A stretch of DNA of 64,000 nt, taken from Saccharicrinis fermentans DSM 9555 = JCM 21142 (GTDB lineage Bacteria; Bacteroidota; Bacteroidia; Bacteroidales; Marinilabiliaceae). The notes beneath the pieces are model-generated. The model searched no databases and was not told where the DNA came from. It worked only from the letters and a program-made list of their open reading frames with translations. Positions within the stretch are counted from its first letter, which is position 1. Every line of letters starts with the position of its first letter. Location of the stretch: assembly GCF_000517085.1 (NCBI RefSeq), contig NZ_KI912107.1:4399980-4463979 (forward strand), in the 5' to 3' direction. Position numbers and translations under genes: made by a program. Shown one piece after another: positions 1-64,000 of the stretch.

Positions 1-1
1 T

Positions 2-175
2 CCAGAAGTTAACCAGGATTTATGTATTGGCTGTGGAGCCTGTGAACATCCCTGTCCGGTGGATTATCCACATAAGGCCATATATGTAGAAGGAAATACC
101 ATTCACCAAATGGCTCAAAAACCCAAGGAGGAAAAAGGCCAATATAAGCCTCTAGAAGAAGATTTTCCCTTTTAA
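2..175 (+). CDS. 4Fe-4S ferredoxin-type protein, C-terminal fragment
   Basis: The reading frame is open from the left edge and ends at TAA 173-175, leaving 57 residues. It contains one bacterial ferredoxin cluster-binding motif, CIGCGACEHPCP (CxxCxxCxxxCP), near residues 8-19. A polar tail follows and ends in LEEDFPF. The missing upstream part probably holds more cluster motifs or a larger electron-transfer domain. The motif shows that it binds an iron-sulfur cluster, but the redox partner cannot be known from this fragment. It runs toward the minus-strand genes that follow, so it is the end of a separate transcription unit. Confidence 0.8.
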   Translation, partial: PEVNQDLCIGCGACEHPCPVDYPHKAIYVEGNTIHQMAQKPKEEKGQYKPLEEDFPF

Positions 176-378
176 TGCCCCAAGTATACAATAACTGGAT
201 ATATGTAATTATTCGTTACCCTAAGGCTTCTCCTTTAATGATAATCCGTATGCAAAGAATGATATACTGTAAGATTAAAACCCAGAAAGAAGGACTGTAG
301 AAACGTTACTCGCCGTATTTTTACACAAGAATATAACATATCCACTATCTCATACCGAATCATGAAACAAAACAAATG

Positions 379-434
379 AACCCGGATGATGCAGTAGAAA
401 ATCTATTACGAAGCTCTACAGCATCATCCGGGTT
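379..434. repeat. Long inverted repeat (14-bp perfect arms)
   Basis: AACCCGGATGATGC at 379-392 is matched exactly by its reverse complement at 421-434. Beyond one mismatch, GTAG/CTAC continues the stem, leaving a loop of about 18 nt. The arms are GC-rich against an AT-rich background. There is no T-run directly after it, so it is not a classical terminator. It could be an RNA hairpin in the 3' end of the left-hand transcript or a remnant of a small mobile repeat. Confidence 0.6.
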
Positions 435-458
435 TAACAAAAATATAAGCATAAAAAA

Positions 459-487
459 AGTCGGGAAGTTGTTCCCGACTTTTTTTA
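459..487. terminator. Bidirectional intrinsic terminator
   Basis: The stem AGTCGGGAA (459-467) pairs perfectly with TTCCCGACT (472-480) around a GTTG loop. An A-run lies on the left and a T-run on the right, so it can terminate transcription from both directions. It separates the ferredoxin-type gene on the plus strand from the convergent minus-strand cluster. Confidence 0.9.
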
Positions 488-529
488 TATAGATCCTAAT
501 ATCTTTCTATATATTCGATCTCTAAGCTC

Positions 530-985
530 TTAAAAATTCATTTCTTCAGCAGAATATTGTTTCACTAAAGACATCACAGCCTTTGCGCACCCCTCTTCTC
601 CACCTTTAAACGAGAAAACAATATTATAAACTTTTGATTTTCGACAAACAAACTCAAAAGAACCATACATCTTTCCAGCTTCAAAATTACTAACCATCAT
701 TTTATCGCCATCGTAAAGCTGCATAATTACCTTTTCAGGGTTACCTGCACCATTAACCGTATTAAAACGATAATGGCTTCTACTGTTTAATATCACACTG
801 AACTTCACAAACCCGGTTTTGGTATCTTTTTTGGCCTTTTTTAAATCAATAGAAAAGTCCTTCATATATTGGGCATCGCCCATTTCTTTCAAAGCTGTCT
901 TAAGCAAATCGTCACCGCATTGCGCATAAGTTGATGCCGAAAACACGGTTACTAAAAGGATTGCTATAACTAATAATTTTTTCAT
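530..985 (-). CDS. Secreted protein of unknown function
   Basis: A 151-residue protein with a clear Sec signal peptide at residues 1-21 (MKKLLVIAILLVTVFSASTYA, cut before QCGDD). The mature part is small, rich in Lys and Glu, and has three cysteines that could form a disulfide. No family is recognised. It is the last gene of the long minus-strand series, 125 nt after the lipoprotein gene, and a TATCTTTG box in that gap may give it its own promoter. Export to the periplasm or outside is well supported; function is unknown. Confidence 0.8.
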   Translation of the reverse strand: MKKLLVIAILLVTVFSASTYAQCGDDLLKTALKEMGDAQYMKDFSIDLKKAKKDTKTGFVKFSVILNSRSHYRFNTVNGAGNPEKVIMQLYDGDKMMVSNFEAGKMYGSFEFVCRKSKVYNIVFSFKGGEEGCAKAVMSLVKQYSAEEMNF

Positions 986-1083
986 CTGCTCAAATTTATT
1001 TTTCTACCTAATAAACATATAAACCAACAACATCAATTACAAATGTGAATATCAACAGGATATCGTTTGCTTATTAATCTTGG

Positions 1084-1091
1084 CAAAGATA
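1084..1091 (-). promoter_or_regulatory. Possible Bacteroidota -7 box (TATCTTTG)
   Basis: Read on the minus strand, 1091 to 1084 is TATCTTTG, which fits the TAnnTTTG -7 element known from Bacteroidota. It lies about 100 nt upstream of the secreted-protein start at 985. I found no convincing -33 TTTG at the right distance, so the call is weak. Confidence 0.3.
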
Positions 1092-1110
1092 GTTGTTTAT
1101 AATAAAATAT

Positions 1111-2037
1111 CTATGAAACAATGAAGTCTCTTAAGCTAGTAATTTCAACAACAATCTTATTAATCTGCTCAGGGGTAATTTCTACATGACTAATTTCATC
1201 CTGCACAATAATTAATGTACCGTTTTTTTCAATCCTTTTGGGTTCTCCAAACTCAGTAGTAATTTTAACTTCGGCATACGCTTGCTTAATCTGTTCCATT
1301 CTACTTACAAGTTCAGCAAAGTTAGGATCCGCACTATAGTTTTCCAGAATGATTAACAAGATATCAATAATATCTTTTTGCTCACCCATACGATTGATAA
1401 GATCTTCATTTTGTGTTTCTTGAATAACCTTACCTGAAATGTATAATCCTTCGACCCAAGCACCTGTAACAATAAGAGTACTCACGTTACTTCTGTTTTG
1501 ATCTCTAAGGTAAGAATCCATTTTATTAAAGCTATTAATAGAAACTTCCATTAATGAATCCAGGTTACTGCTACTGCTAGCCATTTCTTTTAAAGCGGCA
1601 AAATCAAAAAACTGACCAACCTTAATCCCTTCAGCCAACTCCTTTACAGATAACAAATAGGAAACTACAATATTATTTTTATCAAAAGTATTAATGTAAC
1701 CCAAATCGGCACTAAAAACACCCAAGTTAAGTGCTCTTTTAAAACTGGTATTATAGTCGTCTACCTTTTCAGGCTTATTCAATGTCTTTTGAGAGAATCC
1801 AGCACCGGATTTTTTAATAAGCGAAGCCATCTCAACAGGAGAAGAGATATTTTGAATTACATCGCCCATAATTTCTTCAGACAATTCCAATGGCGCATCA
1901 CTACTATTCACGTCAGAGTCAGATAAAGAAAAATCATCTTGATTCGACTCCTGACTTTTACTTGAATTTCCTGAACAAGCAGAAAATAACAAAATTCCAC
2001 CAAATATAGCTGTTGTAAAAAATAATTTCTTTAGCAT
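1111..2037 (-). CDS. Lipoprotein of unknown function
   Basis: A 308-residue protein with a type II signal peptide and lipobox (LLFSAC, Cys at about residue 21) followed by Ser-rich and acidic residues, as often seen in Bacteroidota surface lipoproteins. The rest is largely helical in composition. I recognise no domain. It follows the ABC transporter gene with a 59-nt gap on the same strand, so it may work with that transporter in the envelope. That link is inference from position only. Confidence 0.8.
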   Translation of the reverse strand: MLKKLFFTTAIFGGILLFSACSGNSSKSQESNQDDFSLSDSDVNSSDAPLELSEEIMGDVIQNISSPVEMASLIKKSGAGFSQKTLNKPEKVDDYNTSFKRALNLGVFSADLGYINTFDKNNIVVSYLLSVKELAEGIKVGQFFDFAALKEMASSSSNLDSLMEVSINSFNKMDSYLRDQNRSNVSTLIVTGAWVEGLYISGKVIQETQNEDLINRMGEQKDIIDILLIILENYSADPNFAELVSRMEQIKQAYAEVKITTEFGEPKRIEKNGTLIIVQDEISHVEITPEQINKIVVEITSLRDFIVS

Positions 2038-2096
2038 GATATAGCTTGTTTAAATAATAAAAACTTCTGATTTATACTATAAAACCTAGTAAAAGG

Positions 2097-5000
2097 TTAC
2101 TTTTTAAGATACTTTAATTCTCCAAAAAACTTAAATGACTTGCGAAGTAGGTCGAAATAAAGAACAATATACATGAAGATAGTAAATATCCAAACCATGC
2201 AGATATTGAACCAAAGCGTATCAAAATAATGACCTGCAAAATGCTTTTGCGGTGCAAAGAAGTGAGTACGCATCGATAGTGCATTTTCTGGTTCAGGCAT
2301 CTGGTATATGGGATCTACATTCTGAATCAGTTTATCCCCTTCTCTAAGAATTTTATTCTTTTCAAAAACTTTACGAACAATATCTGATATACTTTCGTTG
2401 AGATATTGATCTCTTACAGCATTAAACTGCTCTTTACCATATTTATCCATTGCCAAGTTAATCATTTTCTCCTTCTTGGTAGTGGCTTTTACAAAACGTT
2501 GTGTATAATAATCCTTCAGTTTTTCAATATGGCTTAACAATAAGGAATAAACTTCCGGGGTAAAACCGGCTGAACTAAGCTTATCGAGATCAGCAAATTG
2601 TATTTCTTTGACCCGAACATTCTCTTTCCCTATTTCATTTTTTAACAGGGCTAAATCCTGTTCAAAACTTTCCGCTTCTTCACTGGATTGTTGATTATCC
2701 ACATACTTTTTACAGGCATCCAATATATCTTCCATTTCAGGAAGGTAATGTACAATTTTATAATCGGTGGCACTTTCCTCTTGCTCAACGTCAAAAAATA
2801 ACTTTTTAAACTTGTTATTTTTATACTGGTCAACGATAAGTCCCTCATATATCCATCGCGATGGCATAAACTCAGCAATCAATGGAACCTTATCGGCACT
2901 GGATATATCTCGGTTTAACTTATCGAAAGTAAACATAGCTCCACCCAATACCATCTGTGGTATCATCACCAACGGAATAAGAATATAGATTGTAACAATA
3001 GAGTTAAAAGATGCCGACAAAATAAGTCCCAGAATATTGGCAAATGCCGAAACAGAAAACAAGGCCAACCAAAACTCAAAATACATACCCTTAATACCCA
3101 AAACAGTATTGGCTACTCCCACAAACAGCGCCATCTGCAATGCAGATATAGTAAACAATATCAATATTTTGGATACTAAATAACTCGATCGGGAAAGATT
3201 CAAAAACGATTCTCTTTTTAATATTTTAGCATCCTTAAATATTTCCTCGGCACTCACAATCAGACCAAAGAACAAAGACACCACGATACCCATAAATATG
3301 TAGGGAGGAATATTTTCGTTATCTCTAAAGATATAAATATTAGAGTCGGGATCCACAATATACCGAATCAAAAAGGATAGAATAAGCCCTAATATAGGTG
3401 CTTCTAACAAGTTGAGCAAAATATATTGCTTATTGGCCACTTTAGAGAAAAAATCCCTAAGTGTATATATCTTAAATTGCTTAAACCAAGCCGGTATATT
3501 TAATGATTGTGGGGGAGCCGAATGAACCTCCTCCACCTCTGGTATCTTTATATTTTTCTTATAAAAATCATTCCATTCCTGCGGACTCGTTTTTCGTTTA
3601 TTGGTGTAATTACCATACTCATCCAACACATTGGCATCAATGATATTAAACACCATTTCAGGGTTCAAGTTACCACATTGTGGGCATTCTCCCTGATCGC
3701 TATTAATCTGTTCGTCGAGTTGTTTAAAATAGATCAGTGATTCACTTGGGTTACCATAATAAACAGGATAACCACCCGTATCAAGGATAAACATCTTATC
3801 AAACATCTTATAGATGTCGGAGGATGGTTGGTGAATCACCACAAATATTAACTTTCCTTTTAAGGTAAGCTCTCTCAAAAGGTTCATTACATTTTCTGAA
3901 TCTCTGGATGACAATCCCGAGGTAGGTTCATCAACAAACAAAATAGCCGGTTCACGAATCAGTTCCAAAGCAATGTTCAAACGCTTACGTTGCCCACCAC
4001 TAATCATCTTATTTAATGGAGAACCAACTTTTAGGTTACGACGTTCAAAGAGGCCCAAACTTTGCAGTGTATCATTCACCATTCCGGTAATTTCCTCTTC
4101 ACCTTTATCCTTAAAACAAAGCTTAGCATTGTAATAAAGATTTTCAAATACGGTTAACTCTTCAATCAATAAGTCATCCTGAGGAATGAGCCCGATAACA
4201 CCTTCCAGCTTTTCCTTCTCTGTATGTAAATTAAGTCCATTAATCCGAACCTCACCTGCACTTGGGGATTCTGTACCTGATAGTACATTAAGCAAGGTGG
4301 TTTTTCCGGCTCCACTGGCGCCCATTATACCAACCAATCGCCCGTGTTCCTCTGCCAGGTTTACATCACGCAGACCAATGCCTCCATTTTTGAAAGTAAA
4401 ACCCAAATTATCCACCACATATGATATTTTTGCCGTAGAAGCATCACTCATAAAATGTCCGACCACATCGGTATAATAGATGGGGGCACCTGTAGGGAAT
4501 TTTAAGAAGCTACCCTTAGGAAATAAGTAGATTCTCCGCTGGTTGATAATAAGTCCATTTAAAAATATCTCTTGACTACCGGTATACCTCAAAAAGTAAA
4601 GATCGGCGCTTTTTATTCTTAATATAAAGACATCACCATCCAGCTTACCACACTGTATATGTTCGCGTTTTACACCATTATCTTCATTGGAGTTAATAAC
4701 CATTAAACCTTCAATATCGAGATCTTGAAGGTTGTTATTAACCACAAAAGCTTCAATGCCCTTCTTCTCTTCTTCGGGCATTCTAAAAACATCGGCTGCC
4801 GTATTAATAATGGCCATTCGTTGGTCTGTAAACCTTCTATCGGCATTAATCAATTCGTACATCCGAACCAGCACAACTACTTTTTGTTCTTTGTTGAGCT
4901 GCTTATTAATTTTTTTACAGATCCCGATAATTCTTACGGAATCCTTCATGGAGGTAAGCTTTACCTTACCTTCTTCGTTGCGATTACTATTAACTTTTTT

Positions 5001-5171
5001 ATCAACAGAGTGTTTTTGAAACAAAGCAAAATACTCCTCAACAGCTTCGGCACTTAACTGACTTTTTAAAAAGCTATTTACATACTCTATCTCGGTATCC
5101 TGTGCACCACCGTCCTGTTTGGCAATTAAACCAAACAGCTGCATTAGGGCTTTTAATATTTCCTCACTCAT
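2097..5171 (-). CDS. ABCG-type ABC transporter with TerB-like N-terminus
   Basis: A 1024-residue half-transporter fusion. Residues 1-140 resemble a TerB-like helical domain. Residues about 160-245 look like a beta-rich, FHA-like segment. The ATPase domain follows: Walker A GASGAGKTT at 284-292, signature ISGGQ at 390-394, Walker B LFVDEP at 411-416 and H-loop His447. A CPQCG pair lies at 496-500. Membrane segments lie from about 585 to 745, then a long soluble insertion, and a last hydrophobic segment near 983-1003. The ATPase-before-membrane order and IHQPSSD are typical of the ABCG/white family. It follows the SiaC-like gene by 31 nt, so its activity may be controlled by that module (inference). 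The substrate is unknown. Confidence 0.9.
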   Translation of the reverse strand: MSEEILKALMQLFGLIAKQDGGAQDTEIEYVNSFLKSQLSAEAVEEYFALFQKHSVDKKVNSNRNEEGKVKLTSMKDSVRIIGICKKINKQLNKEQKVVVLVRMYELINADRRFTDQRMAIINTAADVFRMPEEEKKGIEAFVVNNNLQDLDIEGLMVINSNEDNGVKREHIQCGKLDGDVFILRIKSADLYFLRYTGSQEIFLNGLIINQRRIYLFPKGSFLKFPTGAPIYYTDVVGHFMSDASTAKISYVVDNLGFTFKNGGIGLRDVNLAEEHGRLVGIMGASGAGKTTLLNVLSGTESPSAGEVRINGLNLHTEKEKLEGVIGLIPQDDLLIEELTVFENLYYNAKLCFKDKGEEEITGMVNDTLQSLGLFERRNLKVGSPLNKMISGGQRKRLNIALELIREPAILFVDEPTSGLSSRDSENVMNLLRELTLKGKLIFVVIHQPSSDIYKMFDKMFILDTGGYPVYYGNPSESLIYFKQLDEQINSDQGECPQCGNLNPEMVFNIIDANVLDEYGNYTNKRKTSPQEWNDFYKKNIKIPEVEEVHSAPPQSLNIPAWFKQFKIYTLRDFFSKVANKQYILLNLLEAPILGLILSFLIRYIVDPDSNIYIFRDNENIPPYIFMGIVVSLFFGLIVSAEEIFKDAKILKRESFLNLSRSSYLVSKILILFTISALQMALFVGVANTVLGIKGMYFEFWLALFSVSAFANILGLILSASFNSIVTIYILIPLVMIPQMVLGGAMFTFDKLNRDISSADKVPLIAEFMPSRWIYEGLIVDQYKNNKFKKLFFDVEQEESATDYKIVHYLPEMEDILDACKKYVDNQQSSEEAESFEQDLALLKNEIGKENVRVKEIQFADLDKLSSAGFTPEVYSLLLSHIEKLKDYYTQRFVKATTKKEKMINLAMDKYGKEQFNAVRDQYLNESISDIVRKVFEKNKILREGDKLIQNVDPIYQMPEPENALSMRTHFFAPQKHFAGHYFDTLWFNICMVWIFTIFMYIVLYFDLLRKSFKFFGELKYLKK

Positions 5172-5202
5172 ATGTTAAATGATCAACAACTACTTAATCG
5201 GG

Positions 5203-5586
5203 TTAGTCTGTATAAACTTCGTATTCAAAAGGAATCTCAACGATATCGGCATATTCCTCACCTGCTTCCAACATATCTTCTTCCTCTTCGTGATAATGCC
5301 AAATAATTCTAACGTTTTTACCGCTTTCCACAATCTCCTCGAACTTCAATAAAATATCCAATATAATTTTTGAAGAAGCCGTGTTAAAGTACTCCAATTT
5401 AAAATTAAAACGTGTTTCTTCATTTGGTCCGCCTTCAGCATACGCATCAATCCAATCCAGGATTGGTTGATAGAATTGATTTACGTCCTCTGGTAATGAG
5501 CGCCCTGAAATTTCGAATTTTCCGTTGTCCTTATCAAGAATTACATTAGGAGTATCATCGGTTCCCTGAATATTGATAACTTCCAT
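5203..5586 (-). CDS. siaC: SiaC-family regulatory phosphoprotein (DUF1987)
   Basis: A 127-residue protein that fits the SiaC/DUF1987 family throughout its length. In Pseudomonas, SiaC is phosphorylated on a threonine by SiaB and dephosphorylated by the PP2C phosphatase SiaA, and the unphosphorylated form activates a diguanylate cyclase. Here Thr69 lies in FNTASSK, the position expected for the phosphoacceptor (from memory of the family). The gene is 21 nt after the SiaB-like gene. No diguanylate cyclase is present, so its target must differ or lie elsewhere. The gene symbol is given by homology. Confidence 0.85.
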   Translation of the reverse strand: MEVINIQGTDDTPNVILDKDNGKFEISGRSLPEDVNQFYQPILDWIDAYAEGGPNEETRFNFKLEYFNTASSKIILDILLKFEEIVESGKNVRIIWHYHEEEEDMLEAGEEYADIVEIPFEYEVYTD

Positions 5587-5607
5587 GGTTAGTTTTTTAT
5601 GTGTTAA

Positions 5608-6180
5608 TTACTTACTTCGTTTAATTGTCGATGTTAAAATAAAAAATGAAACTTCCTCATTCAGTTCTTTAAACTGATAGCCCAGTGTACTACCGGTCTT
5701 TTTGGCTATATCTATCAGTCCCAATCCGGCTCCACCTTTATCTGAGAGTTTTCCATCTCGCATTTGGTTCTTATAAAGTTCCGACAGGCCTTTTTTATCC
5801 AAAGAATTTACCTGTTCCAGGTTTTCAGTAAGCCCCGGCACTTTAGAATTTTTTATAATATTACCTGTAATAATATTATAGGAATCATCTCCTTTGCTTA
5901 CCATTACAATGCCTCGTCTCTCTTCTCCATCTTCCCCGCCCATTGAATCAGCATGCTTACTAATATTTTGCAAACATTCAACCATAACGTTGAACACTTT
6001 ACGTTGAACAGCATTAGATTCCTCGCTCTTGGCCAAATTTCTTTCCGTTAACGAGGTAAATGTTTTAGTGATATCTTGCGTTACTTCCCCTTCGTATACT
6101 AAACTAATTTCATTTGTTTTCATAGTTCGATACAGCTGGTAGGCAAAATCCAAAAAACTATGGTTATCAATATTTCCCAT
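5608..6180 (-). CDS. siaB: SiaB-family protein kinase
   Basis: A 190-residue GHKL-fold protein of the SiaB type. The N-box-like segment is ECLQNISKHAD (near residues 68-78), and a glycine-rich ATP-lid motif GGAGLGLIDIAKKTG lies near 149-163. The family phosphorylates SiaC, as anti-sigma kinases phosphorylate their antagonists. It lies between the PP2C phosphatase and SiaC genes with 25- and 21-nt gaps, the expected partner set. Kinase identity is well supported by family and context; direct SiaC phosphorylation is inferred. Confidence 0.85.
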   Translation of the reverse strand: MGNIDNHSFLDFAYQLYRTMKTNEISLVYEGEVTQDITKTFTSLTERNLAKSEESNAVQRKVFNVMVECLQNISKHADSMGGEDGEERRGIVMVSKGDDSYNIITGNIIKNSKVPGLTENLEQVNSLDKKGLSELYKNQMRDGKLSDKGGAGLGLIDIAKKTGSTLGYQFKELNEEVSFFILTSTIKRSK

Positions 6181-6205
6181 TGTAACAATTATTTAAAATG
6201 CAAAT

Positions 6206-8812
6206 TTACAATTCAATTCCAATTAAAAGAACGTCATCCACCTGTTTTTCTTTTCCCATCCACTCATAAAAGTCAGACGAAAAGTGACGTTCAAAATGTG
6301 CCATACTCAAATCTTCGCGTTCAGTCAGCGCCTCTCTGATTCTCTTAGATTGATACTTACGTCTTCTTTCTCCTCCCAACTGATCAGGTAAACCATCCGA
6401 AAATATAAAAATTTTATCTCCTTCTTCGTAAGCTATCTCGTGGTTCTCAAATTCCTTTTCTTTTTTCTTCAACAATGGTTTACCGCCAATACCTTTACGA
6501 CTTCCTTTATACTCGATAAGCTTACCTTTTCGCAACAAATATAAAGGATTATGTGCTCCCGCATATTGTATGGTCTTATTTTCTTTATTTATTTTACACA
6601 AGGCCAAATCCATTCCGTCGCGCCCGTTGTTTCCTTCTTCGTTCTGCTTTAAGGTAGTTCTTACACCCTCATGCAGCAGATCTAAAATTTTGGCTGCATT
6701 AAAATTATCATCAATATTTACGATGTTATTCAACAAGAAATAACCGATGAAAGAAAGCAAAGCGCCTGGTACACCATGACCAGTACAGTCTACGGCTGCC
6801 ACATAAAAAGTTTCATCTTTTTTTACAAACCATGGAAAATCACCACTGACAACATCTTTTGGACGATAAAAAATAAACGAGCGAGGGAAGTGACGTTGAA
6901 TAAACGAAGTATCTGGTAAAATAGAAGTTTGTATTCTTTGCGCATAATTGATACTATCGGAAATCTTCTTGTTTTTCTCCTTAATTTCCTGCTCAATCAT
7001 CTTAATCTCGGTCATATCATGCGCCACAAACAATATAGATTCCAACACGTTGTCTTCGCTATGTTCTGGTATCGCTTTGATTTGCATAATCTTGCTACCT
7101 TCTGGTGCAGCAATTTCCAATTCATCGATAATTTGCTCTTCGTTATTTTTAATTTCTTTGAGCACATTATTGATAAACTCGATGAAACGTTCATCAATAT
7201 GCAAGTCGTTGATTCGTTTTTTGGTGATCTCCTGAATAGAAAGCCCCATAAATTCAGATACCACGGGGTTGGCATACACCAGTTTTCCTGTCGTATTAAT
7301 ACGGATAATCATATCCGGAGAGTTTTCAGAAAGTGACTGCATTCTACTTTTCATCCTTTCCTCTTTCTCGGCACGTATACGTTCGGTGATATCCTGCGTA
7401 TTAAAGATGATACCTTTTATGGCAGGGTCATGCAACAAGTTTTTCCCTTTGGTTTCCAAAAACAATTTCTCACCTGATTTTTTAAGATAGGCATACTGAG
7501 CCACACTCTCCCCTCCAGGCGTTTGTTTAAGATATTCAAATAGCTTATTAATGGTTTTGTATCCCTTAGGTGTCATCAATTCAGGATCCATTCCCACAAT
7601 ATTTTCATCATCTGCATAACCTAAAATTCGTTTTACAGAAGGACTTTCAAAAACAAGTTGTTGATCTTCGTTATATATAGAAATAAATTCTGAAGCATTG
7701 GTAAGTAAGGCCACCATTCTTTTTTGACCATTTTCAACCTCCTGTATTTTAGACTCTAATAATTCATTTGATTGTTCCAGCTCTTCCTGGGCAATCATCA
7801 TTTCTCTGGCATTCTCTTTTAACTTCTCTTCATTGCGTTGCAAAGTAACAGTCATCTCCTGCGATTCCTTAAGCAGCACTTCTGTTCTAGCATTGATCTT
7901 TTGAGCATAAATAGTTCTACCAATCATAGAACTAAGTTCTTCGGCAAAATCGAGTTTATAGCTTGGTATATGGTCTTGTAAAAAAGCAACTTCCACAACA
8001 CCTTGTAGCTCATCCTCTTGCATTAAAGGTAAAATGAGTAGACTTTTAGGTTTAACATCATTGAGCAATCCGGATGTGACGGTAAAATAATCATCTGGAA
8101 TCTCAGTACGGTATATCATTGCCTTTTCATAGGCCACCTGTCCAACCAGTCCTCTCCCCACTTCAAATTCTTGTTTCACGAAACGCTGCCGATTAAAAGC
8201 ATAGGTTGCTCTGCTCACCAATTTATCATTTTCTAACAAATAAAAAGCACCCTGTATGGCATCCGTATATTGAATGATGGCTTTAATGATCTCAATAGAA
8301 AGTTCGTCAATTTTACGATACTTACGTAAAACCTCGTTGATAATATCTTTTCCTTTGGTAATCCATTTGACCGCCTCTTCCTTTTGGTTGGTTTCCATTA
8401 AGTTTTTGGCCAGATCTAACAACGAGGAATGATGATCGGTAATGTGCATGATTTTATTGTACTCCCCTTTACGAATCAGCTCAGCAACTTGGTGATTAGA
8501 CTCCAACTGGCTCTTAAGCTTAGCCAATTCCTTTTTCTGTTTGTTTTTTATATTCCTATCATGATTAATAAAAATAACAGCTCCCAATGAAACACAGGCG
8601 ACTAAAAAATCCACCAACCACACCAACCAGGTAGTATGAATTTTAACAATCGTTTTCATGGAAAAGGGCAAGCGCATGAAATCAATGAATCCGGCCCATA
8701 TCACCAAATATATCACCATTAAAAAAACAGTGATAAAAAACTTTTCGTGCTCTTTGATGAGTGCAAAGTTGAGATAATCTCGTATGTATTTACTGATCCT
8801 TTTAGCAGGCAT
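6206..8812 (-). CDS. Membrane GAF-PAS-PAS-PP2C phosphatase, SiaA-like
   Basis: 868 residues. Two membrane segments (about 26-45 and 60-84) are followed by a linker, a GAF domain (about 168-305), a coiled coil (about 310-365), two PAS domains (about 370-485 and 490-615), another short coil and a SpoIIE-type PP2C phosphatase (about 640-868). Phosphatase metal-site motifs are visible: VVSGDF, AAVDCTGHGVPGA, IFSDGLPDQ and the terminal VDDVLLIG. It should dephosphorylate the SiaC-like protein in response to a ligand or redox signal sensed by GAF or PAS. The order phosphatase, kinase, substrate matches siaABC. Its GAF is closely related to those in two neighbouring genes. Confidence 0.9.
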   Translation of the reverse strand: MPAKRISKYIRDYLNFALIKEHEKFFITVFLMVIYLVIWAGFIDFMRLPFSMKTIVKIHTTWLVWLVDFLVACVSLGAVIFINHDRNIKNKQKKELAKLKSQLESNHQVAELIRKGEYNKIMHITDHHSSLLDLAKNLMETNQKEEAVKWITKGKDIINEVLRKYRKIDELSIEIIKAIIQYTDAIQGAFYLLENDKLVSRATYAFNRQRFVKQEFEVGRGLVGQVAYEKAMIYRTEIPDDYFTVTSGLLNDVKPKSLLILPLMQEDELQGVVEVAFLQDHIPSYKLDFAEELSSMIGRTIYAQKINARTEVLLKESQEMTVTLQRNEEKLKENAREMMIAQEELEQSNELLESKIQEVENGQKRMVALLTNASEFISIYNEDQQLVFESPSVKRILGYADDENIVGMDPELMTPKGYKTINKLFEYLKQTPGGESVAQYAYLKKSGEKLFLETKGKNLLHDPAIKGIIFNTQDITERIRAEKEERMKSRMQSLSENSPDMIIRINTTGKLVYANPVVSEFMGLSIQEITKKRINDLHIDERFIEFINNVLKEIKNNEEQIIDELEIAAPEGSKIMQIKAIPEHSEDNVLESILFVAHDMTEIKMIEQEIKEKNKKISDSINYAQRIQTSILPDTSFIQRHFPRSFIFYRPKDVVSGDFPWFVKKDETFYVAAVDCTGHGVPGALLSFIGYFLLNNIVNIDDNFNAAKILDLLHEGVRTTLKQNEEGNNGRDGMDLALCKINKENKTIQYAGAHNPLYLLRKGKLIEYKGSRKGIGGKPLLKKKEKEFENHEIAYEEGDKIFIFSDGLPDQLGGERRRKYQSKRIREALTEREDLSMAHFERHFSSDFYEWMGKEKQVDDVLLIGIEL

Positions 8813-8821
8813 AATTCAAAT

Positions 8822-9634
8822 TTATAAAGACATTGCGTCAGCAATATAATTATTCAATTGTTCCCATTGGCTGTTGATACAAATATTTCCAAAGGTGGCA
8901 ATTTCTATTAATCCAATACAATGGTTATCCTTTACAATAGGTAAAAGGTAAATATATTTTGGTAATGAAGATCCAGAACACGACTCTATATTAAAATAAT
9001 CCGGATCCACATCTTCAATGACCATTGGTTCCATATCCTTAGCTGCTTGACCGTTTAATCCTTCTCCTAATACAATTTTTTTCGGTTGCATGTCGGGACC
9101 AAGACCGTAAGTAGCCTTTACGCTAAAACCATCAGAAGGTTCGTCATAAATATAACAAACGGCCAATCCAACTTCGTAAAGCTTGGCCATATTTTTCAAA
9201 AGCAGTCTTGCAAAAGCAGTCTCACTGTCGCATTCTTTAAGACCCTTTGATAAAATCCCGCCTAATCTCACAAACTCCTTCTCACTGGTACTCCCTTGAC
9301 TACCCTCATTTTTTATAGCAGCCATCTCTTCTTCGAGCTTGGCTATCTCCTGCGCATGCGCATCTTCTTTTGACTTAAGCAGCTCTTCATGTTGCGAATT
9401 TTCCTTAAAACTCACACGGATATGACGGTCGAAAAGATAAACGATACTTAAAAAAAAACCAAAAGAAAGAAACTCTACAATATAAAATTTAGGCATGAAC
9501 ACAAATTCATACACAAAAAAATACTTAACCAGAGCCAATAGAAATGCTCCTGCAGAAAAATAATATAATCTATTTAATGCTTTTCTCATATGCTTATATT
9601 TTCTTTCAATCGTCCTATGAATTCTTTCAAACAC
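8822..9634 (-). CDS. Membrane-anchored GAF protein without output domain
   Basis: 270 residues: two hydrophobic segments near 23-42 and 48-68, a coiled coil about 80-115, then one GAF domain (about 120-268). GEGLNGQ, DPDYFNIES and the following LLPIV segment align with the GAF domains of the 868- and 625-residue neighbours. There is no catalytic domain, so it probably acts by dimerising or by contacting a partner such as the adjacent phosphatase. It is 9 nt upstream of the phosphatase gene. Function beyond sensing is unknown. Confidence 0.8.
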   Translation of the reverse strand: MFERIHRTIERKYKHMRKALNRLYYFSAGAFLLALVKYFFVYEFVFMPKFYIVEFLSFGFFLSIVYLFDRHIRVSFKENSQHEELLKSKEDAHAQEIAKLEEEMAAIKNEGSQGSTSEKEFVRLGGILSKGLKECDSETAFARLLLKNMAKLYEVGLAVCYIYDEPSDGFSVKATYGLGPDMQPKKIVLGEGLNGQAAKDMEPMVIEDVDPDYFNIESCSGSSLPKYIYLLPIVKDNHCIGLIEIATFGNICINSQWEQLNNYIADAMSL

Positions 9635-9694
9635 ATTTATGCTTACTATACATTCAACTCATGAATAGCTGATCTTTATCCTTGTATACATACC

Positions 9695-10279
9695 TCAATG
9701 AAGACTGTTTAAAAAACGGATGATACCATCTGGCGACAAAACCTCGTTGGGTTCAAAAAGTTGAAGGGTAGATTTTGTCATTGTATCCACATCACAGGTA
9801 ACAGGATCTTGAACAATAGTATACCCTTTTTTTAAATTCACATCTCTCATTCCCTTGGCGCCATCCTTATTCGCTCCAGTCAATATAATACCCACCATCT
9901 TATCTCTAAAAGCATTAGCTGCCGAGGATAAGGTATAATCAATGGAAGGACGACTATGATTAAACACATTTTCGGTTGTTAAGCTAAACGTTGCATCAAA
10001 TTCAATAAACATGTGATAATTAGAAGGAGCCAAGTACACTTTTCCTCCCTCTATTTTATCCTTATCACAAGGCTCCACAACCGGCAAATTAGATTTAAGG
10101 TTTAATCCTTCCAGCAGTCCGGAACGTATATGTTTTAAACGGTGCATGCATATAATAATCGGATACTTAAAATCTGCATTAATATGCGAGAGGATTTTAG
10201 ACACAATTGAAAAACTTCCTGCCGATCCTCCAATAACTATACCTTTATAATATCTTTCCCTAGCTAATACCATAAGCAA
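9695..10279 (-). CDS. Stand-alone CheB-type methylesterase domain
   Basis: 194 residues comprising only the CheB catalytic domain, with no receiver domain. The triad appears intact: Ser in GGSAGS (near residue 19), His in CMHRLK (about 45) and Asp in LTGANKDGAKG (about 138). CheB removes methyl groups or deamidates receptor glutamines. Without a receiver it cannot be controlled by CheA phosphorylation in the usual way. It begins 2 nt after the degenerate CheR-like gene, forming a CheR/CheR-like/CheB-like set separate from the main cheB gene. Its substrate may be a receptor or another protein. Confidence 0.85.
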   Translation of the reverse strand: MLMVLARERYYKGIVIGGSAGSFSIVSKILSHINADFKYPIIICMHRLKHIRSGLLEGLNLKSNLPVVEPCDKDKIEGGKVYLAPSNYHMFIEFDATFSLTTENVFNHSRPSIDYTLSSAANAFRDKMVGIILTGANKDGAKGMRDVNLKKGYTIVQDPVTCDVDTMTKSTLQLFEPNEVLSPDGIIRFLNSLH

Positions 10280-10281
10280 TT

Positions 10282-11094
10282 TTAAGAAATACGGTAAATT
10301 TGTTCCCCACGATCGTAAAGAACAAAATTCAATTCGTTCTCCTTCAATATTTTTTCTTTAATACCTAAAACCACAAAAGCACCTTTATTTAAACTACGAT
10401 GCAACTGTCTCTCGGCCTCTGCCTGTAATTTAGCATTATAATATAGCATTCTATTTCTAAAAAAAGTTACATCTACCTCCTTATCAGGCAAATGATTAAA
10501 GTAATTACCCGACAAAAAGACCACATGATCTAACCATTTATCAGAAGCCATACGTATATACCCTGTTTCCTCAACAAAATACTTTTCAAAAGTACAAGCT
10601 AGTTCTAAACGCTTAAAATTACTTTTATTAAGCTCAGTAAACTTACCATGTATTCTCCCTTCCATTATTACTTCAACACGTTTAGAGCTACCCACATTAC
10701 AATATATGGTTGATTTTTGCAGCAAATTTTGTTCATCCAAAATCACTATTAAAGACAAAAGCTCCTCCGTTGAAACCAATTCAGGAAACCAAAACGACAA
10801 ATTTTCTTTCTGTATTTCGGGTATAATTTTCCCCCGTAAGGTTCTCCAAAACGAAGGGTCTCGAAACATTTCCTTCTCTTCCACAGGAAATAAATAACAA
10901 AATTCATCCATGAGGTCATTACTATCCAATGCCTCCAAAAAACACCTGGTATTTTTTACCTTTAGCTCCTCAAACAAAAAAGCAAATCTTCTCCTTAGAA
11001 ACGAAAATGCATAATTGCTGTAATCCATCTTAAGCTTTTCAGATAACACAGAGGTTATTTCCCTTATATCATTAATCGTTGGACCAATAGCCAT
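10282..11094 (-). CDS. Degenerate CheR-like protein, probably not a methyltransferase
   Basis: 270 residues with CheR-like landmarks: EMFRDPSFWRTLRGKIIP near residues 74-91 and FFRNRMLYYNAKLQ near 210-223, followed by a GAFVVLGIKE strand as in CheR proteins. The SAM-binding motif (AGCSxGEE in CheR) is replaced by FPELVSTEELLSL, with no glycine-rich turn. It likely cannot bind SAM. It is 4 nt after an intact cheR, and a regulatory or scaffold role is possible. It could be mistaken for an unknown protein; the two end motifs make the relationship clear. Confidence 0.7.
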   Translation of the reverse strand: MAIGPTINDIREITSVLSEKLKMDYSNYAFSFLRRRFAFLFEELKVKNTRCFLEALDSNDLMDEFCYLFPVEEKEMFRDPSFWRTLRGKIIPEIQKENLSFWFPELVSTEELLSLIVILDEQNLLQKSTIYCNVGSSKRVEVIMEGRIHGKFTELNKSNFKRLELACTFEKYFVEETGYIRMASDKWLDHVVFLSGNYFNHLPDKEVDVTFFRNRMLYYNAKLQAEAERQLHRSLNKGAFVVLGIKEKILKENELNFVLYDRGEQIYRIS

Positions 11095-11098
11095 TTTA

Positions 11099-11941
11099 CT
11101 ATTTAAGCTTTAAATGAAAAGTACTACTTTTAGTATAGACCATTCCATGTTTAACAAAGCGTGTTTTAAAAAAACCATGCAAAGCTTCGTGGGTACCCAA
11201 AATAAGCACACCACCATCATATAACTTATCAAAGAACTTTCTAACAATCTTTAGTTGCAACTCTGGATTGAAATATATGAGAACATTCCTACAAAAAATA
11301 ATGTCAAATTTCTGATAAAAAGGAATTTCTTCCACCACTAAATCATGCCTTCTAAACTTAGGAATAGCGGACATAAAATCCCGTATTTTAATTTTATCAT
11401 TCTCCCTATCCACCTCAAAATAATGCTCAAAGGGATTTCCTTTGGGTTTAATCTTATGCATTAAATCATTATAAACATCAATATATTGCGCATTAAATTT
11501 TAAGTCGTACTCCCCTTTCCTGGCCGCCTTCAGCACCTTATTATTCAAATCGGAAGCCACCACGTTTACCTTATCCAATAAGTTCATCTCATTGAATAAA
11601 ATTAAATTAGAATACACCTCCTGTCCGGTGGAGCACCCTGCATGCCAAATATTGATTTTATTTTTTTGTTTCAGTGCTGGAAAAACATTTTTATATAAAT
11701 ATTCCCATGTTTCCTCATTTCTAAAAAGTTCTGTTGTATTTACAGTAATATCATCTACCAACTGCTCACAAAATTCCCCATCACTTTTCGCCCTATTTAA
11801 GAGCTCATCCATACTTATATTTTGATCCTTCAGGATTTTATCGATACGCCTTTGAATGGAATTATCAGAATAATCACAAAAATTATAAGGTGTATGTCTT
11901 TTTAATTCCTGAAGGAAATCTCTAAATGTAATATTACTCAC
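11099..11941 (-). CDS. CheR-family methyltransferase (second copy)
   Basis: 280 residues. Near the N-terminus is the helical CheR domain; the catalytic domain carries the SAM motif HAGCSTGQE (about residues 100-108), an EMFR-like TELFRNEETW and the FCRNVLIYFNPE motif. CheR methylates receptor glutamates with SAM. It lies between the GAF-PAS-PAS gene (17 nt) and the degenerate CheR-like gene (4 nt). With the cheR at 16499 there are two apparently active copies in one cluster, suggesting different receptor or non-receptor substrates. Confidence 0.9.
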   Translation of the reverse strand: MSNITFRDFLQELKRHTPYNFCDYSDNSIQRRIDKILKDQNISMDELLNRAKSDGEFCEQLVDDITVNTTELFRNEETWEYLYKNVFPALKQKNKINIWHAGCSTGQEVYSNLILFNEMNLLDKVNVVASDLNNKVLKAARKGEYDLKFNAQYIDVYNDLMHKIKPKGNPFEHYFEVDRENDKIKIRDFMSAIPKFRRHDLVVEEIPFYQKFDIIFCRNVLIYFNPELQLKIVRKFFDKLYDGGVLILGTHEALHGFFKTRFVKHGMVYTKSSTFHLKLK

Positions 11942-11958
11942 TTTCCTCTGGTGTAAAA

Positions 11959-13836
11959 TTAAAACAACTCAACTTCCACATTTTGGATAAACGCTGTAAA
12001 CGAGTGGTCATCACCCACCTGCGCCTCGGAAAGTAAGAACAGAACAGGTATCTCATCTCCAAATTTATTCTTAATAGGCACCTCTTTACGTTCTCCTATC
12101 ACCTTATTCTCTTCAGTCGTAACATAGGCATGAACAAAGGCATCATTTTTAGCTGTTTCGGGAGCAAACAACATGGAGATATGTTGTCCGAGCACTTCGC
12201 TTCTTTCGTAGCCCCAAAGTTTTTCAGCAGCTTCGTTAAAGAACTCCATAATACCTTCTTTATTGGTAGTAATGATGGCATCCAGGGCTCCCTCTAACAT
12301 TTTTTCATTGCGTATTTTAACCGATTCTATTTCTTTAAACTGTTCTTTCATCTCATCGCGAGCCTGTTCCAAGAGAACACCCAACTCTTCTTTAGAGCTT
12401 TTCATTTGCTCTTCCATGCGAACCTGATCAGTCACATCATTCTCAAGACTTAATATTTTAACAATATCGCCATTGTTATCAATAACAGGGGTATAGGTGG
12501 TTAACAAAAATATTTCTTCACCCAATTTCGTTCTTCTACGCACCCTACCTTTAAAGTTACGACCACTTTTTAAGTCTGATAATATATTTGTAAGTTCTTC
12601 CACCTCATCCTGAAAGAAGAAAATACGCAGGTTCTGCCCCTCCACCTCTTCGGGGAGATATTTAAAAGTTTGTAGAAACAGCTGATTCACCGAAATAAGT
12701 GATCCATCCGTTTCAAACTCACAACTAATAGCCGAGTTATCAATAGCCTCCAAAATACCTTTCATCTCCACTTCACGCCTATCAGACTCCTCTTGAGTAG
12801 CTTGCATCTCTTCCAAGTTTTGACGTAACTCTTCTTCTTGCTGCGACATCTTTTCGGCCTGAATCTGTGTTTCGTGTAGCAGTTTAGTTGTTTGAATATT
12901 TATTTGAACCGTAGAAATGGTAGAAGCAATACTTTCTGCTGTTTTCTCCACGAATTCTATTTCAAAAGGCTCAAATTCACTAAATGAGGCCAGCTCAATG
13001 ACACCATAAATTTCATCATTAACCTTTAGCGGTACAATTAACAAAGCCTTAGGGTTTGCCTCTCCAAGGCCAGATGTTATATTAATATAATCATCAGGTA
13101 AATCAGTAATATAAATGGTTTCCTTCTCTAATGCACAGCGACCAATTAAACCATCTTCCCATGGCACATACTTATCGGCATATTTTTTTCTATCAAAAGC
13201 AATACAGGCCGTGAGCTCAAAAATTTTTTCATTTCTATTATTGGTATTAGCCAAAAACACACCTCCCTGGTTTATCTTCAAATAATTAACCATGTAGCTA
13301 ATAATATTGTAGGATAAGACTTCCAGGTTATCATTATTCCTTCTCAAAATTTCGGCAAACTGCGCCAATCCTTGCGTAATCCAGGTTCTCTGTTCTTCCT
13401 CCAGCCTTCCTTGCTCCTGCTCTTTTTTACTTTTTATCAGATAGTCACGCAGCTTTAGTAAGGATTTACTCAATTGATCTTTCTTTCCAGAACCAATATT
13501 TACAGTATCCAGATTCCCTTGTCTCAAGTTATTAATAAACTTAAGTACCATATCAGAACGTTTGGCTTCCGCTTTGATAGACTTACGTTGTTTACGAATA
13601 ATTTTTGTAAAAGACAGCGCAAGTGCATACCCTATGGCACCTGTGGCAAAAGGTAACAACAGCAATAACCACATTCCTGGAAACAGATAGAACATATCAG
13701 CTATGCTCCTATTGGATTGCAAAAAAACTTCAGAGTTTCTATTCATTAAGATTACGCCTATCACAACGATCAACCCAAATAAGATTCCCCTAAAAGTATA
13801 TTTTCCTAAAATACGCGATAATTCAAGCTTTTTCAC
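11959..13836 (-). CDS. Membrane GAF-PAS-PAS sensor without catalytic domain
   Basis: 625 residues: two membrane segments (about 13-32 and 50-72), a HAMP-like linker (about 75-140), a GAF domain (about 170-310), a coiled coil (about 310-355) and two PAS domains (about 358-480 and 505-620). No kinase, cyclase or phosphatase follows. The GAF motif LPDDYINITSGLG is nearly the same as in the PP2C neighbour. It may pass a signal to a partner through its coiled coils. The gene lies 92 nt after cheB and before the second cheR. Confidence 0.85.
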   Translation of the reverse strand: MKKLELSRILGKYTFRGILFGLIVVIGVILMNRNSEVFLQSNRSIADMFYLFPGMWLLLLLPFATGAIGYALALSFTKIIRKQRKSIKAEAKRSDMVLKFINNLRQGNLDTVNIGSGKKDQLSKSLLKLRDYLIKSKKEQEQGRLEEEQRTWITQGLAQFAEILRRNNDNLEVLSYNIISYMVNYLKINQGGVFLANTNNRNEKIFELTACIAFDRKKYADKYVPWEDGLIGRCALEKETIYITDLPDDYINITSGLGEANPKALLIVPLKVNDEIYGVIELASFSEFEPFEIEFVEKTAESIASTISTVQINIQTTKLLHETQIQAEKMSQQEEELRQNLEEMQATQEESDRREVEMKGILEAIDNSAISCEFETDGSLISVNQLFLQTFKYLPEEVEGQNLRIFFFQDEVEELTNILSDLKSGRNFKGRVRRRTKLGEEIFLLTTYTPVIDNNGDIVKILSLENDVTDQVRMEEQMKSSKEELGVLLEQARDEMKEQFKEIESVKIRNEKMLEGALDAIITTNKEGIMEFFNEAAEKLWGYERSEVLGQHISMLFAPETAKNDAFVHAYVTTEENKVIGERKEVPIKNKFGDEIPVLFLLSEAQVGDDHSFTAFIQNVEVELF

Positions 13837-13928
13837 GATGATTGTATTAAAAATTACAGACCTATTTTTATAAGCCCGGCGAAATTATAAACTTTCTCAC
13901 AATACCACTCAAAAGTAATGGTAATGTT

Positions 13929-15056
13929 TTATAATAATTTTAAGAGGCTCGGTGCCATTTCATCTAAGGACAATATTTTACTGGCAGCACCTAATTTTGC
14001 TGCTTCTTTCGGCATTCCGTAAACAACAGAGCTACGTTCATCTTGTGCAATAGTATAAGCTCCAGACTCTTTAAGTTCAAGAAGGCCTTTGGCTCCATCG
14101 TTACCCATCCCTGTCAGTAACAATCCTGTAGCATTTTTTCCAGCATACCGTGCTGCACTCCTGAAAAGAACATCCACCGAAGGACGATGTCTATTAACCA
14201 GCGGACCATCTTTAATCTCCACAAAATACTCTTTACCCACCCTTTTCAACAACATATGGTGATTACCTGGGGCAATCAAAACTCTACCTTGATATAATTT
14301 ATCACCATTTTCGGCCTCTTTCACTTCCAGCTGACAGATATTATTAAGGCTATTAGCAAAGGACTTGGTAAACCCCTCTGGCATATGCTGAACAATAGCA
14401 ATACCCGGCATTTTATCCGGTAAATTCTTTAAGAAGTTTCGGATGGCTTCAGTACCACCTGTGGAAGCGCCCAAGACGATAACCTTTTCTGTAATAGCAA
14501 TTCTATCATAAGCCGATCCTCTTTCCAAAATAACATCGGCTGAATACTTGGGAGCAACCTCTAGCAGGCGTGTTGCCGGCTTTCGGGCCTTGGGCGTACT
14601 CGGTTGAGGATTAGTTGATATACCCCCATTAATTTTTTTACGCGACAGTTTAGCTTGAGCTGAAGCTTTTGCCGCATCACAGATTAATATTTTTGATTCA
14701 TTGATAAACTTAGCTGCATTCATGGCAGGTTTACCAATAATTTCAGATGCTCCATACTCCAATGCCTTCATGGCAACTTCGGTACCTTCGGTCGTTAATG
14801 AAGAAATAATAACCACCGGAATAGGATGCTGCGACATAATCTTTCTAAGAAATGTCAATCCATCCATCCTAGGCATTTCAATATCCAAGGTGATAACATC
14901 CGGCACCTCTTTCATGATCTTTTTTACTGCTATAATCGGATCTGCCGCTGTCCCCATCACTTCAATTTCGGGGTCAGACCCCAATATTGATGAAAGACTC
15001 TGCCTAACTACCGCTGAGTCATCCACTACTAATACCCGTATTTTATTCATCCTCAT
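13929..15056 (-). CDS. cheB: Chemotaxis response regulator methylesterase CheB
   Basis: 375 residues: an N-terminal receiver domain with phosphoacceptor Asp58 ([13 protein letters not shown]), a linker of about 60 residues and the methylesterase domain. Triad residues are visible in [10 protein letters not shown] (Ser), VQHMPEGFT (His) and [11 protein letters not shown] (Asp). It demethylates receptors when phosphorylated by CheA. The ATG at 15056 and a second ATG two codons later (MNKIRV) are both possible starts. It follows cheD. Confidence 0.95.
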
Positions 15057-15118
15057 ATCACAACGTTAAAAAGTCATTTGCTTCACATAATCCAACTGTT
15101 CGCCCTAAGGATCATCTT

Positions 15119-15589
15119 CTAATCCTTATTTTTATCCAACAGCTTATGTCTTACTTCACCAGAATCGGTAAAAAATATTATTTTTCTTCCTTTTCTACCT
15201 CCAGTACTGGATGCCACCACCGGAATTTTTCTTTCCTCCAGCATTAACATAGCCAGCCTTATGTTTCTTTCGCCAATCTTGGCTTTAGAACTCCCTGTCT
15301 GCATCATTTCACCTCCCCCAAATACTTTTGCCTGCAAGTCTTCGATTTTTGATCCTAAAAAAAGCATCCTATCAATTAACTTATCAATAGCTATATTGCC
15401 ATATTTTGGAGATGCCAAATCATTACCATTCCAGTTGGGCAACATATAGTGGTTAATACCTCCAATTTTCAATTTAGAATCCCACAAGCACACCGCCACA
15501 CACGAACCCAGTATTGTTTTAACCAGGTGTGGCTCCTTACTTGCAAACAAAGAGGAAGGATATAAAAAATGTTGTAAATATTGACTCAT
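15119..15589 (-). CDS. cheD: Chemoreceptor glutamine deamidase CheD
   Basis: 156 residues with the CheD catalytic pattern: the Thr/Cys segment TILGSCVAVCLWD near residues 25-37 and His in GGINHYMLP about 43-51. CheD deamidates receptor glutamines to glutamates that CheR can then methylate, and in some bacteria binds CheC. No CheC or CheX is seen in the window. It lies 10 nt after the histidine-kinase-like gene. Confidence 0.93.
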   Translation of the reverse strand: MSQYLQHFLYPSSLFASKEPHLVKTILGSCVAVCLWDSKLKIGGINHYMLPNWNGNDLASPKYGNIAIDKLIDRMLFLGSKIEDLQAKVFGGGEMMQTGSSKAKIGERNIRLAMLMLEERKIPVVASSTGGRKGRKIIFFTDSGEVRHKLLDKNKD

Positions 15590-15599
15590 CTATTTATCC

Positions 15600-16502
15600 T
15601 TAAAAAATCTCGTCCTCTTCATCGAAGAATATATCGTTACCATCACCACTAAAACCATCTACAATATTTTTGGCCTCCGGAACACTGATGGTAAAGGTTG
15701 AGCCATCTCCTTTTTTACTTGAAATTTCTATTTCACCACTTAATACATCCAAAAGAGCCTTCGTAATTGACAGTCCTAAACCATGACCCCGGTTGATAGA
15801 ATTAATGCCGGTATCCAACCTTTTAAAACGTTGAAAAATGGTTTGCTGATTTTTTTCTGAGATACCAGTTCCAAAATCCTGAACCGAGATCTTTAATACA
15901 TCATCATCGTCTAACCAAATAGATATGATAACTTTACTATCTTTATAACTATATTTTAAAGCATTATTAATAAGATTGCTTAAAATAAGTTTCAATTTTT
16001 CTGAATCAGTCTTGAAATAAAAGTTTTTACCAAAACCATGATCAATATTAAACTGAATATCAAAAGAGATACCCATTTTACGGCTAATGATATTAAATGA
16101 ATCAACCACCGTTTGAAGCAAACTTCTGATATTTACCTTGGCAATATTAGGTGCTATTTCACCCGCCTCAATTTTAGCCGCTACAAATATATTTTTCAAC
16201 TGAAAATCCAGGTTAAACGCTTCTGAATGAATCAAAGCAACCATAGACACCACTTTCTTCCAATCGTGTTTTTCAACAGACAGTATGGCTTTTGACAACC
16301 CGAGAATAGATGTAAAGGGGTTAACTATTTCATTTGATATATTTGATATAAAGTGACTTTTTAATGCTTCCGAATCTTTCAGCTTTTTAGAAACACTTTG
16401 TAATTCTAATGTAAGATCCTTAATCTCCTTTTCGCTGCTTTTTCCTTTTTCAAGCCGTTGTCTGAGCTCCTTTAGCAATTGTCTGTCAGATAAATTATTC
16501 AT
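15600..16502 (-). CDS. Histidine-kinase-like protein with Asn replacing the H-box His
   Basis: 300 residues. A short coiled coil (residues 8-45) is followed by a HisKA-like segment and a full HATPase domain: N-box LILSNLINNALKYS, G1 VQDFGTGIS and G2 RGHGLGLSI. The H-box reads FISNISNEIVNPF where active kinases have FxxNxSHEIRTPL, so the phospho-accepting histidine is asparagine; I checked the codon (AAT). It likely cannot autophosphorylate in the usual way, but could bind ATP, dimerise or phosphorylate another protein. It overlaps the upstream cheR by 4 nt, so it is translationally coupled to the chemotaxis operon. Confidence 0.85.
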   Translation of the reverse strand: MNNLSDRQLLKELRQRLEKGKSSEKEIKDLTLELQSVSKKLKDSEALKSHFISNISNEIVNPFTSILGLSKAILSVEKHDWKKVVSMVALIHSEAFNLDFQLKNIFVAAKIEAGEIAPNIAKVNIRSLLQTVVDSFNIISRKMGISFDIQFNIDHGFGKNFYFKTDSEKLKLILSNLINNALKYSYKDSKVIISIWLDDDDVLKISVQDFGTGISEKNQQTIFQRFKRLDTGINSINRGHGLGLSITKALLDVLSGEIEISSKKGDGSTFTISVPEAKNIVDGFSGDGNDIFFDEEDEIF

Positions 16503-17392
16503 GGTTGTAGTTTTGTGCTTTGTTTTTTTCTGAAAATTGTTGGTTTAATATGTTCTAATGGTACATCCATTCCGGTCAACGATTCCGAATGTCCTATAAA
16601 AAATATTCCTCCTGGTTTTAGATGCGTAATTAATTTATTGATTACACTTTCTTGTGTATCCCTATCAAAGTATATTAAAACGTTTCTACAAAATATCACA
16701 TCAAACAGCTCATTAATATTGGCATAATTTGAATCCATTAAGTTTAGATACTTCAAATTTAAATTACTTTGTAATTCAGGACGCACCTTTACAGTAGGAT
16801 TTTCTTTGTCTTTACTCTTTAGTAAATATCTTTTCTTAAGTTCCAAGGGAACAATATCCACCTTATTACTGGCATAAATACCTTTGGCTGCTTTACTCAA
16901 CACATTCTGAGAAATATCAGTACCCAACATTTTATAGGTAAATCCGGCATTTTCCCTTTTATGCTCGTTTAAGGTCATCGCAATGGTATACAATTCTTCA
17001 CCACTGGAACAACCAGCACTCCAAATTTTAAAGGTTTCTCTTGTTCCACGTTCAGTAAACATAGGCAAAACGTCATTCTTTAAAAAATCGAAATGAACCG
17101 GTTCTCTAAAAAAATCAGTTTTGTTGGTTGTTACCACATTTAAAAAATTGAATATTTCCTCCTTTTGGCCCTCTGCACTAAATAAATAATCCTTATATTC
17201 ACTATACGACTTCATATTCAACTGCCTGATTCTTTTGAGCAAACGTCCCTGTAACATCACTCTTTTAACGGGTGGCATTTTAATACCAAACTCATTAAAA
17301 ATGAAGCTACTAAATGCTGAAAAGTCTTTTTCAGAAAGTTCAGCCTTGAAACAATCAAGTTCATTTGAATATATATTACTTGGATCTGTCAC
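16499..17392 (-). CDS. cheR: Chemotaxis methyltransferase CheR
   Basis: 297 residues with the N-terminal helical domain (about 20-90) and a SAM-dependent catalytic domain: DFFREPVHFDFL, SAGCSSGEELYTIAM (SAM motif) and FCRNVLIYFDRD. It methylates receptor glutamates. It sits within the core chemotaxis set, sharing 1 nt with the CheW gene upstream and 4 nt with the kinase-like gene downstream, so it is likely the main adaptation methyltransferase for the neighbouring receptor. Confidence 0.95.
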   Translation of the reverse strand: MTDPSNIYSNELDCFKAELSEKDFSAFSSFIFNEFGIKMPPVKRVMLQGRLLKRIRQLNMKSYSEYKDYLFSAEGQKEEIFNFLNVVTTNKTDFFREPVHFDFLKNDVLPMFTERGTRETFKIWSAGCSSGEELYTIAMTLNEHKRENAGFTYKMLGTDISQNVLSKAAKGIYASNKVDIVPLELKKRYLLKSKDKENPTVKVRPELQSNLNLKYLNLMDSNYANINELFDVIFCRNVLIYFDRDTQESVINKLITHLKPGGIFFIGHSESLTGMDVPLEHIKPTIFRKKQSTKLQP

Positions 17393-17874
17393 TATTTTTT
17401 TATTTCATCAACAATTCTGCTTAGTTCTATAATCTCATTTTGACTGAACACCTCATCTGAGTTCAAAATCAAATAAAACTGTTCATCTATATTAATTGCA
17501 GCCTGAATATAATTAGGACTGTAATCATTATCAATGTTCTTAAAATCTTTCTCTTCAGCCTCAAAAACATCGCTTACGGCATCTGTAAGAATGGCCATTT
17601 TTAAAGTAGAATCATCATCTTTTCTTTTAACATCAATAATAATGATGCAGGTCAAAGGTGTTATTTCAATGGGTTTCATCCCAAACTTAACACCTGTATC
17701 AATCACAGGAATCACTTCTTCTCTATGATCGATAACACCAGTCATAAAGGAAATAGATTCTGGCATGTTACGCGGCACTTCATATTCGCGTATTTCATTC
17801 ACCTTGCTTACATGAATTGCAAAGGTCTCCGACCCCACCTTAAAAGACAGATATGAATTATTAATATCTTCCAT
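17392..17874 (-). CDS. cheW: CheW-like scaffold protein
   Basis: 160 residues consisting of one CheW domain (about 6-155): LSFKVGSETFAIHVSKVNEI at the start, then a glycine-poor core with VIDHREEVIPVIDTG. CheW couples receptors to CheA in the array. It lies between the other cheW gene (5 nt gap) and cheR (1-nt overlap). Two CheW paralogues may serve different array positions or receptors. Confidence 0.93.
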   Translation of the reverse strand: MEDINNSYLSFKVGSETFAIHVSKVNEIREYEVPRNMPESISFMTGVIDHREEVIPVIDTGVKFGMKPIEITPLTCIIIIDVKRKDDDSTLKMAILTDAVSDVFEAEEKDFKNIDNDYSPNYIQAAINIDEQFYLILNSDEVFSQNEIIELSRIVDEIKK

Positions 17875-17879
17875 ATCAA

Positions 17880-18335
17880 TTAATTTTTTCGTTCAATTTG
17901 TGATACAACATGCGTTAAATCAATCAGATGAACAAATTCATCTTTTACCTTAACCGTACCTTCAAAGCATTCGATCAAACCCATTTTATTTTCAAATACG
18001 GCTGGTTTTATTTGATCCAAAGGTACTTCAAAAACCTCTTTAACCATGTCAACCATAATACCGAATTGAGATTCTAACTTATCTTCAGGCGACACTATAA
18101 TGATAGACGTATCCTTTGTACGTTCCGCATCTTCCATATCCATTATTTTTCTCATATCTGTCACTGGTACAATGTTACCATGCAGATTAATAACACCTAA
18201 GATAAACTCACGTGTATTGGGCACTTTGGTCAAATTCCCTTCGTAAGGGAGTATATTACGTACCTTAAGACTATCAAAAGCAAATGTTTGTTCGCCAAGA
18301 CCAAAGGAAATTATTGTTACAAATTCACCTTCCAT
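17880..18335 (-). CDS. cheW: CheW-like scaffold protein (second copy)
   Basis: 151 residues, one CheW domain: FGLGEQTFAFDSLKVRNIL near the N-terminus and GVINLHGNIVPVTDM in the core, the classic CheW signature. It starts 2 nt after the CheA stop, so it is likely translated with CheA. It keeps the canonical motif better than the other copy and is probably the main CheA-receptor coupler. Confidence 0.95.
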   Translation of the reverse strand: MEGEFVTIISFGLGEQTFAFDSLKVRNILPYEGNLTKVPNTREFILGVINLHGNIVPVTDMRKIMDMEDAERTKDTSIIIVSPEDKLESQFGIMVDMVKEVFEVPLDQIKPAVFENKMGLIECFEGTVKVKDEFVHLIDLTHVVSQIERKN

Positions 18336-18337
18336 AG

Positions 18338-20377
18338 TTATTTATGTAATTTTTGGTTCGAATGAAATTGAACTAACCTATTAGTATCTATCACCATAGC
18401 AACAGAACCATCCCCCATAATAGAAGCTCCAGAAATCACTTCCTGATCTTTCAACAGCCTTCCAAATGGTTTAACCACTGTTTGGTATTCTCCAATTACT
18501 TCATCTACTATTAAACCAATTTGTCTATCCTCGTATTTGACTTGAATAATGTGTTCCTTTTCATCCGTAATCGCTTCCTTAAAAACACTCCTCAATCCAA
18601 TGACAGGGAATTGTTCTCCACCTAAAGTAATCACATCATTGAAAATATTTTTCTTATCCTCTTTTTCCAAAGGATAAATTTTTTCAATCGCAGAAATAGG
18701 AATGACATATTGCGATTGAGCAACTGTAACCAGTAGTCCATCAATGATAGATAGCGTTAAGGGTAACTCTAAAGTTACTGTAGTCCCCTTATCCACTTCT
18801 GAATCAATGGAGACTTCTCCCCTTATTTCACCAATTTTTCGTTTAACGACATCCATTCCAACACCGCGACCCGACAGGTCTGATACTTGTTCTTTGGTAG
18901 AGAATCCACTCTTAAAAACCAAATCTAGAATCTCCTTTTTACTTAGCTCAACCCCTTCTTCAACCAGCCCCTTATTAATGGCCTTATTCAAGATGAAATT
19001 AGGATCAATACCCTTACCGTCGTCAATAATCTTTATAATTACATTAGCACCTTCGTAATAGGCCCTGAATATGATATTTCCTTTGGGATTCTTTCCCTTT
19101 TTAATACGTTCATCAGGCATCTCAATGGCATGATCCACACAATTTCGTATCATATGAAGTAATGGATCGGTTAAGTGCTCAATAATATTCTTATCCAACT
19201 CAATATCGCCACCTTCAATGATAAAATCTATTTCCTTATTCAGTTCCTTAGATAAATCACGCACCAGCCGTTGAAACCTCATCAAATCATTTTGAATAGG
19301 AATCAGGCTAATTTCAAAGGCATTATCCCTCAATTGTCGAGTTAACTTCTGTATATTTTCAGAAAGCATAATGATTTGTGGATCACCGCTTTTCTTTTCT
19401 GCATACAAATTTAGTTGTGCCTGAATGGTCACCAACTCACTTACCAAATTAACCAGTTCATCAATTTTATTGGATGCCACCCTGATGCTGGAAATCTTAT
19501 GTTCCTTTAATTGCGGTTTCTTTGCTTTTTCAGCGGATACTTTTTTTTCTTCTCCTCCCCAGGATATTCCTTTAAGTAATGCAGCACTTAATTTCTCCTC
19601 CTTACGTTGGCACTTAGATATAATCTCCTCAAACAAAACATGATCGATAATATCACCATCAAATACCTCTGTAATCACTAAATCACACTCATCCTCCACA
19701 AAGATAAATACATCTTGAATTTCGTTAAGTGCCTCACTCGTATTTAAAACTATATCCCAACTAACATAACATTCTTGTGCTTCTAATTTGCTTAACTCAG
19801 GAACCTTTTCATCGTTGAACAAGACAACAGCCTTACCCAAGGCATGTAAATCATCCAACAAAAACATAACATTGGTTCCATTTTGCAGAATGTTTGCATG
19901 AGGCTTAAAGTTGATTAAATATGTTTTGGAGTGATCAGAAGGCTTCTCTTCCGAAATATTGTTATCCTTGGATTCTTCAACCGGTTTTTCCACCGCAGAA
20001 TCGGATACTAATCCTTGTACTTTACGTGTTAATGCTGCCAATTCCTGTTTATCTGAATTATCGGATAAATCACCCACATCCAGCAGATATTTTATTTGGT
20101 CAATAGCATTAAAAGTGACCGAAATAATCTCTTCAGAAACAGCCAGTTTTCCATTCCTAACCCAGTCATAAACAGTTTCTAAATGGTGCGTAAACTCACT
20201 CAAATCATTAAAACCAAACATAGCTCCACCACCCTTCAGAGAGTGCATAGCTCTAAAAATACGTTCAATTATTTCTTTGTCTGACCTATCATTTTCAAGT
20301 AGCAACAAAGCTTCTTCGAGGTCATGCACATTGTCGAGTGATTCTTCAACAAATTTGGCTCTAAACTTATCAATCAT
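18338..20377 (-). CDS. cheA: Chemotaxis histidine kinase CheA
   Basis: 679 residues in the usual order: P1 Hpt domain (1-105, phosphoacceptor His45 in AMHSLKGGGAMFG), a linker and P2-like region (about 150-270), dimerisation domain (about 285-345), ATPase domain (about 345-540, with HMIRNCVDHAIE and SDLSGRGVGMDVV) and a CheW-like domain (about 545-672). It autophosphorylates in response to receptors and passes phosphate to CheY and CheB. It follows the Hpt protein gene by 14 nt. All catalytic motifs look intact. Confidence 0.97.
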   Translation of the reverse strand: MIDKFRAKFVEESLDNVHDLEEALLLLENDRSDKEIIERIFRAMHSLKGGGAMFGFNDLSEFTHHLETVYDWVRNGKLAVSEEIISVTFNAIDQIKYLLDVGDLSDNSDKQELAALTRKVQGLVSDSAVEKPVEESKDNNISEEKPSDHSKTYLINFKPHANILQNGTNVMFLLDDLHALGKAVVLFNDEKVPELSKLEAQECYVSWDIVLNTSEALNEIQDVFIFVEDECDLVITEVFDGDIIDHVLFEEIISKCQRKEEKLSAALLKGISWGGEEKKVSAEKAKKPQLKEHKISSIRVASNKIDELVNLVSELVTIQAQLNLYAEKKSGDPQIIMLSENIQKLTRQLRDNAFEISLIPIQNDLMRFQRLVRDLSKELNKEIDFIIEGGDIELDKNIIEHLTDPLLHMIRNCVDHAIEMPDERIKKGKNPKGNIIFRAYYEGANVIIKIIDDGKGIDPNFILNKAINKGLVEEGVELSKKEILDLVFKSGFSTKEQVSDLSGRGVGMDVVKRKIGEIRGEVSIDSEVDKGTTVTLELPLTLSIIDGLLVTVAQSQYVIPISAIEKIYPLEKEDKKNIFNDVITLGGEQFPVIGLRSVFKEAITDEKEHIIQVKYEDRQIGLIVDEVIGEYQTVVKPFGRLLKDQEVISGASIMGDGSVAMVIDTNRLVQFHSNQKLHK

Positions 20378-20391
20378 CCGCCTGCTTTTTA

Positions 20392-20763
20392 CTAGATTAG
20401 AGACTCAAAAAAACGTAATGATTTATTAACGTCTTCCGAATCAAGGTTATTCTGTTGGATATTGCTCAATTCTGCTTTCAAAGCAGGAATAAGCTTCATC
20501 GTATTGGATACTATTTCCTCTGACAAAGAAAGGTTACCATTTCTGATCGCATTATAGACCCGTTCCATTTTCACGGCAATATCATCGAGACCTTCAATGC
20601 CAACCATTGGTGCAGTACCTTTAATTTTGTGCACTGTCATAAACACCTTTTCAACAACACCCTCAGGTGCATTGTTTGCCATATCGGCATTTAAATCATT
20701 TTCGATGGTCTTTAGATCATTAAGCGTATCGTTGATAAAACCTTTTTTTATCTTTTCTATCAT
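20392..20763 (-). CDS. Hpt-domain phosphotransfer protein
   Basis: 123 residues forming one histidine phosphotransfer domain, with phosphoacceptor His45 in VHKIKGTAPMVG. It resembles the P1 domain of the adjacent CheA and may have arisen from it. It overlaps the CheY gene by 4 nt. It could act as an extra phosphate shuttle or a sink between CheA-linked regulators, but there is no direct evidence for its partner. Confidence 0.9.
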   Translation of the reverse strand: MIEKIKKGFINDTLNDLKTIENDLNADMANNAPEGVVEKVFMTVHKIKGTAPMVGIEGLDDIAVKMERVYNAIRNGNLSLSEEIVSNTMKLIPALKAELSNIQQNNLDSEDVNKSLRFFESLI

Positions 20764-21125
20764 CTTAAAACTCTTGAAATAGCACTTAATAGTTTAGCTG
20801 GAACAAATGGTTTAATAATCCACCCTGTCGCACCGGCTTGTTTCGCTTCCATCTTTTTAGCCGCTTGCGATTCTGTTGTCAGAAACAAAATAGGAATATG
20901 CTTATAGGCATCTATTTCCCTTACTTTACGTATTAAACCCAAGCCATCTAGATTAGGCATATGCAAGTCGGTAATGATAATATCGATGGTTCTTCCATCT
21001 AAAAACTGAAGAGCATCCTCCCCATCAATACCTACCAAAACTTCGTACCCTTCGTTTTGCAAGGTGAAATTTACAACTTCCCTGATACTTTCAGAATCGT
21101 CAACAATAAGAACTGTTTTAGCCAT
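20760..21125 (-). CDS. cheY: CheY-like single-domain response regulator
   Basis: 121 residues, one receiver domain: acidic pair DD at 9-10, phosphoacceptor Asp53 (IITDLHMP), Thr/Ser in FLTTES and Lys in IIKPF. It is the likely diffusible output of CheA. In a gliding Bacteroidota it would act on the gliding machinery or another effector, not a flagellar switch. The gene lies between the STAS gene and the Hpt gene. Confidence 0.93.
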   Translation of the reverse strand: MAKTVLIVDDSESIREVVNFTLQNEGYEVLVGIDGEDALQFLDGRTIDIIITDLHMPNLDGLGLIRKVREIDAYKHIPILFLTTESQAAKKMEAKQAGATGWIIKPFVPAKLLSAISRVLR

Positions 21126-21143
21126 AATTTTGTTAATATTTTT

Positions 21144-21455
21144 CTATAGTTTAAAAAGGTCTCTAAAACCTGCATTTACAACCAGAGCGGACATATCATC
21201 ACTGAATGTTCCCTCCAAATTAAATGGGAGCCCTTTATTTTCATAAGCCAATTTAATCGAAAGAATAAATTGTATAAAGGTAATATCAATTCCGGTTGGG
21301 TTGTCAACCTTTACATTAAGATGTTTTGAAAAGTCAATTGTTTTCATCAACTCTTCTTTTATAATATCCGCATGGTTAATGATCAATTCGCCGGAAAGAA
21401 TCACTTCCTGCTTATTGTCATCATGCTTTATTTCAAGTGAAAATGGTTTCTCCAT
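21144..21455 (-). CDS. STAS-domain protein
   Basis: 103 residues with one STAS domain: LSGELIINHADIIKEEL and the loop NPTGIDITFIQFILSIK, matching anti-sigma antagonist or MlaB-like proteins. STAS proteins are often phosphorylated on a Ser or Thr in this loop (candidate Thr after GIDI). It lies between the chemoreceptor and CheY genes. It could link the chemosensory pathway with the partner-switching kinases further along (inference). Confidence 0.88.
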   Translation of the reverse strand: MEKPFSLEIKHDDNKQEVILSGELIINHADIIKEELMKTIDFSKHLNVKVDNPTGIDITFIQFILSIKLAYENKGLPFNLEGTFSDDMSALVVNAGFRDLFKL

Positions 21456-21480
21456 ATAGCAGCTTTAATAGTATATTGCC

Positions 21481-23208
21481 CTAGAATTTTTCATAATTAT
21501 CCATATCCATTTCTCTTTCCAGGTTAATCAAGTCATCTTTTCCTCCGGACACATTGGTTTGGCGAGGTTTCTTTTGTACACCTGACGCTTTTTTCTTTGT
21601 TTCCGCGTGACTATCCAAATCCTGATTAACAGTACTTGTCTGTTCATTACCTTCATCGCCGATGGTAAAGAAACTAACAGCTTCTTTTAACCTATCTGCT
21701 AACTCGGCCAACTGCTCGGCGCTTTGTGTTAACTCATCAGATGAAGAAGCATTTTCCTGAGTAATCAGGTTTAACTGCTGCATAGCCATATTAATCTGCT
21801 CGGCCCCTGTTTTTTGCTCTAAACTTGCTGCTGAAATTTCTTTAATGAGCTGAGTTGTTTTTTCAATATCTGGCACCAATAAGCGCGATTTCTCACCCGC
21901 TTCTTGTGAAACTTTTAGTCCGCCATTCACCAGGCTATGAATTTCATCTGCAGCCACTTTACTTCTCTCAGCCAGCTTACGTACTTCGGCAGCTACTACA
22001 GAGAAACCTCGACCATGCTCTCCGGCACGAGCAGCCTCTACGGCAGCATTCAGTGCCAATATATTGGTTTGAAAAGCAATATCCCCAATAATCGTAATTT
22101 TTTCAGCCACACTCTTCATAGAACTAGCTGCTTCTGACGACAGCTTATCTGCTACATTTACATCTTGTGCGGTTTCAACAGTAATTTTCTCTGTTTGAAC
22201 AGCGTTCTCCGTGTTTTGATCAATATTGGCAACCATCTCTTCAATAGAGGTAGACACCTCCTCAGCGGAGGCTGCTTGATCAGCAGATCCTTTTGACAAC
22301 TGTACTGAACTATCTTTAACGCTCTTTCCACTAGATACTAGATCGTTTGCATTCTCTTTAATTGCTATTACAATATTTTTGATATTTAAAGCCATAGCTT
22401 TAAGAGCATCAGCTAATTTTCCGATTTCATCATCTTGCTCAATCTCAAGTTCAGCTGTTAAATCACCCTTTCCAATGGCCTGCGCAAAAGCAACTCCTTT
22501 TGTTAAAGGCTCCACAATACTCTTGTACAACCAAAAAGCAATAACAACAGAAACAACCACCAAAATAATAACCATCATCAACACAAATCCGTTGAACCAA
22601 GCAAATGAATCATCCATTTCTTTAAGAGATGCAGTATTTAATCCATTAAACTTATCAACCAATACCGTTAATTCCTCCACAATTTCGTTACTCAATGTGA
22701 TGATTTCACCGTCTTCCTGAACCATAGGTTCCACCTCAAATATCACCATAACATCATCATAAGCCTCAAACGAGTTCAAACTACTCATGATATATTGATG
22801 TTTGGTAAACAATGAATCGGTTTTTAACTTAATTGAGTTAAAGATATCCTGATCAGATTTATCCCACTGCTTTTGATTTTTAGTAAGCTTTTCAATTAAA
22901 GCAGGATAATCTTTTGTGTGCAAATTTTCAAGTACTACCTTATCGGAAGTACCAGGCTGTCTGTCAATAAAAACCCAACTTTTTATCAAAGCCTTGGAAC
23001 TAATAACCATGTCCTTCAACTGTTGTATATTTTGTTCTGACGGACTATACACTCCGGTAATCTGATCACTTAAAGAACGACTATTATTTAGGGTAAAATA
23101 AGTAGAAACTCCATTAATAAGAATTGCCAGCAATAGAATACTAAAACCAGCAATCAGTTTTTGTGCGATATTTAATTTTATTTTCATTTGTCTAAAATTG
23201 TTTTTCAA
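21481..23208 (-). CDS. Methyl-accepting chemotaxis protein
   Basis: 575 residues: membrane segment about 15-35, a periplasmic helical bundle (about 36-205) resembling a 4-helix sensor, a second membrane segment about 206-229, HAMP (about 230-283) and the signalling hairpin whose tip reads [21 protein letters not shown] flexible tail of about 55 residues ends in NYEKF, which fits the xZxxZ aromatic pentapeptide used by some receptors to tether CheR or CheB. It is the only receptor in the window and opens the chemotaxis operon after the YfiR-like gene. The ligand is unknown. Confidence 0.95.
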
Positions 23209-23277
23209 TGGTCACATGAATCAGGTCATAAGAAATTTTTCAATGTAAAAAATACTCTCAGCCCCTTTCATCTAATC

Positions 23278-23790
23278 CTACTTTTTAATAGCAGCCGCCA
23301 TATTAGAAAGTTTGGAACTTATACTAAGACCTAAATTTTTTGCGTTTAAATCATGAATTTCAAACTTCAAATTATTATCCCTAACTACGAAGTTAATAAC
23401 TGAACCGTGTTTGGTAGCCCCTTCGGCCTCGGTAATTACCAGTGAACTTTTACCAATCTTTGAAAACAAAGTTTCCGAATGACGCGAAAAATTAACACTA
23501 GAAGAAACATATAACACCTGGCAATCAGTCACTTCATCCACAGAATTAAACTGCTTAATGACTACATTCTGATAACCGAACTTTTTACCACCTGATTGTT
23601 TAACCAGCCAATCCGCAATTTTCGAATTTTTTAAGACACCAATAACAAAGTCACCTTGTTTGGCATCATCTGGCCATCCTATATAACGGATAAAGTTTAG
23701 TGTAAATACAGACTTGTACTTTTCAACTTGACTGGAACCAATCTTTGGAACCGCCACCATAAGTATTAAGAGCAGTAAGATTTTCCTCAT
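23278..23790 (-). CDS. YfiR-family periplasmic protein
   Basis: 170 residues with a signal peptide (about 1-20) and a YfiR/DUF4154 domain: FTLNFIRYIGWPDD near the start, FVIGVLKNSKIADWL and the conserved GSVINFVVRDNNLKFEI. In Pseudomonas YfiR represses the cyclase YfiN from the periplasm. No YfiN-like cyclase is present here. It is the first gene of the minus-strand cluster, 69 nt before the chemoreceptor gene, so it may feed the receptor instead (inference). Confidence 0.88.
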   Translation of the reverse strand: MRKILLLLILMVAVPKIGSSQVEKYKSVFTLNFIRYIGWPDDAKQGDFVIGVLKNSKIADWLVKQSGGKKFGYQNVVIKQFNSVDEVTDCQVLYVSSSVNFSRHSETLFSKIGKSSLVITEAEGATKHGSVINFVVRDNNLKFEIHDLNAKNLGLSISSKLSNMAAAIKK

Positions 23791-23965
23791 ATCACAACAC
23801 TTTTTATATTTGTTTTCCTCCCCCTGTTACGGTTAGTATGATGAATAGGTTACTTTTTTTGTTTATAAAATGTTGAAAAAAACCCTAAGTATTAAAAATT
23901 AACTACACTAAATGATACCTTAATCAATAAAACAAATAAATTTGCCCCGTATTAATATTTAAGGA

Positions 23966-25015
23966 ATGAGAATTGTAAAATTTATAAGCGCAAAAGCCGG
24001 AAATACATTTGAGAGCAGGATTAAAAACACACTCCATCATATATTAAAAGAAGATAACAAACAGGCCATTGTAAAACTGGATATCATCATTAATAATGAG
24101 GTGGAAGAGGAGTTTAATGAAGAATACGAGTGTTTTGTGGAGACAATGAAAACCGTATTTAAAGATAAGATGCCTGCCCACTCCATTGTTTTTCAGCATA
24201 TACCCGGAAATGAAGAATTTGTCATACACTACCAAGTATATGAAAATACAAATATTCAATACAAAAAATTACTAAATCATCACTACGTTACAGTAAAACA
24301 TGACGCTGGAATAGAGTTATTTTCGGGAGCTATATCATTCAAAGAAGACTCACTTTTATTTTCTGCACAACGATGTTTTGATTTTGCGGAACAGATTTTG
24401 ATGGCTGAAGACTTAAATTTTGGTCATATCTATCGACAGTGGAATTATATTCCTCAAATAAATGGTTTATCGGATTACGACCGTCAAAAAAGAGCTAATA
24501 TTTATATATTTAACGAAATAAAAAATATATTTTTCGAAGAAGCCTTGTTAATTAACGGAAATCCATTGGAAAGCGATATCAATAATTTAGACCGCAGGCT
24601 ATCCATCGATTTCAATGCATTGGGTCCGTATCCGGAAAACACCCATACAAAATTGAAAGACAAGGAAAATTATACCCAAGAAAATACAGGTATAAAGAGC
24701 AAATTTATATACAACGACAGCCATGAGTATTGGTTTACAAGTGCATCAGATCATGACCATATTTCACATGATATTGAGCAACAAACCATACAAACATTAA
24801 AAAATATTTTCACCTTAAAAGAGAAATATAAGGTAGAGCCAAATATTCAGGATCATTGTAAGTTTATTAAAGTAAAAATTAAAAACAGCGAGGACTGCAA
24901 AACAGTGGAAGAATTAATCAAAGGACTATTACCTAATGTTGAAACGGTCATCACCTGTCCAGCCTTGAATCAACATCATAATTTAGTAGAAATGGAAGGG
25001 TTAATTTCGTATTAA
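23966..25015 (+). CDS. RidA-like fold protein of unknown function
   Basis: 349 residues. The C-terminal half has features of the RidA/chorismatase-like fold: FSAQRCFDFAEQILMAEDL near 131-149, GHIYRQWNYIPQI and a terminal VITCPALNQHHNLVEMEG, which resembles the RidA ending. The N-terminal half is not recognised. It is the first gene of a plus-strand set with an MMPL exporter and a polyprenyl synthase, hinting at biosynthesis or export of a lipid or aryl compound (inference). A TAAATTTG element at 23937-23944 may be part of its promoter. The family call is tentative. Confidence 0.55.
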   Translation: MRIVKFISAKAGNTFESRIKNTLHHILKEDNKQAIVKLDIIINNEVEEEFNEEYECFVETMKTVFKDKMPAHSIVFQHIPGNEEFVIHYQVYENTNIQYKKLLNHHYVTVKHDAGIELFSGAISFKEDSLLFSAQRCFDFAEQILMAEDLNFGHIYRQWNYIPQINGLSDYDRQKRANIYIFNEIKNIFFEEALLINGNPLESDINNLDRRLSIDFNALGPYPENTHTKLKDKENYTQENTGIKSKFIYNDSHEYWFTSASDHDHISHDIEQQTIQTLKNIFTLKEKYKVEPNIQDHCKFIKVKIKNSEDCKTVEELIKGLLPNVETVITCPALNQHHNLVEMEGLISY

Positions 25016-25069
25016 TTAGAATATTTACCAGAATCGCTTATATTATCACTAAAATACAGTTTAAATAAC

Positions 25070-27478
25070 ATGTGGATTTTTATTGCTCGCACCATATTAA
25101 AAAACAGAATATTGTTTTTAACCCTTTTATCGCTGTTTACCGCTTTTATGGCTTACCATGCCAAAGATATTCAGATGTCGTACCAATATGCGCCTCTTTT
25201 ACCTGAAGACGATCCTGCCTATATTGAATACGAAGCCTTTGCTGAAGTTTTTGGTAACGAAGGAAACTTAATGGTAATAGGTGTTAAGGACAAAGATTTC
25301 TTTCAACTGAACAATTATAAAAATTGGACCAGATTAAGTGCCCGTATTGACTCTATCGAAGGTGTCAGCTCTGTATTTTCTGTTTCAGAATCCTATAACC
25401 TCATTAAAAACACCAAGGAAAAACGATTTGAAATAGAGCCTTTATTCGCAGGCAAGGTATCATCACAATATGAACTTGACTCCATTAAAAATAAGTTTTA
25501 TCAACTGCCTTTTTACCAGAGTAACATTTACAATAAAAGTAAGGACGCATATTTAATGGCCATTACCCTAGAACCTCATATTTTAGAAAGTCCAGAACGG
25601 GTAGGCCTTATTGAACAAATCGTAAAAATGGGGGATGAGTACACTTCTAAAACAAAAATAAATATTCATTATTCAGGACTACCTTACATCCGGGTTACCA
25701 CTGCTGAAATGGTAAAAAAAGAACTGAATATGTTCATTTTCATGGCCTTAGGAATTACAGCCATCATTCTATTTTTGTTTTTCAAGTCCTTTAAGGTAAT
25801 GTTGTTTTCAATGCTAGTGGTAGGAATGGCTGTTATATGGGCACTGGGCACACAAGCCTTATTTGGCTTTAAGATTACCATACTAACAGGTATGATACCT
25901 CCACTTATTATTGTAATTGGTATTCCTAATTCAGTATTTCTCCTTAACAAATACCATCAGGAATATCGGAAACACGGCAATAAAATAAAAGCATTACAAC
26001 GTGTTATTTGTAAAATAGGGAATGCAACCTTTTTAACCAACCTTACAACAGCATCAGGGTTTGCAACATTTATATTTACCAGTAGCCGTATATTAGTTGA
26101 ATTTGGAATCATCGCTGCCATCAATATTATTGGTGTATTTATCCTATCATTACTACTGATACCCATTATCTTTAGTTTTTTATCAGTTCCTAAAAAACGA
26201 CATCTCAACCACCTGGATAACAAAGCCGTTAATAAAATAGTAGATAAACTAGTTTATATATCATTAAATCATCGAAATACAGTGTACATTACCACTGGAG
26301 TCATTTTGATACTCGGTATTATAGGAATCACTAAGATTAAAACGACGGGTTACATGCTCGATGATATACCACATGAAGATCCGCTCTACCTCGATCTTAA
26401 GTTTTTTGAAGAAAACTTTGATGGCTTAATGCCGCTGGAAATAATGATTGACACCCAAAAACCCAATGGTGTTCTTAAAGCAAGCAACCTAAAAAAGATG
26501 GACTTGTTAAATAAAAAGCTTTCTTCTCACCCTGATATATCCAATGCCCTATCTCTAACAGAGGTTGTTAAGTTTGCACGACAAGGGTTTTACAACGGTA
26601 ATCCTAAATACTATGGCATTCCAAGTAATCAAGAGAGAAACTTTTTATTATCCTACGTATCCAAGGGAGAAGGAGAACAACAGCAGGTTATTAGTACCTT
26701 TATCGATTCCCTCAAACAAAAAACAAGGCTGAGTTATCGTCTAAAAGATATTGGTACCACAAAAATGACTGAGCTCAACGAATCAATACGTGAAACCATG
26801 CACGAAATATTTCCACAAGAGAGGTATAGCACTTCGGTTACTGGAGCCAGTGTATTATTTTTTAAGGGAACCAAATATCTTATTCGTAATTTATTTGTCA
26901 GCTTACTATTGGCCATCATTTTAATAGCCTCTTTTATGGCTTGGATGTTTTCTTCAAAACGTATGGTTATCGTTTCACTTATACCTAATTTAATACCCTT
27001 ACTAATGACAGCTGCCCTAATGGGCTACTTTGGCATTCCCATCAAACCATCAACTATATTGGTTTTCAGTATTGCCTTTGGTATTTCAGTGGACGATACC
27101 ATCCATTATCTGGCCAAATACCGTCAAGAACTAGGCGAAACAAACTGGAGTATTAAAGCAGCGGTAGTCCTAGCCCTCAAGGAAACAGGCGTAAGCATGA
27201 TATATACATCCATCATCTTATTTTTTGGTTTTGGTATTTTCGGATTTTCAGAGTTTGGAGGTACTGTAGCACTGGGTATACTGGTAGCAGTAACCTTATT
27301 AATAGCCCTTGTTTCAAACTTAATATTGTTACCTTCGTTACTATTAACATTAGAAAAACAAATTACCAATAAATCCTTTAGAGAACCATTGCTTCATATC
27401 TTCAATGAAGATGAAGATATTGAAATTAACGAGTTGAAAATAGAAAAAGAAAAAGTTAACTCAATAGAAGAAAATTAA
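25070..27478 (+). CDS. MMPL/RND-family exporter
   Basis: 802 residues with the two-repeat layout of RND transporters of the MMPL or sterol-sensing type: a first membrane helix, a large soluble domain, a bundle of about five helices, then a second copy of the same arrangement. DDTIHYLAKYR in the second bundle is a typical MMPL motif. No adaptor or outer-membrane partner is next to it, so it probably moves a lipid or lipid-linked substrate. It lies 54 nt after the RidA-like gene and 15 nt before the polyprenyl synthase gene. Confidence 0.9.
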   Translation: MWIFIARTILKNRILFLTLLSLFTAFMAYHAKDIQMSYQYAPLLPEDDPAYIEYEAFAEVFGNEGNLMVIGVKDKDFFQLNNYKNWTRLSARIDSIEGVSSVFSVSESYNLIKNTKEKRFEIEPLFAGKVSSQYELDSIKNKFYQLPFYQSNIYNKSKDAYLMAITLEPHILESPERVGLIEQIVKMGDEYTSKTKINIHYSGLPYIRVTTAEMVKKELNMFIFMALGITAIILFLFFKSFKVMLFSMLVVGMAVIWALGTQALFGFKITILTGMIPPLIIVIGIPNSVFLLNKYHQEYRKHGNKIKALQRVICKIGNATFLTNLTTASGFATFIFTSSRILVEFGIIAAINIIGVFILSLLLIPIIFSFLSVPKKRHLNHLDNKAVNKIVDKLVYISLNHRNTVYITTGVILILGIIGITKIKTTGYMLDDIPHEDPLYLDLKFFEENFDGLMPLEIMIDTQKPNGVLKASNLKKMDLLNKKLSSHPDISNALSLTEVVKFARQGFYNGNPKYYGIPSNQERNFLLSYVSKGEGEQQQVISTFIDSLKQKTRLSYRLKDIGTTKMTELNESIRETMHEIFPQERYSTSVTGASVLFFKGTKYLIRNLFVSLLLAIILIASFMAWMFSSKRMVIVSLIPNLIPLLMTAALMGYFGIPIKPSTILVFSIAFGISVDDTIHYLAKYRQELGETNWSIKAAVVLALKETGVSMIYTSIILFFGFGIFGFSEFGGTVALGILVAVTLLIALVSNLILLPSLLLTLEKQITNKSFREPLLHIFNEDEDIEINELKIEKEKVNSIEEN

Positions 27479-27493
27479 ACAGACACAACAAAA

Positions 27494-28468
27494 ATGCTCA
27501 ATATAAAAGAAACACAGCAACTGGTGAATGCTGAACTAAAAAAAATAAATTTTACAACTGAGCCTCTGGCACTATATGCACCTATAGAATATACCCTTGC
27601 ACAAGGTGGAAAGCGTATTCGACCCGTATTATGTCTTATGGCAGCACAATTATTCGGTCATGCACCCCAAAAAGTCATATACCCTGCACTAGGACTGGAA
27701 ATATTCCATAATTTTACCTTGTTGCACGACGATATTATGGACAATGCTGAAGTACGCAGGAACAATCCCACCGTACATAAAAAATGGGACACCAATACAG
27801 CTATATTATCAGGAGATGCCATGATGATTAAAGCACATCAGTTTATTTGCAACTGTGAGGACTCTAAATTACCCAAAGTTATCACACTTTTTAATGAAGT
27901 AGCCTTGGGTGTTTGCGAAGGTCAGCAATACGATATGGAGTTTGAAACACGCAAAGATGTTTCGGTAGAAGACTACATTAAAATGATCAGCCTCAAAACC
28001 GCTATTTTATTAGCCGGAAGCCTAAAGATGGGAGCCATATTAGCCAATGCTTCCGAAGAAGAAGCCGACCTTATCTACCAATTTGGAATGAATATAGGAT
28101 TGGCCTTTCAACTACAAGATGACTATTTAGATACTTTTGGAAATCAGGACACTTTTGGCAAAAAAATAGGAGGTGATATTATTGCCAATAAAAAAACTTT
28201 TTTACTGTTGACCGCGTTAAAAAAGGCAGAAAAAGAAGATAAAAGAAACCTAATTAATTGGATTACCGTAGAACATGACAATCATAACTTAAAAATTGAA
28301 GAGGTAAAAAAGATATATCAAAAATTAGCAGTTGATACGGATTCAAAAAACAAAATGAACGAGTATTATGAAAAAGCGATTCAATGCCTAGGAGAAATTA
28401 AGGGGAATGAGTCCGTAAAAAAAGAATTAAAAAACTTTGCTTCACAACTAATGCAAAGAATTAATTAG
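27494..28468 (+). CDS. Polyprenyl (trans-isoprenyl) diphosphate synthase
   Basis: 324 residues with both aspartate-rich motifs: LLHDDIMDNAEVRRN (first, DDxxD) and FQLQDDYLDTFG (second), plus the GGKRIRP start motif. It makes linear prenyl diphosphates by condensing isopentenyl diphosphate onto an allylic primer. The residues before the first motif (LEIFHNFT) suggest no simple length rule. It follows the exporter gene by 15 nt, so the prenyl product may be linked to exported lipid. Confidence 0.95.
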   Translation: MLNIKETQQLVNAELKKINFTTEPLALYAPIEYTLAQGGKRIRPVLCLMAAQLFGHAPQKVIYPALGLEIFHNFTLLHDDIMDNAEVRRNNPTVHKKWDTNTAILSGDAMMIKAHQFICNCEDSKLPKVITLFNEVALGVCEGQQYDMEFETRKDVSVEDYIKMISLKTAILLAGSLKMGAILANASEEEADLIYQFGMNIGLAFQLQDDYLDTFGNQDTFGKKIGGDIIANKKTFLLLTALKKAEKEDKRNLINWITVEHDNHNLKIEEVKKIYQKLAVDTDSKNKMNEYYEKAIQCLGEIKGNESVKKELKNFASQLMQRIN

Positions 28469-28685
28469 TTCTTATTCAATAATCTTGCTATTTTAGCATT
28501 GCCCACATTATAGCATTGCTAAAAGATTATTTACATCTCTTTAAGCAGTAATTAACCAATATAATTCTGGTTGCCACAAAGGTAAACTTACAATATGAAA
28601 CGACCATGCCAAGGAATTTTGACACCCAAGTGGATAAATAATTTCATGGGAATTTCATGTGGCCGTTGAAAAACAAAATTTTTGA

Positions 28686-30197
<1,512 letters not shown>

Positions 30198-30228
30198 TAT
30201 AATTATTAGTTGACAAGTACTAACTATT

Positions 30229-30486
30229 ATGAAGGACTTAAATTTACAGATCATAACACCCGAAAAAATACTCTTTTCGGCCGATGTGGGATTTATTCAA
30301 TTACCAGGTTTTAATGGAAGTTTTACCGTTTTAAAAGACCATGCTCCCATTGTTTCAACCTTAGTTCCAGGTAAAATAAGAATATTTGCCAAAGATGGTA
30401 AAGAACATTTTTTTAACTGTAATGGTGGTGTTTTTGAATGTAAAAACAATAAAGCGTCCATATTGATGAGCTCAATGAAAGAATAA
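30229..30486 (+). CDS. atpC: F1F0 ATP synthase subunit epsilon (short form)
   Basis: 85 residues: only the N-terminal beta-sandwich domain (LNLQIITPEKILFSADVGFI; GSFTVLKDHAPIVSTL). The C-terminal two-helix inhibitory domain found in the roughly 130-residue E. coli protein is absent, a shape common in Bacteroidota. It should couple F1 to the c-ring but cannot insert helices to inhibit hydrolysis. It follows atpD by 31 nt and ends before a terminator. Confidence 0.93.
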   Translation: MKDLNLQIITPEKILFSADVGFIQLPGFNGSFTVLKDHAPIVSTLVPGKIRIFAKDGKEHFFNCNGGVFECKNNKASILMSSMKE

Positions 30487-30512
30487 CAATCAACATTATA
30501 TTGAATATATAG

Positions 30513-30544
30513 GCCGCAATCACACCCGATTACGGCTTTTTTTT
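30513..30544 (+). terminator. Intrinsic terminator after atpC
   Basis: GCCGCAATC (30513-30521) pairs with GATTACGGC (30528-30536) with one mismatch, around ACACCC, and a run of eight T follows. It closes the atpDC transcript. Confidence 0.88.
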
Positions 30545-30628
30545 GCTTAAAAAAACAAAGAATCTAATATTCCATACAAAACAATTAACTTTACACCATA
30601 TTCACGAAAGTGTCCAAATAATTACATA

Positions 30629-31684
30629 ATGGATACGGGTACTTGTAAACAATATATTTTGGAAAAGATATTAATCATCAGATTAAGTTCCATAGGGGAC
30701 ATCATTCAATGCATGTCGATTACAGGAGGTTTTAAAAACCACCATCCTAATGCAGAGGTACATTGGATTGTACGTAAGGATTTAGCATCACTTTTAAAAA
30801 TCGATCCCAGGATTGATCGGCTCATTGCGTTTGATCGCGAAGAGGGGATAGGTGGCCTTATCAAGCTCGCTTTTCAGCTAAAAAAAGAAAAATATACGCA
30901 CGTTTATGATGCACACAGCAACATACGTTCTAATATTTTAAAGGCTATTATTTGTCCGCCACTAACACATATTCAACAAATTACCCGAAAAAAAAGCAGA
31001 CTGAAAAGAATACTATTGTTCAATTTCAGAATTAACTTACTTCCTAAACCATTCAGAGCATTTGAATCATTTAGAAAGCCATTAATAAAATGGGGTATTC
31101 ATAATTTCTTCACCCCGCAAAACAATTGGGTATTTCCCACAGAAACAGAAGATAAATGTAGGCAACTACTAAAAAATCAACCTGCACAAACAATTACCCT
31201 GGTGCCTTCGGCCGCTTGGGAACTAAAACGCTGGCCAGTTTCCTATTGGAAAAAATTGATAGAATTACTACCTGATTTTCATTTTACCATATTAGCCGGA
31301 CCTCAAGATAACTTTTGTAACGATATAGCGGAAACAGCACCCGAACAAGTGTTGAATTTAGCCGGTAAAACCTCTTTACTAGAAAGCTTTTGTGTTACCT
31401 CAAAAGCTCAATACGTGGTAAGTGGCGATACTGGATTTTTACATGCTGCAGATCTTTTTAATGTTCCTGGTTGCGCCATAATAGGACCAACAGCCTTTGG
31501 CTATCCAACAGGAGAAAAAATGAAAATATTTGATTTACAGTTACCATGTCAACCTTGTAGTAAACATGGAAATACCAAATGTAAATTGCAGGAAATTAAA
31601 AAATGTTTGGTAGATATTACACCAGAACAAATTGTAGAAGAAATTAAAAAAAATATTTCTGTATTTTCAAAATCCTCCATTTAA
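30629..31684 (+). CDS. Glycosyltransferase family 9 (heptosyltransferase-like)
   Basis: 351 residues of the GT9/LPS heptosyltransferase type: IIRLSSIGDIIQCMSI at the start, PSAAWELKRWPVSYW, and VSGDTGFLHAADLFNVPGCAIIGPT near the C-terminus. Such enzymes add heptose or similar sugars to the lipopolysaccharide core in the cytoplasm. A CQPCSKHGNTKC cluster near the end is a common GT9 feature. It opens the plus-strand half of a glycan locus, 16 nt before a GT90-type gene. Confidence 0.9.
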   Translation: MDTGTCKQYILEKILIIRLSSIGDIIQCMSITGGFKNHHPNAEVHWIVRKDLASLLKIDPRIDRLIAFDREEGIGGLIKLAFQLKKEKYTHVYDAHSNIRSNILKAIICPPLTHIQQITRKKSRLKRILLFNFRINLLPKPFRAFESFRKPLIKWGIHNFFTPQNNWVFPTETEDKCRQLLKNQPAQTITLVPSAAWELKRWPVSYWKKLIELLPDFHFTILAGPQDNFCNDIAETAPEQVLNLAGKTSLLESFCVTSKAQYVVSGDTGFLHAADLFNVPGCAIIGPTAFGYPTGEKMKIFDLQLPCQPCSKHGNTKCKLQEIKKCLVDITPEQIVEEIKKNISVFSKSSI

Positions 31685-31699
31685 CAATATGATTTAGAT

Positions 31700-32680
31700 A
31701 TGAGCAGCTTAAAAAAAACATACACCAACATAGTAACAGCCAAACACAAGAATTTAAAGCCTGTTTACTATCTAAAAAACTTTTTAAAGCTTAAAATACT
31801 ACCACAATTCACTCATAATAAGCTAGATAAAAAATTAAAAAAAATTAAAAAATTCGATATAAACTATATTCAAAATAGAGTCAACTATTACAATAAACTT
31901 GAAAATGAAACTGCCTTAAAAAAAAGTACAGGCACATTACAAGAATTTATATTTGATGGAAAAGAAAAAACTTATTTTTTTGACACTTGGAAATACACCC
32001 GTTTTTTTAAACCAGAATATAAATTTGCCTATAGATTTGGAGATGTCACCCAAATACCTGATGAACCCGCTATTGTAAAAAGTAGACCCATCAACGGTAA
32101 AAATCAAAATGCGGTTTTATTAAACTTAAACAAAATACGTCATTTTATTTATGTAAATGAAAGCAAGTCTCTCTCCAAAAAAAAAGATCAACTCGTATGG
32201 AGAGGTAATATTTGGAAACACCAACCCCAACGAATACTGTTTTTAGAAAAACATTTTAACAATCCACTTTGTAATGTTGGCCATGTAAATAAAGCAGACC
32301 TAGAAAGTAAATGGCAAGTTGATAAACTAAATATAGTGGAACAACTAAATTATAAATTTATTCTTTCGCTGGAAGGAAACGATGTGGCAACCAATTTAAA
32401 ATGGATCATGTCATCTCATTCAGTGGCAGTAATGCCAACTCCCAAATACGAGACCTGGTTTATGGAAGGGACACTTATTCCAGACTACCATTATATTCAC
32501 ATTAAGGACGATTATTCAGACTTAAACGATAAACTGAACTACTATATCCACCACCCTGAAAAAACGGAGGAAATACGTAAAAATGCCAACAAATACATTC
32601 ATCAATTCAAAAACAAAGAAAGAGAAGATCTGATTTCCTTATTGGTTCTACAAAAATACTTTTTTAAAACAAACTTATAA
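31700..32680 (+). CDS. Glycosyltransferase family 90-like (CAP10/LpsA type), copy 1
   Basis: 326 residues. The C-terminal half shows the family pattern: FILSLEGNDVATNLKWIMSS, VMPTPKYETWFMEGTLIPDY and HYIHIKDDYSDL. It also has VKSRPINGKNQNAVLLNLNK and a WRGN motif. This family transfers sugars such as xylose or galactose in LPS and capsule. It is strongly similar to the two minus-strand genes at 33937 and 34936, so the three form a local paralogous family. Confidence 0.88.
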   Translation: MSSLKKTYTNIVTAKHKNLKPVYYLKNFLKLKILPQFTHNKLDKKLKKIKKFDINYIQNRVNYYNKLENETALKKSTGTLQEFIFDGKEKTYFFDTWKYTRFFKPEYKFAYRFGDVTQIPDEPAIVKSRPINGKNQNAVLLNLNKIRHFIYVNESKSLSKKKDQLVWRGNIWKHQPQRILFLEKHFNNPLCNVGHVNKADLESKWQVDKLNIVEQLNYKFILSLEGNDVATNLKWIMSSHSVAVMPTPKYETWFMEGTLIPDYHYIHIKDDYSDLNDKLNYYIHHPEKTEEIRKNANKYIHQFKNKEREDLISLLVLQKYFFKTNL

Positions 32681-32748
32681 TAAGTATTTTAATAAGATAT
32701 AAAGCTTTAAACTTAATTCAACACACTTAAAACCTAATAAATAATAAC

Positions 32749-33870
32749 ATGCGTATTTGTATTACACGAACGGCTAAAAAGGCGTATTCAGAAACCTTTA
32801 TACATGATCAGATTACCCAATTTTCAAAACTAGCAGATATATATACAATATACAGAGGAATATACCCTGAAAGAAAAGAAGATGGCAGTCTCTTAAGTCC
32901 CAAGCCATTATGGATCATGCACAAAATTGTCAAAGTTTTTGTTGGTAGAAACAATTTTTTCGGTAATTACGGCGTAAAAAAATATTTACAAGAAAACAAA
33001 ATTGATACGGTGTTTGCCAATTATGGAATGTCAGGCTCATATATGGTTCCGGTATGCAAAACATTAAATATTCCATTAATTGTCATTTTTCATGGATATG
33101 ATGCCACAGAAAACAAAATCATCCGAAAATTTAGAAAAAAGTACCACAAGCTTTTTGACTACGCTTCAAGTATCATAGCTGTATCAGAAGAAATGAAGAA
33201 GAAACTTATTGCGCTGGATGCGAACCCTTCAAAAATTAAAGTAATTCCGTATGGTGTAGATATTTCTAAATTTAAACCCAACAACGAAATTATTACACAG
33301 AAAAAATTTCTTGCAGTGGGTCGTTTAACCGCAAAAAAAGCACCACTCACAACAATTTCGGCATTTAGTAAAGTATTAAAAAAATTCCCAGACGCTACAC
33401 TTACTATAGTAGGAAAAAAAACAGGTCTATTTGAAAAATGCGAACAATTGGTACAAGAATTAAAAATTAAAGATTCTGTAATTTTTACAGGAGCACTGCC
33501 ACACCATGAAATAGCTGCGTTAATGAGATCTTCATTGGCTTTTGTTCAGCACTCCATCACTGCTCACAATGGAGATATGGAAGGAACACCATTAGGTATT
33601 TTAGAAGCCAGTGCAACAGGACTACCTGTAGTAAGTACTCTGCATGGAGGTATAAAAGAGGCCATTATACACAACAAAACAGGTTATTTAATTGAAGAAA
33701 ACGATGAAGATAGCATGGCTAAATATATGATCGAAATTTGTAAAAATCCTATCCAGGCAAAAGAAATGGGTCGAAATGGACGATTGCATATTGAAAAAAA
33801 CTACAACCAACCAGTTCAAATAAAAAAAATATATGATATTATCTTAAATAACTACCAATCAAATAAATAA
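32749..33870 (+). CDS. Glycosyltransferase family 4
   Basis: 373 residues of the GT-B type. N-terminal acceptor domain with ETFIHDQITQFSKLADIYTIY; the C-terminal donor domain carries FLAVGRLTAKKAPLTTISAF and EGTPLGILEASATGLPVVST, with the EX7E-like motif typical of GT4. It uses a nucleotide-sugar to extend a surface glycan. It lies between the three GT90-type copies and ends convergently with the second copy. Confidence 0.92.
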   Translation: MRICITRTAKKAYSETFIHDQITQFSKLADIYTIYRGIYPERKEDGSLLSPKPLWIMHKIVKVFVGRNNFFGNYGVKKYLQENKIDTVFANYGMSGSYMVPVCKTLNIPLIVIFHGYDATENKIIRKFRKKYHKLFDYASSIIAVSEEMKKKLIALDANPSKIKVIPYGVDISKFKPNNEIITQKKFLAVGRLTAKKAPLTTISAFSKVLKKFPDATLTIVGKKTGLFEKCEQLVQELKIKDSVIFTGALPHHEIAALMRSSLAFVQHSITAHNGDMEGTPLGILEASATGLPVVSTLHGGIKEAIIHNKTGYLIEENDEDSMAKYMIEICKNPIQAKEMGRNGRLHIEKNYNQPVQIKKIYDIILNNYQSNK

Positions 33871-33905
33871 AAAAGAACGTCATTTTTTATAAAAGAAATA
33901 CTACC

Positions 33906-33930
33906 CCGGCCATCCATAAAGGATGGCTGG
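33906..33930. terminator. Hairpin between convergent genes
   Basis: CCGGCCATCC (33906-33915) pairs with GGATGGCTGG (33921-33930) with one G-T pair, around ATAAA. It lies between the GT4 stop at 33870 and the convergent GT90 stop at 33937. There is no long T-run on either side, so it may be a weak or factor-assisted terminator. Confidence 0.6.
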
Positions 33931-33936
33931 AAACAC

Positions 33937-34920
33937 TTACTTGTTAAGATCAAAATACTTTTTAAGAATTAAAAGTGATATTAACCTTTCTTGTTTTTTA
34001 TCTTTAAAATTATCCACATAAGCATTGGCATTTTTTATAATTTCCGCTGCTTTTTCTGGGTTATTTAGATAAAAATTCAATTTTTCATCTAAATCAGAAT
34101 AATCCTTTTTTATATGAATATAATGATAGTCAGGTATCAAGGTTCCTTCCATAAACCAAGTTTCATACTCAGGAGTAGGCATAACAGCAATAGAATTAGA
34201 TGACATCACCCATTTTAAATTAGTAGCAACATCATGTCCTTCAAGACTTAAAATAAACTTATACTTCAATTGCTCGCCCAAAGTCATCTTCTCTTTGAAC
34301 CATTTCTTTTCTCTAAACTTTCGAGATGTAACACCAATATCACATAATTCATTATCAAAATGGGCTTTAAAAAACGCTATCCTTTTCACCTTATTATCAG
34401 TAACATTGCCTCTCCATAATACAATATTTTTTTTATCACTAAAATCTATCTTATCCTTCACAAAGCCATAGTGTCGAATTTTATTGAGTTTCAGTAAAAT
34501 TGAATTTTTGTTATCACCATGAATAGGTCTACTTTTTACAAATGATGGCTCTTCTGGAATTGTTACAACGTCTCCAAATTCATAATTAAAGACATAATTT
34601 TTATTAAAATACTTTGTTAATTCGTAGGTGTCAAAAAAATAAGTAGAAAATGCGTGCCTAAACTTAAAATTTTTAATGGAGGTTGCATTATTAAGTTTAA
34701 AAGGCGCATCAAGTTTATTACAATAGTCAACCCTATATTTTACATAATCCAGATTTTTAATATTCTTTTCATCTAATAACTTAGACAATCTTGATTTATA
34801 CAAAAACTGAGGAATAGTATACTTTAAAAAATTAGTAGCATAAAAAAGCTCTTTAGAAGTGCTCATTCTTGTGGAGAGCAATTGCTTCACTGAATCTTTA
34901 ATTTTATATCCAGAAATCAT
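33937..34920 (-). CDS. Glycosyltransferase family 90-like, copy 2
   Basis: 327 residues with the same conserved blocks as the plus-strand copy: VKSRPIHGDNKNSILLKLNK, LVLWRGN-like VLWRGN, ILSLEGHDVATNLKWVMSS and MPTPEYETWFMEGTLIPDY. It lies 15 nt after the third copy, on the same strand. Likely a cytoplasmic sugar transferase acting on the same glycan as its paralogues, perhaps with a different acceptor. Confidence 0.88.
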   Translation of the reverse strand: MISGYKIKDSVKQLLSTRMSTSKELFYATNFLKYTIPQFLYKSRLSKLLDEKNIKNLDYVKYRVDYCNKLDAPFKLNNATSIKNFKFRHAFSTYFFDTYELTKYFNKNYVFNYEFGDVVTIPEEPSFVKSRPIHGDNKNSILLKLNKIRHYGFVKDKIDFSDKKNIVLWRGNVTDNKVKRIAFFKAHFDNELCDIGVTSRKFREKKWFKEKMTLGEQLKYKFILSLEGHDVATNLKWVMSSNSIAVMPTPEYETWFMEGTLIPDYHYIHIKKDYSDLDEKLNFYLNNPEKAAEIIKNANAYVDNFKDKKQERLISLLILKKYFDLNK

Positions 34921-34935
34921 ATCTAAATGTTAATA

Positions 34936-35898
34936 TTACGATTGAAATTGAAAATACTTATTTAAAACCAAAAGGGAAATAACTCTTTCCTGTTTTTTAT
35001 TCTTAAACTGCTGAATATATTGATGTGCATTTCTAATTATCTCCAATGCCTTATCTTCATTCTTCAAGTAATAATTTAACTTTTCATCTAAATCAGAAAA
35101 ATCCCTCTTAATAGATATATAATGATAATCAGGTATTAAAGTACCTTCCATAAACCAAGTCTCATATTCAGGTTTCGGCATTACCGCAATAGAATTAGAA
35201 GACATAATCCACTTTAAATTAGTAGCTACATCAATACCTTCAATACTCAATACAAACTTATAAGTTAACTGTTCGTCAATGGTTAGTTTTGGTTGTTTCC
35301 AAACGTCATCACATCTTGAATGCGGGGTAGCAGCAATATCACATAAGGTATTATTAAAATGCCGCTTGAAAAAATCTATTCTTTTTGTTGTACGCTCATC
35401 AATATGGCCACGCCACACAAGCAAATCCTTTTTCCTAGCATATTTGTATCTATCCTTAGAAAAGGTATAATGCCTTACCTTATTCAATTTTAATATGATT
35501 GAATTTTGATTTTCACCTTCTATAGGTCTACTTTTAACAAGAGTTGGTCCTTTGGGAATCGTAGTTACATCTCCAAATAAATAAGCTATTTTATTCTTTA
35601 AAGGAAAAAATTTTATATCCTGATATAAATCAAAAAAGTAAGAAGAATCTTTACCATTAAATTTATAATCTTTTAATGGAACAAAATCTGATAAAGTATA
35701 GTTTTTATCAAGCTTATTATAATAGTTTACTCTCTTTTGAAGGTAAGGGTCATTTAAATATTTTTTCTTAAAATATGAACCTAGCATAGCTCTATAAAAG
35801 GCTTTGGGAATAATAAATTTTATTCCATTATCCAGATAAAATAAGGCTTTAATATTTTTATGTCTAAAAGACTTTAATGTTCGGACAAAATTTCGCAT
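34936..35898 (-). CDS. Glycosyltransferase family 90-like, copy 3
   Basis: 320 residues, again with VKSRPIEGENQNSIILKLNK, LVWRGHID, LSIEGIDVATNLKWIMSS and MPKPEYETWFMEGTLIPDY. The last motif differs by Lys for Thr from the other copies. It lies 65 nt after the divergent transferase gene. The three copies probably arose by local duplication with an inversion. Confidence 0.88.
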   Translation of the reverse strand: MRNFVRTLKSFRHKNIKALFYLDNGIKFIIPKAFYRAMLGSYFKKKYLNDPYLQKRVNYYNKLDKNYTLSDFVPLKDYKFNGKDSSYFFDLYQDIKFFPLKNKIAYLFGDVTTIPKGPTLVKSRPIEGENQNSIILKLNKVRHYTFSKDRYKYARKKDLLVWRGHIDERTTKRIDFFKRHFNNTLCDIAATPHSRCDDVWKQPKLTIDEQLTYKFVLSIEGIDVATNLKWIMSSNSIAVMPKPEYETWFMEGTLIPDYHYISIKRDFSDLDEKLNYYLKNEDKALEIIRNAHQYIQQFKNKKQERVISLLVLNKYFQFQS

Positions 35899-35963
35899 AT
35901 GTAATCTCTAAATTTACGGACTCTGTTATGGGTAAAACTAATACATCCTACCAATAGACTTCA

Positions 35964-37013
35964 TTATTCATTCAAAAAACTAATAAACTTTTTACACTGA
36001 AATTCAAAACTCCACTTTTCATGATGATAAACATTTTCTTTATTTTGGGGTTTTAAATTATTCAACACTCGAACAATATCTTCATCTGGATGATAAAATA
36101 AAGACGTCTTTTTAAAATCTTCGAATTGACTAAAAAAGTGATCCATAATCAAGGGTATATTATAACCAAAGGCTAAATTAAAGGAACCAGATATCTTATT
36201 TTTATACTCCTCAATAGAAACGTGATTTGAATGAATAAGTGGCAAAATAAAATCACTGTTCTCCATATAACTCTGAAAAACATCCTTTTCTATAAATTTA
36301 TCCCAAAAAATACAGCTATGGTTACTATCATATTTTTCAAATTCCTTTCGAATATCCTGACCATGATCTTTCACAAAGATACTTTGTCCAAGAAATAAGA
36401 GTTTAACATTTTTATTCAGTTTTCCACTTTTAAAAGAATTCAACAAGGTATCATAGTCACGCCTGGATTTTTGCATTCTACCGGGAATAGTGACCCATAT
36501 TTCATCCTTTTGTTTATCTAATGGAATAGATTTATGTTTTTGAAAAAAAATAGGGTAGTAGGATGAACAATTCTTTTTTACAGGTAAACAATTGTCTATT
36601 CCATCCAACAAATAATCATTCAGAAAAAAATAGCCCTTCGCCTTTTTTACCAATTGAGAGTTCTTCTTTTCAATCAGCATTTTTTTATTGTGAACCAAGC
36701 CAAAATAATCCCTCTTTTTACTGGAGCATATTCTTAAAAGATTGGTTACAGGACTATATAAGGAACTATTAAAAATAACTTTTTCAATACGATTTTTTCT
36801 TAAAAAATTAAGAATTTTAAAGTGTCCAACACCCCATTGATTACTTCTAACAGTCAGAATATCTTCAAACATATCAAGATACTGAATTCTGCTTTTCATG
36901 CGGTAGTTACAAACCAAAAACAATTTAACCTCTGCAGACGACTTTAAATAAACAACTTGAGAATAAATACATTCATCATGGAAGTTATTAAATTCAACGA
37001 TGGCTACATTCAT
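35964..37013 (-). CDS. Putative GT-B glycosyltransferase
   Basis: 349 residues from ATG at 37013. A longer reading frame to 37214 exists, but it would overlap the divergent U32-family gene at 37088, and MNVAIVEFNNFHDE is a typical GT-B N-terminus. The C-terminal half has VTIPGRMQKSRRDYDTLLNSF and KLLFLGQSIFVK, like a donor-binding domain, and a later FNLAFGYNIPLIMD. No family can be given with confidence. It belongs to the glycan locus by position. Confidence 0.65.
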   Translation of the reverse strand: MNVAIVEFNNFHDECIYSQVVYLKSSAEVKLFLVCNYRMKSRIQYLDMFEDILTVRSNQWGVGHFKILNFLRKNRIEKVIFNSSLYSPVTNLLRICSSKKRDYFGLVHNKKMLIEKKNSQLVKKAKGYFFLNDYLLDGIDNCLPVKKNCSSYYPIFFQKHKSIPLDKQKDEIWVTIPGRMQKSRRDYDTLLNSFKSGKLNKNVKLLFLGQSIFVKDHGQDIRKEFEKYDSNHSCIFWDKFIEKDVFQSYMENSDFILPLIHSNHVSIEEYKNKISGSFNLAFGYNIPLIMDHFFSQFEDFKKTSLFYHPDEDIVRVLNNLKPQNKENVYHHEKWSFEFQCKKFISFLNE

Positions 37014-37022
37014 AGATTTTTT

Positions 37023-37057
37023 TTTGCTAAAGTAGTATTTATAATTAAGTACCTTTG
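37023..37057 (+). promoter_or_regulatory. Possible Bacteroidota promoter for the U32-family gene
   Basis: TTTG (37023-37026) and TACCTTTG (37050-37057) match the Bacteroidota -33 and -7 elements. The 23-nt spacer is longer than the 18 nt seen at the two other promoters here. Transcription would start near 37063, 25 nt before the gene. Confidence 0.5.
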
Positions 37058-37087
37058 CACCAGAATTATCATTATTGAAATTTTTTA

Positions 37088-38344
37088 ATGAAACGAGAAG
37101 AATTTGAAATAATGGCGCCAGTAGGTTCTTATGAATCTTTGAGAGCGGCCATTCAAGCAGGAGCCAATTCAGTGTATTTTGGAATTGAAGGATTGAATAT
37201 GCGCTCCAGATCATCCAACAATTTTACAGTCGACGATTTACACAAGATTGTTACGATAGCACAAGAAAAGCACGTTAAAACATATCTAACTGTAAACACT
37301 GTTCTTTACGATCAGGACTTAAACCTGATGCGAAAAGTAATTTTAGCAGCCAAAGAAGCCAATATATCGGCAGTAATAGCTTCTGATGTATCTGCTATTT
37401 CCTTTGCACGAGAAATAGGAGTAGAGATACACCTAAGTACACAGCTTAATATTTCAAATATCGAAGCCCTCAAATTCTACGCGCAGTTTGCTGATGTTGT
37501 GGTGTTAGCTCGTGAACTCGACATGGATCAAGTGGCTCAAATATATCGAGAAATTGAGCTTCAACAGATTAAAGGTCCAAATGGTCAATTAATTCAAATA
37601 GAAATGTTCTGTCATGGTGCACTATGTATGGCTGTATCAGGCAAATGTTACCTGAGCTTACATAATACTACTTCCTCGGCCAATAGGGGAGCCTGCTTAC
37701 AAACTTGTCGCAGAAGTTATATTGTAACCGATAAGGAAACAGGTCAAGAATTAGAAGTAGACAATGAATATATCATGTCACCCAAAGACTTAAAAACCAT
37801 TCACTTTTTAAATAAAATGGTGGATGCAGGGGTACGCGTATTTAAAATAGAGGGGAGAGCAAGAGGTCCAGAATATGTACATACGGTGGTAAAGGCGTAT
37901 AATGAAGCCTTAAATGCCATTCTGGAAGGCAACTTTAATCAAAGTAAAATTGATGGATGGGATAAAGAATTAAAAACAGTTTTTAACCGTGGTTTTTGGG
38001 ATGGATATTACTTGGGGCAAAAGCTAGGTGAATGGAGTCACAATTACGGAAACAGAGCCTCAAAACGAAAAATTTATATAGGTAAAGGAACCAACTACTT
38101 TCCTAAAATTGGTGTAGCAGAGTTTCTCATGGAAACACAAAGTTTGAAAGTAGGTGATGAAATACTCATTACAGGTCCAACCACAGGTGTAATAAAAATG
38201 AAGGTTCCTGAAATAAGAGTAGAATTAAAACCAGTAGAAGAGACCCAAAAAGGGGAGAGGTTCTCTATGCCTATTAAGGAAAAAATAAGACGATCAGACA
38301 AACTATATAAACTAGTTGATGCACATACCTCGTTGAATCAATAA
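37088..38344 (+). CDS. U32 peptidase-family protein, likely tRNA hydroxylation (TrhP-like)
   Basis: 418 residues. The U32 signature is clear: EMFCHGALCMAVSGKCYLS near 176-194, followed by RGACLQTCRRSY with cysteines typical of the family, and FKIEGRARGPEYV. U32 proteins of this length are now linked to prephenate-dependent hydroxylation of tRNA or rRNA, not proteolysis (family knowledge). Its promoter is listed separately. The gene is divergent from the glycosyltransferase gene at 35964. Confidence 0.88.
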   Translation: MKREEFEIMAPVGSYESLRAAIQAGANSVYFGIEGLNMRSRSSNNFTVDDLHKIVTIAQEKHVKTYLTVNTVLYDQDLNLMRKVILAAKEANISAVIASDVSAISFAREIGVEIHLSTQLNISNIEALKFYAQFADVVVLARELDMDQVAQIYREIELQQIKGPNGQLIQIEMFCHGALCMAVSGKCYLSLHNTTSSANRGACLQTCRRSYIVTDKETGQELEVDNEYIMSPKDLKTIHFLNKMVDAGVRVFKIEGRARGPEYVHTVVKAYNEALNAILEGNFNQSKIDGWDKELKTVFNRGFWDGYYLGQKLGEWSHNYGNRASKRKIYIGKGTNYFPKIGVAEFLMETQSLKVGDEILITGPTTGVIKMKVPEIRVELKPVEETQKGERFSMPIKEKIRRSDKLYKLVDAHTSLNQ

Positions 38345-38433
38345 AACATCTTTATCTCATTAATAAGAACATGGGTGTACAACGATCGAACTATGTTACA
38401 ACTTAAAATTACAAGAAGCTTAAAAACTGAAAA

Positions 38434-39234
38434 ATGAAATACCAAGGCAATATTATTAAAATGAAAAGCTCTTTAGCTGAACCGGTTGAATATGTGCTTC
38501 CCATAGGTGATAAACACATTGCACTCAATAAATTCATTCATCAAAAAATTATTTTAACATACCTACACCAAATCAATTGTATTTCCTGTGGTAATAAAAC
38601 CAACAAATCGTTTGGACAAGGCTTTTGTTATACCTGCTTTACAGAATCTCCACAGGCAAGCGAATGCGTCTTACATCCTGATAAATGTAAAGCACACTTA
38701 GGTATTTCCAGAGATCAAGAATGGGCAAATGACCATTGTCTTCAACCACATGTTGTGTATTTGGCCGTATCATCCAATTTAAAAGTAGGAATCACCCGTA
38801 AAACACAAATACCAACACGTTGGATTGACCAGGGAGCCTCACGCGCTATTATAGTCGCGGAAACACCTAACAGACACATCGCAGGAACCATAGAAAAATT
38901 TCTAATGCAATTTTATTCTGATAAAACAAGTTGGCAAGGCATGTTAAAGGGAAAAATAGAGCAAATTAATTTACACAGCGAAAAAGAAAAGGCCTATCAT
39001 TATTTACCCAATGAGTTAAAACAATACTGCACTTCCGACAACAACATAAGCGAAATACATTTTCCTGTGGACCAGTATCCCACAAAAATTAGCAGCTTAA
39101 GTTTTGATAAATCAGAGAAGATAGAAGGTATTTTAACCGGAATAAAAGGTCAATATCTGTTACTGGATAACTCATTCGTGCTAAATATTAGAAAACACAA
39201 TGGATACCTAATTGAAATAGAAACACCTGAGTAA
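38434..39234 (+). CDS. DUF2797 protein with zinc-ribbon-like cysteines
   Basis: 266 residues of the DUF2797 family. Cysteines CISCGNK, GFCYTCF and ECVLHPDKC in the first 90 residues suggest a zinc-binding site; the middle has VYLAVSSNLKVGITRKTQIPTRWIDQGAS, resembling a GIY-YIG-type fold. Function is unknown. It follows the U32-family gene by 89 nt on the same strand. Confidence 0.85.
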   Translation: MKYQGNIIKMKSSLAEPVEYVLPIGDKHIALNKFIHQKIILTYLHQINCISCGNKTNKSFGQGFCYTCFTESPQASECVLHPDKCKAHLGISRDQEWANDHCLQPHVVYLAVSSNLKVGITRKTQIPTRWIDQGASRAIIVAETPNRHIAGTIEKFLMQFYSDKTSWQGMLKGKIEQINLHSEKEKAYHYLPNELKQYCTSDNNISEIHFPVDQYPTKISSLSFDKSEKIEGILTGIKGQYLLLDNSFVLNIRKHNGYLIEIETPE

Positions 39235-39299
39235 ATATTCACGTCACTAAAATCTTTTAATCAAACAATTAAATATAATCATTAGTGAAAGTATTTGAT

Positions 39300-40103
39300 C
39301 TAATATTCAGGAATAGGATGTCCAGATTTACTTCTGGATATTTTTTTTGTATTTATAGCAAACTGAATAACCACACTGTTTATAATAGAGTCGTTGGTTT
39401 TATTACTGGAACTGTTCTTAATTTTTAGAAATTCGTTCACCAAAAAATCTGACTCTTGATGACTTGTTTTTACTTCGCTAAGGGGATATGTGTTTTTCCA
39501 ATTATCGGTCAATAATCTTTTAATTTCCGCATTTGAACCATAAAAATCACCTATTAATATCACTGGAACGCCAGCAGATATTTCATCGATCTTTCTTAAC
39601 AAATCAAAACCTATTAACCTGGATTGATACAAAGTAAGGTTCTTTTGAAGCTGTAGGTTAAAAAGATAGAAAATATGCCCCGTTCGCTGGTTTCTTAATT
39701 GATACCATGAAACCAAATTTTGGCCATACCTCAGACTATCATTGTTATAAGAAATTACGGACGAAGCCAAAAAATCAAATGAAGAAATTTTATAGGCAAC
39801 AGGAGAAACAAGTTGTAAAGTAGAATCCTGGGCAATATTCAAAGGCATAAAACGATACCCTATTGATTCAATATGATCGGTACACTTTCTACTAAAATTA
39901 CTCTCTTTAAAACTAATTAAATCGGGATTCGATCGGGATATAAAAAATTGTAAAGTATCAAAATAAGGCTCATGAACATAAATAGAATCACCAGCAAACT
40001 GACAGGTAAACTTCATACTAGTTACTGAAATATTTTTACCTTTATGATGACATCCGCAAAGAAATATCAGATTAAAAAGAAAGAAATAAAAAATAAACCT
40101 CAT
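39300..40103 (-). CDS. Lipoprotein with degenerate endonuclease/exonuclease/phosphatase fold
   Basis: 267 residues. Signal peptide with lipobox LIFLCGC (Cys near 18). The order VTSMKF, PDLISFKES, FLFNLQLQ, VPVILIGDFYGS and GHPIPEY follows EEP-fold enzymes, where one expects LQE, NTH, GDFN and SDHxP. The Glu of FKE is kept, but the Asn of GDFN is Tyr and the Asp of SDH is Gly, so it is probably inactive. It lies convergent to DUF2797. Assignment is by motif pattern only. Confidence 0.6.
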   Translation of the reverse strand: MRFIFYFFLFNLIFLCGCHHKGKNISVTSMKFTCQFAGDSIYVHEPYFDTLQFFISRSNPDLISFKESNFSRKCTDHIESIGYRFMPLNIAQDSTLQLVSPVAYKISSFDFLASSVISYNNDSLRYGQNLVSWYQLRNQRTGHIFYLFNLQLQKNLTLYQSRLIGFDLLRKIDEISAGVPVILIGDFYGSNAEIKRLLTDNWKNTYPLSEVKTSHQESDFLVNEFLKIKNSSSNKTNDSIINSVVIQFAINTKKISRSKSGHPIPEY

Positions 40104-40319
40104 TACAAACCATTTGTAGTCAATATACAGGCTTAAAACTTGCGATAAATATTATTTACACGTGAAGCCCGTAATAGTTGATAATGCACCAAAAATTGGT
40201 GATAACCCCAAGCACACTCCTTCAAATGGGATTTTTATGGCCTACAATAATTTGAATATCATTAATTTAAAAAAACAAGTCCCAAAAAAAATTAAAACAA
40301 AAACTTTAAAACACTCCCG

Positions 40320-41189
40320 TTAATAATCTAAAGAATCAATATGAATAGTGACACCTATATTAAACTTTTCCTTAATTTTATTTTCATACTGGGTTGCCAT
40401 ACGATGGGCTTCCGCCAGGCTCATATTACCCGATAAAGAAATATGAAAAGTAAGTTCAGAGTGATGTCCATATTTATGAATTAAGAAATGGTGAGGATCT
40501 AAATCTCTCATAAAAGTATCAAAACCAATTTTTTGAATGCTCTCCTTTAACTCATCATCAATTCTTTCGCCTAAAAACAACGACAATGCTTCTTTTAATA
40601 TTTTATAAGTAGTATAAAATATTAAAAAAGAAACAATAAGACCAAGTATTCCGTCCATCCACCAAAAATATTTCCCAATAAAAATACCCACCAAAATTAC
40701 AACACTTGAAATAGCATCACTTCTATGATGCCATCCATCTGCAACCAAAGATGTGGAAGATGTTTTATTTCCAAAATAAATAGAATACTGAGCCATCATT
40801 TCTTTCACAACAATGGAAACAACAGTTACAATAATAGCATACTTTCCATATTCGACTGATTCGTGAGAACTAAGTTTCAGGATGGATTCATAGGTAAAAT
40901 TAGCACCCACAATAGCCAATAATATACCTACAAAAATAGTAGCAATCAGTTCAGCTCTGCCATGCCCAAAGGGATGATCTTCATCCGCTGGTTTCATTGA
41001 AACCTTAATACCAATAAGAACAGCAAAAGACGAAATTGAATCGGTTAAAGTATGCCAAGCATCCGCAATCAAAGCCACTGAATTATATAAAATACCCACC
41101 CAAAATTTAATGGCAAATAATGCAATATTTAAGACGATAGACAACCAAGAAATGATTAATCCGGTAGTATACAATTTTTTCTGGCTCAT
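40320..41189 (-). CDS. Cation diffusion facilitator transporter
   Basis: 289 residues with about six membrane helices and the two metal-site motifs: VALIADAWHTLTD (HxxxD) and VADGWHHRSDAISS (HHxxD). A C-terminal cytoplasmic domain follows. It exchanges divalent metals, commonly zinc, iron or manganese, for protons. It overlaps the rhodanese stop by 1 nt, suggesting coupled translation. The metal cannot be told from sequence. Confidence 0.93.
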   Translation of the reverse strand: MSQKKLYTTGLIISWLSIVLNIALFAIKFWVGILYNSVALIADAWHTLTDSISSFAVLIGIKVSMKPADEDHPFGHGRAELIATIFVGILLAIVGANFTYESILKLSSHESVEYGKYAIIVTVVSIVVKEMMAQYSIYFGNKTSSTSLVADGWHHRSDAISSVVILVGIFIGKYFWWMDGILGLIVSFLIFYTTYKILKEALSLFLGERIDDELKESIQKIGFDTFMRDLDPHHFLIHKYGHHSELTFHISLSGNMSLAEAHRMATQYENKIKEKFNIGVTIHIDSLDY

Positions 41190-41587
41190 TATAATTTATC
41201 TTTAATCCTAGAACGATCAATAGGATAACCATTCTTTTTCCATTCTCTAATACCATCCTTAAGTTGAAAAACATTTCTATAACCTAAAGAGTCTAATAAT
41301 TCTACACAATCCTTACTTCTTTTTCCTATTTCGCAGTAAACAAATAGCGTAGTATTTTTCTCTATATCTTTTAAATAGCTACGTAAACGCTCTTTCGTTC
41401 CGGCCCAAAGTGCATCCTTAATTCTAAACTTCTGGTAACTTTCTTTGATCCTTATATCAAAGATAACAACATCATTAAGAGTATATATAGAATTATAAAA
41501 TTCATCGCACTCAAGGATGCTCGACTTCTGCGAAAAACCATTAATTGTCAATACAAAAAATAAACCTAAACAAAAAATAAACTTCAT
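41189..41587 (-). CDS. Secreted rhodanese-like protein
   Basis: 132 residues with a signal peptide (about 1-19) and one rhodanese domain with the catalytic-type Cys in FVYCEIGKRSKD. It likely transfers sulfur or senses redox state in the periplasm. It overlaps the following metal transporter by 1 nt and starts 10 nt after hemW, all on one strand. Confidence 0.88.
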   Translation of the reverse strand: MKFIFCLGLFFVLTINGFSQKSSILECDEFYNSIYTLNDVVIFDIRIKESYQKFRIKDALWAGTKERLRSYLKDIEKNTTLFVYCEIGKRSKDCVELLDSLGYRNVFQLKDGIREWKKNGYPIDRSRIKDKL

Positions 41588-41597
41588 CCAACTATAA

Positions 41598-42722
41598 TTA
41601 TGCGATAAAAAAATCAGTAATAATTTGATCTGTCAGTATTTTCTGATCAAAACAAACTTTTAAATAACCATCTTGCTCAAACGTAGTTTTTAATTTTATA
41701 TTTTTCTTCATTATTTCATTAAAAAAAAGGATAAATTCATCCTTCATTTGATTGATTACATTTAACTCAACACCTTTGTTTGTGCGTAATCCGAGCATAA
41801 TAGCCTCATTATATTTATCCTTTTCACTTAAAATTTCAAATTCAAAATAACACTCCTCTTCTTGCACTTTTTTCATATACTCTTTTAAATCAGAAATATT
41901 CCACCTTCTTGACGGTGCAGAATAAGAATGAGCAGAGGGACCAAAGCCTAAATAGTTACTTCCATTCCAGTAACTAGAATTATGTTTAGATTCAAAGCCA
42001 GGTTGACAAAAGTTAGATATTTCATAATCAATAAAACCTTTCTCTTTTAATTTATGAATTAACAAAGCATGTTGTTCCACACTTACACTATCATCAACCT
42101 CTTTCAATATATTCTTTTTTAAATTTTTATAAAACACAGTTCCCGGTTCAAAAGTAAGGTGATAAGCAGATATATGCTGCACTCCCATTCCTAAAGCTGT
42201 ATCAATACTACTTTCCCATTCCTGAAGGCTCATATTGGGAATACCATAGATCAAATCAATACTCACATTATCAAAGCCGGACCGTTTAGACAATTCAACT
42301 GCCTGTAGCGCCTCAGCAGCATTATGTCTACGATTCATAAAAGTAAGAATCTTATTGTTAAAACTTTGAATTCCCATACTTAAACGATTTATACCCAATT
42401 CTCTTAAATCTGTCAGATATGACATATTGATATCATCAGGATTCACCTCAATGGTAAACTCTTCAAGCTTAGATAGATCATAATGAGCAAACAAAACATC
42501 TACTATTTTTGTGAGGTCTTGTTTACTTAATAAACTAGGCGTACCGCCACCAAAATAAATAGTTTTTACAGCTTCACCATTTAATGTGTCTTTTCTATCA
42601 ATGATCTCCTTACATAAACAAGCAACAAAGTCAGATTTATCCGTTAATCGAATAATACTGTAAAAATCGCAGTAACCGCATTTTTGAATACAAAAGGGAA
42701 TGTGTATATAAATACCAGCCAT
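41598..42722 (-). CDS. hemW: Radical SAM heme chaperone HemW
   Basis: 374 residues. IPFCIQKCGYCDFYS carries the CxxxCxxC cluster motif plus the following Phe-Tyr pattern of HemN-type proteins; FGGGTPSLL and NPDDIN follow. HemW inserts heme into respiratory proteins and is not a coproporphyrinogen oxidase. Its C-terminal region is of normal length. A parS-like site sits about 60 nt upstream of the start. Confidence 0.93.
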   Translation of the reverse strand: MAGIYIHIPFCIQKCGYCDFYSIIRLTDKSDFVACLCKEIIDRKDTLNGEAVKTIYFGGGTPSLLSKQDLTKIVDVLFAHYDLSKLEEFTIEVNPDDINMSYLTDLRELGINRLSMGIQSFNNKILTFMNRRHNAAEALQAVELSKRSGFDNVSIDLIYGIPNMSLQEWESSIDTALGMGVQHISAYHLTFEPGTVFYKNLKKNILKEVDDSVSVEQHALLIHKLKEKGFIDYEISNFCQPGFESKHNSSYWNGSNYLGFGPSAHSYSAPSRRWNISDLKEYMKKVQEEECYFEFEILSEKDKYNEAIMLGLRTNKGVELNVINQMKDEFILFFNEIMKKNIKLKTTFEQDGYLKVCFDQKILTDQIITDFFIA

Positions 42723-42781
42723 TATTAAATTATTTTATACAGTAACTATTAATCCTTGCTATAGTTTAAAAATTATAAGAA

Positions 42782-42797
42782 CGTTTCACGTGAAACA
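42782..42797. promoter_or_regulatory. parS-like chromosome partition site 1
   Basis: CGTTTCACGTGAAACA contains the perfect 14-bp palindrome GTTTCACGTGAAAC, matching the ParB-binding parS consensus (TGTTNCACGTGNAACA) at 15 of 16 positions. It lies between hemW and the VanZ gene and abuts the -33 box of the VanZ promoter. About 1.7 kb from the GC-skew switch. Confidence 0.85.
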
Positions 42798-42827
42798 TTT
42801 GTTTTTTATTTAAATATGGTACATTTG
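42798..42827 (+). promoter_or_regulatory. Bacteroidota-type promoter of the VanZ gene
   Basis: TTTG (42798-42801), an 18-nt spacer and TACATTTG (42820-42827) match the -33/-7 elements. The expected start is near 42833, about 50 nt before the gene. The parS palindrome ends exactly at the -33 box, so ParB binding might affect this promoter. Confidence 0.75.
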
Positions 42828-42883
42828 TTGCAAATATTTTTCACAATCTAAACTTAAAACACTATAAATCAAACACATTGATT

Positions 42884-43291
42884 ATGTTTTTTATTAAAAA
42901 TTACTGGAGAAGCATTTTTCTATTCTTAACAATATTTTTTCTAAGCGTTTCAAATGTCAACAATCTTGTTCCCGATAAGGTGCAACTATTTCATCATTTC
43001 GACAAATTTGCACATTTCACCATGTATCTGACCCTTAGTTTTGTTTTTTTTATTGAAAATCATAAAAGTACAAAACCTATTAGAAAAGGATGGATAGTAT
43101 TGGACACCATAGTATTAGGTATATTGTTAGAATTCATACAATTACTATTTACAAATAATAGAAGTGGAAATTTTTATGACGCCGTATTTAATACCATAGG
43201 TGTTATGACAGGAAGCATCTTCTTTTTTGCCTTAAGAAATAGTGCATTTATATATAGATTAATGCTTTTTAAAAAGGTCTACAACAAATAA
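42884..43291 (+). CDS. VanZ-family membrane protein
   Basis: 135 residues from ATG at 42884; a TTG two codons earlier would give 137 and is less likely. Four hydrophobic segments and the family pattern FHHFDKFAHFTMYLTLSF near 32-49 and EFIQLLFTNNRSGNFYDAVFN near 81-101 mark the VanZ family. Members are small membrane proteins linked to glycopeptide tolerance in some Gram-positives; the role here is unknown. Its 3' end overlaps the Rrf2 gene by 13 nt, convergently. Confidence 0.88.
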   Translation: MFFIKNYWRSIFLFLTIFFLSVSNVNNLVPDKVQLFHHFDKFAHFTMYLTLSFVFFIENHKSTKPIRKGWIVLDTIVLGILLEFIQLLFTNNRSGNFYDAVFNTIGVMTGSIFFFALRNSAFIYRLMLFKKVYNK

Positions 43292-43722
43292 TAATCTTCT
43301 TTATTTTTGATCCTACGGGTAATATTGCCGATGGTCTCTTCTTTAAAAAGTTTAAACATCTGACTACGCACTTCACAAAACTGATCATGAACAGGGCAGG
43401 GACGATTATTTTCATGAGCCGACTGGCAACTATTCATACCAATCATACAATTTTCAAATACATCGAGTCCATCAATAATACTCACTATATCCAAGAGTGT
43501 AATTTCATCGGCTGCAATGGCTAAGGAAAATCCTCCATGCGGTCCTTTATTAGACAGTAACATTTTTTGTTTTGCAAGAGTCTGTAATATCTTGCCTAAA
43601 AAAGGTGTAGGTATATCCAAATCCTTTGATATTTGTTTTATACCTATTTTTTTATCCTCTTGTTGATTCAAAGCCAGATATATAACCGAACGAACTGCGT
43701 ATTTACAAGTATTAGATAGCAT
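43279..43722 (-). CDS. Rrf2-family transcription regulator
   Basis: 147 residues: winged helix with CKYAVRSVIYLALNQ and IPTPFLGKILQTLAKQKMLLSNKG, and the GGFSLA wing. Cysteines at CMIGMNSC, CPVHDQFC suggest an iron-sulfur or redox-sensing site like IscR. Two 10-bp direct repeats lie just upstream and may be its own operator. Convergent overlap with VanZ is 13 nt. Confidence 0.9.
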   Translation of the reverse strand: MLSNTCKYAVRSVIYLALNQQEDKKIGIKQISKDLDIPTPFLGKILQTLAKQKMLLSNKGPHGGFSLAIAADEITLLDIVSIIDGLDVFENCMIGMNSCQSAHENNRPCPVHDQFCEVRSQMFKLFKEETIGNITRRIKNKEDYYLL

Positions 43723-43748
43723 AATAAAAGATTTACAAATACTAAATT

Positions 43749-43774
43749 ACACAAATATGCTAAAACACAAATAT
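43749..43774 (-). promoter_or_regulatory. Two 10-bp direct repeats upstream of Rrf2 gene
   Basis: ACACAAATAT occurs at 43749-43758 and again at 43765-43774, 16 bp apart, which places both on nearly the same face of the helix. They lie 27-52 nt before the Rrf2 start. They could be an autoregulatory operator or overlapping promoter boxes. Confidence 0.5.
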
Positions 43775-43874
43775 CTAATCACATTCTTTTAATTTGCATA
43801 TTGCAAACAAAACCAAAGTCTCTAGTATATTGAGCGAGCGAGCCATATTAATTTGTTACGCACATAAATAAGTA

Positions 43875-43913
43875 GGAAGCTAAGCCATAAAAATTAAAAA
43901 TCTCTTAGCTTCC
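43875..43913 (-). terminator. Hairpin after rpiB
   Basis: GGAAGCTAAG (43875-43884) and its exact reverse complement CTTAGCTTCC (43904-43913) flank a 19-nt AT-rich loop. It lies 19 nt beyond the rpiB stop. There is no T-run, so termination is uncertain; it may stabilise the transcript end. Confidence 0.55.
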
Positions 43914-43931
43914 GTTCTCAATAACAATTAA

Positions 43932-44369
43932 TTAACAAGGTATTTTTTCTATCCTACGCTGATGTCTTCCACCCTCAAATTCTGACTCCAAAAAAGCATC
44001 AATAATAGCCTTTGCTTCATCAGAACTAATAAATCGGGCAGGAAGAGAGCATATATTGGCATCATTATGAACCCTAGCCAGTTCAGAAATTTCCTTATTC
44101 CAACACAAGGCAGCACGGATACCAACATGTTTATTAACAGTCATATTTATGCCATTTCCACTGCCACACACGGAGATACCTAACTCCACATCTTTGTTTT
44201 CAACAGCTGTTGCTAAAGGGTGTGCAAAGTCTGCATAATCACAACTTTCCTTTGAATCAGTACCAAAATCAATACATTTTATACCCTTTTCGGATAAGAA
44301 TGATTTTAAAGTCTCTTTTAGTTCATAACCAGCATGATCTGCAGCCAGGCCAATAGTAGTATACTTCAT
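43932..44369 (-). CDS. rpiB: Ribose-5-phosphate isomerase B
   Basis: 145 residues from ATG at 44369; an upstream TTG would add four residues (MKKK) and is unlikely. The RpiB/LacAB fold is marked by IGLAADHAGYELK and SVCGSGNGINMTVNK, the active-site cysteine-glycine region, and a C-terminal HQRRIEKI. It interconverts ribose 5-phosphate and ribulose 5-phosphate in the pentose phosphate pathway. It is the last gene left of the proposed origin. Confidence 0.95.
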   Translation of the reverse strand: MKYTTIGLAADHAGYELKETLKSFLSEKGIKCIDFGTDSKESCDYADFAHPLATAVENKDVELGISVCGSGNGINMTVNKHVGIRAALCWNKEISELARVHNDANICSLPARFISSDEAKAIIDAFLESEFEGGRHQRRIEKIPC

Positions 44370-44381
44370 TTTTTTTTTCAA

Positions 44382-44904
44382 AGATAAAAAGAAACTTGAA
44401 CATCTAAGCCGACAACTACGTTAAGGGCTACATATAATAGACTAAAAGAAGGACCTAAATATAGTATATGAAGGCATTATTAATAAACTGTGAATAACTG
44501 GTTATTAATTGTTGATAAAATGTGAAAGCGGAAATGAAAAATATCAAAAAATAAATTTGTAATTATTTCATTTTTGTATAAGTCATCCTTGAAACGAATA
44601 AGTCAAGTGATAAAGTAATTAATTAAACACGTATTTCAAACAGCATTTTAACAGCTGTTATATCGTTTCAACCGATAATCTTATTAAATTTGTTTTCTAT
44701 TAACAACTTGTTAATAAAGTATAGTAATAACTTGGTTTTTAAGAAACAACTAACAATATTACATGTTAATTAAATATTAATAAACCTGCTTCAAATGTTG
44801 AAGTAACATGTAAACAAGGATTTGTTTACAATTTTATAAACCGTATTAACAGACTATTATAATCATCATATATTTTAGAAATCTCTCTTTATTTAAAAAT
44901 AATA
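44382..44904. other. AT-rich gap with inverted repeats, candidate replication origin (oriC)
   Basis: This 523-nt gap between rpiB and nadA holds no gene. It contains TGTGAATAA (44489-44497) and TGTTGATAA (44510-44518), each one base from the DnaA box TGTGGATAA; AATAAC-TG-GTTATT (44493-44506); AACAGCTGTT (44650-44659); TTAACAA-C-TTGTTAA (44700-44714); CTTCAA-ATG-TTGAAG (44789-44803); and a 9-bp inverted repeat (44809-44830). The plus strand turns from C-rich to G-rich across it, and three parS-like sites lie within 12 kb. Origin function is inferred. Confidence 0.6.
44809..44830. repeat. Perfect 9-bp inverted repeat upstream of nadA
   Basis: TGTAAACAA (44809-44817) and TTGTTTACA (44822-44830) flank GGAT, about 75 nt before the nadA start. 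It may be an operator for nadA or part of the origin. It does not match the NrtR or NiaR sites I know. Confidence 0.5.
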
Positions 44905-45900
44905 ATGGAACTAAAGGAAAATTGGTTGAAAAAAGGATTCGTCGATGAATCTACCAAAGAAGTTGGAAATATAGAAGATGCTTTTTTAAAACTGAAAAAG
45001 GAAAAAAATGCCGTATTAATGGCTCACTTCTATCAAGAGAATAAAATCCAGGATATCGCGGATTTTGTAGGTGATAGTTTAGCTTTGGCACAGTTTGCAG
45101 CCAAAACAGATGCTGAAATTATTATGGTCGCGGGTGTGCATTTTATGGGTGAAAGTGCTAAGATATTATCCCCAGAAAAAACAGTAATAGTTCCTGATTT
45201 AAATGCAGGATGTAGTTTAGCGGATAGTTGTCCGCCTGATGTTTTTGCTAAGTTTATAAAACAATATCCAGATCATAAGGTCATCACCTACGTGAATACT
45301 TCAGCTGAAATTAAGGCTTTATCTGATATTGTAGTAACCAGCACCAATGCTAAAGCTATTGTAGATAGTTTTCCTAAGGATGAAAAATTAATATTTGGAC
45401 CTGATAAAAATCTGGGAAATTATATTAATAGTATAACCGGACGTGAAATGCTTTTATGGGACGGTGCCTGTCATGTTCATGAAAAGTTTTCACTGGAAAA
45501 AATACTTGAAATCAAGGATAGTAATAAAGACGCTGAAATATTGGCGCATCCTGAATGTAAAAAGCAACTTTTAATGGTTGCTGATCATATTGGGTCTACC
45601 GCTGCCCTTTTGAATTATTCCTCTACCAGCAGTAGTCAAAAATTTATTGTGGCTACCGAATCGGGTATTATTCATCAAATGAAACTAAAGAGCCCTAATA
45701 AGACATTTATTCCTGCTCCGCCTAATGATTCTACTTGTGCATGTAATGATTGCGAATTTATGCGTTTAAATACCATGGATAAGCTTTATAATGCACTAAA
45801 ATTTGGGTGGCCAACCATTGAAGTAGATGAAGCGGTACGGGTGAAAGCCGTGAAGCCCATTGAAAGAATGCTAGATATTTCTAATAAACTAGGTCTTTAA
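44905..45900 (+). CDS. nadA: Quinolinate synthase NadA
   Basis: 331 residues. The three cluster cysteines are in LNAGCSLADSC, in HPECKKQ and in STCACNDCEFM; the start MAHFYQENKIQDIADF is also typical. It condenses iminoaspartate with dihydroxyacetone phosphate to make quinolinate for NAD synthesis. nadB and nadC are not adjacent. It is the first gene on the right side of the proposed origin. Confidence 0.96.
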   Translation: MELKENWLKKGFVDESTKEVGNIEDAFLKLKKEKNAVLMAHFYQENKIQDIADFVGDSLALAQFAAKTDAEIIMVAGVHFMGESAKILSPEKTVIVPDLNAGCSLADSCPPDVFAKFIKQYPDHKVITYVNTSAEIKALSDIVVTSTNAKAIVDSFPKDEKLIFGPDKNLGNYINSITGREMLLWDGACHVHEKFSLEKILEIKDSNKDAEILAHPECKKQLLMVADHIGSTAALLNYSSTSSSQKFIVATESGIIHQMKLKSPNKTFIPAPPNDSTCACNDCEFMRLNTMDKLYNALKFGWPTIEVDEAVRVKAVKPIERMLDISNKLGL

Positions 45901-45970
45901 TTTGACGAATAGTTTACATATGTGCTAATATTTTGCTTTTTTTGTGCTTGGACTTCAATATCTATTTTAA

Positions 45971-46360
45971 ATGGAAAATTCTGCTTCTTTGTCTATATTA
46001 TTAGTTGAGGATAATATATTAAATCAAAAACTTATATTCTTGAATCTGAGTAAGCTAGGTTTTAAGATGGATATAGCTAATAATGGACAGGAGGCTTTGG
46101 ATATGATTAAAAAATGTCGTTATGATTTGGTTATCATGGATTTAATGATGCCTGTTATGGATGGTCTTCAGGCTACTTCCGAAATTAGAAAGTATGAAGA
46201 GGGTTTGAGTTATTCTACGCCAATTATTGGTTTAACGGCCAATACTTTCGATGCCGATCGCGAAAAATGTTTGGCACAAGGTATGGATGAATATATGGCT
46301 AAGCCATTCGAATTAGATTTATTTATGGCCTTAATAAAACAATTGGGAATTATTAAATAG
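45971..46360 (+). CDS. Single-domain response regulator
   Basis: 129 residues, a lone receiver domain: LVEDN at 11-15, phosphoacceptor Asp57 ([13 protein letters not shown]), LTANTF and the switch Lys in MAKPF. The sequence resembles the C-terminal receivers of hybrid kinases, so the partner kinase is probably elsewhere. It lies between nadA and ruvB, 4 nt before ruvB. Confidence 0.9.
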
Positions 46361-46364
46361 TGGG

Positions 46365-47390
46365 ATGGAAGATAATTTTGATATACGTGAGGAAGGGTAC
46401 CAAAATATAGAAAGAGAAGCCGATAATAAGTTACGGCCCTTGAAATTTGATGATTTTAAAGGACAGGATAGTATTGTTGAAAATCTAAAAATATTTGTGC
46501 AAGCTGCTTCCATGCGCGAGGAAGCTTTAGACCATGTTTTGTTACATGGCCCTCCAGGCCTTGGTAAAACGACTTTATCGAATATTATTGCCAATGAATT
46601 GGGCGTAGGCTTCAAATTAACAAGTGGACCTGTACTTGATAAACCTGGTGATTTGGCCGGTATACTCACTAATTTAGAACCTAATGATGTTCTATTTATT
46701 GACGAAATACACCGTCTTAGTCCTGTAGTTGAAGAGTATCTTTATTCAGCTATGGAAGATTATAGAATAGATATTGTCATTGATAAAGGACCTGGTGCAC
46801 GAAGTATACAAATCGAATTAAACCCTTTTACATTGGTGGGTGCAACTACACGTAGTGGATTGTTAACTAGTCCATTAAGGGCTCGTTTTGGCATTAATTG
46901 TCACCTGGAATATTATGATAATACAGTTCTTGCGGGTATAGTGAATCGATCATCGGGTATTTTAGATACAAGTATTAGTAAGGAGGCTTGTCTCGAAATT
47001 TCTGGCAGAAGTCGCGGAACTCCACGTATTGCCAACGCATTACTTCGAAGGGTCAGAGATTTTGCCCAGGTAAAAGGTAATGGTTCCATTGATATTGAAA
47101 TATCTAGATATTCACTGGAGGCCCTCAATATTGATCAGCATGGATTGGATGAAATGGATCATAAGATACTATGTACGCTTATAGATAAATTTCATGGAGG
47201 GCCTGTGGGTGTTGGTACCATTGCTACTGCTATTGGTGAGGATAGTGGTACCATAGAAGAGGTATATGAACCCTTTTTAATAAAGGAAGGATTTATCAAA
47301 CGCACACCGAGGGGACGTATGGCGACAGCGTTGGCTTATAGTCATTTGGGAAAAGATTCTTTTAATCAGGAACAGTATTCACTTTTTTAA
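46365..47390 (+). CDS. ruvB: Holliday junction helicase RuvB
   Basis: 341 residues with the RuvB order: [15 protein letters not shown] (Walker A, near 60-74), [10 protein letters not shown] (Walker B), [18 protein letters not shown] (sensor 1 and arginine finger) and a winged-helix C-terminus. With RuvA it drives branch migration during recombination. ruvA and ruvC are not next to it. Confidence 0.97.
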
Positions 47391-47404
47391 TAAGCTAATG
47401 TATT

Positions 47405-48895
47405 TTGGGTAAGTTTAAGTCTTTGGCTGGTGATACAATTGTGTATGGCGGAAGTACCATTTTGGTGCGTCTTCTGAATTGGTTGTTGATGCCTTATTAT
47501 ATCCGTACGATGGATGGGATACAATATGGTATCGTGACTCAGCTCTACAGTTATATTGCTATATTACTGGTTATCTTAACTTATGGTTTTGAAACCAGTT
47601 TTTTTCGTTTTGCTAAAACAAAAAATTATAGTTCTGTTTTTACCACTGCTATTGGTAGTATTTTTTCAACCAGTTTACTTTTTTTGTGGTTCGTTGTTAT
47701 TTTTAAGGATAGTTTTAGTGCCTGGCTTAGTAATGGCATTCCTGCTAAATTAGTTGTTATTGTTGCATTAATAGTCATTATTGATGCTATTTCATCCCTT
47801 ATTTTTGCTAAAATACGTTACGAAGGTAAAAGTGTTCGTTTTGGTTTATTAAAGCTTTTAAATGTACTAATTTTAATTTCTTTCAACCTATTTTTTCTGT
47901 ACTGGTGTCCGCAAAATTATGGATCGAATTTTTTTAGGTTATTGGATTGGTATGCCTTTTCTGATGATCAAGCTTTTTTTGTCTTACTATCTAATTTATT
48001 TGCCTCTTTTTCTATTTTAGTTGTCATTTTACCGGATGTTTTTAATTGTATTGGTAAGCTAGATTTTCGTTTGCTCCTTAATATGTATAAGTATTCTTTT
48101 CCAATTCTGATTGTAGGAATTACCGGGATGATAAATATTCAAATAGATAAGATTTTGATTCCTAAATTGGTAGGTGGTGATGAGGGTTTAAGACAATTGG
48201 CTATTTATGGTGCCAACTTTAAAATTGGTGTACTCATGGCTATGTTTACGCAATCGTTTCGTTTAGCCTTTGAACCTTTTTTCTTTAAAAATCATGCTGA
48301 CAATAAACGTCCGGGTATGTATTCGGACATATTGAAGTTTTTTACCCTATTCGGATTGCTTATTTTCCTTGGCGTCACTTTTTTTATGGATTTCATCAAT
48401 ATCGTTCTTACTGAGGAGTACGAACAAGGAAATGTGATTATCCCAATTGTTTTGGTAGCCCAACTTTTAAGTGGAATCTATTTTACTTTGTCGGTATGGT
48501 ATAAGGTAACAGATAATACTAAATACGGTGCTTTTATGGGTATTGTGGGGAGTATTATTACCGTATCGCTTAATTTTATTTTAATTCCTGTTATCGGGTA
48601 TATTGGTGCGGCTTTGGCTAGTCTAATTTGTTTTGCTGTTATGGTGGGATTAAGTATTTATTGGGGTAATAAACATTCTAATATACGGTATAACTGGTGG
48701 CCGATTTTGCGTTATATTGCTCTTGCAGCTGTTATTTATGTGACTGGCATTTATATATTGCCCTTAATAAATATTTATAAGTCAGATTTTTCCATACTTT
48801 GGTATGATATTTTATTGTATGGTGTGCGGATTGGCTTAATAATTGTATTTTTAGGGTTTGTTTATTTGAAAGAGTTTAAAAAGAAGCTAATATAA
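47405..48895 (+). CDS. Polysaccharide flippase-like membrane protein (Wzx/MATE type)
   Basis: 496 residues with about 14 hydrophobic segments and the start [19 protein letters not shown], common to Bacteroidota oligosaccharide flippases. It begins with TTG at 47405: an in-frame stop just upstream leaves no ATG alternative. It probably flips lipid-linked sugars across the inner membrane. It lies between ruvB and dut, not with other glycan genes. Confidence 0.85.
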
Positions 48896-48899
48896 AATC

Positions 48900-49340
48900 A
48901 TGACATTAGAAGTTAAGTTAATTAATAAAAGTTCAAATATTGTTCCTTCGTATGCTACTGAGCTCTCGGCAGGAGTGGATTTAAGAGCCAGTCTTCAAGA
49001 GGATATGCTTATTAAACCTTTAGAGCGTGTGTTGGTTCCAACAGGTTTGTTTATTGAATTGCCTGCTGGTTTTGAAGCTCAAATTAGACCTAGAAGTGGT
49101 CTGGCACTTAAGCATGGTATTACAGTTTTGAATAGCCCTGGTACGATTGATGCTGATTATAGAGGTGAAATTAAAGTTATTTTGATTAATCTCTCCAAGG
49201 ATAATTTTGTTATTAAAAATGGTGAACGCATTTGTCAAATGGTGGTAGCTAAACATGAGAAAGTGACCTTTTCATTGGTGGATCAGTTAGTAGATTCAGA
49301 AAGAGGGGCTGGTGGATTTGGCCACACCGGTAAGTTATAA
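48900..49340 (+). CDS. dut: dUTP diphosphatase
   Basis: 146 residues, with the trimeric dUTPase motifs: [44 protein letters not shown] and the terminal [11 protein letters not shown]. It hydrolyses dUTP to dUMP and keeps uracil out of DNA. It follows the flippase gene by 4 nt. Confidence 0.97.
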
Positions 49341-49602
49341 ATGTTTTTAATTCGTATTGTGTTTTATTAGATCGCTTTTATGTGTTTTGTTCTTTGAGGT
49401 AGGTTTAGTATTTTTTGCAATATTACTTTGTTCATTGTTTTGTATAAAACTCATTTGATTTAGTGAGGAAATATTGACTATTGAATGATTTTTAAAGTTT
49501 ATTAAAGAGAGAATCGGGCAGATAAAACGAACCATTATTATTCTCTTAGGATATGTTTTGGTGGTGAGTTTGATGTGATCATTCAAATTAAAATTTTATC
49601 GC

Positions 49603-51345
49603 ATGAAAAATTTATATTGGCTTTTGGCTCTTGTTATTTGTTTAGGAGGATGCAAAAGTGTTAAGAATACCGTAACAGTTAAACAGAATTTGGATTCAAA
49701 AGTTTCTTTCTTGAGTCCTCAAAATAAGAGAAAGTTTGATTACTTTTTTTATGAAGGCCAACGTTTAAAAATGAATGGTGATTTAAATAAAGCAAAAAAT
49801 TATTTTGTGGAATGTTTAAAAATTGATTCTTTAAGTGGTACTTGTTATTTTGAATTAGCGAATATTGCCATCGCTGCCAAAAATTATAAAGCTGCGCAGG
49901 ATTTGCTGAGTAATTCGGTGCGTCTATCTCCGGATAATAAGTGGTTTCAGATTTTGTTGGGCGATTTATATCAGCAAAATAAAGATATCCCTAAAGCCAT
50001 TGCTACCTATGAAAAATTAGTAGCGCGATTTCCTGATAGTGATGAATTCACATATGTTCTAGCCCAACTTTATCAAAACAATAAAGATTATCAGAAAGCC
50101 ATTGATACTTACAATGTTCTAGAGAAAAGTATAGGTATTAACGAAACGATATCTACTGAAAAGGAAAAGATTTATCTGGAGATGGGTAAGGAAGGATTAG
50201 CTTATAAAGAAATTAATAAGTTGATTGATGATAATCCTTATGAGCCCAGGTATTATGGTTTTTTAGGTGATTTATATTTGTATAATAAAAATTATACCAA
50301 GGCTGAGCAAAGCTATCTAAAAATTCTTCAATTGGATGAAGGAAATGGAATGGGCTATTTTTCATTGGCCAATACTAAATTAAAGCAAGCGGATACCACT
50401 GCCTATTTTACTTATTTTGCTAAAGCATTGGATGATAAGGATCTTGCATTGGAAGTTAAATTTCAACGTTTGTTACCTTTATTGATGGGTAAGGATTTTG
50501 CGACTTATAAAGATACAAATGTTGTAGCTGAATTGTTTGATCGCTTAACTATTGTTCATAAGGACGACGCCCGTAGTTATGTGTATTATGCCAATTACCT
50601 TCAAAATAGAGATAAGCCGGCTGCTCTTGTTCAATATAAAAAGGCATTGAGTATTGATAAGAGTAACCCTGCGCTGTGGCAAGATATGTTTCTGTTAGAA
50701 ATCGATTTAGGATTATTTGAGGACTTATATACCGGAACTGATGAAGTGCTTTCTATTTTTCCTGAAGAGCCTTTATTTAATCTGTTTTATGCCTTAGCCG
50801 CCATGCAGAAGGAGGAGTATATACATGCAAAGGAAAAGTTACAGAATGGTCTAGAATATGCGGGTGATAATCTTACTTTAAAGGGGCAAATGCATGCTTA
50901 TCTCGGGGATGTAGAACATAGTCTAGGTAATTCAGATGAGTCCTTTAAACATTACGAAAAGGCTTTAGAAATCGATGATAACAATGTGGTTGTGCTAAAT
51001 AACTATAGTTATTATTTATCTGTTGAGAATAAGGAGCTGGAAAAGGCTGAAAAAATGATTTCTAAGTGTATTGAGTTAGAGTCAGGTAATGCTACCTATT
51101 TAGATACGTATGCTTGGGTTCTTTTTAAAAGAGGAAGGTTTTTTGAAGCTAAATACATTATTGAAAGAGCTATAGATAACGGAGGTGTTGACAGTGATGT
51201 TATTGTAGAACATTATGGAGATATTTTGTTCATGAATAATAAGGTGGAGGATGCTTTGATTCAGTGGAAAAAGTCTTTGGATATGGGTAATGAATCGGTG
51301 GTTTTAAAACGAAAAATAGAATTAAAAAAGTATGTTGCTGAATAG
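49603..51345 (+). CDS. TPR-repeat lipoprotein
   Basis: 580 residues: lipoprotein signal with Cys about residue 18 (LVICLGGC) and then tetratricopeptide repeats across most of the length, for example ACYFELANIAI-type helices and the consecutive units near 75-250 and 430-530. TPR proteins act as scaffolds in envelope assemblies. The next gene, a DUF4292 lipoprotein, overlaps it by 14 nt, and an EnvC-like protein follows, so the three probably form an envelope operon. Confidence 0.9.
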   Translation: MKNLYWLLALVICLGGCKSVKNTVTVKQNLDSKVSFLSPQNKRKFDYFFYEGQRLKMNGDLNKAKNYFVECLKIDSLSGTCYFELANIAIAAKNYKAAQDLLSNSVRLSPDNKWFQILLGDLYQQNKDIPKAIATYEKLVARFPDSDEFTYVLAQLYQNNKDYQKAIDTYNVLEKSIGINETISTEKEKIYLEMGKEGLAYKEINKLIDDNPYEPRYYGFLGDLYLYNKNYTKAEQSYLKILQLDEGNGMGYFSLANTKLKQADTTAYFTYFAKALDDKDLALEVKFQRLLPLLMGKDFATYKDTNVVAELFDRLTIVHKDDARSYVYYANYLQNRDKPAALVQYKKALSIDKSNPALWQDMFLLEIDLGLFEDLYTGTDEVLSIFPEEPLFNLFYALAAMQKEEYIHAKEKLQNGLEYAGDNLTLKGQMHAYLGDVEHSLGNSDESFKHYEKALEIDDNNVVVLNNYSYYLSVENKELEKAEKMISKCIELESGNATYLDTYAWVLFKRGRFFEAKYIIERAIDNGGVDSDVIVEHYGDILFMNNKVEDALIQWKKSLDMGNESVVLKRKIELKKYVAE

Positions 51346-52165
51346 GGTTATATGTGTAGTAGGGTGCATTATTCTCTTTGTTAGTTGTAAAACGACGGAA
51401 AGGATTACCTTGGGGAAAGTTTCTAATATTAGTGATGCCAGATTGCGTAATCAATTGGATGCAAATCAAGTTGTTTATGATAAGTTATATTTAAAAAAAG
51501 TCCAGTTTAACTATAATGATGGACGTAGTAAAAAGTCCTTTAAGGGAAGTTTTGTTATTGAAAAGGATAGTCAAATCATTGTTTCTATTTATGCATTAAT
51601 GGGTATTGAATTGGTGAGGGCTAAATTCACGAAAAATGAGGTCGTTATTCTTGATAAGCATAATAAAGTGGCTATGTTCACTAATTACAATTTTTTTAGT
51701 ACGAAGTATGGATTAGATCTTGATTTCTTTGCGCTCCAGTCGATTTTAAGTAATTCTCTTTTTTTGTATCCTTCTGATGGTGATTATATGGATGGATTAA
51801 AAAAGTATAAACATCATGTCGAAGATGACTTTTATTCTTTTAAATCTTTAAAGGATAAAAGATTAGGAAGGTTAAGTAGACGTAGTAATAATAATATAAT
51901 TCTCCACGAAATTGATATTTATCCTGACTTATATCGTATTTTTAATGTGTATATTAAGGATTTCTCAACTAATCAGTCCGTTTTTATTAAGTATAAGGAT
52001 TTTAAATCCTTTGATGATATCTTGTTTCCTGAAAGGTTAGAAATTAAAGCAGCGCATGGTTCTCAGGTTTTTGATGTAGATTTAAAAATAAATTTTTTAG
52101 AAATAAACGATGGTGGTAGCCTTCATTTTAAAATTCCTTCGAGTTATACCTCTAAAGCTTTGTAG
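51332..52165 (+). CDS. DUF4292 lipoprotein
   Basis: 277 residues with a lipobox (ILFVSC) and the DUF4292 pattern: FKGSFVIEKDSQIIVSIYALMGIELVRAKFTKNEV near 70-105. The family is Bacteroidota-specific, resembles LolA/LolB-type beta proteins and is of unknown function. It overlaps both neighbours (14 and 56 nt). Confidence 0.88.
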   Translation: MLLNRVICVVGCIILFVSCKTTERITLGKVSNISDARLRNQLDANQVVYDKLYLKKVQFNYNDGRSKKSFKGSFVIEKDSQIIVSIYALMGIELVRAKFTKNEVVILDKHNKVAMFTNYNFFSTKYGLDLDFFALQSILSNSLFLYPSDGDYMDGLKKYKHHVEDDFYSFKSLKDKRLGRLSRRSNNNIILHEIDIYPDLYRIFNVYIKDFSTNQSVFIKYKDFKSFDDILFPERLEIKAAHGSQVFDVDLKINFLEINDGGSLHFKIPSSYTSKAL

Positions 52166-53306
52166 TGTTGCCATACTTATTTGCTTGGTACTAACTGGAA
52201 TTTCGGCACAAAGTACTGATGTTGAGTCCTTAAAGAAGCAACGTGAGCAGTATGAAAGAGATATTAGTAATGCAAAAAAGCTTTTAAAGACAAAGGGTAA
52301 TACGCGTATCGCTTATCTGAATGATTTAAAGTTGATTAATGCGCAGATAAGTGCCCAAAAGTTGGTAATTGCCTCATATAAAAAGGAAATGGAGGCTATT
52401 ACGGAACAAATCAATATAAATAAGGAGCTTACTGCTTCCTTGGAAGAAGAAATTAGTTTCTTGCGTGATGGCTATAAAAATCTAATTTTGTCTGCACATA
52501 AGCAGATGGGATCCAATTACAATGAGTTTATGCTTGTTTTTAGTGCCAAGTCTTTTTCTGAGGCCTATCGGCGATTTCATCTCATGAAACAATATGCTTC
52601 TTATCGAAAAAAGCAAGGTCTGGTTTTAATTGACACTAAATTAAGACACGATAGTATAGTTCGTGAAAATGAGATTATACTTGAAAGTAAACAAAAAAGA
52701 TATTTAGCTTTATTGAATGAAATAGAAAGTTTAAAAAGGAGTGTTTCTCAAAAACAAAAATATATAGCTGATTTAAAAAAAGACGAAAAATGGTTAAGGC
52801 GTGAAATTCTTAAAAAAGAAAGTGCTACCAAAAAATTACAAGCGAGTATTGAAAAACTCATTAGGGAATCTTCTTCCGAGGTAGGTTATTCTTTTTCTAA
52901 TTTCCATAGTGCTAAAGGTAAGTTAAATTGGCCTGTTGAAAATGGTATCGTAACCAGTAGTTTTGGTGAACATAATCACGCCGTTTTAAAGGGCGTAAAA
53001 ATTAAGAACAATGGCATTGATATAACAGCATCGAAAGAGAATAGGGTTAAATGTGTCTATGAAGGTACTGTAAGCCGCGTTATTGCTATTCCTGGATACA
53101 ATAAGGCGGTCATTGTGAGACATGGAAAATATCTGACCGTCTACGCCAACTTGGCCAAGGTTGATGTAAAAAATGACCAAGTTGTTAAAAGTAATCAAAG
53201 TATCGGTCAAATTTTTGCTGATAATGAAGATAAGAATGGTATCTTACATTTTGAGATTTGGGAGGAGAGTAAAAAGATTAACCCTTTAGAATGGTTGCAG
53301 AAATAG
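52110..53306 (+). CDS. EnvC-like murein hydrolase activator (degenerate M23 domain)
   Basis: 398 residues. A signal segment (KLCSVAILICLVLTGISAQS) is followed by a long coiled coil (about 35-270) and a LytM/M23 domain (about 285-396). The metal-site His of HxGxD is replaced by Asn in KNNGIDI, while HGKYLTVYANL and LHFEIW are kept. Such degenerate domains activate amidases rather than cut peptidoglycan. Its start lies 56 nt inside the preceding gene. Confidence 0.88.
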   Translation: MVVAFILKFLRVIPLKLCSVAILICLVLTGISAQSTDVESLKKQREQYERDISNAKKLLKTKGNTRIAYLNDLKLINAQISAQKLVIASYKKEMEAITEQININKELTASLEEEISFLRDGYKNLILSAHKQMGSNYNEFMLVFSAKSFSEAYRRFHLMKQYASYRKKQGLVLIDTKLRHDSIVRENEIILESKQKRYLALLNEIESLKRSVSQKQKYIADLKKDEKWLRREILKKESATKKLQASIEKLIRESSSEVGYSFSNFHSAKGKLNWPVENGIVTSSFGEHNHAVLKGVKIKNNGIDITASKENRVKCVYEGTVSRVIAIPGYNKAVIVRHGKYLTVYANLAKVDVKNDQVVKSNQSIGQIFADNEDKNGILHFEIWEESKKINPLEWLQK

Positions 53307-53395
53307 CACTTTATAATTAAAAGAAAAATATTTACATTTGAGTAACTATTTGTGTAATTTGTAGTATAATGTAAGTGTAAATTACTAAGACATAA

Positions 53396-53800
53396 ATGGA
53401 TTTAACTGTGGAAAGAGTCGTTATAAGTTCTGACATTAAGAATATTAGCCTAATCGAGAAATTGATTGATGATATTTCGAGTCAATACGATATACATTCG
53501 GATGTATATGGTAAGCTATTGTTAGGCGTTGTTGAAGGTGTTAACAATGCAATTGTACATGGAAACAAGCTAGATTCGTCTAAAAATGTAAAATTAGAAT
53601 ATCAAATATCCGATAAAGATATTCAAATTGTCATTATGGATGAAGGAAAAGGATTCGATTACACTAAGGTTCCAGATCCAACTTTACCTGAGAATGTTGA
53701 AAAGACGCATGGTAGAGGTATTTTTTTGATGAACCATTTAGCTGATGAAATTGATTTTGAAAAAGAGGGTAGTATGGTTAAGTTAACATTTAATTTGTAG
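53396..53800 (+). CDS. RsbW-like anti-sigma/serine kinase ATPase
   Basis: 134 residues of the HATPase_c_2 type: VVEGVNNAIVHGN (N-box), IMDEGKGFDY (G1) and THGRGIFLMNHL (G2). These proteins bind ATP and phosphorylate or bind STAS antagonists. No sigma factor or STAS protein is next to it; the STAS gene in the chemotaxis cluster is on the other side of the origin. It is followed directly by ybeY. Confidence 0.88.
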   Translation: MDLTVERVVISSDIKNISLIEKLIDDISSQYDIHSDVYGKLLLGVVEGVNNAIVHGNKLDSSKNVKLEYQISDKDIQIVIMDEGKGFDYTKVPDPTLPENVEKTHGRGIFLMNHLADEIDFEKEGSMVKLTFNL

Positions 53801-54223
53801 GTGATTTATTTTGATTATGAGGATGTGTCTGATATACAGTTAGATACTGATTTATTGAAGCGCTGGATAAATATTATTGTAGACCAGCATAAAGGTATTT
53901 GTAAAGAAATTTCCTTTCTTTTTTGCTCTGATGAGTATATTTTAAAAATCAATCGTGATTATTTAAATCATGATTATTATACGGATGTTATAACTTTTGA
54001 TTATTGCGAAGATAATTTCATTAGCGGAGACATTCTGATTAGTTTAGATACGGTACGTTCTAATGCCAAGGAGTATAACACTGTTTTTAAAGACGAATTA
54101 CATCGTGTTATTATTCATGGTATACTTCATTTATTAGGTTTTAAGGATAAAACAGACCAAGAAGATGCAGCTATGCATGCTTTAGAGGATCAAGCACTGG
54201 AAGTTCTTAAAACAATTTCATAA
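53801..54223 (+). CDS. ybeY: Endoribonuclease YbeY
   Basis: 140 residues from a GTG start at 53801, directly after the previous stop. The zinc motif reads HGILHLLGFKDKT: the first two histidines are kept, but the third (usually GYDH) is Lys-Asp, a variant I recall from other Bacteroidota. YbeY takes part in 16S rRNA maturation and ribosome quality control. Confidence 0.9.
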   Translation: MIYFDYEDVSDIQLDTDLLKRWINIIVDQHKGICKEISFLFCSDEYILKINRDYLNHDYYTDVITFDYCEDNFISGDILISLDTVRSNAKEYNTVFKDELHRVIIHGILHLLGFKDKTDQEDAAMHALEDQALEVLKTIS

Positions 54224-54238
54224 TTTCACTGTTTTTTT

Positions 54239-54268
54239 ATTGTAAATAACTGAATGCATGTACCTTTG
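54239..54268 (+). promoter_or_regulatory. Bacteroidota-type promoter of mnmG
   Basis: ATTG (54239-54242), an 18-nt spacer and TACCTTTG (54261-54268) fit the -33/-7 elements. Predicted transcription start is near 54274, about 13 nt before mnmG. Confidence 0.7.
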
Positions 54269-54286
54269 CATTCTTATTGATTTGTT

Positions 54287-56164
54287 ATGGATTTTAATTA
54301 CGATATTATTGTGGTTGGAGCAGGGCATGCTGGTTGTGAGGCAGCAGCAGCTGCTGCTAATTTAGGTTCTAAAACATTGTTGATTACAATGGATATGAAT
54401 AAAATAGCCCAAATGAGCTGTAATCCGGCCATTGGCGGTATTGCGAAAGGTCAAATTGTTCGCGAAATTGATGCCCTGGGTGGATATGCAGGTGTAGTAA
54501 CTGATAGATCTTCTATTCAGTTTCGACTTTTAAATAGATCAAAGGGTCCTGCGATGTGGAGTCCAAGGGCACAGTGTGATAGAATGGTTTATTCTTCCCA
54601 ATGGAGGTCGATCTTAGAACAAACAGAGAATCTATATTTTTGGCAGGATACGGTGGTTGATATTCAGTTTGACGGGAATCGTGTAAAATCTGTTCTTACG
54701 AAAATGGGAGTGGAGTTTACTTGTAAAGCCCTTATTTTGACTAATGGTACTTTTTTAAACGGACTTATGCATATTGGGCAAGTGCAAATGGAAGGCGGTC
54801 GTATTAGTGAAGCTAGTTCCTATGGTCTTAGTAATAAAATGAAGGATTTTGGGTTCGTCACTGATCGTATGAAAACTGGTACTCCTGTTCGTGTAGATGG
54901 AAGATCTGTTGATTTTTCAAAATGTGAGGAACAGGTAGGTGATGATACCTTTTATAAGTTTTCTTACTTACCCGATGAACAGTCTAAATTAGTTCAGAAA
55001 AGTTGTTGGTTGACTTATACCAATACCAAAGTCCATGAGGCCTTAGAAGCAGGACTGCATCAATCTCCTTTATATGATGGCACTATTCAAAGTATGGGTC
55101 CTCGTTATTGTCCGAGTATCGAGACAAAGATTGTAACATTTGCCGATAAGGATAAGCATCAATTACATTTAGAACCAGAAGGAGAAACAACGATTGAGTA
55201 TTATTTAAATGGGTTTAGTAGTTCTTTGCCTTTATCTGTTCAGTTAGCCGCCTTAAAACATATACCCGGACTAGAAAATGCTAAAATATTTCGTCCCGGA
55301 TATGCCATTGAATATGACTTTTTTGATCCTACTCAGTTGCACCATACTCTGGAAACTAAGTTAGTAAATCATTTGTATTTTGCTGGCCAGATTAACGGTA
55401 CTACCGGCTATGAAGAAGCCGGAGCCCAAGGGTTAATGGCTGGCATAAACGCGCATCTAAAATTGCAAGGAAAGGAATCGTTTGTGCTTGGGAGAGATGA
55501 AGCTTATATTGGCGTTTTAATTGATGATTTGGTGACCAAAGGTGTAGATGAACCCTATAGGATGTTTACTTCTCGTGCCGAGTATCGTATTTTATTAAGG
55601 CAAGATAATGCTGATATAAGGCTGACTAAAAAAAGTTTTGATATAGGATTAGCCAAAAAGGAACGTTTACTTTTACTAGACGAAAAATTAAAGTATAGAG
55701 ATTTAATTATTGAATTTGTGGATAATTTTAGTATAAAGCCTAAGTATATAAATGATTATTTATCCACTGTAGATACCACTCCGCTTAAGCAAACGGTTAA
55801 ATTAAAAGATGTTCTTTTGCGTCCACAAGTTAGTATTATGGGACTTATTGAGTATATAGAACCTTTTAAAGAGCATTGTTCTCAAATTCCCATTCAGCGA
55901 AGAATGGAAATACTCGAGTCTGCAGAAATTTTCATTAAGTATCAAGGATATATCAATAGGGAAAGGATGATGGCCGATAAATTATCGAGATTGGAAAATC
56001 TTGAGATAGAAGGGCGTTTTAATTATGAAGAATTAAAGAGTATTTCTACCGAAGGACGCCAAAAATTGGCTAAAGTTAATCCTAAAACTATCGGACAAGC
56101 TAGTCGTATTTCCGGTGTAAGTCCAAGCGATATAAATGTACTTTTGGTTTTGATGGGTCGTTAA
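54287..56164 (+). CDS. mnmG: tRNA modification FAD protein MnmG (GidA)
   Basis: 625 residues with the FAD-binding motif [11 protein letters not shown] and the family blocks [12 protein letters not shown] and [16 protein letters not shown]. With MnmE it makes cmnm5 modifications at the wobble uridine of tRNAs. In many bacteria gidA lies near oriC, which agrees with the origin proposed 10 kb away. Confidence 0.97.
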
Positions 56165-56166
56165 TG

Positions 56167-56182
56167 CGTTCCACGTGGAACG
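56167..56182. promoter_or_regulatory. parS-like chromosome partition site 2
   Basis: CGTTCCACGTGGAACG is a perfect 16-bp palindrome that matches the core GTTNCACGTGNAAC. It lies in the 33-nt gap between mnmG and ade. Confidence 0.83.
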
Positions 56183-56197
56183 GAATAAAACAAAAAT

Positions 56198-57823
56198 ATG
56201 GATATAAAAGGAAAAGTAGTTGATATTACCAATCGTAATATTTTTAATGGAATTGTTTCAATTTGTAATGGAATGATCACAAACATTGAAGAAATTCAGG
56301 AGGAATGCACGCATTATATATTACCTGGTTTAATTGATGGACATGTTCATATTGAGAGTTCCATGCTCACACCAACCCAGTTTTCAAAGATAGTTGTTCC
56401 ACGTGGAACGGTAGCTGTGGTTACAGATCCTCATGAAATAGCCAATGTGATGGGGGTTGAAGGTGTGAATTACATGATTGAAGATGCAAAAAAAACGCCC
56501 TTGAAGTGTTTTTTCGGTGCACCTTCGTGTGTTCCGGCTACGTCTTTTGAAACCAGTGGGGCTATTATTAATGCTACAACGATTAATGAGTTATTGCAGC
56601 GGGACGATATTTGGTTCTTATCGGAAATGATGAACTTTCCAGGGGTTATCTTCGATGATAAGGAGGTTTGGGATAAAGTGAAGGCGGCTCATTCTAATGG
56701 AAAAAGAATTGATGGACATGCGCCAGGGTTGATGGGTAATGATTTGAAAAAATATACCCGTGCCGGAATTAGTTCTGATCATGAATGTGTATCGGTAAAA
56801 GAAGCTATACAAAAAATAGAACAAGGGGTATGTATTCAAATACGGGAGGGAAGTGCGGCTAAAAACTTTAAGGTTTTAGCACCTCTTTTTCATACACACC
56901 CTGATGATATTATGCTTTGTACCGACGATTCACACCCAGATGAAATTATTCAAAAAGGACATATCGACAAAATTATTCGTCTAGGATTGTCATTAGGACT
57001 TGATATCTTTGACCTGTTAAAAGCAGCCATATTGAAGCCTATTGAGCATTATCAGCTTCCTGTGGGTAGACTACGTGTAGGTGATGCTGCTGATCTGATA
57101 GTGGTGGATACTTTGACTGATTTTAATATTCTTGAGACTTTTATCGATGGCCAACCAGTATATGGTCAAGGTAAAGTACTGTTTGAGGTTCCTACATCTA
57201 AGGTTATTAATAATTTTAATATTTCAAGCATCTCAGAAGAAGATATTTGTGTTGCCTATAAAAAGGATTGCAATATTCGGGTTATAGAGGCTAAAGATGG
57301 TGACCTACTAACGGATGAATTTATATGGACTCCTTCTAATTCTTCTGGTTTTATTAAGTCTAGTGTTAATGATGATATTCTTAAAATTGTGGTTTTAAAT
57401 CGATACAAAACGGCTCCTCCAGTCGTTGGATTTATTAAAAATATTGGTTTAAAACAGGGTGCCATTGCTTGTAGTGTGGCTCATGATAGCCATAACTTAA
57501 TTGCCGTAGGTGTATCTGACAAGGATATAGTAAGTGCTTTAAATGAAATTATTGCTCACAAAGGTGGAATGGCCTACGCTTTCAATGATGATAAAGATTG
57601 TTTAGCTCTGGAAGTAGGCGGTTTAATGACGGGTAAACCAGGTAGGGTTGTTGCAGAAAAATACCAAACTTTAAATATAAAGGCACAAGAGTTAGGTTCT
57701 ACATTGGCCGCCCCTTTCATGACATTGTCGTTTATGAGCCTCTTGGTAATACCAAAACTTAAAATAGGTGATAAGGGATTGTTTGATGTGAGTAGCTTTT
57801 CTTTTACAAATTTATATGCTTAA
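56198..57823 (+). CDS. ade: Adenine deaminase
   Basis: 541 residues: metal-binding HVHIESSMLTP near 49-59 and VTDPHEIANVMG near 74-85, and the later CTDDSHPD. It deaminates adenine to hypoxanthine. A third parS-like palindrome lies inside the coding sequence, where it encodes VVPRGTV. It shares 1 nt with uvrC. Confidence 0.95.
   Translation: MDIKGKVVDITNRNIFNGIVSICNGMITNIEEIQEECTHYILPGLIDGHVHIESSMLTPTQFSKIVVPRGTVAVVTDPHEIANVMGVEGVNYMIEDAKKTPLKCFFGAPSCVPATSFETSGAIINATTINELLQRDDIWFLSEMMNFPGVIFDDKEVWDKVKAAHSNGKRIDGHAPGLMGNDLKKYTRAGISSDHECVSVKEAIQKIEQGVCIQIREGSAAKNFKVLAPLFHTHPDDIMLCTDDSHPDEIIQKGHIDKIIRLGLSLGLDIFDLLKAAILKPIEHYQLPVGRLRVGDAADLIVVDTLTDFNILETFIDGQPVYGQGKVLFEVPTSKVINNFNISSISEEDICVAYKKDCNIRVIEAKDGDLLTDEFIWTPSNSSGFIKSSVNDDILKIVVLNRYKTAPPVVGFIKNIGLKQGAIACSVAHDSHNLIAVGVSDKDIVSALNEIIAHKGGMAYAFNDDKDCLALEVGGLMTGKPGRVVAEKYQTLNIKAQELGSTLAAPFMTLSFMSLLVIPKLKIGDKGLFDVSSFSFTNLYA
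56395..56410. promoter_or_regulatory. parS-like chromosome partition site 3 (inside ade)
   Basis: TGTTCCACGTGGAACG carries the palindrome GTTCCACGTGGAAC at 56396-56409. The site is within the ade reading frame and coincides with codons for the conserved PRGT segment. Confidence 0.83.
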
Positions 57824-59637
57824 TGGATAAATCTATTAATCCAAAAATTGAATTACTAAAGGAGAAAATTGCTGTTTTACCTTCTGATCCGGGCGTGTAT
57901 CAATATTACAATAAGGATGGGAAAATTATCTATGTGGGTAAAGCAAAAAATCTAAAGAAAAGGGTTTCTTCTTATTTTGTAGGACGTCCCGATAATGGTA
58001 AAACAGCTTTACTGGTACGAAATATCTGTAATATTGAGCATATCGTTGTTAATAGCGAGGAGGATGCACTATTATTGGAGAATAATTTAATTAAGAAGTA
58101 CCAACCTCGCTATAATGTACTTCTTAAGGATGATAAATCTTATCCTTGGATTGTTGTAAAGAATGAACCTTTCCCTCGTGTTTTTTCTACCAGGCATATA
58201 GTTAAAGACGGGAGTTTGTATTTTGGACCCTATACATCGCTAGGTATGGTTCGTACCTTACTTGATCTATTTAAATCTACCTATCCTTTACGTAATTGTA
58301 AGCTTAATTTGGCTTCCCAAAAAATTGCTGAAGGGCGGTATAAGGTTTGTTTGGAATATCATTTAGGGAATTGTAAAGGACCTTGTATTGGTGCTTATGC
58401 GGAGGATATTTATCGCCAGAATATTGAATCTATAAAAAATATATTGAGAGGTAATATACATGCTGCTATTAAATATTTAAAGGATTTAATGTTGGATCAT
58501 GCTTCTAATTATAGGTTCGAAGAAGCCGAAGAGCTGAAACAAAAAATTAAGCAGTTAGACAGTTATCAAAGCAAATCTACCGTGGTAAGCTCAAATATTA
58601 ATAATGTGGATGTTTATTCTATTATTGATGATAATGATGCGGCCTACGTTAATTTTTTAAAGGTCGTTAATGGTGCCATTATACAAGCCCATACCATTGA
58701 GTTGAAGAAAAAACTTAATGAGTCGCTCCCTGAATTACTTTCTTTGGCGATTACAGAAGTAAGAGAACGACTTCATAGTACGTCCAGGGAAATTATAGTG
58801 CCCATTTTTCCGGATTCCAAGTACGAAAATATTAGGTTTATTATACCTCAAAAGGGTGATAAAAAGAAGTTGTTGGAACTTTCGCAGAGAAATGTTACTT
58901 ATTATCGTCTTGAAAAGCTTAAACAGTTGTCCTTACGTAAAAAAGAAACGCCTGAGGATCGTATAGTCAATACTATGCAAAAGGATTTACGACTTAAGGA
59001 TAAACCAAAGCATATTGAGTGTTTCGATAATTCAAATATTCAGGGCAATTTCCCCGTTGCAGCTTGTGTAGTGTTTAAAAATGGTAAACCTAGTAAAAAG
59101 GATTATCGACATTTTCATGTAAAAACAGTGGTAGGACCAGATGATTTTGCTAGTATGGAGGAGATCATTGAAAGACGATATTCACGTTTGATTCGAGAAA
59201 ATGAGGCTTTACCTAATCTGGTTATTATTGATGGGGGTAAGGGACAATTAGGTGCTGCTATGAAAATATTTCGTCGCTTACAGATCGATGATCAAGTGGC
59301 CGTAATCGGTATTGCCAAACGGTTGGAAGAGATTTTTTTTCCAGGAGATCCTGTTCCTTTATATCTGGATAAAAACTCAGAGACATTAAAAATTATTCAG
59401 CATGCCCGTAATGAGGCGCACCGTTTTGGAATAACATTTCACCGTAACCAACGTTCTAAGAATTTCGCTACTTCGGAATTACATCAGATAAAAGGAATTG
59501 GTGATAAGACTGCTCAAAAGCTTCTAGGCGACTTTAAATCCGTTGAGCAAATTAAAAAATTAAGTTTGCAGGAAATGGAACATTCTATTGGTGCCGTAAA
59601 GGGTAAATTAGTGTGGAATCATTTTCAAAGTACCTGA
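57823..59637 (+). CDS. uvrC: Excinuclease ABC subunit C
   Basis: 604 residues: GIY-YIG nuclease with PGVYQYYNKDGKIIYVGKAK near 22-41, UvrB-binding helix pair about 205-240, an RNase H-like nuclease with ECFDNSNIQG and IIDGGKGQL, and C-terminal helix-hairpin-helix repeats (HQIKGIGDKTAQKLL). It makes both incisions in nucleotide excision repair. It overlaps ade by 1 nt. Confidence 0.97.
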   Translation: MDKSINPKIELLKEKIAVLPSDPGVYQYYNKDGKIIYVGKAKNLKKRVSSYFVGRPDNGKTALLVRNICNIEHIVVNSEEDALLLENNLIKKYQPRYNVLLKDDKSYPWIVVKNEPFPRVFSTRHIVKDGSLYFGPYTSLGMVRTLLDLFKSTYPLRNCKLNLASQKIAEGRYKVCLEYHLGNCKGPCIGAYAEDIYRQNIESIKNILRGNIHAAIKYLKDLMLDHASNYRFEEAEELKQKIKQLDSYQSKSTVVSSNINNVDVYSIIDDNDAAYVNFLKVVNGAIIQAHTIELKKKLNESLPELLSLAITEVRERLHSTSREIIVPIFPDSKYENIRFIIPQKGDKKKLLELSQRNVTYYRLEKLKQLSLRKKETPEDRIVNTMQKDLRLKDKPKHIECFDNSNIQGNFPVAACVVFKNGKPSKKDYRHFHVKTVVGPDDFASMEEIIERRYSRLIRENEALPNLVIIDGGKGQLGAAMKIFRRLQIDDQVAVIGIAKRLEEIFFPGDPVPLYLDKNSETLKIIQHARNEAHRFGITFHRNQRSKNFATSELHQIKGIGDKTAQKLLGDFKSVEQIKKLSLQEMEHSIGAVKGKLVWNHFQST

Positions 59638-59759
59638 TTTTTTAAGCCGACCTATGCATATATACATTGGTGAACGTGAAAAAGTGATGTAAAGTCTATT
59701 ACGAATAATAATTATTGCCATTCGAGTTGTCAGTTAATTGTTTTGAAATATTACCCTTA

Positions 59760-60734
59760 CTAAAATAAGGCTTCCAATAGTTCTTGTTGTTTTAATTCTT
59801 CCCATCCTAAAAATAGGGTGGTTGTTTTTTCTTTTAATGATTTTGTTTCGTGGAAACAGTTTATCATGCTTGACTCTAGTTCTTGAATTTTGTTCTTATC
59901 GGTGGCATTCGATTTAATAGCTGCTTCTATTATAGTACCTTTGTTTACTTTTAATACTATTTCGAAACGTTTACCTGACGCTGATTTAATTCGCTTCTTA
60001 AGTTCATATTTGGGACTATAGCCAAAATTCCAGTTCCATGTATTAAATTTATTTTTTACTAAGTCATTAATGTACTCATAGTCCTTATCTGATATATTAT
60101 AAGATTCACACTCGTAATTTTTTATGATGTATTCAGTCAGCTCTTGTACAAATAGTTCTACTGTTTTACTTTCTTTTAGGTGCTCATGAATATTTGTCAC
60201 TTTACTTCTAACCGATTTCACCGCCTTGTCTTTGAATTTTAGTGGGTCGTTTTTCAATGATTGTGTTAATGAACCCAATTGACTATTAAAAAGTAATGTA
60301 CCATGATGCATAACCCTATTTTTAAACACGTGGGAGGCATTACCACTAATTTTGCATCCATCTATTAAAATGTCATTTCTCCCTCCAAAATGAGCTTGTA
60401 TTCCAATAGATTTTAAGAAGGCAACAATGGGACTTGTGTATTTTTTAAAATTTACCAATTCGCCTTTGATGCCTGAAGTGATAAAACAAAAATTGATATT
60501 ACCTGGATCATGAAATACCGTCCCTCCACCAGATAGCCTTCTTACAACTGGTATATTATTTTCTTTAACAAATTTATAATTAATTTCAGCAAGCGTATTT
60601 TGATGTTTACCTACAATAATACTTTTAGAATTGATGTAGAGAAAAAATATGTCGTCTTTAAAATTTTTTAATAAATATTCTTCGCTGGCTAAATTTTGAA
60701 AAGGATCGCTTTTTTTACTGAGTATAATTCGCAT
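59760..60734 (-). CDS. Lipoate-protein ligase A family
   Basis: 324 residues with the BPL/LplA fold: VRRLSGGGTVFHDPGN near 70-85, KISGNASHVFKNRVMHHGTLLF and a C-terminal LplA domain. It attaches lipoate to E2 or GcvH proteins. It is the only clear gene on the minus strand to the right of the proposed origin. Confidence 0.92.
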   Translation of the reverse strand: MRIILSKKSDPFQNLASEEYLLKNFKDDIFFLYINSKSIIVGKHQNTLAEINYKFVKENNIPVVRRLSGGGTVFHDPGNINFCFITSGIKGELVNFKKYTSPIVAFLKSIGIQAHFGGRNDILIDGCKISGNASHVFKNRVMHHGTLLFNSQLGSLTQSLKNDPLKFKDKAVKSVRSKVTNIHEHLKESKTVELFVQELTEYIIKNYECESYNISDKDYEYINDLVKNKFNTWNWNFGYSPKYELKKRIKSASGKRFEIVLKVNKGTIIEAAIKSNATDKNKIQELESSMINCFHETKSLKEKTTTLFLGWEELKQQELLEALF

Positions 60735-60777
60735 GTAGCTGTATCGTTTATAAGGAAATTAATTATATAAAAATCTC

Positions 60778-60876
60778 AGACGATTAAAATACTGTAAATA
60801 GTGACTATTTAATATTGTAAAATATTGAAATACAATATATTATATAACTTATATAAAAGTAAAAACTTAATCGTCT
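60778..60876. repeat. Long-range 10-bp inverted repeat, lplA-dtd gap
   Basis: AGACGATTAA (60778-60787) and its exact reverse complement TTAATCGTCT (60867-60876) flank 79 nt of very AT-rich sequence between the divergent lipoate ligase and dtd genes. Possible looped operator or chance. Confidence 0.4.
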
Positions 60877-60907
60877 TTGCTGCTAATCTAGGTAAAATTT
60901 TGACAAA

Positions 60908-60934
60908 TTGTTCTAATTTTACACATTAGAACAA
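60908..60934. promoter_or_regulatory. Palindromic operator-like site upstream of dtd
   Basis: TTGTTCTAAT (60908-60917), a 7-nt spacer and ATTAGAACAA (60925-60934) form a perfect inverted repeat 52 nt before the dtd start. The geometry suits a dimeric regulator. It is not a clear match to LexA, PerR or Fur sites. Confidence 0.55.
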
Positions 60935-60985
60935 ATTTTGAAGTGGATAAGTTTAATTTATATATATAACTATTTAAAAACATAC

Positions 60986-61438
60986 ATGCGTGTAGTTGTT
61001 CAAAGAGTATCTGAAGCTTCAGTTACGATAAATAATAATATAGTTTCTTCTATTCAAAATGGTCTTTTGGTTTTATTGGGCATTACGAATGATGATGATA
61101 AAAACGATATTGAATGGCTTTGTAAAAAAATTGCCAATCTTAGAATTTTTTCCGACCATAGTGGTGTGATGAATCAATCATTACTAGATGTCAATGGTGA
61201 ATTATTAATTGTGAGTCAATTCACCCTTTATGCAAAAACAAAGAAGGGTAATCGACCTTCCTATATTGAAGCTGCCAAAACGGAGGTATCTAAGCCGTTA
61301 TATGAAGCTTTTATTTCTTATGCAGGGCAGTTGTTAGGTAAGGAGGTTAAAACGGGCGTATTTGGGGCTCAAATGAAAGTTTCACTAACTAATAACGGAC
61401 CTGTGACCATTATTATTGATTCTAAGAATAGAGAATAA
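60986..61438 (+). CDS. dtd: D-aminoacyl-tRNA deacylase
   Basis: 150 residues from ATG at 60986. A TTG 16 codons upstream would add a run of hydrophobic residues that the family lacks; MRVVVQRVSEASVTI is the normal start. SQFTLYA and KGNRPSYIEAAK mark the active site. It removes D-amino acids wrongly attached to tRNAs. Confidence 0.95.
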   Translation: MRVVVQRVSEASVTINNNIVSSIQNGLLVLLGITNDDDKNDIEWLCKKIANLRIFSDHSGVMNQSLLDVNGELLIVSQFTLYAKTKKGNRPSYIEAAKTEVSKPLYEAFISYAGQLLGKEVKTGVFGAQMKVSLTNNGPVTIIIDSKNRE

Positions 61439-61817
61439 AGCTGCTATTGTGACTGGTATCTTTCTATTCTGATAATTTATCTTTAGAAAAATCTTAGAAA
61501 ATTTATTAGGAATTAAATGAACCTTATCGAGTATCCAGCTAACTTAATCTTATTAACCATAGTCTTGCTATGCTTTCCCTTATTAAGTTGTTAATGGCAT
61601 TTGTATGATCCTTGTGGAGTTTTAGGTCTTATTACGATTGATAGACTTAATGTTTGTTTGCCTATCCTATCTGTTGGTAGGGCACTCTCTTGCTTGGTTT
61701 GTTTTGATTAACATAAGTTGGGTTAAAATGAAGTTAAATCCAGTTTTCCTGGAATTTTTATATCAGTCATTTATTATTTTAGGGCCGCTTAAAACATTGT
61801 AATTAATTACTTACAAA
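61439..61817. other. Intergenic region before gldA, no gene seen
   Basis: 379 nt between dtd and gldA. No open reading frame of note, tRNA or clear terminator was seen. It probably includes the gldA promoter, but no TAnnTTTG box could be placed with confidence. Confidence 0.5.
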
Positions 61818-62783
61818 ATGGACATCAACGTTAAAGGAATTACTAAAACGTACGGTCCGCAAAAAGCTTTGGACAATCTCTCGTTTAAAGTTAGGACCGG
61901 CGAAATCCTGGGTTTTCTTGGACCGAATGGCGCAGGAAAAACAACTACTATGAAAGCCATTACTTGTTTTATATCACCGAATGTCGGTGATATTACTGTG
62001 GGTGGTAAATCAGTTCTTGAAAACCCTGATGAAGTGAAAAAAAACATTGGTTATTTGCCCGAGAACAACCCGCTTTATTTAGACATGCCTGTTATGGATT
62101 ATCTTCAGTTTATTGGAGAATTGCAGGGAGTTGCTAAATCGAAGCTTAGAGATAGGGTTAGGGAAATGGTGGCTAAATGTGGTCTCAATGACGAGAAACA
62201 CAAAAAAATTGGGGAGTTATCCAAGGGATACCGACAGCGTGTAGGTTTGGCTCAAGCGCTTATTCATGATCCAGAAGTGCTTATTTTAGATGAGCCTACT
62301 ACTGGTTTAGATCCCAACCAAATTATTGAAATTCGTGAGTTGATTAAAGAAATTGGACGCGAAAAGACAGTTATATTGAGTTCTCATATTCTGGCTGAAG
62401 TGGAAGCTACCTGTGACAGAGTTCTTATTATTAATAAGGGTAAAATTGTGGCTGATGGCAGTCCGTCAGAGCTTCGTCATAAGGCGCAGGGAAATGAAGT
62501 ACTCAGAGTAGGTATTCAGGGAGGAACAAGTCAGGAGATTTATGATGCATTAAGTGCTTTAGCAGAAACTGCTGTGGTTTCTTTTGCTGATGATAGTAAA
62601 ACCCTTTTTGAAGTTGAATCGCAGCAGGGACTCTCATCTTGTGAGTCAATATTCAAAGTTTGCGTTGATAAAGGTTGGTACTTAACCCAACTTACCCCGT
62701 TAGAGAAGAATCTTGAAGATATCTTCCGTGAATTAACTGGCGGAAATATTAACGTAACAGCCGATATGATTCGAGCGAATTAG
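61818..62783 (+). CDS. gldA: Gliding-motility ABC transporter ATPase GldA
   Basis: 321 residues: Walker A GPNGAGKTTT near 35-44, signature LSKGYRQRV, Walker B LILDEPTTGLD and the H-loop His in ILSSHILAEVEA. The C-terminal extension ending in DIFRELTGGN is typical of GldA. In Flavobacterium johnsoniae GldA works with GldF and GldG in gliding. A GldF-type permease follows after a 555-nt gap. Confidence 0.93.
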   Translation: MDINVKGITKTYGPQKALDNLSFKVRTGEILGFLGPNGAGKTTTMKAITCFISPNVGDITVGGKSVLENPDEVKKNIGYLPENNPLYLDMPVMDYLQFIGELQGVAKSKLRDRVREMVAKCGLNDEKHKKIGELSKGYRQRVGLAQALIHDPEVLILDEPTTGLDPNQIIEIRELIKEIGREKTVILSSHILAEVEATCDRVLIINKGKIVADGSPSELRHKAQGNEVLRVGIQGGTSQEIYDALSALAETAVVSFADDSKTLFEVESQQGLSSCESIFKVCVDKGWYLTQLTPLEKNLEDIFRELTGGNINVTADMIRAN

Positions 62784-63338
62784 CATATTTCTATTACGGT
62801 CATTACGTCAGGGAATTATTCATGGCATACCTAGAAAAGACTTTAGTATGGAGAAGTAACCAGGGATCAGGAGGATCATAAAGTGAGGTGTTCTCTTTTA
62901 TCTATCTTTTGTAGAGCCAACGGACGATTCTCACGTATGCAATAAGCATAACTGACATGTTCTACCTGACCGTTTATGTGCTAGATATATAGAATTTATT
63001 TTACAATTATTAACCGGATAGATGGATCCCCGAACGAATGGGTTTATACTTCTTTGTGTTTATTTTTTATGCCATATAAATAGCTTCTCACACACGAGCT
63101 TGATGGATATGGATTGATATAGATGGCATATGGAAGTATGTGAATTAATGAATATGAAACGAGCCATGGGATTTATTTCACACACACAGGTGGATGATGA
63201 GTTATGGAGAGTTCCATCTGACCATTGGAAAATATAATTAAACAGATGAAACTGGTATGGCCAGGGCAAGTAATCGGGCACACAGGTGAATGATTGAAAT
63301 TTGCAGTGGCTAGTGAAGTTTCGCTAATTTTTTAACAG
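62784..63338. other. Non-coding gap between gldA and gldF with a decayed tandem repeat
   Basis: 555 nt with no credible gene. A small minus-strand reading frame at 63060-63281 is probably spurious. The right half holds three degenerate repeat units (listed below). Confidence 0.6.
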
Positions 63339-63374
63339 ATGAAACAGATATGGATTATCACCAAAAAGGAACTG
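63089..63374 (+). repeat. Three decayed tandem units of about 93 bp before gldF
   Basis: CACACA-rich segments start near 63089, 63183 and 63279, and ATGAAAC followed within 4-5 nt by ATGG occurs at 63154, 63246 and 63339. The periods are 92-96 bp. AACAGATGAAAC (63241, 63334) is the best-kept part, with 18 of 20 bases shared across the longer window. The third copy supplies the gldF start codon. Confidence 0.5.
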
Positions 63375-64000
63375 AAGGGATATTTTGATTCCCTGATGGC
63401 CTACATTCTTATTGTGGTTTTTCTGGGTTTGAGTGGATTTTTCACTTGGCTTTATGGAAACAACGATGTGTTTTTTATTAATCGTGCCACCATGCAGCCC
63501 TTTTTTGGCATTGCATATTGGACACTCTTTATTTTTATTCCTGCACTCACAATGAAGCAGATTGCCGAAGAATATAAAACCGGAACGATTGAGTTAATGC
63601 TTACTAAGCCAGTATCTGACTGGCAAATAGTTACAGGTAAGTTTCTATCTACCTTTTTGCTTATTGTAGTTTCGTTGATATTAACCTTACCTTATTATAT
63701 TTCAATCGCTTCCATTGGTCCTATTGATCATGGATCGGTCTGGACAGGTTATTTAGGATTGTTATTGATGAGTGCTGCTTATATCAGTCTGGGAATTTTT
63801 GCCAGTAGTATCACATCTAATCAAATAGTTGCCTTTTTGCTAGCTCTGATCATTGGTATATTCTTCCAGATTCTCTTTGGTATTATTGCTTCTGCATTTT
63901 CGGGTGTTGCAGGTGATTTTTTGTCGTATATGGATATGCGCTATCATTACCAGAGTATTACAAGAGGAGTAGTAGACAGCAAAAACCTGATATATTTTGC
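63339..64000 (+). CDS. gldF: ABC-2 permease GldF, N-terminal part
   Basis: The frame starts at ATG 63339 and is open at the right edge, giving 220 residues. It starts MKQIWIITKKELKGYFDSLM, then hydrophobic segments separated by EEYKTGTIELMLTKPVSDW, the usual linker of ABC-2 permeases. It matches the GldF permease of gliding Bacteroidota and follows gldA. It should form the membrane part of the GldAFG transporter. Confidence 0.9.
   Translation, partial: MKQIWIITKKELKGYFDSLMAYILIVVFLGLSGFFTWLYGNNDVFFINRATMQPFFGIAYWTLFIFIPALTMKQIAEEYKTGTIELMLTKPVSDWQIVTGKFLSTFLLIVVSLILTLPYYISIASIGPIDHGSVWTGYLGLLLMSAAYISLGIFASSITSNQIVAFLLALIIGIFFQILFGIIASAFSGVAGDFLSYMDMRYHYQSITRGVVDSKNLIYF

Follow-up and report, generated by a model that had tools for sequence, protein, structure and literature searches.

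Within the window, a 64,000-nucleotide stretch of Saccharicrinis fermentans DSM 9555 DNA, the initial annotation described 20 collinear minus-strand genes between positions 5203 and 23790, separated by less than 100 nucleotides. This description stands. No stop interrupts any of the 20 reading frames, which are collinear on the minus strand with gaps of -4 to 92 nucleotides. Similarly, Pfam assignments across the 20 frames confirm a full Che set followed by SiaA, SiaB and SiaC (Table 1). Two genes had been described as flanking the series, and both are in fact inside it. The STAS-like gene occupies third place, and 31 nucleotides separate the start of the ABC transporter gene from SiaC. With the lipoprotein and small exported protein that come next, the run extends past SiaC to 23 genes in all. 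Probably, the whole locus is transcribed as a single long unit, in which three blocks can be distinguished. Block A would be the chemosensory array, from YfiR through CheB. Block B appears adaptation-like (GAF/PAS, CheR2, CheR3, CheB2, GAF) and would end in the SiaA phosphatase. Block C would hold the SiaB kinase, SiaC, an ABCG-type transporter whose N-terminus is TerB/FHA-like, the lipoprotein and the small exported protein. The largest gap, 92 nucleotides, separates CheB from the GAF/PAS protein and contains a hairpin and a promoter-like match, neither class being above chance. The strong hairpin at 489-450 is the longest terminator-like hairpin in the stretches scanned (400-20300 and 20200-24000), where terminator-like sites as a class are little above chance (16 versus 11.2 and 3 versus 1.8).

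Table 1. Features of the gene run, listed from its first gene to its probable end.
Feature	Position	Strand	Basis or remark
YfiR/DUF4154 protein, first gene	23278..23790	-	Pfam PF13689, E 4e-30
Methyl-accepting chemoreceptor, HAMP-MCPsignal	21481..23208	-	Pfam
STAS-like protein, 103 aa	21144..21455	-	STAS E 0.0056, below cut-off
CheY	20760..21125	-	Pfam Response_reg
Stand-alone Hpt	20392..20763	-	Pfam; H45 in 24/24 rows
CheA	18338..20377	-	Hpt, H-kinase_dim, HATPase_c, CheW domains; H45 in 33/33 rows
CheW, first	17880..18335	-	Pfam
CheW, second	17392..17874	-	Pfam
CheR, array type	16499..17392	-	Pfam
Histidine-kinase-like protein	15600..16502	-	HATPase_c
CheD	15119..15589	-	Pfam
CheB with REC domain	13929..15056	-	Pfam
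Block-boundary gap, 92 nt	13837..13928	-	Weak hairpin 13878-13857 and one promoter-like match
GAF/PAS protein, 625 aa	11959..13836	-	Pfam
CheR2 methyltransferase	11099..11941	-	Pfam; SAM motif intact
CheR3, CheR-like	10282..11094	-	Pfam E 2e-11, 44 bits
CheB2 methylesterase, no REC domain	9695..10279	-	Pfam
Small GAF protein	8822..9634	-	GAF_2 E 9e-6, below cut-off
SiaA-like GAF-PAS-PP2C phosphatase	6206..8812	-	SpoIIE; PDB 6k4e E 1.3e-32
SiaB-family kinase (DUF6272)	5608..6180	-	NF038262, 175 bits vs cut-off 85
SiaC-family switch protein	5203..5586	-	PF09345 E 1.6e-41, 141 bits vs cut-off 24.5
TerB/FHA-like/ABCG-type transporter (proposed output)	2097..5171	-	Pfam TerB, ABC_tran, ABC2_membrane over cut-off
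Lipoprotein, 308 aa	1111..2037	-	Lipobox by eye
151-aa protein	530..985	-	Signal peptide by eye
Terminator-like hairpin, 18 pairs	450..489	-	Probable end of run

For comparison, we used 61 genomes: this one and 60 relatives, of which 37 (this one included) belong to the same family and 24 to other families. This marine bacterium probably belongs to Marinilabiliaceae, close to Labilibacter. Residue counts were taken over distinct sequences, and for SiaC and SiaB also with weak paralogues added. The profiles were built without loci L052, L053, L061 and L070-L072.

In block A, Pfam identifies a chemosensory core of CheW, MCP and a CheA that carries Hpt, dimer, ATPase and CheW-like domains, together with a complete adaptation set of CheR, CheB and CheD. 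All three CheW-domain matches of the genome fall in this run. MCP matches number 12 genome-wide, one being in a short frame with a stop, and a strict form of the MCP-type methylation consensus matches twice in the chemoreceptor of the run. The first gene product scores 97.9 bits against NCBIfam YfiR_like_TOL0243, below the cut-off of 125; YfiR is known from cyclase control. The stand-alone Hpt label is missing from some family loci. The 103-residue STAS-like protein scores 16.9 bits for STAS against a cut-off of 22.6 and has no Pfam match at 0.001. Its D-x-T motif, at the usual position of the STAS phosphosite, has D57 in 24/24 rows and T59 in 23/24. A more distant array (L166) bears no STAS label. 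The histidine-kinase-like protein retains its ATP site and has Asn (N57) at the position of the phospho-acceptor His in all 31 distinct rows that cover it, five more being truncated there. One row with His at this position was rejected, as it is a non-orthologous kinase (L070).

Block B contains a second group of CheR- and CheB-like enzymes. SAM-motif residues of CheR2 are present in 77/77 distinct rows; the SAM loop of CheR3 is degenerate and unconserved. Among 74 distinct CheB2 rows, the catalytic Ser is found in 73, and His and Asp in all. SiaA keeps all four metal-binding Asp residues in 79/79 distinct rows and has a conserved coil at about 301-368; Pfam found no receiver domain in it. Note that the window has a methyltransferase gene near its PP2C switch, as CheR2 precedes SiaA by four genes. 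Compared with shuffled sequences, block B proteins show no clear excess of matches to the MCP-type methylation consensus. Mean matches per protein, observed versus shuffled, are 0.43 versus 0.72 for SiaA, 0.29 versus 0.20 for GAF and 0.21 versus 0.84 for GAF/PAS, with 5.2 versus 0.84 for MCPs (n=5). Hence, no CheR2/CheB2 substrate is singled out. CheR2 and CheB2 both adjoin SiaABC in only 4/8 other-family genomes (L050, L153, L154, L160); two more have CheR2 without CheB2 (L051, L158) and two have neither (L157, L159). The order CheR2-CheR3-CheB2-GAF-SiaABC-transporter also occurs in G050 and G054, neither of which has a match to CheW or MCP. This raises the question of what such enzymes modify outside chemotaxis.

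The SiaB and SiaC proteins keep key residues of the Pseudomonas switch. SiaB aligns to PDB 6kko (E 5e-16), and its E68, aligned with catalytic Glu61 of Pseudomonas SiaB, is kept in 99/99 distinct rows. SiaC aligns to the same entry (E 7e-17), with Thr69 corresponding to Pseudomonas SiaC Thr68. This residue is present in 100/100 distinct rows of at least 150 bits, and in 103/107 when weaker paralogues are added. The four rows lacking it include one that is apparently frame-shifted and the second SiaC of this genome, which has Ala. NCBIfam equivalog cut-offs are not reached by SiaA (169.1 versus 700 bits), SiaB (88.4 versus 225) or SiaC (88.0 versus 150), and in 11 of 76 named loci the gene preceding SiaB is one other than SiaA. 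Next in the run, the transporter has an ABC ATPase then an ABC-2 membrane domain, the ABCG-type arrangement, and scores 245.8 bits against TIGR00955, below the cut-off of 736. Its N-terminus, modelled at pLDDT 86, gives a moderate FHA match. By eye, the conserved columns show no evident phospho-Thr-binding motif of FHA. The lipoprotein follows the transporter in 74/75 loci and its Cys21 is invariant in 38 sequences; it has no Pfam or NCBIfam match and no informative fold match. The 151-residue protein, also with no Pfam or NCBIfam match, follows the lipoprotein in 70/71 loci.

No diguanylate cyclase had been noted at this locus and, as far as GGDEF is concerned, the same holds genome-wide. The GGDEF profile matched in 0/61 genomes, with 8/14 controls positive. 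Hence, a GGDEF cyclase cannot be the output of SiaC here. The YfiR-like protein and SiaC, both tied to cyclase control elsewhere, share one run in this GGDEF-less genome. In the excerpts of PMC7647112 and PMC8457831, SiaC acts as an activator of a diguanylate cyclase; those of PMC8457831 also suggest that DUF1987 proteins generally modulate adjacent proteins. A clade with SiaABC and no GGDEF match in 61 genomes offers a specific, testable candidate for another target of SiaC. Among titles and abstract beginnings in open-access PMC, we found no paper joining SiaABC to a chemosensory operon, or SiaC to an ABC transporter.

Of the genes around this SiaC, the transporter gene is the most constant. 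In 80 named loci, picked by SiaB similarity and so favouring this orthologue group, SiaC follows SiaB in all 80 and the transporter is next in 79, at a median gap of 37 nucleotides. Across the 61 genomes, 46 have both SiaC and the transporter N-terminus, none has SiaC only, two have the transporter only and 13 have neither (Fisher p 1.6e-11, kinship uncorrected). The 24 other-family genomes alone give p 5.6e-6, likewise uncorrected. Of the best 102 SiaC matches, 42 lie at most 400 nucleotides upstream of a transporter gene and 30 are convergent with one; 29 have no transporter within 20 kb downstream on the contig, and one has it 12 kb away. In a phylum sample, two of five SiaC-positive genomes (G139, G169) are without the transporter. 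Hence, SiaC has other partners too. This genome has four transporter-type matches, two without an adjoining SiaC.

To judge from gene order in relatives, what the switch controls may be an export pump rather than cyclic-di-GMP, and that a SiaABC-type switch gates the ABC transporter is a strong genomic inference. SiaB would phosphorylate SiaC on Thr69, and SiaA would remove the phosphate. Unphosphorylated SiaC would then bind the transporter, probably at its N-terminal part or ATPase, and alter its activity, as a counterpart of SiaC on the cyclase SiaD in Pseudomonas. CheR2 and CheB2 may tune block B, presumably by methylation. In Marinilabiliaceae, the array is predicted to feed the same switch through some wiring to SiaA; gene order is the one link seen between CheA or CheY and SiaA, and a weak hint. 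Taken whole, a transporter-gating switch placed under a chemosensory array in Marinilabiliaceae is our best reading, and we rate its chances as even. We are more doubtful of a fuller, tentative version. Here, a chemoreceptor-detached CheR/CheB pair would have been built into a SiaA/B/C switch gating an FHA-like ABCG-type exporter in a GGDEF-less background, and the array would have taken control later, in Marinilabiliaceae. Chemosensing would then govern envelope export, in place of a motor or in addition to one.

A search for the same gene order in relatives had been set beforehand as a test of the joint run, and the order was found. CheA through SiaB lie in one run on one strand in 26/37 family genomes, spanning 17 of the 21 genera sampled. 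These 26 are the window, 23 loci, and L193 and L194, which represent G010 and G030. Six genomes are split, and five were counted as neither because their contigs are short, their completeness is low or no SiaC matches (G018, G020, G021, G032, G036); in G018, SiaA does not adjoin SiaB (L065). The seam was expected between the Che set and SiaA, and the splits are elsewhere: at the CheB/GAF-PAS boundary in G002, G005 and G026, and at the SiaA/SiaB boundary in G019, G033 and G034. In the latter three, SiaA stays with the array (L162-L164), and SiaBC is elsewhere, still with the transporter (L057, L062, L063). Other families of the order have SiaABC and the transporter without an adjacent Che core, and hold the blocks at separate loci (arrays L165, L167 and L168; Sia blocks L050, L159 and L160). 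The joint run joins separable blocks. Upstream, homologues of Fkb, MMPL, PPS and ATPb are partly kept in some relatives (L161, L196, L198). Beyond the 151-residue protein gene, reading frames vary between genera in size and strand, judged by eye with no homology test.

Separability bears on whether any signal passes between the blocks. The array and the SiaABC-transporter block could be independent, sharing a promoter because both serve one lifestyle (on surfaces, for example), with no signal between them. We consider this quite possible, at a little below an even chance. Besides the splits, it is favoured by CheB2 being without a REC domain, and hence being no obvious target of CheA, and by a GldJ match just above the cut-off with no flagellin match found in the genome. 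Against it stand the joint order, held across so much of the family, and the finding that SiaA keeps with the array even where SiaBC lies elsewhere.

A rather unlikely alternative is that the target of SiaC is another one, reached in trans, with the transporter no more than a conserved neighbour. Genomes that carry many copies of SiaC (G046, G052, G060) do commonly have SiaC loci without the transporter. However, most second SiaBC loci face a paralogue of the transporter (26 of the 31 best-scoring SiaC loci, L001 and L003-L032). The two SiaBC loci each have their own paralogue, one collinear and one convergent. Hence, shared transcription alone is no explanation.

At the other extreme, the locus could be one integrated device, where CheA, CheY or Hpt output directly sets SiaA, possibly via the kinase-like and STAS-like proteins as a second Ser/Thr pair. 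The ATP site and invariant Asn of the former, and the D-x-T motif of the latter, fit such a pair. However, the two proteins also occur in the separate array operons with no adjoining Sia genes (L165, L167, L168). Hence, they need not serve SiaABC. The lack of a Pfam receiver domain in SiaA also argues against direct control, and we regard this scheme as improbable. Finally, chance or plain inherited gene order without function, for which the partly kept upstream flank might speak, is very improbable, since Sia-block order persists in other families at 45-61% SiaB identity (L050, L051), while flanking reading frames past position 530 vary.

Several known systems resemble parts of this locus. 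One is SiaABCD of Pseudomonas aeruginosa, where, in the excerpts of PMC7647112 and PMC8457831, a PP2C phosphatase, SiaB kinase and SiaC occur in the same order. The run studied here conserves Thr of the switch protein, Glu of the kinase and Asp of the phosphatase. However, there is no SiaD, the scores are under the equivalog cut-offs, and an ABC transporter comes after SiaC, with linked CheR/CheB and array genes. Phosphorylation of T68 largely blocks SiaC-SiaD binding, according to the excerpts of PMC8457831. In MlaFEDB, as described in parts of PMC7367683, control of an ABC transporter falls to MlaB, a small STAS-type protein that binds the ABC ATPase MlaF and has a Thr at the binding surface; Thr52Glu weakens binding. 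Those parts contain no sign of MlaB phosphorylation. Furthermore, the transporter is of another type, and the relation of SiaC to STAS is one of structure only. Rv1747, an FHA-bearing ABC exporter, is bound by a phospho-Thr partner (excerpts of PMC5549992) and regulated via Thr phosphorylation, with Rv2623 as partner and PknF as kinase (excerpts of PMC5549992 and PMC3908365). Here, a single FHA-like domain, in which no phospho-Thr motif is evident, comes after a TerB domain instead, and the proposed switch is SiaB/SiaA/SiaC. Outside chemotaxis, the PP2C partner switch of RsbK-RsbM-RsbY in Bacillus cereus is tuned by a methyltransferase; in the excerpts of PMC4574943, RsbM is an orphan without a cognate methylesterase, whereas a CheB-like partner is present here. 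Lastly, the complete Che set resembles an ordinary chemosensory operon of CheA, CheW and MCP, but is extended by a second CheR/CheB group and the SiaABC-transporter block.

We confirmed, from window ORFs, Pfam matches and gap lengths, the 20 closely spaced, collinear minus-strand genes of the initial annotation, and extended the run downstream. In order of transcription, the genes encode a YfiR-like protein, chemoreceptor, STAS-like protein, CheY, Hpt, CheA, two CheW proteins and CheR. There follow a histidine-kinase-like protein, CheD, CheB and a GAF/PAS protein, then CheR2, CheR3, CheB2, a GAF protein, SiaA, SiaB and SiaC. Beyond SiaC, after a gap of 31 nt, lies the gene of a 1024-amino acid TerB/ABCG-type transporter; a lipoprotein gene follows at 59 nt, and one for a small exported protein at 125 nt.

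Coordinates of features in the probable operon and at a second locus of the same genome
Feature	Coordinates	Strand	Remark
Gene run	5203-23790	minus	20 genes
YfiR-like protein	23278-23790	minus	
STAS-like protein	21144-21455	minus	between chemoreceptor and CheY
Histidine-kinase-like protein	15600-16502	minus	
SiaC	5203-5586	minus	
Terminator-like hairpin	489-450		18 pairs; after small exported protein gene
Second SiaBC-transporter locus (L052)	3912-8974 of L052		G000:C3 ~1618911-1623973

SiaC, SiaB and the SiaA PP2C domain each align with Pseudomonas structures. The SiaC switch threonine is retained in 100 of 100 distinct sequences scoring at least 150 bits (103 of 107 including weaker paralogues). 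The SiaB glutamate is invariant (99 of 99), as are four aspartates of SiaA (79 of 79). By sequence, all three proteins look functional. The earlier remark that no diguanylate cyclase is present extends to the genome, as far as GGDEF domains indicate: a search of 61 genomes, this one included, found none (8 of 14 controls were positive). Hence, the published SiaC output is unavailable here. Note that the YfiR family is known from diguanylate cyclase control; members of two such families, YfiR and SiaC, thus share an operon in a genome with no GGDEF match.

The simplest reading is that the SiaABC-type switch would act on the transporter. We compared 80 named loci, the best 80 of at least 468 by SiaB similarity and, because so picked, a single orthologue group. 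SiaC follows SiaB in all 80, and the transporter lies directly 3' of SiaC in 79, separated from it by 12-183 nt (median 37). Next comes the lipoprotein gene in 74 of 75 loci, then the gene for the small exported protein in 70 of 71; SiaA immediately precedes SiaB in 65 of 76. Across the 61 genomes, SiaC and the transporter N-terminus co-occur in 46, and neither occurs in 13; SiaC is never alone, and the transporter is alone twice (G021, 72% complete; G039, a weak match). Around the 102 best-scoring SiaC matches, the transporter gene is collinear in 42, convergent in 30, 12 kb away in one, and missing within 20 kb downstream in 29. In a phylum sample, SiaC occurs in 5 of 118 genomes, with the transporter adjacent in three (this genome, G105 and G109) and absent in two.

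Several loci vary. After SiaBC, L173 (G139, another class of the phylum) has a histidine kinase gene instead of the transporter; in L112 and L113 (named Bacteroidales), the lipoprotein gene is duplicated 3' of the transporter. SiaC matches number 15 in G046, 20 in G052 and 16 in G060, and tandem copies occur at L179 and L180. Two ~520-amino acid SiaC frames from this set (L189, L190) are apparently SiaB-SiaC fusions, because they also match SiaB. The second locus of our genome looks worn: its SiaC has alanine at the switch position, and the facing transporter paralogue, of which relatives have uninterrupted copies, is broken by a DDE transposase ORF.

The nearest named SiaB loci, among matches listed, are from Labilibacter marinus (93%) and L. 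sediminis (87%), both Marinilabiliaceae. In this family, CheA through SiaB form a single run on one strand in 26 of 37 genomes, spanning 17 of 21 sampled genera (the window, L033, L035, L036, L038-L049, L054-L056, L058-L060, L064, L067, L193 and L194). Three genomes are split between CheB and the GAF/PAS gene (G002, L034/L161; G005, L037/L196; G026, L068/L172), three between SiaA and SiaB (G019, G033 and G034; L057, L062 and L063 with L162-L164), and five counted as neither joint nor split. The single signalling unit initially proposed is partly supported: its order is conserved, but six family genomes are split and the blocks are separable elsewhere. Functional coupling is plausible, because array and switch are joined in one family and SiaA stays with the array where SiaBC is elsewhere.

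Outside the family, 8 of 10 SiaC-positive genomes have SiaA-SiaB-SiaC-transporter without CheA/CheW alongside (L050, L051, L153, L154, L157-L160); G042, G053 and G060 carry array operons at separate sites (L165, L168 and L167). Both CheR2 and CheB2 adjoin SiaABC in four of the eight (L050, L153, L154, L160), CheR2 only in L051 and L158, and neither in L157 and L159. G050 (L154; 90% complete) and G054 (L153; 99%) have no CheW or MCP match and retain CheR2, CheR3, CheB2, GAF, SiaABC and the transporter. Among the best 80 named loci, array genes occur within 10 kb upstream in 24, CheR2 without array genes in 35 (some beginning at a contig end, e.g. L075, L083), and neither in 21. Judged by gene content, CheR2/CheB2-type proteins are associated with the Sia block and can dispense with chemoreceptors, because they adjoin SiaABC in array-free loci, including those of G050 and G054. 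Catalytic residues are retained in 77 of 77 distinct CheR2 rows and 73-74 of 74 for CheB2. A conserved SAM loop was not found in the CheR3 alignment, Pfam detects no receiver domain in CheB2, and the MCP-type methylation consensus, enriched in MCPs, shows no clear enrichment in the block's proteins. A coil in SiaA (~301-368) comes close to the PP2C domain in conservation (mean column identity 0.718 versus 0.743). Away from the operon, our genome encodes two CheB-CheR-PAS-kinase fusions with repeated NEEL coils (L199, L200).

The operon appears to be the genome's sole chemosensory system, because all three CheW-domain matches fall inside it. Flagellin has no match in this genome; GldJ has one slightly above cut-off. 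The histidine-kinase-like protein has an intact ATP site, and asparagine replaces the acceptor histidine in 31 of 31 distinct covering relatives, among them those in array operons of other families (L165, L167, L168). In the STAS-like protein, D-x-T stands where STAS domains typically have their phosphosite, in 23 of 24 rows. These two proteins could form a second Ser/Thr pair.

Precedents come from separate systems: SiaC acts on SiaD, for switch output (PMC8457831); MlaB acts on MlaF, for transporter control (PMC7367683); Rv1747 is acted on by Rv2623 through its FHA domain (PMC5549992); and RsbM methylates a PP2C switch (PMC4574943). We conclude that the locus is a variant combining known kinds, with the transporter as its proposed target, concrete and testable.
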